Source: Paragyromitra xinjiangensis (taxonomy: Eukaryota; Ascomycota; Pezizomycetes; Pezizales; Discinaceae). From it: 64,000 bases of DNA. This document shows positions 1-64,000 of the stretch, piece after piece. The DNA lies in contig JBCAMK010000011.1 in the NCBI GenBank assembly GCA_038503065.1, positions 1,054,001 to 1,118,000 on the forward strand, written 5' to 3'. Made by a program: the position numbers and the translations under genes. The notes below the pieces were generated by a model. It did not search any database and had not been told where the DNA came from. It saw nothing but the letters and a program-made list of their open reading frames with translations. Numbering within the stretch: the first letter of the stretch is position 1; each line of letters begins with the position of its first letter.

Positions 1-806
1 GTGGTGAGTTTTGGGATTGTGTTTGCGCCGTTGGTGGTGCTGGGGGGGTGGGAGCAGGTAGGACAGTGTCTGTATAGGGTGTTTCCGTTCTCGAGGGGAT
101 TGTGGGAGGATAAAGTGGCGAATTTCTGGTGCGCCGGGAATGTGCTGGTGAAGTTTAGAGAGAGGTTTGAGGCGGGGTTGTTGCAGAAAGTCAGGTATGT
201 GGTTTTGTGCTACGGTTTTTGGGGTGAAGAGATACTGATGAGGTTAGTTTGGTTGCGACTTTACTTGCTATTCTACCGCCTTGTGGGATTCTATTCCTTA
301 ACCCGACGAAACGGCTGCTCCCGCTTGCATTATCGGCTACTGCGTGGGGGTTCTTTTTGTTTTCGTTCCAGGTTCATGAGAAGTCGGTTTTGATACCGTT
401 GATGCCGGTTACGGTGTATTTGGCGGGATCGCTGGATAAGGATGTTGTGTGTTGGGTTTCGTGGATGAATAATCTTGCCATGTTCTCGATGTGGCCGCTG
501 TTGAAGCGGGATGGGTTGGTGCTGCAGTATAGTGTTGTGGGTTTGCTGTATGCGTGGTTGATGGGGTCGTTTGAGCATTTGCCGAGAGGGTGGGTGGGGA
601 GGGTTGTGCATTTTGGGAGTTATCTCGCGGTGGTGGGATTGCATGTGGGGGAGTATGTGGTTGGGAGGGTGGAGAGGTGGCCGGATTTGTGGGTGGTTAT
701 GGGGGTTGAGGTTTGTTTTGGGGGGTTTGTGGTGGCTTGGGGGTGGGTTTTAGGGGAGCTGTGGAGGGAGAGTAGGAGGGAGGGGGGGAAGTGGAAGAAG
801 GAGTAG
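1..806 (+). CDS. ALG6: Dolichyl-P-Glc:Man9GlcNAc2-PP-dolichol glucosyltransferase, C-terminal part
   Basis: ALG6 adds the first glucose to the lipid-linked N-glycan precursor in the ER membrane. The window opens inside the gene, so only the last ~250 residues are present. The first segment (1-194) encodes the conserved PFSRGLWEDKVANFWC motif of ALG6/ALG8 glucosyltransferases. An intron at 195-247 (GTATGT donor, CTGAT branch-like site, TTAG acceptor) joins in phase to 248-806, which encodes the family motif FSFQVHEKSVLIPLMPV followed by hydrophobic membrane segments. The stop is TAG at 804-806. The motif wording favours ALG6 over the paralog ALG8, although the two families are similar. The C-terminal tail is rich in Arg, Glu and Lys. 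Confidence 0.88.
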
Positions 807-1035
807 TACGGGGGTTTTTCTATTGGAATACCATAAAGGAGTTGGGTAGAGTTTGTTTGCTTCTTGTATTATTGCTATTGTGAGGTTGGAGGAGAGTAGT
901 ATTGCTGAACAATATGTGCCGGTAATATTTATACACCCGACCTTGACAGAAAGGAAAAAAAGGACCATCTATACACCCAACATCCTATCTCTACATATTT
1001 GACCTAGTCTACCGCCTCAGAAATGGTAGTTTGTT

Positions 1036-1212
1036 TTAGATTTTGAATCCGAAGCCTGCCATGCACGCTTTGTAGGCTGAGATCTTGTCTATACAGTCTG
1101 ACTCGCCTCTTTCGCTGAAGAGCATGCATTCGTCGCGGGTTGCTTTCTCTTCTTTGCACACGCAGCAGGGCTTGGGGCCTGTGGTGGTGGGTTTCAGAAC
1201 GACATTCTCTAG
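1036..1212 (-). CDS. COX17: Cytochrome c oxidase copper chaperone COX17, 3' exon
   Basis: COX17 delivers Cu(I) to the cytochrome c oxidase assembly factors SCO1 and COX11 in the mitochondrial intermembrane space. On the minus strand this exon encodes KPCCVCKEEKATRDECMLF, then a spacer, then YKACMAGFGFKI and a TAA stop at 1036-1038. The CC-x-C copper-binding site and the twin Cx9C helix-turn-helix cysteines are all present. The gene is too short to stand out as an ORF. No in-frame ATG lies directly upstream, and the frame stays open to about 1294. The short N-terminus is therefore probably on a separate upstream exon that I could not place; the listed 5' end is only the conserved part. The gene converges with ALG6, which ends 230 bp away. 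Confidence 0.85.
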   Translation of the reverse strand, partial: LENVVLKPTTTGPKPCCVCKEEKATRDECMLFSERGESDCIDKISAYKACMAGFGFKI

Positions 1213-1706
1213 TTGGCGATGGTTAGCTGTGTTCCAGGAAGTGGAGTGCTGAGAGTGGCATGACGCTCGTACCCGGTGCTGGAGATGTTTTAGCTATTCG
1301 TCAAGTATTAGCAATTTCACACCATGGATCGTAAGAGGGTATAATACCAGTAGGAGAAACCGTACGAATATCCGACATAGCTTTCTATCACAATATCTGC
1401 AGAGGTACAAAACACAACGACAGTGATCCAAAGGTGGAAAGAAACATCATGAAACACCAATTGCGCAATTTGTAAGCTCCAACCGGAACATCCCGAGTCC
1501 GGGTAACGGAGGTCTTCCAAACCCGGCTAGCGCGGGGTGCTGTACCCGATGAGGTCATGATTTCTGTTGGGACCACCTTTTTTTTACCCCAGCTTTTCCC
1601 CACGTTATTGCTTTTTAGAGAGGGGGATTATAATTACTGCTCTTCCCTCTCTTTGGATCTGTAGATAATTTTCTTTTTCAGCTTAATTCCGTGGGAGATA
1701 GCATAA
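1213..1706. other. Region between COX17 core exon and the questin-oxidase-like gene
   Basis: Divergent intergenic stretch. It should contain the missing 5' exon and promoter of COX17 (minus) and the promoter of the plus-strand gene at 1707. I see no other coding signal. Confidence 0.5.
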
Positions 1707-3271
1707 ATGGGTTCCGTCGTTTCCACCTCTGAGATAACTCCCGCTGAGCGCGAACCGTTCGCGGGGATCCCGCCGATCGAGACGGTGGATTTTGAGACGT
1801 CGCCTGAGAAACGGGATCGCACGTTGAAGCATTTACTAAGGGCGAATCATCACAATTATTCGGTGTTGTATTCGCATTTGAGGTTTCATAATCATCTGCC
1901 GCATGTGTGTTCCTAGCTTCTTCCTAGCTGTTTGGGTTTACAGGGCTAACTGGGTGTAGGTGTTAGGATCTGCTTACTTCCTCGGTGCGCCGGCGGATCA
2001 GCTGAATAGTCTGTATGATGAGGAGTTGAAGAGTTTGGAGCCGTGGGAGGATGCACCGGGGGAGATTAGTAGACATGATTGGAGGGACTTTTTGTCGGAG
2101 AGGAAGTAGGTTCTGTTCTCTATCTATTGGGTATTGGTAGTAATTGGTGAGCAGGTATCAGCGTGCCTTTTTGGACTTTTTTGAAGATGAGTTGGTAAGG
2201 TTTGGGTATGATTGGAGGGCGGTTGTGATAGAGTATATGCTTAAGGGACCGGAACCGTTGATTTTTGGCGGGATTGGGGGATGTGGGTTACTCCTCCTCT
2301 CTTTCTTGAACTGATGCTGATGGAGGTATAGTGGGACATCCGTTGATTCATCTCGGTGTAAGTTTCTCTCTTTGTCTTTTCGAGCCGAGTGATCTTACGT
2401 GATGCATAGTACGCCTTCGAGCTCAACAGCAAAGATGTTGCTATGGAGGGTATGCTCCTTACTCCTCCCACTCACCCAACAAAGCTCATACTAACACTAC
2501 CACCCAGCCCTCACCCTCGCCGCCACAAACTACAACTTCCTCCACACCTACATCGACCACGACTACCCCACCACAGGCTTCAACCCAACCCGAGTCCCCT
2601 CCGCACAACAACTATCCCTCACCCAAGCCGCACGCACCACCATCCCCCTCGAAATCCTCGAAAAGATCCGCGCCGACCCTAAATTCGACGACCTCTTCGA
2701 CGCGCCAGGCTCCGTCAACATTGAAAAACTCTTCCAAGAGCGTGAAGAAGCCGTTCTAGGCTACTACTACAAATTCGATATGCGCGATTTAGTTAGCGCC
2801 CACCGAGACATTACCCGTCTTTCCGCGCTCCTATTGTGTGCGACTCATGAGCCTGGGAAACCGGCGTTTGATTTCTTCGTTGTGCATTTGCTTACGTTGT
2901 CGTATGCTGTGCGTACGTTGTTGCCGGTCGTGCCGAAGGGTTATGCGTTGCCGTTGTGTAAGAGTCATTGGTTGTTTGTGGTTATTGTGTACATTATCCA
3001 GTTGAGGCCAGAGATAAGACCGGCGTTAATTGAGGAGGTGGATTTGAAGGGGAGGGGGTGGGATGATGTGGTGAAGAAGGCGTTGAGTAGAGGGAAGGCG
3101 GACGCCCATTATTTTAAGGCGGTTAGGGCTTTGAGGGATTCAGCGAAGCTGTGGAAGGAGGATGAGGAGTTCTTTTTGAAGGCTGCGGTGAAGTTTGCGT
3201 GGGAGTTTGATGGGTGGGGTGGGTTTGTGGGGGCAGAAGCAGGAGAAGGGGCTGTGAATTGGTATGCTTAG
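1707..3271 (+). CDS. Questin-oxidase-like (AflY/GedK family) protein
   Basis: Predicted exons are 1707-1904, 1960-2105, 2155-2282, 2332-2357, 2410-2449 and 2508-3271. All splice phases agree, giving about 433 residues. Landmarks read across the junctions are an N-terminal HNHLPH / VLGSAYFLGAP block, a GGLGHPLIHLGYAFEL block and a long helical C-terminal exon. These match the fungal questin-oxidase-like family (Pfam PF14027; members include AflY of aflatoxin and GedK of geodin biosynthesis), which performs Baeyer-Villiger-type oxidation in some polyketide pathways. No polyketide synthase or other cluster gene is nearby, so a role in secondary metabolism is not supported here and this may be a stand-alone family member. 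The ATG at 1707 is the first in frame. The exon at 2332-2357 is only 26 nt. Confidence 0.82.
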
Positions 3272-6200
3272 TACGTGTTTTGTTTTGTGAGAAATGGGTT
3301 GGGATTTTGCCGTTTTATAGTGATGGTGTTTCGTTTGGGCATTGCGGACCTGAATTCGGTTCCGTTATGATGGGAGTTGGTTGGTCAGCGCTTTACAGGG
3401 CCTATTTATGGCACTGGTTTGGTGGGTGGAATGGTAAGTTGGCGAGAAGAAATAGTGCAGACAGATATCGGTGAAATGTTGGTACAGATGGAAGAGTGAC
3501 GCAGAAAAATAATGCTGTTCAAGCAAGGAAACAAAAAATATTAAGCAGAAATATAAAACAAGCTGGATATACTTTGATGCTCTCGGAGGTGTTAAGCGGG
3601 GGCAAGGCAAGCTATCATTGCTTGCGTTGTAGAGAAGGGAAGAGTACTATACTTTGTACAACTGCCATATAAATTTACTAGTATACTAAAGTAGGTCGAC
3701 AATATACCGAGGCTTGAATTTGACTTGACAGAGACCGTGAAACCGCTAGTGAGAGCTACCTCTCGTACACGCAGACGGAAAGAAAGGAGGGAAAGAAGAC
3801 TGGGAGGGAAAGAAGACTGGGAGGGAAAGGAGAAGAGGGTTGTTGCAGGAACAACGTATCCTTTATTGCCCTCCACACACTCAACACTGGGGAAAGAGCC
3901 AATGAATAGGGAGAAAGAAAAAAGCCGAAGAGTTTATACCCAAGCAACTACTATGTCTTGTTTCTCTTGTTTCGTCACCTTGACTCCCCTTCGTTATCCT
4001 CCGCTATTACACTTCATTCATCTCTGTTCCAATATTCTTATCCGTGATTTATTGCACTCCTGTTTGCTAGATGAGCATATGGCCTTTGGTATGATAAGCT
4101 CCTCATAAGACTTCGCCTCTGTATCATTTACTTTACCTCAGTTCCCTTAAATTCTTGTTGGGTGTTGCTCCCCTGATTTTTCGGTGAGTGGATACGTGAT
4201 CCCTTGAAATGATAAAAAAACCTCTCGCCGGGCTGGGCTACTAAGGGAGTCATCTTGTGTTTATTATCTCTCTCTATTATGACCATTTCTTCTCCATTCC
4301 CTCGTTTTTTGTTTCTTTATTATTCTGTTGAGGTAGTAAATTCTTCATCTTTTTTGCTGCAGGAAGATGAGTCGAGAAACTAATTTTGAGAGTAGTGCCC
4401 TGAAAGAGGGAGACTTGCGTGATAGGGTCGTCGCTGGTTCTAGAAAGAAGGGGACCGGAGAGGTAGATGGATTAGCCATCAGGTCTTATTCAATAAATCC
4501 AAGTTACATGTAGTAGGTGCTGTGTGTGTTCGTGTGAAGTGCAAGCTATCCGTCAGTAACCGGATAAAGCAAATTATCTCCTAGGGAACGATGATGAAGC
4601 CCCGATGAATATTGCCCAGCATAGAGTTGGTGGATTAATTAAGGTAGCGTAACGAGAGAGGATGGAAAGGAACATCCAACTATGATCGGAAAAAAGGGAA
4701 GAGACCCGCACGACGTTAGCTAGGGAATGGCACACGAGCAGCGTCAACGCCGGCGGACATGAATTAGAGGGCATACAAGAAGGAGGGGAGGAGATACATA
4801 CTAGATATCGGTGGTGAGTGAATAGATTTTGTAAGCGCCGGAATCGATTTCTCATAAATTCTTAGGTCCGCTCGATGATAACGATAAAAATGGTCAGCGG
4901 GAAAATCAATATTTAGCAGTACCATATAGCTGAAGAATAATCGAGCAATTGATGCTGATGCTGATGCTGATGCTGATGATGATAGTGGTGGTGATGGTGA
5001 TGGTGGTGATGGTAGCGGTGGTGGTGGTAACGGAAGGAGAGAAATGATAGTGTAAATGAGTAAGGCTATAGGGGCGGTGGTGGTGATGACAATGATATAG
5101 ATGGAAAAAAATAATAGTGTAAATGGGTAAAAATGCAGAGACGGAAGTTGCTGTTGTTTTTGGAAGATAGGAGAGAGGAGGGTAGTGGATGGGGGAGCAG
5201 TATTTATGCTTTAGAACTTGGGGGGCTCTTTTTTTAAATTTTTTTCGTGTCCAGGCTAGCTTCTTACCAACAGCTGCCTCACGTGCTCTGAAAATAGGGT
5301 TTCGCTAAATGAACCAGAGACGTACAGTGATGTTCGTGTAAACAGTAATAATCGTAGCTCGAGGGCATAAGGATAGCCCAAACAAACAGTAGATAAGCGC
5401 TATTCCAAGACGACGGGCAGGGAAGAGCTTGCAATGCTTGTTGGTAGTTGACTTAAGATTAGTAAGGACATTGCTTGCGGCTGAAAAAGAAGCTGAGCTT
5501 GGGAAATAGGAAAAATATTTAGATAGCGAGTGACCGCTGATGATGCTGACGTACCTACATTTCCAGAAAATGGGACAGGTAAAGAAAGGAAGCACCAAAT
5601 TTATGAAATTTATGGCCTTCTCGTATCACGATATATGCAGGAGCATCGCAGTTACATGTATCTACTAGCCACTGGCAACTTTAAGTCCCTACGAGCTTCA
5701 GCTCAATGTTTCTCTAGGCACAAGCCGCAGGCAAGTATGCGCCATTGGCTTGTATATGCGCTTAATGCTTCATTTGAAACCGTTCTACACTTGTACAGAA
5801 CATTTCGTCCAATATTGACAGCCTAGGCCCACTTCTCTTTTGTTTTTCTCCCAACAAGTCCCCAAACTATTGCATCGCCAGTATTGCTGTAGGAAACAAC
5901 AGCAACTCGTCTTAGTCTTCGCAACCGAACTGACTTTATTCTCGAGGGGAACCAAAACACCACTTTCTAGCAATTTTTAGGATGGGCTCCTGCGTTACCT
6001 GAGGATTTAACTATTTGAGACTCCAACCATTTCCACATCCAATATGAACGTGCAGCCTAGTGATGTAGCTGGGGACGCATCTTGCATAATCTTTCCAGTG
6101 ATGATGAACGACCAATGCCTAAGAACAGTCTCAGAGGATTAGTTTGTAGAGCTTGGCCAAATTACCGAATTATTCCTACGTTTGGAGGATTCTTCGGAGA

Positions 6201-7557
6201 TCCCGCAACTATTCTCGATTCCAGACCTTTTGGGTAAATCGCTATTTATTTTAGGTGGTTGATACGATTTTTCTAGTCTCGCTGCCGACTTATCACATGA
6301 CAATCCTTCCTAAATTGGGTGTTGACGGATTGTCTCTACAAAGCTCGACGCAACATGCAACATGCAGCCCGCATCTCCTCTCTGGTTTAAATATGGGACT
6401 TTTTGAGACGGTAGTTGAAGGTCCGTCCTAAGGTTTTATACAGCGGTAGGAATGACCCATTTCCAGGACCTGTTTCTAGGAATCGATGACGAATCTGTGA
6501 TTTCCTCCTGCTTTGTTCCGTGGCTAGGAATAATCTTGGTGAGCAGCTTGTAGCCAAACTGAGGCTGCTATACGTTTTCTTGTAAATAGTTAGCTAAGAA
6601 CCGGAGGCTTTCAGGAACGGTACACTAGGAATTTGATGTCCTAAAAAAGGCCAACCCACCCGAATATCCTAAATGTGAAATTTTTGGCCCGTCGGGCATT
6701 AATATTCACGATAGGGGAAGTCGGTTATTGATAGCTACCGAAGAACCGGTGTATAGAGCTCAACAGCATACCCAGTGACTTCCTCAGTCTGGAAAAAGAT
6801 AGGATAAATCAGCAACCTGACAACATGTAGATATACCAACGAGAACATGCCTCAAGGGTGATCAAATTGAACTATGAAGCGGGAGATGGCCTCTTTCGAT
6901 TGGTCATATAAGAGACAGCGGAAAGCGAGTGTCAGCCCCTCCGATAAGCCCGATCGTTTATCACTACTATGGCCGTTGTCGAGATTGGGTTTTGTGGAGA
7001 TGATTCCCCAAAGTCAAGCGTGACTGGTTGGTTCTGGATCCATTCAGTGACTCATAGGAGCCGGAGGAGAGTTCATTGGAGATTAATCACCTGCGTTCGG
7101 TGGGAGGTTAAAGACAGCCGTAGAGGAAGGTGGGTGGTGTAGGGGTCTAGTGAAAGGAAGAACCCCGCAAGAAGTGTGGGATGCCAAGAACAGCCGGGAG
7201 GCAAGAGCACGTAGAATGAGTTGCTACTTCTTTTAGTATAGGCTTTCTCTTTGTATGAAGTGATGATCGTCTTTTAGCTGCAAAAGTTCGTCACTACTAG
7301 TCACTCGTCTACATGTGACTAGCGCTTGGGTACCGATTCGTCCCATGATACACCAACATAAAACATAGCAAGTTTGAGAACTTGGAATTAACTGAATTCA
7401 CAATCATCCATAACATACAAAACTCCAAAGCCTAGGCATACATGAAACTTCTAAAATAAAGCACGAACTAAAGAAAGAGAAAAAAAGCCATACAAGGATA
7501 TCCAACCATAAAATACATAAATAGAACACGTGACGCGAAATTGTCTAGCGTTGACAT
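3272..7557. other. 4.3 kb stretch without recognisable genes
   Basis: Open frames here are short (up to 127 codons) and none looks like a known family. The segment holds a GAT/GGT-rich low-complexity run near 4.95-5.04 kb and AT-rich stretches. Degraded repeats are possible, but I cannot identify any. Confidence 0.5.
4948..5032. repeat. TGATGC / GGTGAT low-complexity run
   Basis: Tandem TGATGC units (four or more) pass into GATGGTGGT-type trinucleotide repeats. This is simple-sequence DNA with no gene around it. Confidence 0.8.
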
Positions 7558-8588
7558 TTACATACGCTTCCCAATCTCAGATCTCCAGCCCTTAGCCCTC
7601 TCAAAACCATTGCTATTGCTCTGGTAATCGAGCATAGCCTCGTAAATCTCCTCGTTAGTATTGAGCACGAATGGGCCGTACTGGACTACGGGTTGATCAA
7701 GAGGCTGGCCAGCAACAATCACTACACACCAGAGCTATTAGTAAAGGAATCCACGGAGTCAAGGGCAGTGGAACAAAACCTACCAAATCTCGAATCCTCC
7801 TTCTCTCCCTCCTCAACCTCAACCTCCACGCCATCTCCTTCTTGTGCAAACACAACGTTGTGGTATGCCTCAACCCTCTTCCCCGAAAACACCGCATTCC
7901 CACTCAACGTATACACAAACGCATTCCACCCCTTCGGCAACGGCTGATTCAGCTTCCCACCAGCCTTCATCGTCACATCCAAGATCCAAACAGGCGTATA
8001 CGCAAGATCGCGAACTGAGTCGGTCCCATGGGACGTTCCAGAGATGATCTTGATCTCAACCTTATCGTTATCGATCTTGATCGTAGGGATCTCCTTAGCG
8101 CGTAGATCACGGTAGCGAGGCTCGCAGAACTTAAGCTTTTTAGGCAGGTCGACCCAGAGCTGTAGACCAACATTGGGGGAGCCGTCGATTGACTTGCCGG
8201 GCATTTCGGCGTGGATGATTCCGCGGCCGGCGGTCATGAATTGGAGGTCGCCTTCGTGGATTGTGCCTTTGTTGCCGGCGAAGTCTTCGTGGTCGACGGA
8301 GCCTTCGAGGAGGTAGGTTATTGTTTCTTGACCACTGCAGGTAAGGAATTTATTGTTAGCAATCGTGTTTTCATCCTTGAAAGTTAATTACGGGTCGAGC
8401 GAGAGAGCATACCGATGGGGATGATCTGGGAATCCAGCGCCTTCGCCAATCGTGAAATGATCCAACATCAAAAACGGGCTGAAATTCCGTAGCTGCGGTG
8501 TCCCCACAGAGCGACGAACTCTAGCACCTGCGCCCTCGGCTTTCTCAACTGCCTTGAAGGCCTTAACGATTGCGCGTGCTACCGACAT
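7558..8588 (-). CDS. Pirin family protein
   Basis: Pirins are bicupin iron proteins; some are quercetin dioxygenases or transcription cofactors. Exons on the minus strand are 8413-8588, 7784-8334 and 7558-7721 with consistent phases, giving 296 residues, the usual length. The N-terminus ARVRRSVG...LRNFSPFLMLDHF, then FPDHPHRGQETITYLLEG and MTAGRGIIHAEMP are the pirin signature. HPHR, H in EGSVDHEDF, and HAEM supply the metal-binding His/Glu set. A typical C-terminal GPFVLNTNEEI follows. I chose the ATG at 8588 because it aligns with the usual MSV-RAI start. The frame stays open upstream with a hydrophobic leader from 8762, so a longer targeted form cannot be excluded. Confidence 0.92.
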
Positions 8589-9355
8589 CGTTACAGGTAT
8601 TTCGATTTGTTCTGAGTTGAGATACGGAGTGATGGTAGTACTGTTGGGAGAAAACAAAGTTTTTATCGAGGTAAAAGAGGAAGCTAAAAATGAAGTCGAG
8701 GATGCCCAGAAAGCAGTAAAGAAGCTACACACGAGGACAATGATTGAAGAAGCTGTATGCATCTTTTAAAGGAACCTCTCTACAGACTGGGCGCCGGCGT
8801 CGTATTTTATACTAGCTACTAGAGTTCCAGAATGCCTTAGAAATTTCCTGATCGCAATCACTTCGATGTCTGTCATGGCTGACTTGAACATTACGGTACA
8901 CTTTCGTGCGGGATGGTAGTGGGTGGGGGCTTTACCGAATTGTCATGCTTGCGAGATGCTTTGCAAGGGTTTATCATGGTGGGGCAGAATGCTGTGGCCG
9001 TATTGGGTAATGTTGTGTAAGCAACGACGTTCAGGTTTTACCACGGTTCGAGTCACGTGTTTCTCCCAAGCCTTCATATTCTAGCACTCGATGACTACAT
9101 GTAGCCAGGGAGTGTTTGATAGAAAAGAACATGAATCAAGTTGCCTGTATGATTGAATTTCTAGAACCTTTTGGAGATAAATACGAAAAAAAACAACCCG
9201 CCAGTTTACCATTCACTCCGAGAACATAAAACTATTACAGTACAGATGCCATTCACATCGCCACCGAAGAGTAATAAGAAAACCATTATAAAGGCTTTAT
9301 ACCGCTACAAAAAAGTATTTTTCATGAACAGGTATTGAGAAGATATTTAGACTCA
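8589..9355. other. Intergenic, upstream of pirin and downstream of dynein IC
   Basis: No supported gene. Expected to hold the pirin promoter on its left and the dynein intermediate chain 3' UTR on its right. Confidence 0.5.
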
Positions 9356-11580
9356 CTATTTTCCAGCAGTGTCCTTGCTACTCACAAGTCGCTTGACGCT
9401 CGCCCATTCTTCGTTCCTAGGAGGATCGATTGCGACGTCGAATACTGTTACCGTTCCATCCAACCCTCCAACTGCAACCGCCTTGCCTTCACGCTCTTCC
9501 CAGGCAAGTTTGTTTAAGCCCTTGGTTAGATGCGTCGCGCCGACCCTCGAGCTCGGCTGTGCTTTGGCAATGGGCACCTCCGTGTCGACTGTGATGTCCC
9601 AAATCTCCAGCTGTCCAGCACCATCTACGAGCCCGAACATACCTGGTTTGACGGGGCTCCAAGCTGCGTCGTATACTACGTCTTCTCGGCTAAATTCTAG
9701 AATGGGGGTGGCGATTTGAGGGGCACCTGATGCACTGGAGGTTGTGGCAGCTGGTGGTCGGGCTTTCCATAGTTTTACACTCCAGTCGACAGAGCTGCTG
9801 AGCAGTAGGTCCCCTAGATCTACGGGACCTTTAACTGGGTGAAAGTCAACAGACATGACTGGCCCAGCATGTCCTTTATATGCGATTCTCGGTTCAACAC
9901 CAGCCTTAGCACCAGCTCGATCGTAACGGTGGCAAGGGTAAATGGTCCCCTCCTCTGTACCAACAAGGAAATATGTTGGATCCGAGTGAGGGAATGCCAT
10001 ACATGTTGGGCTGAGATCATCAGTTTTGGAAGGCGGTGGTGTAATCAATTCTAGAAGCTCCTGGGGTTGTGCCAACATGTCTACTGTCCAGCCGCAGACT
10101 ACACCATCTGTAGAGCAACTGAGAATATTGTTTGCGTTCTGAGTTCCAATGACTGAGACTGAGTAGACCGGATGCGTATGACCTGAACCAGTCAGGGGAG
10201 TCTTTAAAACAGGTTGAGATTTTGCACGGGTATCCCATAACAGGACCTGCCCGCTATATGCCCCGCCTACGATAAGGTTGGGATGGAAGGGTGAAAAACG
10301 CGCGGTGAGGACATCGCTCTATACGTTTAATTAGAATAGTAGATCACAAATCATGGAATTGGCACAAACCTGTGCATGAAAAACATATTCGGGCCTGCCT
10401 TGCATATGCATATTCCAGACCAAAACCAATCCATCAGGATCATGCGGTGCAGAAGGGTTCTTGGTGTATGAAGCCAGAAGCAGTTCCGGAAACTGTCCAG
10501 AAATCAGCTATTGTTCTTTCTTGATAGCTAACTCGCAACTGTACCTTCGGCGAGTAATTAATATCACTGATCATCCTTTTCTTCGACCACCTTTCGTCAT
10601 AAAATTGTGCAACCTCCTTGATCTTTCTCCCACTCTGCTCCTCGTCCTCCGCACTCATACCTAACCCATAATCTGCTAGTACGTCATATTCTATATCTAG
10701 GGCTCTTTCCACAACCTTTGATGATCTTTCAATAAAGTCCACAAAATCCTCCGAAGCCGTAATTGCTGCCTTTTCCTCTTCCGTCAATTCTCTGGTAAAG
10801 AAACCTCCATTCGTAGCTGCCACTGGTGGTCCATCTGGCTGTTCGCCGTTGTCTGCCTGTAACTGCTTGAGCTCCTCTTCAATCTCTTTTCGTATCTCCT
10901 CCCGTAACTCTTCATCCGATCTGCGTATTTTGGTTATGGGGCCGTCGCTGTCTTCGTCGTCGGGCTCGGTCCAAGTTTCTGAGGTCTGTACTTCCTTGCT
11001 GTAGGTCACGATCTCCCGGATAGGGGACGGTGGTGCATCGTAAGTAACTGTGAGGGGCGCAATGGAGATGGTTTGTATGGTCAAAGGATTAGGAGTACTT
11101 GAATCGGGGGTCATTGCGACGCCACCGCTGCAAATCAATATTTAGCATATCCCCCGTCATAATTTCCAGAAGATTTCCTTACGGCGAGAGTATTGTTGGG
11201 GAAGCTGTGTCCGAGAAGCTGCTTTCTGCAGCAGACATGACCGAGTTTGGCCTGCTACTTTTCATGCCCATTGGGCCTGTTGATGAAGGTCTGTCACCAA
11301 GACCGACAAGACCATTTACTAGGGCCTCTATGCTCTCTCTGCTGCTGTAGGAAGACCGAGGGTGTGGGGAGGTGAGCTATTCCTCCTCCACGCAGATAGA
11401 TTAGCTTGCCGGAATTAGAGTTTCTCGTAAAATCCAGGAGCGTACCTCGCTGACATCTGTACTTCGTCTGGACATTGATAGAGACTGTTGTCGTTCCGCA
11501 TTACGACGTTTGATCTCTGCAAGCTTCGCCTTTTTTGCGGCTATCTCAGCCTTTCGCTGCTCCATCGTGTTTGTACTCAT
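9356..11580 (-). CDS. Cytoplasmic dynein intermediate chain
   Basis: The dynein intermediate chain links the dynein motor to dynactin and cargo for microtubule minus-end transport. Exons on the minus strand are 11446-11580, 11183-11376, 10545-11127, 10370-10492 and 9356-10318; phases agree and give 665 residues. The N-terminus ([20 protein letters not shown]) is the conserved charged helix that binds dynactin p150. A Ser/Pro-rich linker and a Glu-rich helix follow. The C-terminal half is a WD40 propeller (FPELLLASY..., [40 protein letters not shown]). This matches ascomycete dynein IC. The gene is divergent from the ATP synthase subunit e gene. Confidence 0.93.
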
Positions 11581-12095
11581 GTGTAATGCTCGGGATGGCT
11601 GTAGTTTTTAGAAAAACAGCAGCCGGTAAAGGTCGATGAATGGAGGGGGGAGTTGTATGATGGAAATCTTTATTTGACGCGCCTGCTGGAGTTCGTGAAT
11701 GGGGAACGGGAAGGAGGGTCCCTGATGTCTTGCTACATGTATCTGCAGCAAGGGATGCAGCTAAACCTGAATACAGAAAATTTCTAGGAATTCCGGCATT
11801 TGTACATTAAAGATATTTCTCATAGCTATTAGACACTTGTGATAAGCTCTTCGCCTACTATTATTTTATTTTTGCGTTGGTTGCGATTCAACGTTCTTCA
11901 CCCGAGAAATGTTTGAGCGCTTTCCCGAAATTCGTCCCAATCTCACCTCCAAGAAACTCCGACTCCTCCCACAATTCATCAACCCGTCGCTCGTTCCCCC
12001 TCCAGTTGTCCTTCGAAACAACAACCAGCGGCCCCCAGCAGTCTCGTTTTCAGTCAATTAACTCCTCCGGTCCGTTACGAATCACCTCCGCAGCC
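11581..12095. promoter_or_regulatory. Divergent promoter region, dynein IC / ATP synthase e
   Basis: About 515 bp separates the two start codons, so both promoters must lie here. It includes pyrimidine-rich stretches towards the subunit e start. No defined box is asserted. Confidence 0.45.
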
Positions 12096-12670
12096 ATGGT
12101 GCTCTCGACACAGACCGTGAATGTAAGCGCTCTAGAAAAAGTTAAAAGGGCAAAAGAAAAAATGAACCCCGGCCCTTTTTCGTTGTTTTTCCCGCTATCG
12201 TTAAATGCAACCCCCTCCATCAGCGAACCCCTCCATCAACCCCCAACTTATCCCCCACCAGCTTTTATCAATCAACACATTTTTTAAAATGAAATTGACT
12301 GAAATTACAACCCGCTAATCTCAGATGTTTACCCGGCCGCATAGGTTCTCCGATACACTGCTCTCGGCCTAGGGGTGTTCTATGGCTTCACCCATCAGCG
12401 CAAACTGAGTGCTCAGGCCAAGATCCGTCAGGCAGAGCACGAGTACAACCAAAAGGAAGCGCTGATTACGAAGGCGAAGGCAGAGTGGGCGAAGAAGACT
12501 GCACCTAGCTCTACCGGTCCCGGAGGCCGTATGTATCCATCAATTCTTCCTTCTCCCGGCAACGGGCTAATAGTTCCCCTCTAGTGATCACTGATCCCGA
12601 CGATGCACGATTCGATCTAGAGGCATTCCTGCAACAGCTGGCAGCTGATGAGAAGAAGGCTTCTCTCTAG
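12096..12670 (+). CDS. ATP21: Mitochondrial F1Fo ATP synthase subunit e
   Basis: Subunit e (TIM11/ATP21) sits in the Fo membrane part and promotes ATP synthase dimerisation and cristae shape. Exons are 12096-12122, 12345-12528 and 12585-12670; phases agree and give 98 residues, normal for the family. The second exon begins VLRYTALGLGVFYGFTHQRKL, the single membrane segment with its G-x3-G-type motif, and continues as a charged coiled coil (KEALITKAKAEWAKK). The last exon, ITDPDDARFDLEAFL, is the conserved fungal C-terminus. The first intron is long for this window (222 bp). Confidence 0.9.
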
Positions 12671-13674
12671 ATTTTCTTGCCTCGCATGGCCTCTCATGAA
12701 TGGAGAGTGGTGAACATGAGATGAAAAAGGGATATGGCCGTCTTAGACACTTGGAGGAGAAGGGGCGTGTTGAAGAAAAAAGCCGAGAAGTGGATTTCCG
12801 ATCAAATAATCACGAATAGAGATGATCCGGGATATATGAAGGAAGGGTTAGGGTGTTTTACCCGCTCCGGGTTTACCAGAGCATGAAAAGAAGTTATGCA
12901 TGCATGTCGTATGTGTCTCTTGAGGTTTTCTGTATCATATTACTGTTTGATTTCTTATTTTTTTGCTTTGACTTTCCTTCCTTCTCCCCGGCCTCGTGCG
13001 TAACGTTTTGTCTTTGGAATATCTGTCAAACATAGAAGGGGAAAAAGTATCAATTTTCCATACCAGCTACACTGAGGCTTCGAAAGAATGTTTAGAATCC
13101 ACATCCCACCCATACACCTCACTTTTATGATCTTACGAAAAGTACGACAACTTGTCAATTCCAAGTATATACAGGGGGGTATTTCAATTTTGCGGAACAG
13201 AGTCCATAGGGTTGCTTCTTTAAGTAAAATGATCTCCGCACCTCAACGTCTTTTATACTAACGCTTGGGTTAGGCCACGAATACATAAATGCCGGCAATG
13301 ATTATCTAAAGATTTAGCGGTTTGTGGATTGGTGGGCGCCGAAAGTGTCCGGAATGGGATTGAACACATATCATTGGGTAATACATAGCCCGCGAGCACA
13401 GAAAACTCAACTGATGTAGGTTCCATCTCAAAAAAAAGCGCCTCTTATCTAAGAAGAAAATAGGATGTCATCTTCCCGTCAATATCCTACCAACTGGTAT
13501 TCTCCTCCTATCCGTCGTGCGCTGTGGCGGATAATAGTAAAAGCTGGGGCGCTTAGATACGTGCCAAGAGAATATATGGTTCCCTTCGCTGTCGCCAGAT
13601 TTCTCAGCCTCGCCAGTTTCTTCTCCGCTTTCTACAGTTAAGCAATACCCAGTGTCCATCATTTAGCGCTTCTC
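12671..13674. other. Intergenic, upstream of the NLR-type gene
   Basis: About 1 kb with no supported gene. It holds the 3' end of ATP21 and the presumed promoter of the NLR-type gene. Confidence 0.45.
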
Positions 13675-16600
13675 ATGGTCTGTTAATACCCCGTAATTAT
13701 CATAATTTTTCGTACTTACCCTGCTTGGCTCCGTTAGGCATCAAGTAGTCAACCCAATACGATCGGTATCACGGTCCTGTACGAGGGAACGCCGTCAACG
13801 GTTGAGTAAGTACTTTAATAGTAACCTTAGTGCTCTAGTGCTAAAAACAATACACTACTACTATAGTATCGTCTGTGTTCACGGCCTTAACTCAACGCCC
13901 CAAAGATGCTGGCAAAAGGGGAATGTTTTATGGTTGAGGGACCTCCTTCCGGGGGCAATAGGCAGCGCACGAATTGCAACATTCGGTTTCAACTCTAGCG
14001 TCATGGAGGATGCTTCGACGGCCAAAATTAGAGATCACAGTAGAGATCTTCTTCAGGACCTAAAAGACTGGCGACAAGACGAAGAGGTAATGTGTTTAGT
14101 TTACCCAAGTCACTCATTAATCAAGACTCATGAATGAATAAATTACAGGCGCGAAGACCAATAATTTTTGTTTGCCATTCCTTAGGCGGGATTGTTGTAA
14201 AACAGGTTAGGCTTTAACTAAAGCTTTTTTTTTTGCAATAAAATGTCTAAGACGCTAACATTGTAGAGGCTTTGATAATGGCACAACAACAATCAAAATT
14301 CAAAGTCATTAAAAAAGCAACATATGGTATCGTATTCCTGGGTACTCCCCACAGGGGTTCTGATTTGGCCTCTTTGGGTCAAACAATGGCCAAAATCGCC
14401 AAGGTTGCCTTCAAGCGTCCAGAGGTACATCTACTTAAGGCCCTCGAGGCAAATTCACAACAATTGCAAGAACTCTCCGAACAATTCACAGAACTACATG
14501 CCCTATTCCAAATAGTTACGTGCTTTGAGCAGAAGCAAACAATTTTTAGGAAAGGAATTTTCCAGAAAAGAGAAATGGTGAGATGAACAATTACAAATAC
14601 TGTTCCAATGCTAATAGTAGTCAGGTTGTTCCAGAATTTTCCGCAAAGCTAGAAATTCAAGGAGAAGCTTTAGTAGCAATGAACACCGATCATCACAACA
14701 TCTGCAAATTCGGTGATGCTAGTGATAATGGATATATTAGGGTCAAGAATAGAATAGCGGAACTTGCGGAAAAAGCTCCTGAGGTTATTAGTGCAAGATT
14801 CAAGCTAGGTAGTACGCCTGAATAATTGTATACAACTAGATATTTCAATCCTAATACTTCATGAACTGCTTTTAGAGCCAAGGGCTTCTCTCGGTTCTGT
14901 GTCTCTAAGTACGCTACAATACCTACGAGTAGATCTTGATATCTGCTGACAATGAATTCAACAGACCAGCTTTCCCTAGTCTCCGAATTACCATTGCAAG
15001 GGATCAAGTTTTATGGCAGGGAGGTTGAATTAGAAAAGTTGCATCTCCATTTTAGTAGCCCAGGCAAAGAACAAAAGCTTGCGGTATTGTGGGGCCTTGG
15101 GGGTATGGGCAAGTCACAGCTAGCTTTACGATACCAGGAAAGTCATCGCCCGGCTTATGCTTCGGTGTTTTGGATACGGTCCATGACTGAAGAGGATATC
15201 GTTATCTCTTTTCAAACCATTCTTCAAAACCTAATCAGCGGCGTAGGCAAAATCTTTCCCACGTCCAGCCAACAGCAGATTGCTCAAAGCCTAGGCATTA
15301 TAAGGATTGAAAGCCTGTTTGAGACTCTGAAGACAACTAGGGATGCCCAGATGGTTATCAATGCTCTCAGAACTTTCTTGGATAGAAAAGATAATCAAGA
15401 TTGGCTTCTTATCTTCGATAGTTGGGATTCTACCGACAAAATAAATATACGCTCCTTCTTCCCCCGCAGCGCCCACGGCCATATTATGATCACCACCCGC
15501 CAAAAGGGTAGCGAAAACTTAGGGTTCTCCTTAGAAGTCGCTAGTGTCAAAAAAGAAGCTGCCGCAAGACTTCTTTTGAACAGAATCTCCCCGGAAGTAT
15601 CTCAGTCAGGTACGTATATGCAATAGCGATGAAGCGAGGGAGATATCGTTAACTTTTGCCATTGGAATTCAGATGCGCCGACCGAAGATATCTTTCGGGA
15701 TGCCCAAGAACTATCGATGGAGCTTGGAGGAGTTCCGCTTGCGTTAGAACAAGCCGAAGTATACATGTTTTTCACTGGAACACAAATCCTTGATTATCTT
15801 GCTATGTTAAAAAGAGATGCGGCGAAACTCCTTGAAGATCGACTAAGGATATCTGAATGGGCATACGAAAAAAACGAACCGATTTTTCAAACACTTGAAA
15901 TCACGTTCTCAGAATTGGCCACCAAACACCCTGACGCATGCAACCTGCTATCCTTCTTGGCGTTTCTAAACCCCTCTCGCATCACATATGATATCTTAAA
16001 GGAGCTTTTATCTGGCAACGTTCCCAAAAACTCGCTTTTCGGCCAGGCGAGTAAGGGGCTCGAGGCACTCCAGGAGTTGTGTACGCAGCGAATTCGCTTT
16101 GATAAAGCGAAGGCCGAACTTTTGCGTTTCTGTCTTATCCAGGCATCATCCATGCAAAAGACACAGAGACTAGAAATTCATCCATTGGTGCACCAATGGT
16201 CTCGTCTCAGGCTCGACATGCAAAACCAACAACAAACCTCGGTTATTGTAGCGTTGTCGCTAGCTATAAGAGTGGGGAAAAAAGAGAAAGGCGCAGAAAT
16301 TCACTGGGCTCTGACACAACGGTTATCACCGCATGTTGATTTTTCATCGGAGCAGTTGCATCGCCTCGGAACAATCAACGAAGCTGAAAATCCTTCTAGT
16401 CCGTGGTTCCAACCTATCCAGTTCATCTTAGAGCAATTTGCATATTTTCACTGGAAAGGAGGAAATCTCATCGAGGCCGCGCAATTATACGAACGAGTGG
16501 CTGGGGGTATGCAGATTTGTGGAGATTCTATAGGAGGCCATTTACGACTGCCAGACGTGAGAGAAGATCTCGGACGAGTTTTGTGGGAGTTAGGCGAATT

Positions 16601-18452
16601 CGATAAAGCAGAAAAGTTTGTGAAGAGCGCCTTCGATGCTAGAGTAGAGATATACGGTCTTGAACATGATTCTGTCCTTGAAATATCAAATTTCTTAAGG
16701 AAGGTTGTGGAAAAAAAGAACGACATCGCAAGGATGGAAGAGCGTTCGCGATATGCGGCCTCTTCCCCAAAAGCTATACCTGGGATAAGTCGTTTTAATC
16801 AACCAGAGATGTCAAATGCTGAGTGGCAGCTTTATGCGGAAGTTGAGCAATCTATTGAATTACTGGGGTGTGATGACATGGTTACAATTGTAGCAATAAA
16901 AAGGTTGGGGAAGTGGCGCCATCCTCGTTGGAAGTCTCCGAGCGGCACGAATGCGCTACGAATAGCCGCGACAAGCAAAAGCCTTATCGATGTTGTTCAA
17001 CTTCTATTAGCTAGGGGAGCCGATGTCAACGCTGAAAGTAGCTACTACGGAAATGCACTCCAGGCGGCGGCAGCGAACGGTCATGATGAAGTTGTTGAAA
17101 TCTTGCTACATGCAGGAGTGAATGTCAATTTCCAAGGTGGCCAGTATGGCAGTGCACTTCAGGCGGCGGCAATAGCTGGTCACGTTCCGGTGATTAAACT
17201 CTTGTTACGTGCAGGAGCAGATATCAACGCTCAAGGCACTAACTACATGTATGGTAATTCGTTCTGGGAGGCGGTAGTTAATGGCCACGATGAGATGGTT
17301 CAACTTCTGCTAACTGCAGGGGTGGATGTCGGTGCCGAGAGCGGCGATGTACTCAGGTTGGCGATGGTGAACGCTCATGATATAGTGGTTCAATGTTTGG
17401 TAGTAGCAGGAGCGAATGCTAAGAACAGTCTCCGTGGCAATGCACTTGAGGTGGTGGCAGCGAACAGCTACGACGTAATCAACAAGCTCTGTTCAGCAGC
17501 AGAGAGCGGTGACGATACGGTGGTCCAGCAATTGATAGCTGCGGGGGCGAACGTCAACGCCAAGGGCGGCCGCCATGGCAACGCGCTCCAGGCGGCAACA
17601 GCAAGTGGTCACGATATGGTGGTCCAGCAATTGATAGCTGCAGGGGCGGACGTCAACGACGGCAACGCGCTCCTGGCGGCAGCAAAAAGCGGTCACGATA
17701 CGGTGGTCCAGCAATTGATAGCTGCAGGGGCGGACATCAGCGCCAAGGGCGGCCGCCATGGCAACGCGCTCCAGGCGGCAGCAGCAAGTGGTCACGATAA
17801 GGTGGTCCAACGTTTGATGGCTGCAGGGGCAGACGTCAACGCTAGGGGCAGTCTCTACGGTAACGCGCTCCAGGCGGCAGCGGCGAACGGTCACGACACG
17901 GTGGTCCAACGTTTGATGGCTGCAGGGGCGGACGTCAACGCCAGGGGCGGTATCTATGGGGACGCGCTCCAGATGGCAGCAAAAAACGGTCACGATACGG
18001 TGGTCCAGCAATTGATAGCTGCGGGGGCGAACGTCAACGCCAAGGGCGGCCGCCATGGCAACGCGCTCCAGGCGGCAACAGCAAGTGGTCACGATACGGT
18101 GGTCCAACGTTTGATGGCTGCAGGGGCGGACGTCAACGCTAAGGACAATTCCCACGGCAACGCGCTCCAGGCGGCAGCGGCGAACGGTCACGACACGGTG
18201 GCCCAGCATTTGATAGCTGCAGAGGCGGGTGCCAAACCCGGTGGCAGTTTGCGCGGTGCACTCAGGGTGGCAGCTACTAATTATCATGATGCGGTAGGTT
18301 GGCTCCTGCCAAACCGTAGGGAAGCTGTTAGCACTCGTCGCAGCGAGAGGAAACAACGAAAGGCTACGCCAATAGACTTAGAGCCAACGTTACTGGACAG
18401 CCACGGGAGGTTTTCGGAGGAGATTATCTCCAAGGAATTGGCTGAAATATAG
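13675..18452 (+). CDS. Fungal NLR: SesB-like esterase - NB-ARC - TPR-like - ankyrin repeats
   Basis: Predicted exons are 13675-13677, 13738-13805, 13867-14086, 14149-14205, 14269-14577, 14625-14808, 14965-15609 and 15673-18452; all phases agree and give 1,421 residues. The N-terminal alpha/beta hydrolase shows VCVHGLNS, the nucleophile elbow FVCHSLGG (~residue 107), FLGTPHRGS and a catalytic-His block TDHHNICKF (~240), as in SesB-like effector domains. NB-ARC follows, with P-loop WGLGGMGKSQ (~325), the acidic Walker B-like strand WLLIFDSWD, MITTR and GGVPLAL (~512). TPR-like helices lie at ~760-840 and 14-15 ankyrin repeats at ~920-1375. The family works in non-self recognition and regulated cell death in fungi; what this protein recognises is unknown. 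The three-base first exon is inferred from the paralogs. The 156-bp intron before NB-ARC is the least certain junction. Confidence 0.85.
16948..18315 (+). repeat. Ankyrin-repeat-coding tandem array, ~99 bp units
   Basis: Units encode the 33-residue ankyrin consensus (GNALQAAAANGHDTVVQ, then RLMAAGADVNA). The 5' units are diverged. Units from about 17.5 to 18.2 kb are nearly identical at the DNA level, and a segment of about 100 bp starting near 17,519 recurs near 17,999. This indicates recent unit exchange, as seen in high-identity repeat domains of fungal NLRs. One unit near 17.65 kb lacks its linker codons. Confidence 0.9.
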
Positions 18453-20096
18453 GCTATCAAGCTGAGACGGGTTACTATCTAGCAAATATTAGGTAATTAC
18501 TAATTTCAAACTCTTTTTCCATGCAATAATTGACCTGTTTTCTCACATTCATTACTAAACTACAGATCCCTTCGACAGACTAGTGGTGCATATTCCCAAC
18601 AGGAAATGGCAGTACATTTTTGATAGCGAATATTCTTCTCGATTTTTTAAGACTATTTTATATGTCCTTTACCTCTCCTACTAGCTCCCCTTGATTCCCT
18701 CTTAGTCTCTCCTAGTGTTAGATCGTAGCGAGGTCTTACGGCACATAGCTGAGATCGAGCAGAGTATTTTAATAGTTTCTTTCTTTTTTTCTTCAGTTCT
18801 TTTCCCTAGTAGCTGCGAGATATCATCATATTTTTTCCTAGAGAACCCCTAAGTGTACCGTATCACACTTTCGACAGCTAGTCGATAATCCTTTCAGCTT
18901 ATTACCAGTCTTTTTGGGTAGAGGAAAGTTTGTTAGGCATTATAAATTTTGTTTTAAAGGGACGGTACTCAAGTATGGGTCTGGTCGGGGCATAGAAATG
19001 AGGTAACTGTTTTAATAACTTGCCAACCTATATGTTTCAGGCATGAGTATTCCTCGTAACCGCCTACAACCCGCATTCCATCAATAAAGTTCTTTATGTA
19101 CATCGTACGAAATCACAATAGTGCAGTAAAAATCCCTAGAAGAATACTGTCTGACTGGAGTAACTATGGATTGTTTACTCTTGCGGTGGGTGTTAGGTTT
19201 CTAAGTTGTATCGATGGTTCAGAATTACAGCCCTGTATCCTGGCAGCATCATGTGAATCAACTTAAACAATTACTATTTAAGCAATTGACTCTCAAGGGG
19301 ATGAATACGTAAATCCTACAGAAACGCGTTGCGAATCTTGGTTCTCGTTAAAGCCATAATTAAGGTCTAACAAAAAAGAGAATTATCACTGTATCTATTT
19401 GATAAAATGTAGCCTCGTTTCACCTGCCGAGATGGCGATTGCTCGAAGCAATAGGCAGGGATGGAATCTCAGAAACCAGTAACTTAGGGTGGTATTGACC
19501 CACCTGAGCCAAGGCCGAGTAGAACTGATAGGTGAAAAGGTGCTTACCATAAATGTAGAGTACTGTATTTTGAGGACGTACACTAGTAGTCCAAGGTGTT
19601 AATGGTACTTTTAAGCATTTGCTGACAGTAGAGCTCAGCCCCACCCCAATCTACAGTGCCAAAAAGGGGGATGCGATTGGTACAGCATTTTTACAGTATT
19701 CTAAAAAATGCTGGATTGATTCCGCAGTGCTACGGGATTTATCAGCAAATGCAGCAGCGCTCCAGGATTAATACAGCATTTTCTAAAAATACGGTAGTAG
19801 ATCCACCCCATTTTTTGGTACTGTAGTAGCTGCGAGCCTGGGCGGCTGCTTTGTTTATCATATTTCACCTTATCCTGTGGCGTCATTAATTTGTGCGGTC
19901 GTTTCATTTTTTTTCGGATCGTCTCGATTTGACTCTAATTTATCTAAAGGCGCGCAGAAGAACAAACCCTACATGTATCTCTTCTCAGAGATGCGGGGTT
20001 CCTAACAAGTTTTCAGCCTTACCAGATGATACCCCTTCAGATCCTTCCGCGATTCAAATAAAGCCTAAGCAAATCGACTTCTTAACGGCATCCGCT
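18453..20096. other. Intergenic between esterase paralogs 1 and 2
   Basis: No supported gene. It contains one small pogo/mariner-like MITE (listed separately) and AT-rich DNA. Confidence 0.5.
19654..19823. mobile_element. Small Tc1/mariner (pogo-like) MITE, ~170 bp
   Basis: The left end CAGTGCCAAAAAGGGGG and the reverse complement of the right end, CAGTACCAAAAAATGGGG, form an imperfect terminal inverted repeat. Both ends abut TA (19652-53 and 19824-25), the standard Tc1/mariner target duplication. The interior is AT-rich with repeated TACAGCATTTT-like stretches and no coding capacity. Confidence 0.72.
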
Positions 20097-22054
20097 ATGG
20101 TACCAATATCCTACGATCAATATATTTTGGTTTGATCTCCGCTTACCTGGATCGATGCCGCTAGAGATCAAGCAGCTCTACAGAGCTAGTTCTCCTCGAA
20201 ATTGGCATCACGAGTCTCTACGAAGGAAAACAGCCCGCAATTGAGTAGGTTATTTAATGCCGATACGAGTTTTCCCAGTTTGGATGCTGATACTAAGCCA
20301 TCTCAGCGTAATCTGCGTTCACGGCCTAAACTCAACCCCCGCGAGATGCTGGAAAAAAGATAATGTCCTATGGTTAAGGGACCTTCTTCCAAAAGAGACA
20401 GAGCTAGCGAATACTCGAATCGCGACATTCGGCTACAACTCCAAAATCACTACGCAGAAGGCATCAAATTCCAGGATCAGAGATCATGCTGCACATCTTC
20501 TTCAGGATCTATCAACATGGCGACATGGACGGGAAGAGGTAATATACCTCACGATCAACCCGCCACCGGCAACTGCTCACAAATAGACTACAGGCGCAAA
20601 GACCGATCGTATTTGTCTGCCATTCATTGGGGGGTATTGTAGTGAAGCGGGTTAGAATTTAGCAAGGCCCCCGCTTTGCGCCCTAAGCCGGTTACCCTGT
20701 TGATCTAACTCAACTTTCAGGCTCTAGTAATAGCTCAACAAAATTCGAGCTATAAAGCTATCCTAGAATCGACGACTGGTATTATGTTCCTGGGTACTCC
20801 ACATAAAGGTTCTCAATTAGCGAATCTTGGCCAGAAGCTGGCCAAAACAGCAGGGGTTGCGTTTCAAGCGAAACCGCATTTACTAAAGTCTCTCAAGGAA
20901 GACTCGGAACAACTACAGGATCTTTCGGAGGAATTCACAAATTTACATTCACTATTCCAAATCGTCAGTTGCTACGAAATGAAACCGACGATTTTCAAAA
21001 AGGGACCTTTTCGGATGACTGAGATAGTGAGGCTTCTAGTAGAGCGTAAAGCAGAGTCTTTAGGCTGATTTTCGAAAGGTTGTCACAGAATCATCTGCTA
21101 AATTAGGAATACCGGAAGAAATTCTGGTTGGAATTAACACAGATCATCATGACATTTGTAAGTTTAGTCATGCTAATGATCCTGAATATACCAAGGTCAA
21201 AAATAGAATTATAGACCTGGTGAATATAGCACCTGATATCGTTAAAGGAAGACTCAGATCTGGTAAGATTCTTGTATAACCACAAAGCTGCGTTGCAGGC
21301 TTCAAGGTCCTAACCCTCATATCTTGTTCCATCATTAGCAACGGGATTCTATATCGGCTCTCCCAGTCCCCCATCAAGCATCAACGAACAATGGCAGCAC
21401 CGAAGCTACCAAAACCAAGTCCTATCAGTGGCGTCCGGAGGCCGTGATAATCCAACTTGGCACCTACCAGATCGAGGGGCAAACATCAACACCCAAACTG
21501 GGAACGATGGCAGCACACTCCAAACGGCGGCATTTTACGGCCACGAAAATCTAGTTCGGTTCCTATTAGATCGAGGAGCAGACGTCAACTACGTAAACGA
21601 AAACTCGGGAACAGCGCTTCAGACAGCAGCGTTCTACGGCCATGAGAATATAGTTCGACTTCTAGTAGGTCGGGGGGCGAACGTCAACGCCAAGGGTGGA
21701 CCCTATAGCACCGCGCTTCATGCAGCTACGCTACAGCCTCATCGCCTAAGGATCATCCAGCTTCTACTAGATCGAGGAGCAGATGTCAACGCCGGGGGTG
21801 GAATCCACGGCAGCGTACTTCAAGGAGCTGTGCTACAGCCTCATAGCTTGGAGGTTGTTCGCCTTCTGCTAAACCGGGGAGCGGATGTTAACGCGCAGAG
21901 CGGAAACACCTACACTGCACTCCATGGAGCGGTATTGTTTTGCAACCACGCGGTGGTTCAGTTGTTGATAGAGCGAGGGGCGGATGTCAACGCTTTAGCG
22001 GGAGATTACGGCACTGTTCTCCAGGTGGCAGAAACATATGAAATGCCTGATTAG
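20097..22054 (+). CDS. SesB-like esterase fused directly to ankyrin repeats (no NB-ARC)
   Basis: Predicted exons are 20097-20099, 20165-20244, 20307-20538, 20594-20650, 20721-21026, 21079-21262 and 21339-22054. The phases match those of the NLR paralog intron for intron and give about 525 residues. The esterase domain keeps VICVHGLNS, FVCHSLGG, MFLGTPHKGS and TDHHDICKF, so the Ser-His pair looks intact. The next exon encodes a ~40-residue linker and then about six ankyrin repeats (DGSTLQTAAFYGHENLVR and similar), ending at TAG 22052-54. The NB-ARC and TPR regions of the paralog are absent. It could be a deletion derivative of an NLR or a genuine two-domain protein. Splice signals and an open frame throughout argue against a dead pseudogene. 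Confidence 0.75.
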
Positions 22055-22893
22055 GAGGCGATAGTCAAGTTGCTAAGGGACGCGGGTGCACGGGGTTGAT
22101 ATTTCTTTTATATACTTTGCTGGGGAGCATTTAGAGTAAAGTTCTATTTCCTCCTCACCATTTGTTATCCTCTGTTTCGTGATTAGGGACTTTCTATGTG
22201 TTGTTTTTCCTGTTCCGGCGAGCTTCCGGGTAAGTTGCCCACTTTGGATAGGTCTGACCAATTAAGTAGTGCAAGTATCACAAAATATCACTCGACACGA
22301 CACAAAGTCCCTTTGTTGGAATATGCTCCTAACGGCTAACAGAGTAAACAACTTACGTTGTGAGAGGCAGCATGCGAGCGAAGTTTACGTAAGTCAGGCC
22401 TGGCCCAACAAGGTAGCAATAGCATAAGACCAGATGACAGTACTTTGTATTTGCTTCAACTAGCCTATTACGCAAACTACATGTGGTAATTAGATACTAC
22501 TAATCAAGTGTAGACTAATCACCAGAATTGGTAACCTAGCCGGTACACTAGTAATAAAAGAACGCAATGCAATTCAAAGCTTCACATCCCGCACCCTAAA
22601 CATCAATCATCAAGAATCACTCGGCCTGCACTCTTCACGCCACTAGCAACACAACAAACCCCACAAATCAGAGTAGCGAGTACTTAAATATTTAACTCAC
22701 ATTTAAAAAACCAACAAATAGGAAACCCCGCCTCAATCACTACCCATATATTTTTATACCCATTCCCGCCCCAACCCACCCACACCCAACCTCCTTACGC
22801 TTCCACCAGACCAACCCCTACTGCCCGCAAGAAAAAGGTAAAAGAAAAAAGATAAACATAATATATTGCACATCCAACCTAAACCAACCCCCA
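22055..22893. other. Intergenic, downstream of paralog 2 and of PMT4
   Basis: Convergent 3' regions; I see no gene. The stretch from 22.6 to 22.9 kb is C/A-rich and flanks the PMT4 stop. Confidence 0.5.
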
Positions 22894-25424
22894 CTATTTC
22901 GCAAAATGTAAATCATACCCCAACCACTTCCTCGCCACAACAGCCTCCACACTCAACCCAGGACTTCCATACGTCAACGGTACAAAGAACACCCACCCAC
23001 CAGCAACCACCGCCAAAATCACCACACACGCAATCCACGCACCAAGTAAGCTCTGCGGTCCCTTCCTTGGCTCATACACCTTCTTCCCATCCTTCACCTT
23101 CTCAGTCTCAAGCGGCTCAACACAGAACACAAACTCAACCAACGCGCCAGTAACCAGCGCAGACGCAAGATGTGCAGGGAGGTAATGATGTAAGAAGAGC
23201 TGTCGACCCATTAGGAAAAACGGCGCGTAGTGCGCTGCCCACGCGAGGAAGAAAAACCCAGTAGAGTTATATAGACGGCTTCGTGTCTTGCGATCAAGTG
23301 CGTCGACACCGCGTCTCTGTGTGAGCTGGTCTGCTGCAACGATACCGACAAATACAGCAAGGACGCTGGAGGCGAGCCACCAGCCGAGCGGGTTGCCGAG
23401 GAAGTAGATTTGCTCACGGGTGTCGTTCTTGGTCCAGAAGGAGACACCGCGGAGGAGGAATGGCCATTGGATAGGTTGGCTGGAGTACGGGTGGGAGGAG
23501 GTGAGGGCATTGTTGTGGTGGAACATGGTACGTTGGAGCTCGAAGTATTTTCGCACGAATGACATGGGTTTGACTTTTTTCGGCTCCCGTTTGTTACGTG
23601 GGTCGGTTTCGGCGAGGGAGGGGATTTCCTCGACGAACCAGATGTTGGAGGATTGTGCGACGTTTTTGTTGCCGTTGATTTCTTGCTGCTGGTAGCCCCA
23701 GTCTGGAAGAGGCTTGGTGTGGGTCCACATTGCAACCTTGGATGGGTGGTGGAGGAGCTTGAAGAGACCGGCCATCGTGCGGAAGTGTTGGTTATTTTTG
23801 CCATTTTCGAGCTTGATCTCGAAGAGAGTATCGTTGTGGCGTTCACCCTCGGATTTTTCAATCTCGATAGTGGTGAATTCTTGGTTGGTTGGGAACCAGG
23901 GAGAGGCAACGTCATGGGACATGAGGTCAGTGTTGGTTACGACGTGGCGGAGCTTGACGAGGTCGCCGTTCTTGACGGGGAGATTGGTTGTTACGCCTTC
24001 TGGGTGAGGGCTAGGCGGGAGAATGATCCAATGGTTGTTAGTGTCATTGAATGGGTATCCGGTAACCTGCTGGCCTAGGAAACGTTAGTGTTTGTCTCCT
24101 TCATGAAATATCACCCGGTGTACAAACCTTGTGAAGAAATTCTTCCATCTTCGTATCTCAATGGGTATTTATCCGGATGAGAGTGCAAGTATGCCTTAGT
24201 TTCCTTATGCCTCAACACGATGGTATCGTAGTAGTTAATATCAACACTGCTCAAGCTCATAACGTTATCACTCAGCGACTCCTGGAACTCGGGTGTCATG
24301 AAGTCGTCTCCCGGCCCGCTGCGGTACAGGATAGCAAAGTGGACCTGGAACCAGAAAAGGTAGAAGAAGAACGGCACAACAATCAGCCCAAAAGCACGAG
24401 CTGCGAAATGCTTCGTGAACTGCTGGAGCGATAGTCCTTTCTTGTGGTCGAGCAGGTTCCAGAGATCAATGCCGACAGCCGCACCGATGGTCACGAAGGT
24501 GAATGCACCAACGTACTTAGTGGAGATGACGCAAGACATAGAAACGCCCGTGAGGAGAAGCCACTTCCACCATTTACGTCCGAACGGAATGTGGCGGAGC
24601 TTGTAGAAGCGGACATAGCAGAGGAGAGAGCAGGCCATAGTGAAGATAAGAGCCGCATCGAGAAGAATGAGACGAGTCTGACCGATGTGGGCATTGTCTA
24701 TCCATAACTGTTAGAAACTACTTCCCAGACTCAACCGAGTGATATTGAAACATACCAAACAGAACCAGTCCGGTGGCAACCAAACATGCGGGAAGACTAT
24801 AACTGCTCTCCCACATGGTCAAAAAGACCACCGGGACCGTAAGAGAACCCATCAGCGCGGGCATAGCTCGGAAGGCTACGTAGGGGACCTTGTTGTCGAT
24901 GTACGAGTCGCCAATGTTGTCAAACTTGAAGTGACCATCATAGCCCACGAACCAACCCATAAGAGCGAATAGAAGCTTGCCGAATGGCGGGTGAACATCG
25001 AAAAAGTATGTCCTTTGTAGGTACTACTCAATATCGTGAGTTGCAGCTCGAGCCATAGGAATTTCACGAGAGGAAGATTTCATACGTAAGAAGCAAACTA
25101 GAAACCCGAAGTTAGCCAACTACCCTAACCTTTAATTCACAGCTTTGGGAGGAAACCCACCTTTCCAAAATGTACTTCGTCAAACACCACCTGGTCAGGA
25201 TGACTGATCTTCCAGAACCTAGTGATGAAGGCCGCTACGGTTACAACAATGAGTGCAAGCTTGTGGCCGAGCTGGCTCGGCGGCTTGCCGTTAAGCACGG
25301 GAACATCACGGGCCTTTGCCTTTGCTATGGTTTCGTCCTCGGAGCCTGAGGCAATTCCGACGGATGAGGGCGCTGACTTCTTTTTAGAAGCGCGCTGGCG
25401 GACCCCTGGAGGAGAGTCCGGCAT
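22894..25424 (-). CDS. PMT4: Dolichyl-phosphate-mannose:protein O-mannosyltransferase, PMT4 type
   Basis: PMT4 starts O-mannosylation of Ser/Thr in secretory and membrane proteins in the ER. Exons on the minus strand are 25161-25424, 25086-25097, 24756-25023, 24128-24697 and 22894-24074; phases agree and give 764 residues, typical for PMT4. Landmarks are VVFDEVHFGK/FASY/YLQRTYFFDVHPPFGK (catalytic acidic loop), FKFDNIGDSYIDNKVPY, LILLDAALIFTMACSLLCY, three MIR-domain-like segments around 24.1-23.7 kb, and C-terminal membrane helices with LYNSTGFFFLAWAAHY. FFDVHPPF and GYDGHFKF separate it from PMT1/PMT2. The second exon is only 12 nt (FASY). A second ATG 45 bp upstream is in frame; I prefer the MPDSPP start. 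Confidence 0.93.
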
Positions 25425-25822
25425 TGTGGTTCGCGGGAAACAATCGAAAAGACGTGTTTCAAAGGTCAATCAATAGAAAGAAAGTTCGAATGAGTGTGAA
25501 GAAAAGGCTTGGAGAAGGATTAGATTATAAAATAATTAAATAGGAGAGAAAGGGGGGAGGGATTTTTTTCTTTTATTTCCCCTGAGGTTATCTGTTCTTC
25601 CCAGAAGCTTGTCGTCGTTCCTGTGCTGCACACGCGGCTGAACCTCCTAAATTAAAGGTGGCCATATTGAAACCCTGGCCCTGAGCCTGTTACCCGGCAG
25701 CTTCAGCCTCATCTTGTTTCAGCCTCATCCCTCTCCAGCCTCACTTTCGACGTTAGTTCAATCCTCTCCACCAAGACAGCTTCAATTTCCCCCAAAAACA
25801 ACCCAGAACACCCCTCCCCGCC
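25425..25822. promoter_or_regulatory. Divergent promoter region, PMT4 / PRP4
   Basis: About 400 bp between two divergent start codons, so both promoters lie here. It includes AT-rich DNA and a purine-rich run near 25.55 kb and a pyrimidine-rich leader before PRP4. No specific box is claimed. Confidence 0.45.
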
Positions 25823-27442
25823 ATGTCCGCCGTTCACCCCTCCCGGAAGGCCTATGTCGAAGATGACGTGAGTTTCCTATACCCCCATACGCAAAACCAC
25901 CATACTAACAGCTCCCAGGACTCCGACATGGTCGACCTGGCCAATGTCCCTATCGACCGTGACTACACCATTCCCTCCACGGCGCGCGCCGGGGTAGCCC
26001 CCGAGAAGGCCTCCGCGATCATCTCCCAGATGGAGCGCAAAAAAAAAGCAGCCGCCATAATCGTACCTACCGATGATGGCCGTGTACGTGCTCGCCTCCG
26101 AGAGCTCGGCGAACCAATAACGCTATTCGGCGAAGGCCCTGCAGACCGACGAGACCGATTACGAGAGTTACTGTATCACATACAAGAGGGGACACATGCT
26201 GAGGGGTCACAAATGGGGGATACGGATATGCGAGATACGACAGGTTCGCCGGAGGGTGATGATGAGGATGAGGAATTCTATACACCGGGGGAGCCAGAAT
26301 TGCTGGAAGCACGGCGGTGGATGGCAGGGTACTCGTTACCACGGGCAAAGGAACGGATTGCAAGACAGAAAGCTGAGGCAAATATACCATTACAAAAGCA
26401 CATAAAACACCGCCGTGCAATCAAAGAACGATTATCAGGCTACCAAGTCCTTGGATCCCAGCTCGCAGGAGAGCGCGCAGTCTCAATAGCCCGTTTCTCA
26501 CCCGACAGCACCACTATCGCTGCCGGCTCCTGGAGCGGAAGCATCAAGCTCCTCTCAGTACCCAACATGGAAGACGCCGGTCTCCTCCGCGGCCACACCG
26601 ACCGCGTCGGGGGTCTATCTTGGAATCCCCAAGCCACATTATCCCTCTCCCCTTCATCAGCAAACCTGGCGTCCGGCGGTGGCGAAGGTTCAATTCACCT
26701 CTGGTCCCTCGAGAGCGACCTCCCAATCGCAACCCTCTCAGGCCACTCAGCTCGTGTCGCACGAGTAGAACACCATCCAAGCGGGAACTACCTCGCCTCC
26801 GCCTCCTTCGACACAACCTGGCGTCTCTGGGACCTCACCACCCAAAAAGAACTCCTACTCCAAGAAGGCCACTCCCGAGAAGTCTACTCCGTTGCCTTCC
26901 AATCTGACGGCGCACTCATCGCAAGCGGCGGACTAGACTCAATCGGGCGCGTATGGGACCTACGGACCGGCCGAACCATCATGGTTCTCGACGGGCACAT
27001 CCGAGAGATCACGGGACTCGCTTGGAGTCCTGACGGATACCGTGTTGTTTCCTCGTCTGGCGACGCGGCGGTGAAGGTCTGGGATGTACGGATGGTTCGT
27101 TGCACTGCGACGATTGGCGCACATAAAGGGCTTGTGAGCGATGTACGGTTCTTTTCCGGTAAACCGGTTGCGATGGAGAAGCCGGATGAGTTCGGACAGG
27201 ATGGGATGCAGGTTGATGCGGCGGCGGATGCGATGAGGACTGAGGGGACGTATTTTGTTACTAGTGGGTTTGATGGGAATGTTAATATCTTCTCGAGTGA
27301 TGATTGGGCGCTGGTGAAGAATTTGAGTGCGCATTCGGGGAATGTCATGAGTGTGGATGTGAGTAGTGATGATCGGTTTATTGTTAGTAGTGGGCAGGAT
27401 CGGACGTGTAAGTTGTGGGCGAGAGAGGATTTGGAGCTGTAG
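25823..27442 (+). CDS. PRP4: U4/U6 snRNP protein PRP4 (WD40)
   Basis: PRP4/PRPF4 is part of the U4/U6 di-snRNP and is needed for spliceosome assembly. Exon 1 is 25823-25867 and exon 2 is 25919-27442, giving 522 residues. The intron (25868-25918) has a GTGAGT donor, TACTAAC branch site and CAG acceptor. It is 51 bp with no stop, so a retained intron would keep the frame. The N-terminal part contains the diagnostic EPITLFGEGPADRRDRLR motif. The C-terminal ~320 residues form a seven-bladed WD40 propeller (SWSGSIKLLSV, GGEGSIHLWSL, SFDTTWRLWDL, GLDSIGRVWDL, SGDAAVKVWDV, GFDGNVNIFS, GQDRTCKLWA). Length and domain order match fungal PRP4. Confidence 0.94.
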   Translation: MSAVHPSRKAYVEDDVSFLYPHTQNHHTNSSQDSDMVDLANVPIDRDYTIPSTARAGVAPEKASAIISQMERKKKAAAIIVPTDDGRVRARLRELGEPITLFGEGPADRRDRLRELLYHIQEGTHAEGSQMGDTDMRDTTGSPEGDDEDEEFYTPGEPELLEARRWMAGYSLPRAKERIARQKAEANIPLQKHIKHRRAIKERLSGYQVLGSQLAGERAVSIARFSPDSTTIAAGSWSGSIKLLSVPNMEDAGLLRGHTDRVGGLSWNPQATLSLSPSSANLASGGGEGSIHLWSLESDLPIATLSGHSARVARVEHHPSGNYLASASFDTTWRLWDLTTQKELLLQEGHSREVYSVAFQSDGALIASGGLDSIGRVWDLRTGRTIMVLDGHIREITGLAWSPDGYRVVSSSGDAAVKVWDVRMVRCTATIGAHKGLVSDVRFFSGKPVAMEKPDEFGQDGMQVDAAADAMRTEGTYFVTSGFDGNVNIFSSDDWALVKNLSAHSGNVMSVDVSSDDRFIVSSGQDRTCKLWAREDLEL

Positions 27443-28124
27443 ATTAAGGAGCTAGGTGGATGATGAAGGAATCTTGGGCTGCCTGCTGGCTGGCTGGTAG
27501 TTTGGTTCATGGGCACTAGGATGGTTGAACCTTTTGATAGGATTCAATAGTGGGCTGTGGCAATCTAGAAGCTTATGAAAAATGTAATTGTATAATAGCG
27601 AAAAACTCATAATTCTTAGTGGTACTAGGAGAACCGAAGGCGAAGTCAGGGGAACTACAGTACTAGCTGACAAATTTAATCACTCTTCTAGGTACGGAAT
27701 GAGTATAGGACAACAGGTCATACCCAAGTGAAGATTGGATCACAGGAAATTGAACACTGAAACCACCTAACGAAATATAGAAAAAGGCTTGACTGGCTGG
27801 AATGTATGTATAGCATCCGGATATTTGGTCAATCTTTCTTTTAGAGCTCGAGATTAGGGTCTACTAACCCCGGTTTTCTTGCTATGCAACACTTTGGTGT
27901 GGCCATATGGTCTCTCTAGAGACTAGTCTAGATTTACCAACGTCCCATTTAATTGAATGGTCACGTAAAAGTCGGCCACGAGACTAACTTTGATCTTGCT
28001 TTACTATTTCTTATATATTTTATGTTAATTTTTTTGGAATAACCACCCATTATCCCCCTCTCCCTCCATTGCCCCTCCAGCCTAGCCTACATTATTGATA
28101 ACGGCTCTTACACATCTACCATCG
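27443..28124. other. Intergenic, convergent 3' regions
   Basis: Lies between PRP4 (+) and the esterase/DUF7580 gene (-). I see no gene. Confidence 0.5.
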
Positions 28125-31100
28125 TTACATAACCCAACGCAATGAGTCTTTAAAAGATTTGAAACCATTCTCAAGCTCGCAGACGACCTTTTCGTAGAAT
28201 ATCTCTTGCAACTCCTTTTTGCTAAAGTCTGCACCATCGATCCCAAAATCACAATACAAACACCGGCTGACTACCTGAGAATACGCAAGGCCCATCTCCC
28301 TCGTGAGCATACCCGAATCCAATATCATCTTTGCTTTCATAAATTCTACGATATCATCACCCTTCGTCGTAGGTATCTTCGCGGGTTCGTATATCTTGGA
28401 TAACGTATCGCTAAAAGCAATTTCAATGAGGACTAATGCAAGCGAGAAAAGCTGCTCGTTCCGCGCAATTCCACTAGACGGAGTTGGCGGGGGTGGCATG
28501 CCTCTATCTGATGTTGGAAAGCAGGGAACGACATAGGGGTCAAGGGTGGTCCCATATTTCTGTAACTGATTTTGGAGTTCTATGAAAAAGAAGACGTCGC
28601 GGCTTCGCCACCGCTCTTGAAACCAGGATGTAGAATATGATCCAAAATGGAGGAGGGAAAGTGACAACACATAGGCTATTTTGAGACGTTCTAGGCGGGG
28701 CAAAAGGCATTGTTTGTCAGGGCGTGCCAGTATTCCCTCTAAGGAGATCCGAGAAGTTGGACCAGAAGTTGAATTATCCCGGTAAATTAAATGCCGATAT
28801 GTTGGACTACACCCCTGGTGTGGGATTCTTCCTAAAAGTTCCTTTGTTTCTTCCCCGGGCTGAAGTCTTGCCAGATGTGAACATAAGTTATCGATTTCCG
28901 CGGCGTTAATTTTAGCCATTGGGGTTAGAGGTTTGATATCGTAGATGACAGCCTTGGGTTTATTACTTGTCGCTGCGCTTATGAAACGTTCGCCCTTATC
29001 TTTCTCTCCTTCAACCTCAAATTTGACTCTCTTCCTCCCAGGACCAATATCTATTGACATGACTCTTTTCTCCCCAACTTCTCCGCTGTCCGATATAGTT
29101 ATGATGGCTCGTGCCGAGGAAGTTTCGAAGTGATTCTTGCTGTTTTCAGCGGCAAATCTAACCTTTTTGTTCTCAGATCCAATATACGTTGGACAAGACC
29201 TTTTCATACTTTTTCCGATATCTTCCGAGGCAGATGGCTGTAGCTCGGAGTTTATAGTAATACGAGTACATTCACACTGAATTTCAGAATCAAGACATAG
29301 GTCATGCCCTCCAGGAACCTTGGTCACTATGAGGCGGAATTTTATTGTTGGACTTGATCCCAGGAGAGGCTCTGAATCCATGTCGGTATGGCTCGCGCTC
29401 GGTTCGAGATCAGTTTCATCAAGTTGGCTTTGAAGTTGCAGATTCACATGATGGCAGGGACACTGTGCGGTAACCGCTAGCCCGTCGTAAACCCTTTTCG
29501 CAACTTCACGGATACCTAGCAGCTGTCTCGAGACGGCTTTTTGATTTGAGGGCTTTAGGTATCGTTCCCGGCGACGTGGACCAAGTCCTCCTGGTGTGCG
29601 CAGTTTCTCTTGGAGATATCTTAGGTTCTGGTTCTCAACTTTAAGCATTTGGATCAGCTGTTGAAGCTCTTTCGTCGTCAATAACCCTCTGCCAGCGGCA
29701 CTTCCCATATCCGGAAGCAGGGGGTTTGTAGAAGCCTGTCAAGTAGTGACTCAGTTCCTCATATTCCGTTACAGGACAGCGATTAACAAGAAGCAACTTA
29801 CCGGTGGGGGCTTTCCGTTCGCAGTCAAGTTAGTATACAGGCCTAAAAGCTTCTCCTCGATATCTTCTAGGGTCTCCCGACAGATTGCCAAAGGGGTATT
29901 AAATGAATCCCTTATTGCGTCCCACTCTTCCAGAAATATTGGGTCCTTCCATTGAGAATGGTCTCTGTCTTCTAGCATGGCCGCTGCTACGCCTTTCTCT
30001 ACAAGAGCATGAAGAATAGACTGGCACACGTGAGCAAAATGCCCCTCCTGAGTGAGAAAAACTTCTTGGCTTTTTTTCAGATACTTGGTGTAATTGCGGA
30101 TGTTGCCAAATTGGACAGCACAGCTTTGGTACAAGCTATATACTGTCCTAAGAGCCATATCGGCAACGCCAACCTCTTCGCTGACAAGGTCTGGAACCTC
30201 TGGCTGTTTTTCGTGAATGGGGAGAAGTTGGTCTATTGTGGGTGGTTGTGGTCAGTAAAAACCAATATATAGTTTCTCAGGTCTGGCAACCCACGCTGGG
30301 GTATGAGTCTTTCCGATGTACCTAAAACTAAGGATAAAGTAAGAGGAAAGTCTCCGGTCAAACACGTAGTTTCAAATCGAGGAGACATACTTTGAGAATT
30401 TCTCACGAGCTCCGCGATTCTATTGCTGACCCTCATGTATCCGGGGTCACTGACGCTACTAAATTTACAAATGTTGTGATGATCGGTGTTCATTGCTACC
30501 AGGATTTCCCCTTCGATTACTAGGGTAGCAGATGATTCTGGAACAACCTATTATGTCTCAGTTTAAGATTTATTTTTCTGGTTAGCTAGTCGTCAGGGTC
30601 TAACCAATTTTGACTTTGCAAAAATCCCTTTCCCGAAAACAGTTTCTTTCTGTTCATAGAAACTAACTATTCGGAATAGTGAATGTAGCTTTGAAAATTC
30701 AACCGATAGATCTTGCAATTCTTTTGAATTCTCTTTGAGAGACTTGAGTAACTGTGTTTTTGGGCCTTGAAAACTGATCTTTGCAATTTGGGCCACAATT
30801 CGGCCCAGAGATACCGACTCCGAACCTTTATGTGGAGTGCCAAGAAACAAAATCCCATATGTTGATTTTTTGATAGCTTCAAACCGATTGGACCCGCCTG
30901 CTTGGCTGGAGTTTGCCATTACTAAGGCCTAAATATAAAGTTAGTCCTTGGAATACTAGATTTTTTATTGCAACTTGAGGGTCTTGTTAGCTGCGGGAGA
31001 TACTGATATCTGACCTGTTTAACAACGATTCCCCCTAAAGAATGGCAAACGAAAATAATCGGCCTAGCTTGGGCCTACAAATTAAGAGTAAGCCATGAAT

Positions 31101-31604
31101 AATTATGGTATCAGACTAAGGGTTTTGACCGAGGAGCTAGGAATAAAGTGCACTGCACCTCTTTGTCTTTACGCTCGTCTGATAAATCTTGAAGGAGATT
31201 TCTGGCATGATCTTTAATTCTTGCTGTGGATGCGCCTTGTAATATATTGGAGTTGTAACCAAACATCGCAATCCGGGTATTCTCTAATCCCAACACCTTT
31301 GGAAGAAGATCTCTCAACCATAAAACATCACCCGTCTTCCAGCATCTTCCCGGCATTGAATTTAGGCCGTGAACACAGATTATGCTAGGATTAAAGTAAC
31401 CTAGTATAAGTATCCAACCCGATCCCAAGAAGACTGACCTTAAAGTACTCACTCAACTGTTGGCCCTGCACCTTCATAGAGGACAGTTATGCCGATCGGG
31501 CGTGGGAGCGAACATATAGGGTTTCCTGGTTCCTAGTGAGACTATTAAGCATGTAGTTTCAACTGCCGTGGGGTTATAGCAAAGCTACGCTACGAGCTTA
31601 CCAT
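28125..31604 (-). CDS. SesB-like esterase fused to a DUF7580-type module
   Basis: Predicted exons on the minus strand are 31602-31604, 31453-31532, 31159-31384, 31015-31074, 30605-30928, 30391-30547, 29802-30232 and 28125-29735; every phase agrees (about 963 residues). The esterase part repeats the paralog motifs: IICVHGLNS, FVCHSLGG, FLGTPHKGS, TDHHNICKF. After the 30233-30390 intron comes a helical region (SLYQSCAVQFGNIRNYTKYL...) and a long C-terminal exon with LERLKIAYVLSLSLLHFGSYSTSW...FSLALVLIEIAF...VVSRCLYCDFG. Both parts resemble the fungal DUF7580 family, which has a helical N-terminus and a degenerate kinase-like C-terminus. Two adjacent genes remain possible, but the donor/acceptor pair joining them is good and in phase. 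The role is probably in the same non-self-response group as the NLR. Confidence 0.72.
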
Positions 31605-31890
31605 GAAATCAGTTCATCAAGAGATTCAGGTAGTGGATGGTTCTGGAGGGAGTGACGAAAGAGAGAACCGGCGAGGCTGAAAGGGTTATAGCCAGCCAAA
31701 TGTGGCACAGTACAGGGAGTATGGTTACACGGTGCCCCGCACCGCCTACACATATATTATTAGCTAACCATATCCACTACAGACCAAGTGACTCACTATT
31801 TCGCTCAAATATTCATAAAATAGCAAGCTACCACTAAAGTTTTTCGTATTGGTGGTTGTTTTGATTTGGAAACTGATTTATCAAGTATCC
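31605..31890. other. Presumed promoter side of the esterase/DUF7580 gene
   Basis: About 290 bp up to the target duplication of element D. I see no gene. Confidence 0.45.
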
Positions 31891-32488
31891 TACATCAGTA
31901 AAAATTGATATAGCCGCCCCGGCCGCCTGGAGGCCGGAGCGGTCGGGCGGAATGTTACCCTTCTGTTAGGTTGCTGCTGCGTCTTTTGCCTCCTCGAAGT
32001 CTCCCTATCCTCGCGGACGTTGCAATTCTAGTGCCTTTGCCTCCTGAAGATATTGTTTCGTCCGTTGTCGCCTGGCAGCGCGCAACCTCTCTGGTAGGGT
32101 TGGTGCCGACCTGCTGGCGTTCAGGTGGGGCTTGCCTTCTGGCAGGTCGGCTTCTAATTCTGATCTCCCTGCGGCAGATACTCTCCTCTCAAGGAAAGCC
32201 GTGCTTCGGGCTGAATATCACCATATTTTAACTCCTCTGGAGGGTATTTGTGTTTCTGAATGGATATAAATTGGATATGGATTATTGATTGCTATTGCTA
32301 CTACTACCCGCTACCACGACCACTACTGCTACTACTACAATAAGGCTCCCTTCTTTCAACCTCCCGCCGACCCTCCTGCAGTCGGCGGGATGCTCACCAC
32401 CCCCGCCCAATGTGCCTCCAATACTCTGAACCCCCCTCAAATCGTTCTCCTCGCAGCTGATGCCGAGCGCTCTAAAGCCGGCAGCGGC

Positions 32489-34174
32489 TCATTCTGTCTC
32501 ATCACCCCCGTTGTCTCCACCCTCCGACGCCGGAAGATTAGCAAGGATATGCGCAATTTCTAAATTGGGGGCGGAAGGGGCAGGAAGCTCGGTATCCTGA
32601 CATCGGCGAATTGGCTCCGGCCCCTGTAGAGTCGACGACCTGCGCTTCCTTAGCTGTAGCACAACGCCTAGGCGTTGCTGATTGGTCTCAAATCCGGCCT
32701 GCGACTCACGCACATGCTTATCAGGCTGAGGAGTCATCTAAATACTATTAGTTACTGCAGCCACGCGAAGTAATAGAGGTGGCGTACCTCTCTAATTTGC
32801 TCAATAATATCCTCCAGCAGCATCTCTTGGTTGTCGGAAGTTAGTTTATCCCATGTATTGATTTGCCTATGCCAAATCGCTGCCCTGTTTATTAGCCGCT
32901 GACGCCGACTTGACTGAGGTCGGCGAGGACCTACCTATGGAGTTATTTGAGTTGAAGTCCTTAGGCTCTTCGTAGAGCCCAGTTTCCCACGCCTTCAGGC
33001 AATGATATATCATGGTTGTCGTCAGGGCAATCAAACGCGAGTTGATACTATCAAGGAAATGCTTGTCTTTTTGGCCTATCGCTCTCTTGCTGTCAAAAAA
33101 CTTCTTGTGGATCATTATCGGTATTTGTGGAGCAAGAAATCTGCCATCAAGGCTCTGCCGACCTGTCAGCAGTCGTCACAAGATCGGAGAGACCTTCTTA
33201 CCTCATACGGCTTACACGCGAACCTATCCATGTCGAGCAAATAGCAGACTTTCTCCGACATTGTCGCCATATCAAGCCCTTGTAGGTCATAGAGCGAAAG
33301 AACCGCCCCTTTCACTGTAGATAAGTAATGGGAACGTGTGCTCGATTGCTTGGCTCTTAGCTGTCGCTTGTCAGCATTTCTTGCCAACCTCAGAGGGGTC
33401 GGGGGAGTATCAGTACCAAACTTAGGCTTTCCTTATCGATTAGTGTCTCTAATTTGCAAGCTCTCTGAGCATCCGCCCAAGCTTCCGCATACCACTCGGC
33501 CTGCGTAATCACATCGGGAAAAGGCTCCCTGAAGTAGGTGTAAGAGGATATATATTGACTCGCACATTGAACTAAAGAAATCAGGCCAGGATTCAGTTTA
33601 GTATAGCTTCTTGACTTCCGATTCCGCCACACATCAACAGGCAAGGGCTGGACAGCTGAGGAAGGTCTGTAGGGTCTCGATGCCGACCTGACAGCGTTCA
33701 TCATTGGCTTACTCGCTGTAGGCGTTGACGACGGTCGAGGTGTGGTAAATCCCTGTTTGATCAACAATTAGCCTCTTCTTTTGAATAGAAGTGATATCAT
33801 ACCGTACGAAGCTGGAGCTCTCGACGGATCCTGTCAGCTTGCAGTATTTCCCTGTGTTTTGCGGTGGTCTTTTTGGGTTGCAACTGGAGAGAAGGAGCCA
33901 CCGGACCCTGAGGGTCCGACAATTCCTCGCCATCCTCCGTATTGTACTCTACATCTTCCTCCTCCTCCTCCTCCTCCTCCTCCTCTTCATACTCATAATC
34001 CTCCTCTACATCTTCCTCTTCGTACTCCTGCTGCTCCACCTCGTGGTATATACCCTTTTTGGCAGTCGTTGCCTTTGTAGGAACTCGGCGTTGAGGCGGA
34101 GGGCAGTTCGTTAGATTAGATTGCCTAGTCCTGGAAACCTTACTTCGATCATTAGTATCATTCTTTTTTGCCAT
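32489..34174 (-). CDS. Element D cargo: DUF6532-like protein
   Basis: Multi-exon minus-strand gene; the span is supported but not every splice site is resolved. It starts MAKKNDTNDRSK with a Lys/Arg-rich segment and a long Glu/Tyr run (33.95-34.03 kb, coded by GAG/GAA repeats). Later exons encode LVQCASQYISSYTYFREPFPD, a RAKQSSTRSHYLSTVKGAV block, an IPIMIHKKFFDSKRAIG block and RLIALTTTMIYHCLKAWETG. The order of these blocks fits DUF6532 (PF20149), a fungal domain of unknown function. Element C carries a homolog in the same place and orientation, so this is a transposon gene rather than a trapped host gene. Its role in transposition is unknown; DNA binding is only a guess from the charged N-terminus. 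Confidence 0.7.
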
Positions 34175-35269
34175 TTTGTGAGTAGGAGATAGAGGATTTG
34201 TGAACGTTGATTGCCGGACTCTGAGAAGTCGACGACAGCCTGCTGGGAGTTGGAGCAGAATTATAGTCAGGGGCGAAGAAATCAGTTGACACGGCACGGC
34301 TAACCTAAAACATTGCCGTTATGGGAACACGCTATGACTTTTGGGGCGGCACACCTAAACGATAGTTACAGTAACGGCAGGTTCCCCGAAATTAGATAAG
34401 GAAAGAAGGTCTGTGTCGACCTCTAGGAGGCCGGCGAATGTCGTTCGTGGTCCACGTCTAACTTAGCAATCTACCTCCACAAAATCATGAACTGTGGTGA
34501 ATCGCTTGCTAGCAAATAACAGATATCCTGCGCCAACAAAATCGAGGTAGAATAATTGCAATAAATGATTATAATGATACATGCCGACTTCTCTAGAGTC
34601 GGCGCACGCCATTCCTAGCGAGAATCAACAATCAATCACATTAAATTCGTCAAAAGGCAGGGAAAGATGTCATACCAGGGGGTAATGTGTAGACCGCATC
34701 CAAGAAATAGTACAACAGCTAAAGTCAAGACTAATGATGATAATAATACAAGCCCACCTCCCACAGGCCGGCACGAGCTATACCAAAACCACAATCAGCT
34801 TCTCGTCGTCGCTACTAAGTCAACATGGGAGAGGATGACTTACCAACAAATACAGGATAAACTGCGACTAAGAGATAGAAAAATAGCACAAATAAATGAG
34901 GAAAAGGGGTAATAGATACAAAATTAGTAATAATGATATTCACAGGTACGGTGCGGCCTCTCAGAGGTTGGCAAAAGGTATATTAATTCCCAGCCCGAGT
35001 CATTAATTGATCACCGTGACTCCGTTGACAAAGGAAGGGGGTAGCTTACCAGTGAGTAATAGAAAGCTTGCTTCCATGGATAGAAATACCCAAACCCAGC
35101 GTTGAAGGAAAAGAGGAAAAAAAAACGCCCCCCCCCGCACCACCTTACCGGCTCCTAGCAAGCCGGCACCCACCCACCCAGTTTCCCTAAAAATACTGAA
35201 ATATACCTTGCGAGAACAAATAAAAAAAAGACTCCCACCGTACTGCGCCGACCTGGGGAAGGCCAGCAA

Positions 35270-36943
35270 CTACTCCTCCCCATCCTCATTACCGTCCTCC
35301 GCATTACCGTCACTGTCGTCACTGCTCACCTCATCTTCGTCATCGTTGCCCTTCTTACCTCCACCAGCGCCCTTAGCAGCAGCAGCAGCTTTATCCGCCG
35401 CATCAGCAACCTTTTTTGCCTTCTCTGCCTTAGTCCGGGCCCTGGCAGCTTTCACTGCAGCTCTGGCTGCCGCCCTGTCAGGAGCCGACATGTACTCGTC
35501 AGTAAACCCTTCTTCGTCGGAGAAGATAGCATCGGTGACAATCAGTCGGTGCTGGGCCTTTGTTGTTTCTAGCATAGTCTGCTGACGAGCAATTCGGCGT
35601 CGGATTTTCCTCTCGCACGCTTGAAAGCCCCTATCCGTCCTAGGGAGGGGTTTAAACTTCTTCCTTACTGGGCGCTCATCATCCGATGACTCCTCCGGGA
35701 AATCCTCATCCAAAGCATTGAAGTAACGCTTGGAGATATGTGCTGGCTCGCCTGAGGGCGGCGGGGTCTGAGGAGGGGATTCCCCACCAGCAGCTGCTTT
35801 GCGATGGAGGATTATGGTGCACACTGGGCGGGGATCAGTCGTCACCCCCAGCCAAGCCTCCACCTCGTTGTCTTCTGTGAGAAGGGACTCTTCTTCAGGC
35901 CGCAACTCTCCACTCTCGGGGATGGGAACAAGGGCACCCCATACTGCGCGGGGATGGCGGTGAGGCGCATGCTTCATGGCGTATTTGAGGATATCATGGA
36001 GCTGCACCGGCTGCGTGAAGGTCGTCAACTTGCGATACATATGCGTATGATGGTCCCACATATATCCTGACCCCTTAGTCGACGAATCCTCCGGATGGTG
36101 CGCACCAACATCGTCAGGATCAACGATACGGATGACAAGAGATTTAGTTGGGGGGGTAGGTGCAGCAGGAGCAGCGCCGACCTCAGAAGGGCCGGTGGCA
36201 GCCCCATCAGTATCACCGTTATCTGCCATTTGCCGCTCTGCCAGGGCCCTAGCCGCGTTCTTCTTCTTGATGGAGTCAATGCATAGGTTTTTGACGGCTT
36301 TCTGCATAAGAGCAGTATTTTCCGCAGGCCCAACACCATTCCAGGCCTGGCGGAAGCGAGAGAGGTACTTGTGGTTTATTGCCCGCTCCTCACAGGTCGC
36401 CCAAGCTTCTCTGCCAGGGCTGTCAATGCCGGTAATACCGTTCTGGATGCAAAATGAGCTGATGTCATCTCGAACAATCATATAGGCTTGATTGTTGCTT
36501 GCATCGAAGCCCAACACAGCTTTGAACTCTGTGGCTGACATTTCAGTAGATCTAGCTCGAGGAGCGGGGGCTGCAGCAGCCTTAACACGCGGAGGCATTT
36601 TTCTGCGGGTCCTGGTCGGCCTATGGGAGGTCGGCCTGTGAGTATTATTGTCTGTTGAGGTAAGTTGCGGTGAAGAGAGCCGCGAAGAGTCTGGCGAAGA
36701 GTCTGGCGGGGGAATAAAGTCCTTTGTGCGGGGTAGGTCTGGCGAGCGACCTTGTGTGGGGGAGGGAGTAAAGCCGTATGGATTCTGCGGAGGGTACTGT
36801 GGGCTAGTGGGAGCTGCCTGCGGCCCCGCTGGAGTCGGCGAAGTTTTGGGTGGAGTATTGGGTAGCCTGGTATTGGGATCTGACTTATTGACTGTTTCCC
36901 ACAAAGCGGGAGGTTTGCTTGGTGTTTGGTCGGAGGATGCCAT
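35270..36943 (-). CDS. Element D cargo: conserved protein X
   Basis: Single-exon ORF of 557 residues, divergent from the transposase. I do not recognise a named family. In order: a Pro/Ser/Thr-rich N-terminus (1-140), a helical core around TEFKAVLGFDASNNQAYMIV...RFRQAWNGVG, a segment VEAWLGVTTDPRPVCTIIL then TPPPSGEP, a basic helix KIRRRIARQQTMLETTKAQH, and an Ala/Lys coiled stretch ending in an acidic tail. The WL.....P..CII.L, TPPPSG and R..RQQ.ML blocks recur in the element C homolog (54.6-56.1 kb). The ATG at 36943 is chosen because it follows the AT-rich leader; an in-frame start about 90 bp upstream is possible. Likely an element-encoded accessory factor; inference only. Confidence 0.75.
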   Translation of the reverse strand: MASSDQTPSKPPALWETVNKSDPNTRLPNTPPKTSPTPAGPQAAPTSPQYPPQNPYGFTPSPTQGRSPDLPRTKDFIPPPDSSPDSSRLSSPQLTSTDNNTHRPTSHRPTRTRRKMPPRVKAAAAPAPRARSTEMSATEFKAVLGFDASNNQAYMIVRDDISSFCIQNGITGIDSPGREAWATCEERAINHKYLSRFRQAWNGVGPAENTALMQKAVKNLCIDSIKKKNAARALAERQMADNGDTDGAATGPSEVGAAPAAPTPPTKSLVIRIVDPDDVGAHHPEDSSTKGSGYMWDHHTHMYRKLTTFTQPVQLHDILKYAMKHAPHRHPRAVWGALVPIPESGELRPEEESLLTEDNEVEAWLGVTTDPRPVCTIILHRKAAAGGESPPQTPPPSGEPAHISKRYFNALDEDFPEESSDDERPVRKKFKPLPRTDRGFQACERKIRRRIARQQTMLETTKAQHRLIVTDAIFSDEEGFTDEYMSAPDRAAARAAVKAARARTKAEKAKKVADAADKAAAAAKGAGGGKKGNDDEDEVSSDDSDGNAEDGNEDGEE

Positions 36944-37200
36944 TTTGCGAGGTTTATATATTACTACAGCGAATGGCATTAAACAGGGAGCATAAAGAGA
37001 GCGAAGGAGGCTGTATCTCGAAGCCTCAAACAAAGAAACGCTGATAGAGTGGTGGAGGGGGGGGTGTGGAGGAGGGTGTGGAGGAGAGCGTTGAAAGAAA
37101 GAGGTGAGGTTGAAAGAGCAGGAGGTCTAGCGATTGCCAAGCCTCATGGCTAGGATGATGTCATTCCGCGGAAAAGCCTACAAATACACTATATGAATGA

Positions 37201-37221
37201 GCCGACCTCTAGGAGGTCGGC
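37201..37221. repeat. Best copy of the element-D palindromic motif
   Basis: Perfect palindrome-like site: GCCGACCTC, three bases, GAGGTCGGC, between genes X and transposase. More than 20 imperfect copies or half-sites occur across element D (for example near 32109, 32367, 32908, 33684, 34581, 36617, 38280, 39190, 40536). Candidate transposase-binding or element-marking site. Confidence 0.8.
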
Positions 37222-37491
37222 TGGGAGCTTCTATGGCTAGTCTAACACTTGGCAGCACTTTTCTAATATTATAGAGTGGTCGTAGAGATTGAGGATCCTG
37301 ATGGCGCTGGTGTTGTGCGGCTCTGCAGTCGCTTAGTCATACCCCTCAACATCACCCTATTCTCGCGATCCTCACGATCCTCGCCTAATACCACATCTAT
37401 CAGCACTTCTATCAGCTCCCCTATCAGCACTTCTACCTTCTCAATTGCTCTCCGACCTCTACGCGGCTGCAGCAGTATTATATAGCTGATT

Positions 37492-40400
37492 ATGCCTCAG
37501 GTTTGCCCTTTCTGTCGCCACACCTATCTTTATTCTACAGCCTGGGAGACTCATCTCAAGAATGAGCATGAGCTGCTGAGCAAGCAGTATTTCCCACGCT
37601 TATTCGGCAATCCATCAGCCGGTCAGCAGTCGTCGGCTACTTCCTTCGAGTGGGAGGATGATATAGAAGAGACTGACGAGAATTGGGGCCCTACGAATAC
37701 TCTGGATATGCCACCAGAGTACGACTCGAACGAAGAGCCTGTTGGAGCATCTGATGAGGAGAATGAGGCTGATTCTACGCTTCGTACCTCGACAACTGCT
37801 ATCACCTCCTTTCCGGACGCTGGGAGGTCGGCTGGCGAAGCAGCTGGCTTTCAGGAGGCTCAGAAAAGACTGCTTGACGATCCTATATTTCCGTTCCACA
37901 CCTCATATGATTTCCACCTAGCAAAATGGTTTATTGACACCAAAACGACGAAGACTGGCATTGAAGATTACTTCAAGAAAGGTCTATATCAAGGTGCCGG
38001 CTCCTATCGGTCCGCCTATACCCTTTTCAAGGTCATCGAGAACCTACCCACAACTTTAGAGGCGCCAAGTTGGGAGTTTATGGAGGAGGTAGTGGATGGA
38101 GAGTCCTTCGTGCTGGCACATCGCGATCCAATAGTCTGTATTCGATATTTAATTAGCCAAGCAGCTTATTCAAAAGATATGGTTTATGCTCCTATACGTG
38201 AGCTCAATCTTGCTGGTGAGCGCATGTATTCAGAGCTCCATACAGCTGATTGGTGGTGGGATTTACAGGTAACGCCTGCGACCTCTCAGGAGCCGGCGCT
38301 TCTTGCTAATCGGTTATAGGAGACTCTTCCTTCTGGCTCCACAGTCGTTCCAGTTCTTTGCGCATCAAACCAAACCCACCTCACTAACTTCTCTGGAGAT
38401 AAAAAGGCTTGGCCTATCTATCTGACGATAGGCAATATCAAATCCACAGTGCGAAACAAAACGTCAGCAATGGCCATGGTGCTTCTGGCACTTCTTCCCA
38501 TCCCCCCTAAGTTCGGCAAGCTGAAAACGAAAGAAGCCGAAGCTCAAAGAGTCAGGAATCGAGTGATCCTTGATTTGGTCATGGATAAGGTGCTGTCAGC
38601 TCTCTACGAGCCGGCAGCGAACGGCATTGAGCTGTCGTGCGCTGATGGGCAACTGCGATTCTGCTTTCCAATACTCTGTGGCTGGATTGCCGACCACCTG
38701 GAGCACGTCACCCTGCAGCACATGAAGAATAACTGTTGCCCTGTGTGTGAGATTGACGCTGAGAATCTAGGCCAGCTAACTATTTTGCCCTTCAACACCC
38801 GCAATCACGAAGAGTATAAGGCCAAGGCGCAGCAATTTGGGGACACAGGCAATATCAAGAATTTAGATTGGCTTCAGGAGAGAGGTCTAAAGGCAGCAAT
38901 GAATAGCTTCTGGCGACTTCCCAGAGTCCGGCCGGAAGAGATCTGGAAACCGGATCTTCTTCATACTATCTATCTCGGCTTATTGAAGCATTTAATGGAG
39001 TGGATACAGGGCTTACTAAAAAAGCATAATCGCCTCGATCAATTCGACAGAGCATGGAAGTCTATTCCCCCGTATACTGGTATTACTATCCCTAAAAAGG
39101 CCTATCGGGAGGTTACTCAATGGCAAGGAAAAGAAATGCGGAATCTCGGGCGGTTTCTACTAGCAGCGTTGACCGTCGCTCTGAGGAAGCCGACGGCTTC
39201 AGAGAGGCCGGCGTTCAAAGAAGCCCTCAACTGTACCCAAGCCCTTCTAGACTTCCACTTAATGGCTCAGTATCGCAGCCATACAGAGTAAACCCTTGGA
39301 TATATGGAGGATTATTTGACAAGGTTTCACAAGCATAAAGACGTCTTTCTAGAGTTTCGCAGGTCGAAGCAGGTGACTGCTAAAGCAAAGCAGGCAGATA
39401 CAGTACTGCGACTAACACAAGAGAAGGCGCTGTCGACTGCTCAGCGTACGGCAAACAAAAAGCGCAAGGCAGCTGTGGAGGATCGACTAGAGAGGTCTGA
39501 GCAGTTGCAAGATATCTACCGCCAAGAATCCCATTTCAACTTCATCAAAATACACCTTTTGACTCACTTCACGTCCCATATCAGGCAATTTGGCAATATA
39601 CCCAGCTACTCCACAGAAGTCGGCGAAGCCTCGCACCAACAGCAAATTAAGGTTGGATACCGTGCCTCCAATAAACACAACGCCACGAAGCAAATTCTCG
39701 AGCACTATTCCCGCCGCCACACAATATCTATGCATGTGGTGTCAGTTCGAGAGGCAGCTCGTGAGAAGTCGGCAGAGGACCTAGGGAAGGAGGTGATAGA
39801 CCTTCTACAAAAAGAGATGCCTTCTCTGGCAGAGCTCGATATTCGGTCAGAATACCGGCCACCTCGGGTGCTACGGGGCCTCGTCAGCACTAAAAGGACG
39901 AAGTCACTGAAAGATGTGGCTTATGAGCTTGGGGACCAGGAGGATCAACTTGTGCAAAAGGTGGTAGACTACAGCAACAAAAGCTTGCCGGACCCCCACA
40001 AGCTGACAACCAATATACGGAAGTTGCTACATTATCCAGCCGAACGATTCAAACAGCTTCAACTGCCGGTGCTCAAATTCCAGGAAACTGATATATATAC
40101 CATACATCGCCTTCGTTGTACGATTCAGGAGCGATTTCGAGGTGCTGCGCCAAGAAATGATTGGGTATGGGTGGCTGTAGGTGACGAGACTCAATTCGGT
40201 GCCTTACGTGGGCGTTTACCTGGTCAATTGAGATGTTTATTCAAACTGCGGGACCCTACAACCGGATACAGTCATCGTTTAGCACTGGTAAGAATGCTCC
40301 GGGTGGAGGGTGCCGGACGCCTAGAGTCCGACAGCAGCTTGGTGAGGGTGGCTTCACGCAAAGTAAACACACCATATAGTGATGAATGGGTTATTAGCGT

Positions 40401-40503
40401 GGCTTCAATTATAGGCATGGCGCACCTGATTCCAGACGAGGAAGAGGAACAATGGTTGGTAAACAGTAGAATAGACCTAGAAACGTTCAACGATATCTAT
40501 TAG
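37492..40503 (+). pseudogene. Element D Plavaka-type transposase with one nonsense codon
   Basis: Exon 1 is 37492-38268 and exon 2 is 38320-40503 (intron 38269-38319). The protein starts MPQVCPFCRHTYLYSTAWET with a C-x2-C-x12-H-x4-H finger, then an acidic linker. Conserved blocks follow: FHTSYDFHLAKWFI, MVYAPIREL, ADWWWDLQ, LTNFSGDKKAWPIYLTIGNI, CPVCEID, PDLLHTIYLG, QYRSH and IHLLTHFTSHIRQFGNIPSYS...GEASH...YRASNK. The last resembles the hallmark of fungal Plavaka transposases. A TAA at 39289-39291, directly after QYRSHTE, interrupts the frame; the element C copy has no stop there and the same frame continues to 40503. Residues that could act as the catalytic acids (Asp in PDLLH, Glu in GEASH) are present. 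Truncation rather than degradation suggests recent loss. Confidence 0.85.
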
Positions 40504-41381
40504 GATGTGGAGTAGCGATGTACAAAGCCTTTTACCGACCTGCTAGAGGTTGTCGTTGTATTATAAGTAGCTGAATAAATTGGATTATGCAGGAGTAGCG
40601 ATATCTTCCAGGTGCATCAAAATCAAAAGCAGCCCCGCCATGAGGGCAATAGGGGCAAATCGAAGCACCAGGAGGGCGTTTCACCTCCTAGAAATGAAGT
40701 ATGGGGAGAGTATTTCCGGGCGGTGATGTGATATAAGCAGGCTCTCCAGGGAGGGTGCCGGACGCAGAGAGGTCGTTCAGGAGAACTAAAGACGCAGGCA
40801 AATCTCCTAGGCGGCCTAGGCGGTAGGGCGGAATATGTACCTAGTGGGCGAGAATTTTTTTTTACTGATGTAGGTACTACATATACGTATATGTTTCTCT
40901 TAATGATAGACTACGCTAACCAAAAAATTGGAAGCATTTCACTTCAAGAGTGATATCTGCATACCTTGCCAATAGCCACAAGACACAAGCAACCTTGGAG
41001 GAAATGCCAAACGAGTTATCGCGAACTGATAACAAAGGCTTAGGGGAGAGCACAGGGAGGAGCAGCTCTCCACCAGAGCGAAAGGGCCAGCAAGCCCCAC
41101 CGGCGCCTGCCACGCAGCCTACGAACCAGAACTTAAAGGGAAATTCAAGGAGCAGCAACTGCTCGCCTAAGCCAGATAGCCAACAGATTTCGCTGACTCC
41201 AACATATATACCAGTCCTGGGAATTCGGAAAGAGTGGCAAACAGCTAAATCATTAACGAATCTTGGTAAGGCCATTGTAGTCCGCGAGGAACCTTTTCAA
41301 ACCACTAACTATAGGCACGCTTAAACAAAAATTAAAGATTCAGAAGAAACCTCATTTTCCCCTTCTACAGACTCTCTCCCT

Positions 41382-42654
41382 ATGGATAATGGCATTGATA
41401 ATATTCCTCTCCCTTATACCAAGGTTACTGGAGCGTCAAAAATGGCCCAAGACCAACAAGCAAGACCGAGGCCTGGGGCCGCGGCTACAACGGTAGGATA
41501 ACTCAAATGATTTTGGAAAGTCTCTAATTCTTTACTTTAGGCAGGGCTGCTAGTCGAACGAGGTCTTATCATCAAAGAATTATTCACATTCTGCGTACAG
41601 GCGTACCAGGAAGTTCTTCCTCTAATTCGGGAGGTTGCCGAAACCTCAACCCGGATAACGTGGGGGGAAGAGTGGGGACGGTTTAGGTTGTGGGGTGGTG
41701 ATTATGCTGTCCTCGAAGGCGAACTTGACCAACTCCTTGCAGGTGCAGAGTTTAAGTACCTCAGGGTATCTGCAGTTATCCCCTTGTGCAGCATTGCACA
41801 TCAGCAAAAACAAACGACATTCCTCTGTGGCCTATTTGACCTCTGTGGCCTATTTGGCTCCTATTTGGCCTCTGTGGCCTCTGCAGAGGTCAACATTCCT
41901 CTGTGGAGGTTTCCGAGGAAATTTCAATATTTTCCTCTGCAGAGGCCACAGAGGCCACAGAGGTCCAAATAGGAGCCAAATAGGTCACAGAGGTAAGAAC
42001 ATGATCCTAATTTCAAATAGGTCATTTTTTGTTCTTGCTGATGCAAAGACACTAGATGCATGCTTGTCCGGTCTTAGAGGATCCATTCCTAAGGCAGCTA
42101 AGCAAGATTCGACAACCTCTAACGATAAAGTTATCGATCTCAACTTAGAGCTGTGTACATTGTTGGAAGTTGTCTTGAGCCTTATGCCTAAGGCAAAGGG
42201 TATTATAGAACCGAACACAAGTGACGACAATATTTCAGAGCTCGGCCTACCAGATGCCGCTGAAGACATAAAAGAGGCATTGAATTCATTATTCGACCTT
42301 GTCTCTTTTATCGAGGAGCTATATATGGCCGTAGGAGAGGCCCCTGTGGAAGGGCGTAGACGACTACGAGTATTGCCTGTCGAATCCGCAGGCGACCAAA
42401 CCTGCCCCGAAGCTCAATTTTACGAGATTAACATCCAAGACAAATTTCCAAAGATAAACAAGCAGCTAGCTGAGACGTTGGCCAAGATAAACTGGACACG
42501 ACATCGCAGAATCCGGGAGTGGGCTGAAACTACGGGGGCGCGTTGCTACCAAAGTCCAATTAAGGATTTTCCGAAAATCTCGCTTAGCTACATGTACCTT
42601 AGCAAAAACCTTTCTGCGCCTACAAGATGTAATGAACTATTTTCGCTTTGCTAG
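41382..42654 (+). pseudogene. Hypothetical gene interrupted by MITE F
   Basis: Reading segments are 41382-41492, 41541-41798 and 42046-42654. The intron 41493-41540 has GTAGGA and TTTAG ends. The third segment continues in frame with the second once the 245-bp element F and one CA copy are discounted. The uninterrupted product would be 325 residues. It is mostly helical (FCVQAYQEVLPLIREVAETS, LNLELCTLLEVVLSLMP) and ends with a basic helix, KINWTRHRRIREWAETT. That layout recalls N-terminal regions of fungal acuF-like / C2H2-type proteins, but the match is too weak for a name. With F present the frame is broken unless F is spliced. Upstream DNA (40.95-41.32 kb) is open for 124 codons and might belong to the same gene. 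Confidence 0.55.
41799..42043. mobile_element. Element F: 245-bp MITE of the CATCAG family
   Basis: Left end CATCAGCAAAAACAAACG; reverse complement of the right end CATCAGCAAGAACAAAAA. It is flanked by CA on both sides (41797-98, 42044-45). The interior is a near-palindrome built from CCTCTGTGGCC / GGCCACAGAGG and CCTATTTGG / CCAAATAGG words, so the whole element could fold into a long hairpin. No coding capacity of its own. Subterminal CTCTGTGG words also occur near the left end of element C. Confidence 0.9.
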
Positions 42655-42718
42655 CGACTTGTAGCAGCATGTTAGTCAAAGAATATATATTTAATATACC
42701 CCAAGGTTGAATATTTTA

Positions 42719-43261
42719 TGTAACGGGTACGCTGTTACTGCCTCTAGCATGTGTAGTAGAATAGGGCCGGACTGATGGGACAGTAGGAGCCTGCATCGGT
42801 GGGGTTGCTCCCACATGCAGAGAGCTACCGCGTTCCACTGATCTGGTTGATACAGAGGAACCGCATGTGCGTCAGCTGACGAGCTGGCAGCACATAGACG
42901 GCTGCATCTACCACTCCGAGGAAGTGGAAGAGTTCTGAATCAACCTGTGCAGTATGCATCAGCGGAAGCTGATAGGCAACGCACTGGCAGCGCTATCTAC
43001 TAGTAAAACACTTGCGGAATAGACTGAACTGCGCCGTGCATGTAGGACTGCAGTGTGCAGGACTATGCCGGTGGTTCATAGAGTCTAGAGTGGTCAGATT
43101 GCTAATGGAGGTGCGGCAGCTCTTGAAGCATAGCCCCCGGAAGTACGGAAGGTCTTCCGGAGTAGAACACCAGTCCATTTGGCAATGGGACTCCGGGTCA
43201 AACCCAGTCCCCCACTAGAGCACGGCAGAGCGAGGACTGCGGAACGCTGGTGTTAAATACA
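42719..43261 (+). repeat. Left LTR (right boundary uncertain)
   Basis: The start is fixed by the match to 63931-64000. The end is a guess at a TG...CA boundary (…AATACA at 43261) before the gag leader; only the first 70 bases can be compared inside the window. Confidence 0.5.
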
Positions 43262-43941
43262 TCGCGAATGCTCCACCCTGCTGCTCCATTCTTCAGCGAT
43301 AGTTGAGCCCTTAAGATTCTTGAGTAGTTTTGCACGAAAGAATCGGATTCTGAACCTGATCTATATCCATTTCGCAACGGCCGTATACCTAGCCTATCTA
43401 CCTAGGCCTACCCCCGTTACAGTAGAATCTTATCTCTCTACTTCACCTTCAGAATCACTTCCTGTAGCCCACCGGTACATGAGTTGGCTTTCGATCCTCT
43501 TCAGCTGTTTGAAGAGGAAACCTTCGATTCCTGACCACGTCTATTGGCAGGAGACCTATCCTGAGTGGCTGGACGAGCAGTATCTGCAGGATCACTGTTC
43601 CAGCACCAGTACAATCGAACTACCACAGCGAGCACTCCTATACCCCAAGCTACAGCAATGGCATCACGTTCTGGACGATCCTCCAGCCGCAATACCCCTG
43701 CGTTAGGAGCACCCGCTCCTCCCCTTCAGATTCAATGGGAGAAGAAGACGCTGGCGGTTGGAGACGGAGAAGATGCACAGCTAGTCAAAGCCCCAAAGAC
43801 AACCCTCGAGAAGTACATCCCAGGTGTTCAGACCAACTGGACAGACCGGTCCAAGGTCACCATCGCTGAGTTCTTTGAGCACTACCAAGAGCACATGAAG
43901 AGCTACATTAACAGCACGGTTGCCCAGGCAGGACATGCCTT

Positions 43942-45423
43942 CATCAGCAAAAATAATTAACGCCTCCAGGAGCATGGGCACGTCTCCCGGGGAGGCAATC
44001 TCCTCCAGGCGCTCCGTGCGCTCCCAGGGCGCCTGGAGGCACGAGCGCCCCGACCTGCATCTCCCGGAGGATATGGCTTCTCCCGAGATATGCTGTATCC
44101 TCCATGAGCCAAAGGCATGATGCTGAGCCTCCACCCCACTCCTGGACCTCAACACCACTGCCAGAGACTCCCTGAATCGCAGACTATTGGATCTCGCTTA
44201 GGGACTTAGAAGAATTTCTTTCAACTCCCCGTTGCTGCCCCAACGCCCACCCCTATCCACCCACCCCTTTTAACCCCCTTTGCGACGCCCATACCTCCTC
44301 CCCTCCTGCATCTCCAACATAGACGCGTGCACAGTAGCTAACTCTGAATAGGCCCCTTACCCGCGAAATCAACGACCAAACAGCTGCTGAATCGGCTGCT
44401 TGCTTACCTCCGAATCGACTCCTGAATCGACTCCGAATCCACTGCTGAATTGACTCCTGAATTGACTTCCGAATAGACTCCGAATCCCGTGCTTTCCTGC
44501 CTCCAAATAGGCTGTTTCTGAGCCTCCGAATCCTGCTGAATTGACTGCTGAATAGACTCCTGAATAGACTCCGAATCGACTCCGAATCGGCTGTTTCCAA
44601 GCCTCCGAATCCTGCTGAATTGACTGCTGAATTGACTCCTGAATAGACTCCGAATCCCGTGCTTTCCTGCCTCCGAATAGGCTGTTTCCGAGCCTCCGAA
44701 TCCACTGCTGAATTGACTCCTGAATAGACTCCGAATTGACTGCTGAATTGACTCCGAAGCAGCTGCTTGCTTGCCTCCGAATCCTGCTGAATTGACTCCT
44801 GAATAGACTCCGAATCGGCTGTTTCCAAGCCTCCGAATCCTGCTGAATAGACTCCGAATCCCGTGCTTTCCTGCCTCCGAATCGACTCCCGAACCTCCTC
44901 CCGAGCAGCCTCCGAAGCAGCTGCCTGCTTGCCTCCGAATCCTGCTGAATTGGCTGCTGAATAGACTGCTGAATAGACTCCGAATCCCGTGCTTTTCTGC
45001 CTCCAAATTGACTCCAGGGCAAGCTCAGCAGCAGGCTCGGAATAGGAGGAGTAGGAGGAGTAGGATGCAGCGGGGCAAGTAGGAGGATGCGGGGACTTGT
45101 TCGATGTATATAGATCCATTAGATAGTCAATAATTAGTCAAAATAATTTTCAAAACCTGAGTGACAGCGTGACATCAGTGAATTGAGTAGGGTGACAGGT
45201 ATAACTTATGCTTCTCCACAGCTCTCCATGGCACGTTAGGAGCGCCTATATCGATCTCCTAGAGTCTCCCGGAGTGCTTGCTGGCTCCTCCCAGTGCCTC
45301 CCGAAGGAGGTTGGTCACCATTCGCTCCTCCAGGTAGGCACATTTTTTCCAGGAGTCTCCAGCGCCTCCCGAGCCTCCCGAGCCTCCTGGAGCTGAGGGA
45401 GGAAATAATTATTTTTGCTGATG
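43942..45423 (-). mobile_element. Element A: non-autonomous CATCAG-family element (1,482 bp)
   Basis: Terminal inverted repeat CATCAGCAAAAATAATTA (18 bases) at both ends, flanked by TT on both sides (43940-41, 45424-25). It is nearly the same sequence as element B but in the opposite orientation and shorter, because its internal array has fewer units. CTCCCGGGAG/CTCCAGGAG-type words fill the subterminal parts. I see no transposase. Confidence 0.92.
44394..45010. repeat. Internal array of element A
   Basis: Irregular tandem array of ~11-12-base units such as TGAATAGACTCC, GAATCGACTCC, TGCTGAATTGAC and GCCTCCGAATCC. Several reading frames stay open because the units contain few stops; translations are low complexity (SIQQDSEA...). 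The same units fill B and E. Confidence 0.9.
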
Positions 45424-48400
45424 TTACGGATGTTAGAGGAACGGCAGTCAGCTGAGCAGACCCTCATGAAGGATGCCATGAACTACCTGAATGATCAGGC
45501 CCAACACTTACAGCAGCGAGTGCAACACCTGCTGCTGTCAAGGGACGAACTAAGCGGAACAGAACCTATGGACCTAGATCTACCGGAGCAGGCTGCTCCA
45601 CCGGACTACCTAACCATTGTGCAGGAAGCTATCCGGAGTGGACAGCTACATATCAAGGCTCCAGAAGAAAGGGTAGGAAGGCCCAGGTCTAACACTACGT
45701 TCCCTTTAGAGTCCTTTCCCCTACCACTCGCACCCCCACCTCCAGCACCACAACCTCGACGAAGAGCACGAAGCCAGGCTCCTATAGACAAGTCCTGGAT
45801 GCCCCTCGGCCTCTCTGGCGGATCCAGAACACCCCTACCCCCTTCACGCGGCTACGGTTCGAGTACCTGGGGACTTGGAGGATCTCAGCGCTCTGGTGGT
45901 GGTGGTCTGCCTCCTGTAACCCCTCAGGGCACATCAGGACGGGCACCACAGAGAACACCACCTGCTAATTCACCTCCGCCCCCCTTTGACCGGCCGGCAA
46001 CACCAAGGGAGGAGAATAGAGGGGAAGGAGAAGCAGCGGGCAACGGAGGAGATAATGGTGGACAAGGAGGAGGTGGAGGAGGAGGCAGAAGGGTAGGAGG
46101 AGGTGGTGGTAGGGACCCGGATTCCAGTGATAGTGACTCTGAACCTGAGGGAGCAGATCCTAAAGCCTGGAAGAGGTACTATCACCGCAAGATGAGGAAG
46201 CAGGAGAAGAGAATGATGGAGATGATGGCCACGATGATGGGAGCAGGCGGTGGCATGTCCAACGCTGCCAGCAGGACCCGAGAACCCAAGGCACCACAGC
46301 CTACTAAGTTCAAGGGAGAAGCCCATGATGTCAACCGTTTCCTACGCCAGTGTGAGAACGTCTTCTCGATAGAGGCATCCTCCTTTCAACAGGATGTCAT
46401 GAAGATCCGTTACACTGGTAATCTCCTGGAAGGCAACGCAGTGCTCAACTGGTATGAGGCCTACTACAACCTCATTGACCAAGGAGCAGCTGATAGAGCC
46501 GCAGGGCGTCCAGTAGTCTTGGATGCTCACTGGTTCTCTTGGGCCACCTTCACGCTTTCGTTCCGGTCTTCGTTTGGCGATAGAGTCACCAGGGAAGAAG
46601 CGGTAGCCAAGTGGGATAAGCTCTCACAGACCGCCGGTATCGATGCCTTCTTAGACCAGATTGTGCAGTTGATGTGGAAGACAGGCTATAGCGGCGAGGT
46701 AGTGGATGATAAAATATCCCAAGGCCTCAACGCAGAGTTAGCCCTCGATTGGGCTAAGGTAGCTGTTAAACCCGCCTCTCTCCATGAGAGGATTCAACTA
46801 GTCCGGCACATGGGTCATGTTCTTGAAAGATACAAGAAGACAAGGCCCCCGGAACGAAAGGAAGAGAAGAAGGGTGGTGGCGAGAGTAGTGGAAAGAAGA
46901 GGGGTGAGCAGAAGGGTCAGAGTACCGCTGCTACCTCTGATAGAAAGGCCGCTGGTGAGAATAAGACTCCGCCAGCGAAGAAGGATAAAGCTGTGGAGCT
47001 AAAAGGAATACCAGAGAGTATCCTGGCAGAGAGGCGTAAGGCCGACGTCTGTTTAAAGTGCGGAAAGAAGGGGCATTCATGGGGAAAGTGTTGGACTCAG
47101 GTTCCTGTGGTAGCTAGAGTAGCAGCCACGAGGAAGAGGAAGAGAGCAGAAGAGCTAGAAGCCACTGCTGTTCCACCGGAGTCTAAGAAGGGAAAAGCAG
47201 CCGCAGTAGCGGCAGTCCATAGTCCTGTTCCTCTCAAGGCAGAGCCTGAGAGATTGTTTGTAGTAGATGAGGATAGTGATCCTGAGATCTACTAGATAGC
47301 CGTTCATTAGTCTTAATATCATCTCGTTCATACAACAGTTGTACTGAGGAGGCCTGATAGGCCGAAATCGCTGGATCGATATGCAACTTCTCCTAGCTAA
47401 CACCCAGCTCAAACCATCATCGATACCTGCACAGAAACCTGCTCAACGATCATTGACATCGTTGGTTGCGCTGGTATCACAGTACAACAGTCATGTCCAC
47501 AGGCTACACCCCATACAATGACGGCATGCGTAAGACCTTGTCCGAGAGACAAAAGGCAAAGCGTCAGCGAAGCCATAGCCCTAGTGGAAACCCACCATTG
47601 AAGAGAAGACTAGAAGCACCGCCAGCACAGCCAGTACATGGTCAGAGACCTATACTGAAGGCTGAGTTGAACTGGAAGGTGCGGAAGCATATCAACAGGT
47701 GCCATGGTAAGTTCCTGTTTGATACTGGCTGCACCGGACCTATCCTCAGCGAGGAGTTTGTGAGAAAGGAAGGGATACCAACGGAGAAGCGTGAGGTTCC
47801 CATCCAGATGCTAGATGCCCAGGGTGACCTGATGATGGGAGCTGGCGAGTATTTTACTGCCCCCCTAGACATGGTCATGGGCAAGCATGAGGAACTGATC
47901 CGTTGGGAGGTTGGACCTCTAGAGGGAGGCATCTCCGGGTATCTACCTATCTCATGGGCACAGAAACACAACCCAGACATCGATTGGCATACTGGCCGCA
48001 TCCATTGGCGTTCTGATTACTGCCACAAGAACTGCATCCCCACTGACGTTCACATAGAGGTGTGCGAGGACTGGGAGATGATGGCAGAAGACCGGACCAA
48101 TGTGCATCAGATTGGAGCTGCGGTTTGGCATGATGATAGCGGAGGAGATGTGAGCCTGAGGCTACCAGCGGAGTACAGAGAATGGGCGGATGTCTTCAGC
48201 AATGAGAAGAGCTCAAAGCTGCCGGAGCATGGTGTTTTCGATCACCACATCAACCTACAACCAGGAACGAAGCCACCGTTTGGGCCCTTGTATGCTTGCT
48301 CTGAATCCGAGCTCAAGGCTCTCCGGGAGTTCCTGAACAAGGCCCTGCCATCCGGAAAGATATCAAGGTCCAATTCCCCCGCCGCTGCGCCTATCCTATT

Positions 48401-48949
48401 TGTTCCTAAGCCTAATGGTACTCTCCGCATCTGCGTTGACTACCGGGGCCTGAACAGGATCACAGTAAAAGACAAATACCCGCTACCGCTGATGTCTGAG
48501 TTGAGGGACAGGCTGAGAACCGCTAAGGTCTTTACCAAGATTGACCTGAAGGATGGGTTCAACCTGTTGAGGATAGCCAAAGGGGACGAGTGGAAGACGG
48601 CATTCAGGACCCGGTATGGATTGTATGAGTACAATGTCATGCCCTTCGGCCTCTGCAATGCCCCTTCGTCGTTCCAGGCTATGATCAATGAGGTGTTGCA
48701 TGACCTATTGGATCTGGGCGTGATAGTATACTTAGATGATATACTTATCTACACAGAGACAATTGGGGAGAATCAACGCCTTGTTCAGAAGGTGCTGCAG
48801 AGGCTTCGAGAGGCAAGTCTGCATCATCAGCAAAACTGATTCTGATCCAGGCTTGCACTTCCAGGTCCCGCATCTTCCAGGATGTCTGAGCGTTGGTGTG
48901 GGAGGGTCCTGAGCGCAACTGGAACAACCACCCGTGTTGTGGCGCACCC

Positions 48950-50828
48950 CATCAGCAAAAATAATTATTTCCTCCCTCAGCTCCAGGAGGCTCGGGAGGC
49001 TCGGGAGGCGCTGGAGACTCCTGGAAAAAATGTGCCTACCTGGAGGAGCGAATGGTGACCAACCTCCTTCGGGAGGCACTGGGAGGAGCCAGCAAGCACT
49101 CCGGGAGACTCTAGGAGATCGATATAGGCGCTCCTAACGTGCCATGGAGAGCTGTGGAGAAGCATAAGTTATACCTGTCACCCTACTCAATTCACTGATG
49201 TCACGCTGTCACTCAGGTTTTGAAAATTATTTTGACTAATTATTGACTATCTAATGGATCTATATACATCGAACAAGTCCCCGCATCCTCCTACTTGCCC
49301 CGCTGCATCCTACTCCTCCTACTCCTCCTATTCCGAGCCTGCTGCTGAGCTTGCCCTGGAGTCAATTTGGAGGCAGAAAAGCACGGGATTCGGAGTCTAT
49401 TCAGCAGTCTATTCAGCAGCCAATTCAGCAGGATTCGGAGGCAAGCAGGCAGCTGCTTCGGAGGCTGCTCGGGAGGAGGTTCGGGAGTCGATTCGGAGGC
49501 AGGAAAGCACGGGATTCGGAGTCTATTCAGCAGCCAATTCAGCAGCCAATTCAGCAGGATTCGGAGGCTTAGAAACAGCTGATTCGGAGCCTATTCAGGA
49601 GTCAATTCGGCAGTCAATTCAGCAGGATTCGGAGGCTCAGAAACAGCTGATTCGGAGTCTATTCAGCAGTCAATTCAGCAGCCAATTCAGCAGGATTCGG
49701 AGGCTTAGAAACAGCCGATTCGGAGTCTATTCAGGAGTCAATTCAGCAGGATTCGGAGGCAAGCAAGCAGCTGCTTCGGAGGCTGCTCGGGAGGAGGTTC
49801 GGGAGTCGATTCGGAGTCAATTCAGCAGTCAATTCGGAGTCTATTCAGGAGTCAATTCAGCAGGATTCGGAGGCTCGGAAAGAGCCTATTCGGAGGCAGG
49901 AAAGCACGGGATTCGGAGTCTATTCAGCAGGATTCGGAGGCTTGGAAACAGCCGATTCGGAGTCTATTCAGGAGTCAATTCAGCAGGATTCGGAGGCAAG
50001 CAAGCAGCTGCTTCGGAGTCAATTCAGCAGTCAATTCGGAGTCTATTCAGGAGTCAATTCAGCAGTGGATTCGGAGGCTCGGAAACAGCCTATTCGGAGG
50101 CAGGAAAGCACGGGATTCGGAGTCTATTCAGGAGTCAATTCAGCAGTCAATTCAGCAGGATTCGGAGGCTTGGAAACAGCCGATTCGGAGTCGATTCGGA
50201 GTCTATTCAGGAGTCTATTCAGCAGTCAATTCAGCAGGATTCGGAGGCTCAGAAACAGCCTATTTGGAGGCAGGAAAGCACGGGATTCGGAGTCTATTCG
50301 GAAGTCAATTCAGGAGTCAATTCAGCAGTGGATTCGGAGTCGATTCAGGAGTCGATTCGGAGGTAAGCAAGCAGCCGATTCAGCAGCTGTTTGGTCGTTG
50401 ATTTCGCGGGTAAGGGGCCTATTCAGAGTTAGCTACTGTGCACGCGTCTATGTTGGAGATGCAGGAGGGGAGGAGGTATGGGCGTCGCAAAGGGGGTTAA
50501 AAGGGGTGGGTGGATAGGGGTGGGCGTTGGGGCAGCAACGGGGAGTTGAAAGAAATTCTTCTAAGTCCCTAAGCGAGATCCAATAGTCTGCGATTCAGGG
50601 AGTCTCTGGCAGTGGTGTTGAGGTCCAGGAGTGGGGTGGAGGCTCAGCATCGTGCCTTTGGCTCATGGAGGATACAGCATATCTCGGGAGAAGCCATATC
50701 CTCCGGGAGATGCAGGTCGGGGCGCTCGTGCCTCCAGGCGCCCTGGGAGCGCACGGAGCGCCTGGAGGAGATTGCCTCCCCGGGAGACGTGCCCATGCTC
50801 CTGGAGGCGTTAATTATTTTTGCTGATG
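48950..50828 (+). mobile_element. Element B: second copy of element A, inverted (1,879 bp)
   Basis: Same 18-base terminal repeat as A, flanked by CC (48948-49, 50829-30). Subterminal sequence is almost identical to A over several hundred bases; the array is about 400 bp longer. It lies inside E. Confidence 0.92.
49370..50370. repeat. Internal array of element B
   Basis: Reverse-complement form of the element A units (GAGTCTATTCAG, CAGTCAATTCAG, GGATTCGGAGGC), with more copies than A. Open frames across it are products of the repeat, not evidence of a gene. Confidence 0.9.
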
Positions 50829-51439
50829 CCTGGTACCTGCAGGAATGAAGGACTGTGCTCCAGCACACCCCATGGACCTCGCTTGCATGGCCATGGACCT
50901 TCCTGGAGCTCCTGGAGCTCAGCTTCACGGTCCGTGGTCCTCTCTGGAGTTTCGTACCCATCTCCGGTGCCAAACAGGGTTCGCTTTTCTAGGTCCATGG
51001 TGCTCTCTGGATACCACTGAAGTGTGTACCCCCACTCCACCAGCGCCCTGAGGCACGTACCTGCCCTCTATTAGACCCCCGAATTGCGCACCCCGCTGAC
51101 AGGAGATCGCAGGACTTGGACCTCGCTTGCAAGCGACAATCAATAACACTGACCTTAGGGACTTAGCGAATTTTTGGTGAATGCCTTTCGCTGCCACCCG
51201 TACCCTACCGTTGCCACCTTACCCCTATTCTCCAACTCCCACCCATTCACACCCACCCACACCCCCTTTTGCCCTTCCCTCCCTACTTTGCAGTTACATG
51301 AACTTTGCTAACATCGTGACTTCAGTTCCCACATACATTCAGACATCGTTGACAGCAGACATAGGACCCTATTACATCGGACCTCGCTTGGTCGGACCCC
51401 TTCAGCCGCAGACCCCTTCAGCAGCAGACCTCGCTCGCT

Positions 51440-51834
51440 TCCACAGCCTGCTGAATCGACTGTGTGAGAGCCTCCCGAGCAGCCTCCGAATCGGCTGTTT
51501 CTAAGCCTCCGAATTGACTCCTGAATTGACTCCTGAATAGACTCCGAATTGGCTGCTCAATAGACTCCGAATCGACTCCCGAATAGGCTCCGAATTGACT
51601 GCTGAATTGACTGCTGAATAGGGTCCTAAATAGATTCCGAATCGACTCCGAATCGGCTGTTTCTGAGCCTCCGAATCCTGCTGAATTGACTGCTGAATTG
51701 ACTGCTGAATAGACTCCGAATCGGCTGTTTCTAAGCCTCCGAATCCCGCTGAATTGACTGCTGAATTGACTGCTCAATAGACTCCGAATCAACTCCCGAA
51801 TAGGCTCCTGAATAGGCTCCGAATTGACTGCTGA
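51440..51834. repeat. Element E internal array, left part
   Basis: Same ~12-base unit family as in A and B. Cut at 51834 by insertion of element C; the array resumes at 60155. Confidence 0.88.
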
Positions 51835-52373
51835 CATCAGCAAAAAATTCATGTTCCTCGCTGGCCTCTGTGGAGGCCACGGAGGCCACAGAGGCCCGCG
51901 AGGAAACTTATGAATTGCAGAGGCATGAGCAACGCTCTGCGTCTCGCCGAGGCATGAACAAGGTCCTGGCCTCGCCGAGGTATTAAGCGACGTCCTAAAT
52001 CTTGCCGAGGACGTAGCTCGTCGCTTCGCTCTCCAGGGAGTTCGTTTACAGCATCCTAATTCTCCCTGAGGACCCAGCTCGTCGCTCTAATCTCGTTGGT
52101 TATTGAGCACTTTGTGCTTGATTCTCGCTGGGATTAGGACCAAATCATCCCTCTATGGAGAAATCACGACTTGGTCTAACATCTCTACAGAGTCTTTGCA
52201 CTTTGCTCGCTTGCTTTGTGGAGTCCTTTGGATTTGCCAATATGATTATGATCAGATTCCTGCCTTCAAGCGTCCAAATAAGGACGCAATACGGCTTATT
52301 ATTTCATTCCTATCTATCCTTCGCCATTCTAAGTCTATTACACAAATAATCGAAATATCCAAAATATCTAGCT

Positions 52374-54163
52374 CTACAGGGCTTCTCTCCCATCTCCTCC
52401 ATGGCCAGCGTCCACTTCCCCAACCCTTTCATCCACTTCCTCGACCCCCTCGACCTCCTCGACCCCCTCGTCCCCCTCGACCCCCTCATCCGATTCCTGC
52501 CGAACTTCGTCCTCTTCTAGCTCAATATCGTCCAATTGGTGATGTTCCTCGTCTAAAGAATCGTCCATAGGTGGTCGATCCAAAACCTCAGGCTCATCAT
52601 TCTCATCCTCACCCTCTCCGTCCGAAATGACCTGGAAGTCGAGAAAATCATCTGCAGCCGGATCTTCATATGCTTCTACAGAGTCGTATGGAGAAGCCAC
52701 TGCAATTCTGTTGCTCTTCTTCAGCAGTGCTTTAAGGTCTCCGAGAATCTTGGCTTTATTGGCGTCAGGCAGCTTATTCCAGGTCCGCAGATGCCTCATA
52801 TATTGCACTATCAGACGATATGAGTATTGAAACAGACGAATTGCGGCCTTTTGATGACTTACTGATACACATATCAGATCTAAAATCTGGAGGTTTAATC
52901 CATACACCTGTCTTCCAACCTTGCAGCCCTTGCCCGAGAGAGGTTGCCACCAAAATCACGAACCTATCGTTGATGGCAGGAAGAAAGCCAGGATCGGTAT
53001 ACCCCTTTTGTCTTTTGCCCGTAAAGTATTTGTGATCTATGAGCTGTTTGATTTGTGGAGCTGCAAATCTCCAGCCGCAAACCTACTACTATTAGACGAT
53101 ATTCGGCTGAATATGGACGGGTCACGTACATACGTCATACTTCTTGGGGTGGCAGACATATCGATCGTTTTCAAGGAGATAGGTTGCGCGATCCTTCACT
53201 GCGTCAGAAGCCAAGCCTTCGAGCTCATAAATCTTGAGCAGTAAGTCTTTGATTTCTCCAGCCATATATGAGCGTGCGGAAGACTGTTTTTGCTTCAGCT
53301 GTAAAATCGTATAATCAACATATAGGACGAATAACAGCTTTTTAAGGACGAGGTACGTTTGCAAGCACACCTCTGCGAATCGGGATCTGTGTCAACCCGT
53401 TTTCCTTTATGACTTTAAACCACAAGCTTTCCACATATTGGTCGTTCTTCGCTGGAGCAACAAAGCCTTCCTTGAACCAGACATCATAGCGTATCAATTG
53501 ACTAGTGACGTGAAAGATTTGTCGCTCGTCACCTTCAAGGCCTATTGCAGCTGTTGTGCGGCTACGGCGTCCACTAGGTGTAATACTTATATCAGTACTT
53601 CCTGAATTGGCGAAAGAGACACCAGAAAGGACGGAATGCGTCGGAGAACGGCCGCGACGCGTCGGGGTAGATAAAGTGCTACTAGTAGGTGCTCGCATAC
53701 TATTCCGATGGGATGAAGACCGACCATGCTTGTAATCGCGATATCAGCGTTGATAATTAAAGAGATATGGAAAAGGCAGTATTACCAGTTTCAAAAGAGA
53801 TCGCTTCTTTGGCACGCGCTCTTGCTCTTCTAATGGTGAAGCAGGACGTTTTCCAGCTGCAACATGACGCGTTACAGCCTCTATCTCCTCAGTATAGTCT
53901 TCATCAGTCTCGCTGTCTAATTCCACGCGCTCGGTGGGTGGATCAGATAGGTTACTAGCAGAAGACGAATTATGTGATCTATGTGGACGCCCTGCGGCAG
54001 TAATAGAACGCGTTTCATTAGTGGGGTTTTGACGCGTTATATGCCCTAAGCTCGTTAGATAACGGTTGAGAATGAAGTTCATGATGGATGTGTTTTGATA
54101 CGTACTGTCCTTTGGAGGTTTTGATGTGTGAGTTGATTGCTTCGGGTGTTTGTGGGTGGGCAT
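52374..54163 (-). CDS. Element C cargo: DUF6532-like protein
   Basis: Resolved exons on the minus strand are 53786-54163, 53357-53728 and 53134-53298; a further exon near 52.85-53.09 kb and a last exon ending at 52374 complete it, with less certain borders. The N-terminus is basic and Ser/Thr-rich. Then come a YDVWFKEGFVAP block, a KQKQSSARSYMAGEIKDLL block, an APQIKQLIDHKYFTGKRQKG block and a VILVATSLGQGLQGWKTGVW block. These align with the element D protein and with the general pattern of DUF6532. A very acidic C-terminal tail (52.4-52.65 kb) follows. The function is unknown; conservation of gene, order and strand between two divergent elements indicates a real transposon gene. Confidence 0.7.
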
Positions 54164-54473
54164 GGTAGTCTTATGAAGGAAGGAGGATATGCATATGCAC
54201 AAAAATGGAAAGGGACGAATATCAGCTGAGAGAGGACGATATCAGGCTAATAAAGGAGAATGAAGAGTTTTCACTGCTGACATATCAATGACTCAGCAAA
54301 TATTACTGCAACGACTTGCAACACCAAGAACCAAAGATCACCAAAATCGCTATCAATTGTAGGATATACTAAAACTAAGAATAGAGATATATAAAACCCA
54401 AAGAAAAGAGATAAACCATAGAATAACCAAAATAAGACGAATATAGTCCCCCAGCAGCCAAAATCCAAACCCC

Positions 54474-54599
54474 CCCCCCATACCCACAGCGGATCGATCT
54501 AAGAATAATGAAACGGAACCCAAAGCCAAATCCAAGACAAAAGAAACCCAAAAAAAAAAAAAAAAAAAAAAAAAACAAAAAAAAAAAACCCCAACCGAA
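54474..54599. repeat. Homopolymer runs downstream of gene X in element C
   Basis: A run of eight to nine C near 54,472 and a run of more than 20 A near 54,550. Such runs are prone to length error in sequencing and assembly. Confidence 0.8.
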
Positions 54600-54611
54600 T
54601 ACCGTCCGTAT

Positions 54612-56060
54612 CTAACCTCCACGCCCACGACCACGACCACGACCACCACGACCACCACCACGAGCACCACCTCTTCCTCCACGTCCAGCGCCAGCACCAG
54701 CGCCAGCACCACCAGGTGGCACCCCCGCTGCAACCCGGCGACGAACTACCCACTCCAAAAGCAATCTGACCCTACGCTCTGCAGGAGTTTCTGGGCGATT
54801 CAAGCCCACGGGGCCAAAGGGGACGGGATTCGGCGGAATAGCTCCTCCAGCGGCGGTAGCAGCAGTGACCTCAGGACCATCAGCCCAAGCATCATCAGAT
54901 TCCATTTGGTTTTCTGCTTTAGCCGCAGTCTGTCGAGCAGGGGTAATTCCCGGATACCAGCCAGCTTCATGCTCAGAAAGGACGTTCTCCGGCCCATATC
55001 TGCCGCGAGCAATCACCTCATAGCGCCGAAGCATAGCTTGCTGGCGGTCCCTCCTGGCGCGAACCTTATTCATCCTCCTCTCGATACCATCCCGAGTCTT
55101 AGGCATACGCTTCCGCCAGGTTGCTTGGTCTTTTCCATGACTGTCGTCCTCCGAGTCTGATGGAGGATCGAATATATCGAATGGTGGACGATACTCCAGC
55201 TCTATCAGGTGAGGACGACCGCTGGGAGGCGGCGTATTTGGTCTGGCATCCGTCTCCTCACGGTATAGCTCAACGATACAGGTAATGGGGGCGGCGCTGC
55301 TGATAGCCAACCAGCCCTGGACCTGCTGGTCGTCAAACAGCTCCGTGATATCAATGCCATCAGGTCTGCCATCAGCAGCTCCAGCCGGAGGGCCAGCTAA
55401 ACCGCCGTATAACGTCCTTATGGATCTGCCCCGCGGCAGGGCACGAGCTGCAATAGCATACAGCGAGATGAGGGTGGGATTATCGACATATCCAACATAT
55501 GCCCGATTCGAAGCATGGTTCCAGGCATATGGCACACGAGGAGCTGCAATTGGCCCAGCAGGGGTTTGGGCCGTTGGGTCTATGGTAATGAATCGTACTG
55601 CCTTCGGAGGGAAAGCCAGGGGTGCAGTTGGGCCTGCCGCAATGACAGGACCTGCTCCGGGTACTGCAGAGGGGCCAGCAACGCCTAAAATGAAGACAAT
55701 ATTAGTACACAAACAGACGAATACCGTCCTAGATCATTACTTACTGATATCTTCTCCCAAATCGTCGCCAAGGCCTTTCAATCCTTCCCGGACCTTCTTC
55801 ATACAATCCTGGACCATAGATTCCAGGGCAGCGTGGAAATTCTTATGCGGATTATTCCGCGTATTATGCGTAGCTTGGTATTTCGGCAGCTGAGCGACGA
55901 GATTCGGATGCTGCATGGTATAGTCCAGCAGCTCTTGATATCTAGGGTTTTTGGTATAGAAAACCCTATTCGTAGTAGCCCAGGCGCTGACATACTTCCG
56001 GACGGCAATGCACTGTGCATTCTCGAGCGAGAGGTGAACCTTCCACTCAGCAGTCTTCAT
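54612..56060 (-). CDS. Element C cargo: conserved protein X
   Basis: Exons are 55745-56060 and 54612-55684 on the minus strand (GTAAGT donor, TTTTAG acceptor, phase agrees), giving 462 residues. It starts MKTAEWKVHLSLENAQCIAV with a helical first exon. Exon 2 has a Pro/Ala-rich linker, then VPYAWNHASNRAYVGYV, VQGWLAISSAAPITCIVEL, TPPPSGRPH, RMNKVRARRDRQQAMLRRYE, and a C-terminal arginine-glycine (RGG-type) tail suited to nucleic-acid binding. The WL......P.TC, TPPPSG and R...RQQAML blocks also occur in the element D protein, but that one ends in an acidic tail. No named family recognised. Divergent to the transposase, as in D. Confidence 0.75.
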
Positions 56061-56859
56061 TGCGGCGTTTATAGAGGCTGTTTGACGTTTCTATAGAGAC
56101 GAATTACGGCAGATTATAGGATATTGCTGATGTTTGGTGCTATGAGGCGTAGAATGGATGAGATATGGAGCAGAGAGTAGAGAGTAGAGAGTAGAGAATA
56201 GGATATATAGTAAAATATGAAGTTGAAGCGGATCATGGTGGGCTAATGAGGGGTCAATAGATGCTGCTCTTATAGGGAAACAAACTTATCAAGTTGATCA
56301 GTATGTGACGTATATCAAAGCGCTCGGGGCCTCTGAAGCCTCAACATGAATAGATGGAACGCACCTTGATTCGGACGATATCCGTCGCTTGTCGTATAGA
56401 TATAAGAGCAGTCCCGCAAATATAAATAGCATCTTTGTGAGGTTTTCATGTTGATCAAGCTGGAATTGAGCTTCCATTGTCCTTCAAAATCCGAGTGAGA
56501 TCGCGTGAATTGATGTGGCAGACCTCTCGCTAAGACGGAAGTTACCATGCCGCACCCCGTCCTTAGCATGTCTCAGCTCGTCCCCAACCTCCTCTGTGCC
56601 GCCTGATTTCAGCCTCCTTGATTGTTTTAGGCGTATTGTGCCGAGTAATGAAGTCATGTTTCGCCCTATTCAGCTTGAAACACCCTAGCGTCAAACTAAT
56701 AACAAGGTTTAGCCTTGTTCCTGACCCTGGATGCCAAGAAAGCTCGAAATAGTAACCCGCCAAACATCTCCTGTGACACTGCCAGCAACCTAAACAAAAG
56801 CTCCTTTGCAGCCAAAGTAAGTCCTTTTCCAGACGTATCGCGTCCTTTTCTAACTGAAT

Positions 56860-59753
56860 ATGCCTTCAGCTTGCCCTCATTGCCGCCTGCAGTTCAGATA
56901 TGGGGGAGCTCTTCAAAATCACCTTGCAAATAAACATCCAAAACTTCCACGGTCTGCACCACAATCAGAATCAGACGAGGATGATCGTTCCGACGACGAA
57001 ATTCGGCCACTGTATTCTGACCTCCCGCCAAACCTGTCAAATGGTGACTCAGACTGCGAAAGTCTATCGGAGGTGGAGGATGAGGAGGACGACAACGAGG
57101 AAGTGGATATATCTACCTTTCCTGGCGCCGGGAAGCCTGTAGGGGACGCGGAGAAGTCAGTATACGACGAAGTGCAGCCGTGGCGCACCTTTTGATAGTG
57201 AGAAGGACTATAAACTTGCTCGTTGGTTTATCCAAAGCGGGACCCCAAGAGAACAAATCAATCAATTCTTTGCCGAAGGACTCGCTGGCAACAGTTCCTT
57301 CAGCTCCAGCTATACGCTGATGCAGAAAGTCGACCAGATGGAATCGAGCCTTGGATGGTCGAGCTGGATGAGTGGAGAGGTTGAGTTTAGTACTGGCGAG
57401 GATGTGGTGAAGGAGGGAGTGGACGAATTACGTCCTGATTCTTCAACATCATTCTTCTACCGGGATGTTGTTGCTTGTGCCGCCTATCTATTAGCTTTCA
57501 ATGCATGCTATAATCTCGGATATGGTATATGCACCAATTCGAGAGTCTAATAGTGAGGGACATAGGATGTATTCAGAGATGCATACTGCCAATTGGTGGT
57601 GGGATACTCAGGTTCGTCCTCTAGATATTTTGATTCGTCCTATTGCTGACTTTATTCGTCTTTTCTTGATCTAGGAAGAGCTTCCATATGGGTCAACTGT
57701 CGTTCCGATAATCCTTTCCTCTGATGAGACTCACCTGACGAATTTCTCTGGAGACAAGAAAGCGTGGCCAGTATACATGACGATAGGCAATATCAAGTCC
57801 CGGACGAGAAACAGCCCTTCCATGCTTGCAAACGTCCTCATAGCGCTGCTTCCCATCCCTCCGAAGTATTCTGGCTCCAAGCAAAAGGACGATGTGCTAC
57901 GGAAGCGAAGTCATGATATTCTCAAGGAGGTCCTCGAACTGATTTTGGAGCCATTGGAGGAGGCTGGTAAAGGTTTACCAATAGACTGTGGAGACGGCAA
58001 ACGGCGCCAGTGCTTTCCTATACTTGCTGCTTGGATTGCGGACCATAAGGAGAATGTGACGCTGCACAACATTGTTGGCAACCTTTGCCCAGTTTGTGAA
58101 GAGGACGAATCCCGGCTGGGAGATCTTCAATATCGTCCGGCAGATCTTCGCAACCATACGGAATATATAAAGCTTTTTGAAAGGTACGAGGCAGGGAATG
58201 ATGAGGCCGGCAATGAGTTGGAGCGACGGGGAGTTAAACTGACGCGTGGCGTCCTTTGGGATCTTCCATTCGTCCAATGTAGCGACTTACCCAAGCCGGA
58301 CCTCCTACATGTCGTATATCTAGGGATCTTTGTTCATTTGATGGGATGGCTGATGGCCTTTTTGAAGAAGCATGGCCGCAAAGAGCAATTTGACGAGATC
58401 TGGAAGGCTCTTCCACCCTACCCAGGATTCGCTGCACCAAAGAAGGAGTACAGCCAGGTTAGTCAATGGCAGGGAAAAGAGATGCGAATGTTGATTCGGA
58501 TCCTTTTACCGTGTCTTGCAGCCGCACTTCGGCACCCAACAGACAAGCAACGTCCGGAGTTTGATAAAGCGATCAGCTGCGTCCGGAATTTGGTAGATTT
58601 TGCACTGATGGCTCAGTATAGAAGTCATACTGGAGAGTCGCTTGATTGGATGGATACATATTTGAGGAACTTCCATGCAGATAAAGAGGTATTCCTGACT
58701 TTTAGAAGTGGCAAAGGGACGAAACGCGGCAGTCGAGCACTTGCAGCACAGTTGCGAGCGCAGTATCAAGAGGAGCTTGATGCACAGAAAGGACTTTCTA
58801 AAGCCGCCCGCCGTCGTCAAGAAGCCGAAAATCGTCTTAGCATTCAGGCGGAGGTTGAGCAGTTCTCTAGGGATAACGCTGACTTCAACTTCCCTAAAAT
58901 CCACTTGTTAGCCCATTTCCATGACCATGTCGAACGCTTTGGAAACATACCCTCCTTCTCCACAGAGCTTGGAGAGAGTAGCCACAAGGCGCTGAAGCTT
59001 AGCTACCGGAGGTCTAATAAGAACGATGCCTCCACTCAAATTCTCAACAGTATGGCACGGCAGCACACTTTCCAGATGCGGAATATGAATGAAAGGGACG
59101 AATCTAAGCCGAAAGAAGCTCCCGTTCGTCGTTTGGGATCTAGAACATCCCCCCGACTGGTCAGTAATGTTGGACAAGCCGCTAGATTTTGCAACGTACC
59201 GAACCTTGCTACTCTAATTGCAGCATACTGGCGCCGAACAGCCAAAATACAGCCAGTACCGGACGAAATTAGGCTTGCCGAGTTTGCTGCTCAGCACTAT
59301 CGCCTACTTCGGATACCAGTGAAAGGGTTTCAGGATGAGAGTGAGTGGGAATGGCATTTCGCGCGGGCTACAGGAGAAACGATTTGGCGTGGCTCAGGTC
59401 GAGCAAGATCAGATTGGGTATGGGTATTTATGGGAGATGAAAGCCGGTATGGAGCATTGCAAGGACGAATTCCGGCGGAATTACGCTGTCTGCTGAAAGT
59501 AAGAGGAGAAGGTGAAGCGGTGTCGATGCGTTTGGCGGTCGTTGAGCTTTTGGTTCCAGAACAAAGCGGGGCTTTGCAGAAGCCCCATCAGCTTGTGCGC
59601 GTCGGAAGAAGGACGAATAGGAGCCTGACATGTGTTAATATTAATTCCATTATGGGCATCGCACATTTGGTCCCAGAGCAGGCAGGAGCGGAGAATAGGA
59701 AATGGTTTGTAAATAGTAGAATAGATCTGAAGACATTTAATTTAGTATGTTAG
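56860..59753 (+). pseudogene. Element C Plavaka-type transposase with two frameshifts in exon 1
   Basis: It starts MPSACPHCRLQFRYGGALQN with a C-x2-C-x12-H-x4-H finger and an acidic linker, as in D. Exon 1 ends at 57611 (NWWWDTQ), the intron is 57612-57674, and exon 2 (57675-59753) is fully open. Two reading-frame shifts occur in exon 1: near 57,180 (before PFDSEKDYKLARWFI) and near 57,520 (before DMVYAPIRE); both sides align with D only in different frames. Exon 2 holds LTNFSGDKKAWPVYMTIGNI, CPVCEED, PDLLHVVYLG, QYRSHTGESLDWM, IHLLAHFHDHVERFGNIPSFSTELGESSH and YRRSNKN. The first shift could alternatively be an unrecognised small intron. The intact exon 2 suggests recent inactivation. Confidence 0.83.
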
Positions 59754-60154
59754 AGATATAAATATAAGAATGATAGAATGTGACGAGATTCGTCAGATAA
59801 AGGACGTTTGAAGAATGAATGAAATATTAAGTCAAAGATCTATCAAACAAGCCGACAGTCTCCACAGAGGGCCTTTGAAAAGTAAATACTCGCTAGAGGA
59901 AATAGGACCAAATTATAGTCTCAATAGAGCGCGGGAATCAGTTATCAGACTTGTAGAGAGTAGAGCGATGTTCGGTGCCTCGGCGGGGAATAGAGGGATG
60001 TTCAGTTCCTCGGCAGAGGTCAGCGAGGACGAAAATCGTCCTTCTAGCGACGCGGAGGCTGCCGAGGCAAAATACATTAAGCTAATTTCCAGCGAGGTGA
60101 CCGAGGCATGAGCAACGCTCACAACTCTATTGAGGAACACATTTTTTGCTGATG

Positions 60155-60960
60155 GAATAGGCTCCCGAATAGACTCCGAATTGACTGCTGAATTGACTGC
60201 TGAATAGGCTCCTAAATAGATTCCCGGGCCGAATCGACTCCGAATCGGCTGTTTCTGAGCCTCCGAATCCTGCTGAATTGACTGCTGAATAGACTCCGAA
60301 TCAACTCCCGAATAGGCTCCTGAATAGGCTCCGAATTGACTGCTGAATAGGCTCCCGAATAGACTCCGAATCCTGCTGAATTGACTGCTGAATTGACTCC
60401 TGAATAGACTCCTGAATAGACTCCTGAATAGACTCCGAATCGACTCCCGAATTGACTCCGAATCGGCTGTTTCTGAGCCTCCGAATCCACTGCTGAATTG
60501 ACTGCCGAATAGACTCCGAATCGGCTGTTTCTAAGCCTCCGAATCCCGCTGAATTGACTGCTGAATTGACTGCTCAATAGACTCCGAATCAACTCCCGAA
60601 TAGGTTCCGAATAGGCTCCTGAATAGGCTCCGAATTGACGGCTGAATCGGCTGTTTCTAAGCCTCCGAATCCTGCTGAATTGACTGCTGAATTGACTCCT
60701 GAATAGACTCCGAATCGATGCCCGAATAGACTCCGAATTGACTGCGGAATAGGCTCTGAATCCTGCCGAATTGACTGCTGAATTGACTGCTGAATAGGCT
60801 CCCGAATAGACTCCGAATCAGCTGTTTCTAAGCCTCCGAATCCTGCCGAATTGACTGCCGAATTGACTCTGAATCGGCCGTTACTAAGCTCTCCGAATCC
60901 TGCCGAATTGACTGCTCAATTGTCTGGTGAATAGACTCCGAATCGACTGCGTGCCAGCGC
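60155..60960. repeat. Element E internal array, right part
   Basis: Continues the array cut by element C: GAATAGGCTCC, GAATTGACTGCT, GGCTGTTTCTAAGCCTCC units. The sequence resumes with the duplicated GA. Confidence 0.88.
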
Positions 60961-63930
60961 CTAAAACAACTGCTGAATAGCAGACCAAACAATTGATTTA
61001 GGCACAGGTGGGTTTAGTGCGGGGGGGGGTTGCCTCTAGTGGCGACTGCTTGATTTTGTACATAGAGATCCTATAGTGTAGCTTTTCAATATACATAGCC
61101 GAATTGATACCAATAATCATGTACATTCGTGTACTAGTACCCCTAGTAGTAGTATTATTGGCGCCCTACAGCCGCCCTATAAGCGACCTACAAGCGACAG
61201 TGTGGTCCACAGGAATTGATAGAGCTCCAGGAAGGTCCGCCATCTATGGTAGGTGGTCCAGGGAGGTCCACGAGGGTCCGTGAGAAGTGGTGTGTGGTCC
61301 GGGAACCGTGTGCAAGGGTCCTTGGGATATGGCTGTTCCATGGACTGGCACTTGCCTCCATCTGGTCCGCGCCATCCATGAGGGTCCGGGAGCGCCCGGG
61401 AGCCGAGAATCAGTTTTGCTGATGATGCACACATAGACAAGACCTTCTTCCACTTGAAGGAGGTTGAGTACTTGGGATACCAGATCTCCGAGCGTGGCAT
61501 CTCTATGTCTAAAGAGAAGGTCAACGCCGTGAAGGACTGGCCAGTCCCTAGGAACGTGAAGGATGTGCAAGCCTTTCTAGGCTTTGCCAACTTCTACCGC
61601 AGGTTCATCGCCGGGTTTAGCAAGGTGTGCAAACCATTGACTGACCTGCTGAGGAAAGAAGGGAAGTGGCACTGGACCGCTGCCTGTGACAGGGCTTTCG
61701 AGGAACTCAAGCAGCTGTTCACCAGCGAGCCTATCTTGGTCCACTTCCACCCACAGAGACGCACAGTTGTAGAGACTGATGCTTCTGACTTTGCGAAGGG
61801 AGCTGTGATGTCCCAGTATGGCGAAGATGGCAAGCTGCATCCTGTTGCTTTCTATAGCAAGAAGCACTCGCCAGCTGAGATCAACTATGACATCCATGAC
61901 AAGGAGATGGGTGCCATAGTAGCTGCGTTCCGGGAATGGGAGCACCTTCTTAAGTCCGTTGAGGGAGAGGTTGTGGTCTTCACCGATCATAAGAACCTAG
62001 AGTACTTCAACAGTACTAAGGTTTTGACCCGCCGGCAGGCCAGATGGGCTGAGGACCTGGCGGGATTTGATTTCAAGGTCATCTACAGACCCGGTGAGCG
62101 GAATGGCAAGCCTGATGTCCTATCTAGACGTTGGGATCACCGTCTGGGAGAGGGAGGTGAACCTGCTGCCCCACAGCCGCAGTTGTTTTTCCGTCCTGGA
62201 CAGCTTGTCATGAACTCAGCCAGACTCAGCGCTGTGAGAGTTCACCAGCTGCAATCGCCGTTCCTGCAGAAGCTGAGAGATGCGTCGTTGGAAGATGAGC
62301 AGTGGCAAAGGATCCGTAAGGCTTTGGAGGAGAAGAAGACTGGACTCGACCAGGCGTTGTCCCTTTCTGAGGGACTGGTGTTCTTCAAGAACCGCTGGTA
62401 TGTCCCGGAAGGCAGAGACCTCCGGCAAGAGATCTTCTCTGAGAACCATGATAGCAGGATCGCCGGGCACTTTGGGCAGTACAAGACCGCTGAGAAGATC
62501 AAGGCGAACTTCTACTGGCCCAACATGGACAAGGACATAGAGGAATACGTCCGCAGCTGTGATAGCTGTCAGAGGAATAAGACAGCTCGCCACAAGAAGT
62601 ATGGTGAGCTGCTTCCCTTGGAGATTCCCTACCGCCCTTGGGCCTCGATTTCTATGGACTTCATTGTGGGACTACCTGAGTCCAATGGCTACACCAAGGT
62701 GTGGGTCATAGTTGACCGCTTCTCCAAGATGGCTCACTTTATTCCGCTGCCAACGCTGAATAAGACTGAGGACATGGCGAAGCTCTTCCTTACTGAGGTA
62801 TGGAGACACCATGGGCTCCCTGAGGACATAGTCTCGGACAGAGACAGCAAGTTCCTTTCCCATTTCTGGCAATCATTGATGGACCTCCTCTCAGTTAAGC
62901 TGAACCTATCGACGGCCTTCCACCCACAGACAGATGGCCAAACGGAACGGGTTAACCAGACGCTGGAGCAGTACATGCGTACCTACTGCTCCTATCAACA
63001 GGACGACTGGGCAGAGTCACTACCTCTTGCGGAGTATGCCTATAACTCTGCCATCTCGGAGGCTACCAAGTACTCGCCGTTCTGCGCCAACTATGGGTTT
63101 GAACCTAGAACCAACTGGCCCAAACCGAAGCCGTCTACTGAGTGGAGCAATCCAGCGAGCGAGGTGATCATTTCACAGTGGGAGACTATCTGGGGACACA
63201 TGAACGCAAACCTGGCAAAGGCAAGACTCCGGATGGCCTGGTGGTATGATAAACACCACATGAAGGCGCCAGAGGTAAAGCCTGGGGATGAAGTGATGCT
63301 TGATCGCCGCAATGTGCAAACAAAGCGGCCGATGAACAAGCTGGACCGCAAGAAGCTCGGTCCCTTCAAGGTTGTGAAGGCTGTAGGCAAGCGTGCTTAC
63401 CAGCTAGACCTACCCCCGCAGATGAAGATTCATCCTGTGTTCCATGTCAGCCTACTGGAGCCATATAAAGCTCCTGCAGACCCGCTGAGAAGAGTGCCCC
63501 CGCCGGAGCCAGAGGAGATAGAAGGCCAGGAGAACTGGGTGGTCAATGAGGTGGTGGATTCGAGGGTGAACAGGCAGGTGAAGAGGGTGGAATACCTAGT
63601 GCTCTGGGAAGGATTCGAGCAGGAAGACGCTACTTGGGAACCATGGGAGAACCTGAAGAGGACTGCGGAGGATGCACTCCTGGACTTCCACAAACGCTAC
63701 CCCAAGAAGCCTAGGGAGGCTCGAGTGAAGGGGCTATCGTAACCATGCTTCTTTTGTCCTTATTTCCTATCAACGATACAAGCTATCTTTCCTGCATCTC
63801 AATCATTTCCTATCGGCGGTATTCTCTCTTCATATATTTCACTTGTACAACACCATCATAGACTTAGACATAGACATAGAACGAGTATTGTAACTAGACC
63901 CTGAGGGCAGGTTCTTGGAGAGGGAGGTAC

Positions 63931-64000
63931 TGTAACGGGTACGCCGTTACTGCCTCTAGCATGTGTAGTAGAATAGGGCCGGACTGATGGGACAGTAGGA
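63931..64000 (+). repeat. Right LTR, truncated by the window end
   Basis: Matches 42719-42788 with one difference, C for T in the GTACGC(C/T)GTTAC stretch. Near identity of the LTRs argues for a young insertion. Confidence 0.95.

Follow-up and report, generated by a model that had tools for sequence, protein, structure and literature searches.

The VANDAL transposons are Mutator-like elements. In Arabidopsis they carry three genes, that is, the VANA transposase, VANB and VANC, together with a short lineage-specific motif which changes with its protein, and the VANC proteins constitute an anti-silencing system (available text of PMC5735166 and PMC10398659). In this system, the protein causes DNA methylation to be lost from its target elements. 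In the TNPA-TNPD system of CACTA/EnSpm transposons, repeats that vary by lineage are combined with a separate DNA-binding accessory protein (available text of PMC2613891). PlavakaB, in the accessible part of its description (Kojima 2025, PMC12730594), has a PF18759 transposase, CATCA..TGATG termini and a TSD of 2-3 bp, and its partner genes are TET/JBP dioxygenases. The catalytic D, D, E of PlavakaB are accompanied by C(2)C and H(3-4)H motifs.

Two elements, D and C, are located in a window of 64,000 nucleotides from Paragyromitra xinjiangensis, and the analysis was extended to the 48-Mb assembly of this one genome (GCA_038503065.1). D and C share with PlavakaB the transposase domain, the termini and the TSD length, but the protein here called X, DUF6532 and the site arrays described below are absent from the accessible part of that paper. 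Like VANDAL with its VANC, they are three-gene transposons in which a short motif, particular to the lineage, occurs repeatedly (8 of 10 stretches here). On the contrary, VANC is a DUF1985/DUF287 protein with its motif in non-coding tandem repeats, whereas the Plavaka sites are spaced dyads, mostly dispersed, in coding as well as non-coding DNA; no VANC domain (DUF1985) was among the Pfam scan matches of the X and DUF6532 proteins. Lineage-varying repeats and a separate DNA-binding accessory protein, putative in Plavaka, are also common with TNPA-TNPD, but the TNPA sites are subterminal, and the gene layout and the protein families of the Plavaka trio differ. CACTA terminal repeats are absent, the termini being CATCAG.

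In the available text of a Ganoderma genome paper (PMC8955403), DUF6532 and Plavaka are named in the same sentence among additional domains, unlinked. The accessible Pfam annotation of DUF6532 (PF20149) and of the Tri-helical domain (PF24465) gives no function, and no description of an X/DUF6532/Plavaka system with site arrays was found in the literature searched. With the present results, two unnamed protein families gain a concrete, testable role.

Elements D and C and their three genes

The initial annotation proposed two Plavaka-type elements with the same three-gene set, which is confirmed by their termini, TSDs, gene order and profile matches (table 1). D starts at 31893 with CATCAGTAAAAA and ends at 40870 with TTTTTACTGATG, and 14 of the first 20 positions are identical between its ends. 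Respectively, C starts at 51835 with CATCAGCAAAAA and ends at 60154 with TTTTTTGCTGATG (15 of 20 positions). PlavakaB-like 5'-CATCA..TGATG-3' termini are present in D, C and a further stretch, L042, with TSDs in the PlavakaB range of 2 or 3 bp (TA in D and L042, GA in C). The order DUF6532(-), X(-), transposase(+) is common to D and C. The DNA separating them (40871-51834) is unrelated and consists of a partial gypsy element, a long inverted repeat and a minisatellite.

Table 1. Positions of elements D and C, their genes and their repeated sites in the window
Feature	Position	Strand	Remarks
Element D, PlavakaB-type transposon	31893..40870	+	CATCAG...CTGATG termini; TSD TA at 31891-31892 and 40871-40872
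D DUF6532 gene	32489..34174	-	Several exons, with borders set by eye; PF20149 84.8 bits for the hand-spliced protein
D X gene	35270..37126	-	Single open frame, 618 aa (stop to stop); PF24465 E 3.5e-4, residues 211-288, below cut-off
D Plavaka transposase gene	37489..40503	+	PF18759 59.8 and 187.2 bits, two pieces; N-terminal C2H2-like finger by pattern
D-type dyad array CGACC-N7-GGTCG	31920..40775	.	26 sites, <=2 mismatches, within and between the three genes
Element C, PlavakaB-type transposon	51835..60154	+	Termini, TSD GA; sits within minisatellite
C DUF6532 gene	52374..54163	-	Several exons, with borders set by eye; PF20149 60.4 bits for the hand-spliced protein
C X gene	54612..56090	-	Two open frames and an intron starting ~55744; PF24465 E 1.2e-3, exon 1, below cut-off
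C Plavaka transposase gene	56854..59753	+	PF18759 176 bits; N-terminal C2H2-like finger by pattern
C-type array	51988..60052	.	21 sites with two GGACG 21 bp apart; 10 sites of GGACG-N5-CGTCC; <=1 mismatch each
C left subterminal CCTCGGC	51946..52010	-	3 copies
C right subterminal CCTCGGC	59978..60067	.	3 copies

Both transposases are well over the PF18759 cut-off of 26.3 bits. The one of D has in-frame stops at 38317-38319 (probably intronic) and 39289-39291. The X proteins of D and C were said to share aligned blocks, and these extend over ~270 residues with 28% identity (genome searches, E 2.9e-11 and 3.9e-12); the two proteins also align across the N-terminal helical domain. Their weak N-domain matches to PF24465 (21.4 bits in D, 19.6 bits in C) are below the curated cut-off of 27. 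Across the genome, 6 of the 11 matches to this domain are above it, and all 11 are divergently beside Plavaka. The proteins first labelled DUF6532-like are true DUF6532 members in both elements, since both PF20149 scores exceed the curated cut-off of 24 bits.

Linkage of the trio across the genome

X loci are head-to-head with a Plavaka transposase within 6 kb in 59 of the 67 merged loci (random mean 0.9, maximum 5). Five of the eight X loci without a divergent transposase have a downstream DUF6532, and three have neither. Similarly, in 55 of 83 merged loci DUF6532 has a Plavaka match no more than 10 kb away and is upstream of it in divergent orientation; randomizing the placement 1,000 times over the same contigs gave a mean of 1.7 and a maximum of 7. 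In any arrangement, 59 of the 83 are within 10 kb of Plavaka, and the remaining 24 include 12 at 11-18 kb, the others being further away. DUF6532 is present in all 11 X-bearing stretches read.

The linkage of both X and DUF6532 is so far over random placement that chance is excluded. X is near-exclusive to Plavaka elements, and DUF6532 is found mostly, though not solely, alongside them. In this genome, therefore, the two are not mostly stand-alone host genes, the case which the initial annotation had named as contrary to its proposal. The triad is seen again in five transposase lineages, although copies within one family are not independent, and it is found across deep divergence. Protein searches for the linkage in other fungi, in the collections covered, had no hits. 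The three genes may have a joint role in transposition.

Site arrays and their conservation

An unbiased 5-mer pair scan (corrected E 3e-5 to 9e-17 for the listed pairs) revealed a lineage-specific two-part site along the element length in eight of the ten X-bearing stretches scanned. The site is CGACC-N7-GGTCG in the D lineage (D, L045) and AGGAT-N7-ATCCT in a third lineage (L043, L044, L046, L049), so that a 5-7-5 geometry is common to two lineages with unlike half-sites. Respectively, C has GGACG pairs (scan: direct CGTCC-16) and L042 has AGCTC pairs (scan: direct AGCTC-16), both at 21-bp distance, and this direct period is again common to unlike half-sites. The geometry is sharp, as the spacing spectra peak at a single value (109 at n=7 vs a mean of 8.3 elsewhere). 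Some sites are near-perfect palindromes.

The pair counts exceed all 12 Markov simulations each in D, C, L042, L045 and L046. In five control stretches, no inverted pair was counted at least six times and a direct repeat was found in one. Within the window, 26 of the 41 D-type dyads are inside D (2.90 per kb vs 0.27 per kb elsewhere), and C holds all 21 of the 21-bp GGACG pairs and 10 of the 11 GGACG-N5-CGTCC sites. Genome-wide, the D-lineage site occurs 69 times and its reversed control once; 68 of these sites are placed within 8 kb of a transposase, X or DUF6532 locus, in zones which make up 4.4% of the genome.

The motifs in coding DNA exceed synonymous-codon shuffles in all nine stretches tested. 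When half-sites are compared with spacer plus flank, the half-sites show the stronger conservation in 20 of 21 cases (p < 0.05). For instance, half-site conservation from L044 to L046 is 0.956 vs 0.818 for the spacer and 0.783 for the flank (p 4e-20). These are signs that selection acts at the DNA level on recognition sites through the whole transposon, coding sequence included. It is very improbable that the arrays are a by-product, that is, short hairpins or repeats with no reader, which conversion or slippage has spread, X and DUF6532 being hitchhiking passengers. The near-perfect palindromes and the positions which family copies have in common by descent agree with such an origin, but the conservation of half-sites over their own spacers, the excess over synonymous shuffles and a geometry that stays while the sequence changes all argue against it. 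A host factor as the reader, e.g., a silencing complex trained on the individual lineages, is scarcely credible, as a lineage-distinct code with conserved half-sites fits a benefit to the element.

The putative reader of the sites

The arrays suggest that a DNA-binding partner recognizes the element as self, which could serve transposition, anti-silencing or both. The L042 transposase groups with those of D and L04x (97/97), and its grouping with C is rejected (p-AU 0.013). L042 X, however, groups with C (90/96), and the site geometry of L042 is C-like. From this agreement of the X tree, and disagreement of the transposase tree, with the geometry, we infer that X would be the reader. The N-terminal C2H2-like finger of the transposase seems an improbable reader, with X and DUF6532 doing other work; its pattern is found in all 13 long stretches (D, C, L041-L050, L052) and in three of six four-kb loci, but finger and site are not parallel. 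The finger of L042 is similar to that of D (YSTSFETH, YSTAWETH), yet the sites differ, and L045 has YSSALITH, unlike the finger of D, yet carries the D-type site. The conflict between transposase tree and geometry in L042 also opposes it.

X would bind the lineage-specific two-part site, probably in dimeric form and perhaps together with DUF6532. The recurrence of this site at intervals of roughly 200-400 bp along the element, in coding and non-coding DNA, would mark the element as self. Most likely, the chromatin of the element would in this way be kept or made active against host silencing, as is done by VANC for VANDAL, and the element would become a substrate for its own transposase. The chances seem about even that the three-gene Plavaka elements possess an address code of their own, with X (perhaps with DUF6532) as a dimeric factor marking self against silencing and/or for transposition. 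Slightly short of even is the broader proposal of a transposon-wide, re-programmable code, in which X would be a new family of DNA-binding proteins with a constant dimer geometry, the half-site letters would change by lineage, sites would be present through the whole element and even within its own reading frames, and recognition, limited in each lineage to that lineage's own DNA, would allow it to resist silencing and to move. If X reads the sites, several lineages provide natural protein-site pairs with which a re-programmable fold for DNA binding could be deciphered, and the fungal system would be a sequence-specific recognition of self, resembling plant VANC but of separate evolution.

A TnpA-like accessory function, in which X and DUF6532 would occupy the sites so as to bring the ends into synapsis and to repress the promoters of the element or set their timing, like TNPA in CACTA elements, the internal sites serving regulation and DNA packing and not anti-silencing, is considered rather unlikely. 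Plavaka has been placed with CACTA/EnSpm (accessible part of PMC12730594), D- and C-sites also occupy the intergenic DNA between X and transposase, and CCTCGGC is present three times in each subterminal zone of C, within 180 bp of the end, its whole-window count of 10 not being above chance (mean 7.7). However, TNPA works on subterminal repeats (available text of PMC2613891), and here the sites span the whole element, exons included. Marking of the element as self through X is further favored by the C-5 methylase-like and TET/JBP-like matches of the host genome.

Structure and surroundings of elements D and C

The genome comprises 48.2 Mb in 22 contigs, and the window covers 64 kb of contig C11. 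Within it, the two PlavakaB-type elements D and C each have a DUF6532 (PF20149) gene and the gene of the unnamed partner protein X on the minus strand; the plus strand encodes a Plavaka transposase (PF18759) with an N-terminal C2H2-like finger. The claim of the initial annotation that both elements share one gene set is thus confirmed, with the same strands in both. Their ends match the PlavakaB terminal features as described in section 3.2 of Kojima (PMC12730594). Element C is inserted in a minisatellite, and reading from flank to flank over one GA resumes the repeat. Because of an in-frame stop at a place where the frame of C stays open, D may not produce a full-length transposase.

C is situated between the two halves of a Gypsy-type LTR element. 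The long inverted repeat around the gag/RT part of the latter may have arisen by recent inverted duplication or be an artefact of the assembly.

Coordinates of the features found in the window
Feature	Position	Description
Element D	31893-40870	Target duplication TA; starts CATCAG, ends CTGATG; ends alike 14/20
Stop in D transposase	39289-39291	In frame
Element C	51835-60154	Target duplication GA; starts CATCAG, ends CTGATG; ends alike 15/20
Gypsy-type LTR element	42719-64000	Size seemingly >21 kb
Gypsy-type element, 70-base repeats	42719 and 63931	99% alike; second truncated at window edge
Gypsy-type element, gag/RT	45409-48839	
Gypsy-type element, RNase H/integrase/chromo	61382-63742	
Long inverted repeat	43942-50828	Flanks gypsy gag/RT part; arms 947 and 584 bases, 100% complementary
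Minisatellite	44400-45040, 49280-50380, 51476-51834, 60155-60890	11-12 bp units, GAATTGACTGCT-like, both orientations
Ankyrin-repeat proteins	15633-18452 and 21314-22054	First is NLR-like, matching TPR and DUF7779 too; DNA repeat units of 99 bases, 61-88% like reference copy
DUF7580 protein frame	28125-29738	537 aa; adjoins D

Linkage of transposase, X and DUF6532

Profile searches of the species' own genome gave at least 125 matches to PF18759 (99 after merging) and at least 88 to PF20149 (83 after merging). Of the 83 DUF6532 loci, 59 have a Plavaka match no more than 10 kb away (random mean 6.1), and 55 are divergently upstream of one (random mean 1.7; 1,000 placements on the same contigs in both cases), 41 of these at 3.96-5.2 kb. 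The hits of X from D, X from C and PF24465 (Tri-helical) were combined into 67 merged X loci. A divergent transposase is present within 6 kb at 59 of these (0.9 on average and at most 5 in random placements), and at 50 the X match is followed downstream by DUF6532 on its own strand. In this genome X and DUF6532 are therefore mostly tied to Plavaka rather than stand-alone, as the initial annotation had expected, and the set of three genes characterises the Plavaka family here, the counts coming from one genome and from family copies related to each other.

Among the 99 Plavaka matches, 45 have both X and DUF6532, 16 X alone, 8 DUF6532 alone and 30 neither. The last class partly reflects search sensitivity and broken copies, since, among the four of its loci whose DNA was read (L049-L052), L049 does contain X and DUF6532, and L051 and L052 have reverse-transcriptase frames near the transposase. 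Each of the 11 X-bearing stretches that were read (D, C and L041-L049, the latter around further Plavaka loci) also encodes DUF6532. For the four best-scoring DUF6532 copies (L009-L012, 68-72 bits), the distance to the nearest Plavaka match is 7.6-27 kb; the two read, L009 and L010, are nearly identical and were missed by searches with the C and D proteins.

Transposase trees showed five lineages: D with L045; L043, L044, L046 and L049 (L04x); L041 with L047; C with L048; and L042.

Protein X begins with a helical domain of weak similarity to PF24465, followed by the core signature ..DP..Y.W..T...L......P..R..R...G.........L.DDEDV..WL........V.LHR...TPPP and a low-complexity tail. The halves of X are on separate frames, as if two exons, in C, L04x and L041/L047; the exons of the DUF6532 genes and of some X genes were joined by visual inspection. 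The helical domain model, from two sequences, has a moderate fold (pLDDT 73) with no clear relative in a PDB structure comparison, and the two-domain model is poor. A text search of listings and passages, mostly outside subscription journals, found no description of X, of DUF6532 as a Plavaka partner or of the site arrays presented below; X thus seems undescribed, as the initial annotation had suspected. The name Plavaka reportedly comes from Iyer et al. 2014.

Lineage-specific site arrays

All 11 copies of AGGTCGGC in the window (8-mer count) are inside D. All 5-mer pairs containing three or more different letters were scanned at spacings 0-23. Of the 10 X-bearing stretches covered, 8 had a clear site architecture; statistics throughout are Poisson- or shuffle-based. 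CGACC-N7-GGTCG occurs 9 times in D (0.4 expected, E 3e-5) and 13 times in L045 (0.6 expected, E 5e-9), and AGGAT-N7-ATCCT 25-30 times in each L04x stretch (2.3-3.0 expected, E 2e-12 to 9e-17). Direct pairs at 21-bp distance are formed by GGACG in C (21 vs 1.7 expected, E 1e-11) and AGCTC in L042 (25 vs 2.9, E 8e-11). In L041 the picture is obscured by low complexity, and L047 showed no inverted pair; CGCCCAA is common to both. Among five controls (four other window stretches and the gypsy coding stretches), none had an inverted pair and one had a direct-repeat hit (E 1e-4). In Markov simulations (12 per stretch, seven stretches) the observed value was above all simulations in D, C, L042, L045, L046 and the low-complexity L041; the inverted pairs of L047 were not.

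Each spacing spectrum has a single peak, with 22 pairs at n=7 in D and L045 (mean 1.0 at other spacings) and 109 in L04x (8.3 elsewhere, sd 3.8). All 21 direct C-sites of the window are inside C, and D-site density in D is about 10 times that of the rest of the window. Genome-wide, the D-lineage pattern CCGRCCTN4GAGGTCG has 69 occurrences (two places counted on both strands) and its reversal one. Of the 69, 57 have a transposase match no more than 8 kb away. When X and DUF6532 loci are counted along with the transposase, the number rises to 68, the 8-kb zones around all these loci covering 4.4% of the genome.

In open frames of at least 200 aa, the lineage motif was in excess relative to 500 synonymous-codon shuffles in all 9 stretches tested (p 0.002-0.008); most of the motifs had come to light in these very stretches, with their coding DNA taken in. 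In a stricter test, the top 7-mer was picked blindly from non-coding DNA and counted in the coding DNA of that stretch. Three of nine stretches (L044, L046 and L047) had an excess at p < 0.05; D was a borderline case (p 0.063), and the other five showed no excess. Among relatives, excesses were seen for the D motif in L045 (8 vs 1.4, p 0.003), the L047 motif in L041 (7 vs 0.8, p 0.003) and the L044 motif in L046 (p 0.010) and L043 (p 0.030); one unrelated pair was also positive (L046 motif in L045, p 0.010). Between diverged copies, half-site letters are kept better than spacer and flank letters, for instance 0.956 against 0.818 and 0.783 from L044 to L046 (p 4e-20). This holds at p < 0.05 in 11/11 AGGAT and 9/10 CGACC comparisons, which share sequences and are non-independent; the exception is L045 to D (p 0.068), where the spacer is kept slightly better.

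Candidate reader of the sites and its possible role

The transposase of L042 groups with those of D and L04x (97/97), and its grouping with C is rejected (p-AU 0.013). X of L042, by contrast, groups with C (90/96; other placement not rejected, p-AU 0.13), and the L042 sites have the 21-bp direct geometry of C; the DUF6532 tree gave no resolved topology, and branches in these trees are long. Transposase finger sequences compared with the sites showed no parallel. These disagreements modestly favour X as the reader, alone or together with DUF6532, rather than the transposase. X would be a sequence-specific DNA-binding protein, probably dimeric, whose candidate sites would mark the entire element.

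The X/DUF6532 system would belong to a kind already known, namely transposon-encoded sequence-specific self-recognition. VANC of Arabidopsis VANDAL elements is described as binding family-specific motifs and causing methylation loss on its own elements (PMC5735166; PMC10398659), and the transposon-encoded TNPA of CACTA elements as acting on subterminal repeats and being required for transposition (PMC2613891). Close to either end of C there are three copies of CCTCGGC, a motif not over-represented over the whole window. X may have a VANC-like or a TNPA-like role. A methylation-based host defence is plausible, since the host genome has four C-5 methylase matches, all over cut-off, and four TET/JBP matches, two over cut-off. 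At G000:C12:824328-835023, a TET/JBP-like match below the curated cut-off is separated by about 9 kb from a DUF6532 match and two D-lineage sites; the distance to the nearest Plavaka match is 72 kb.
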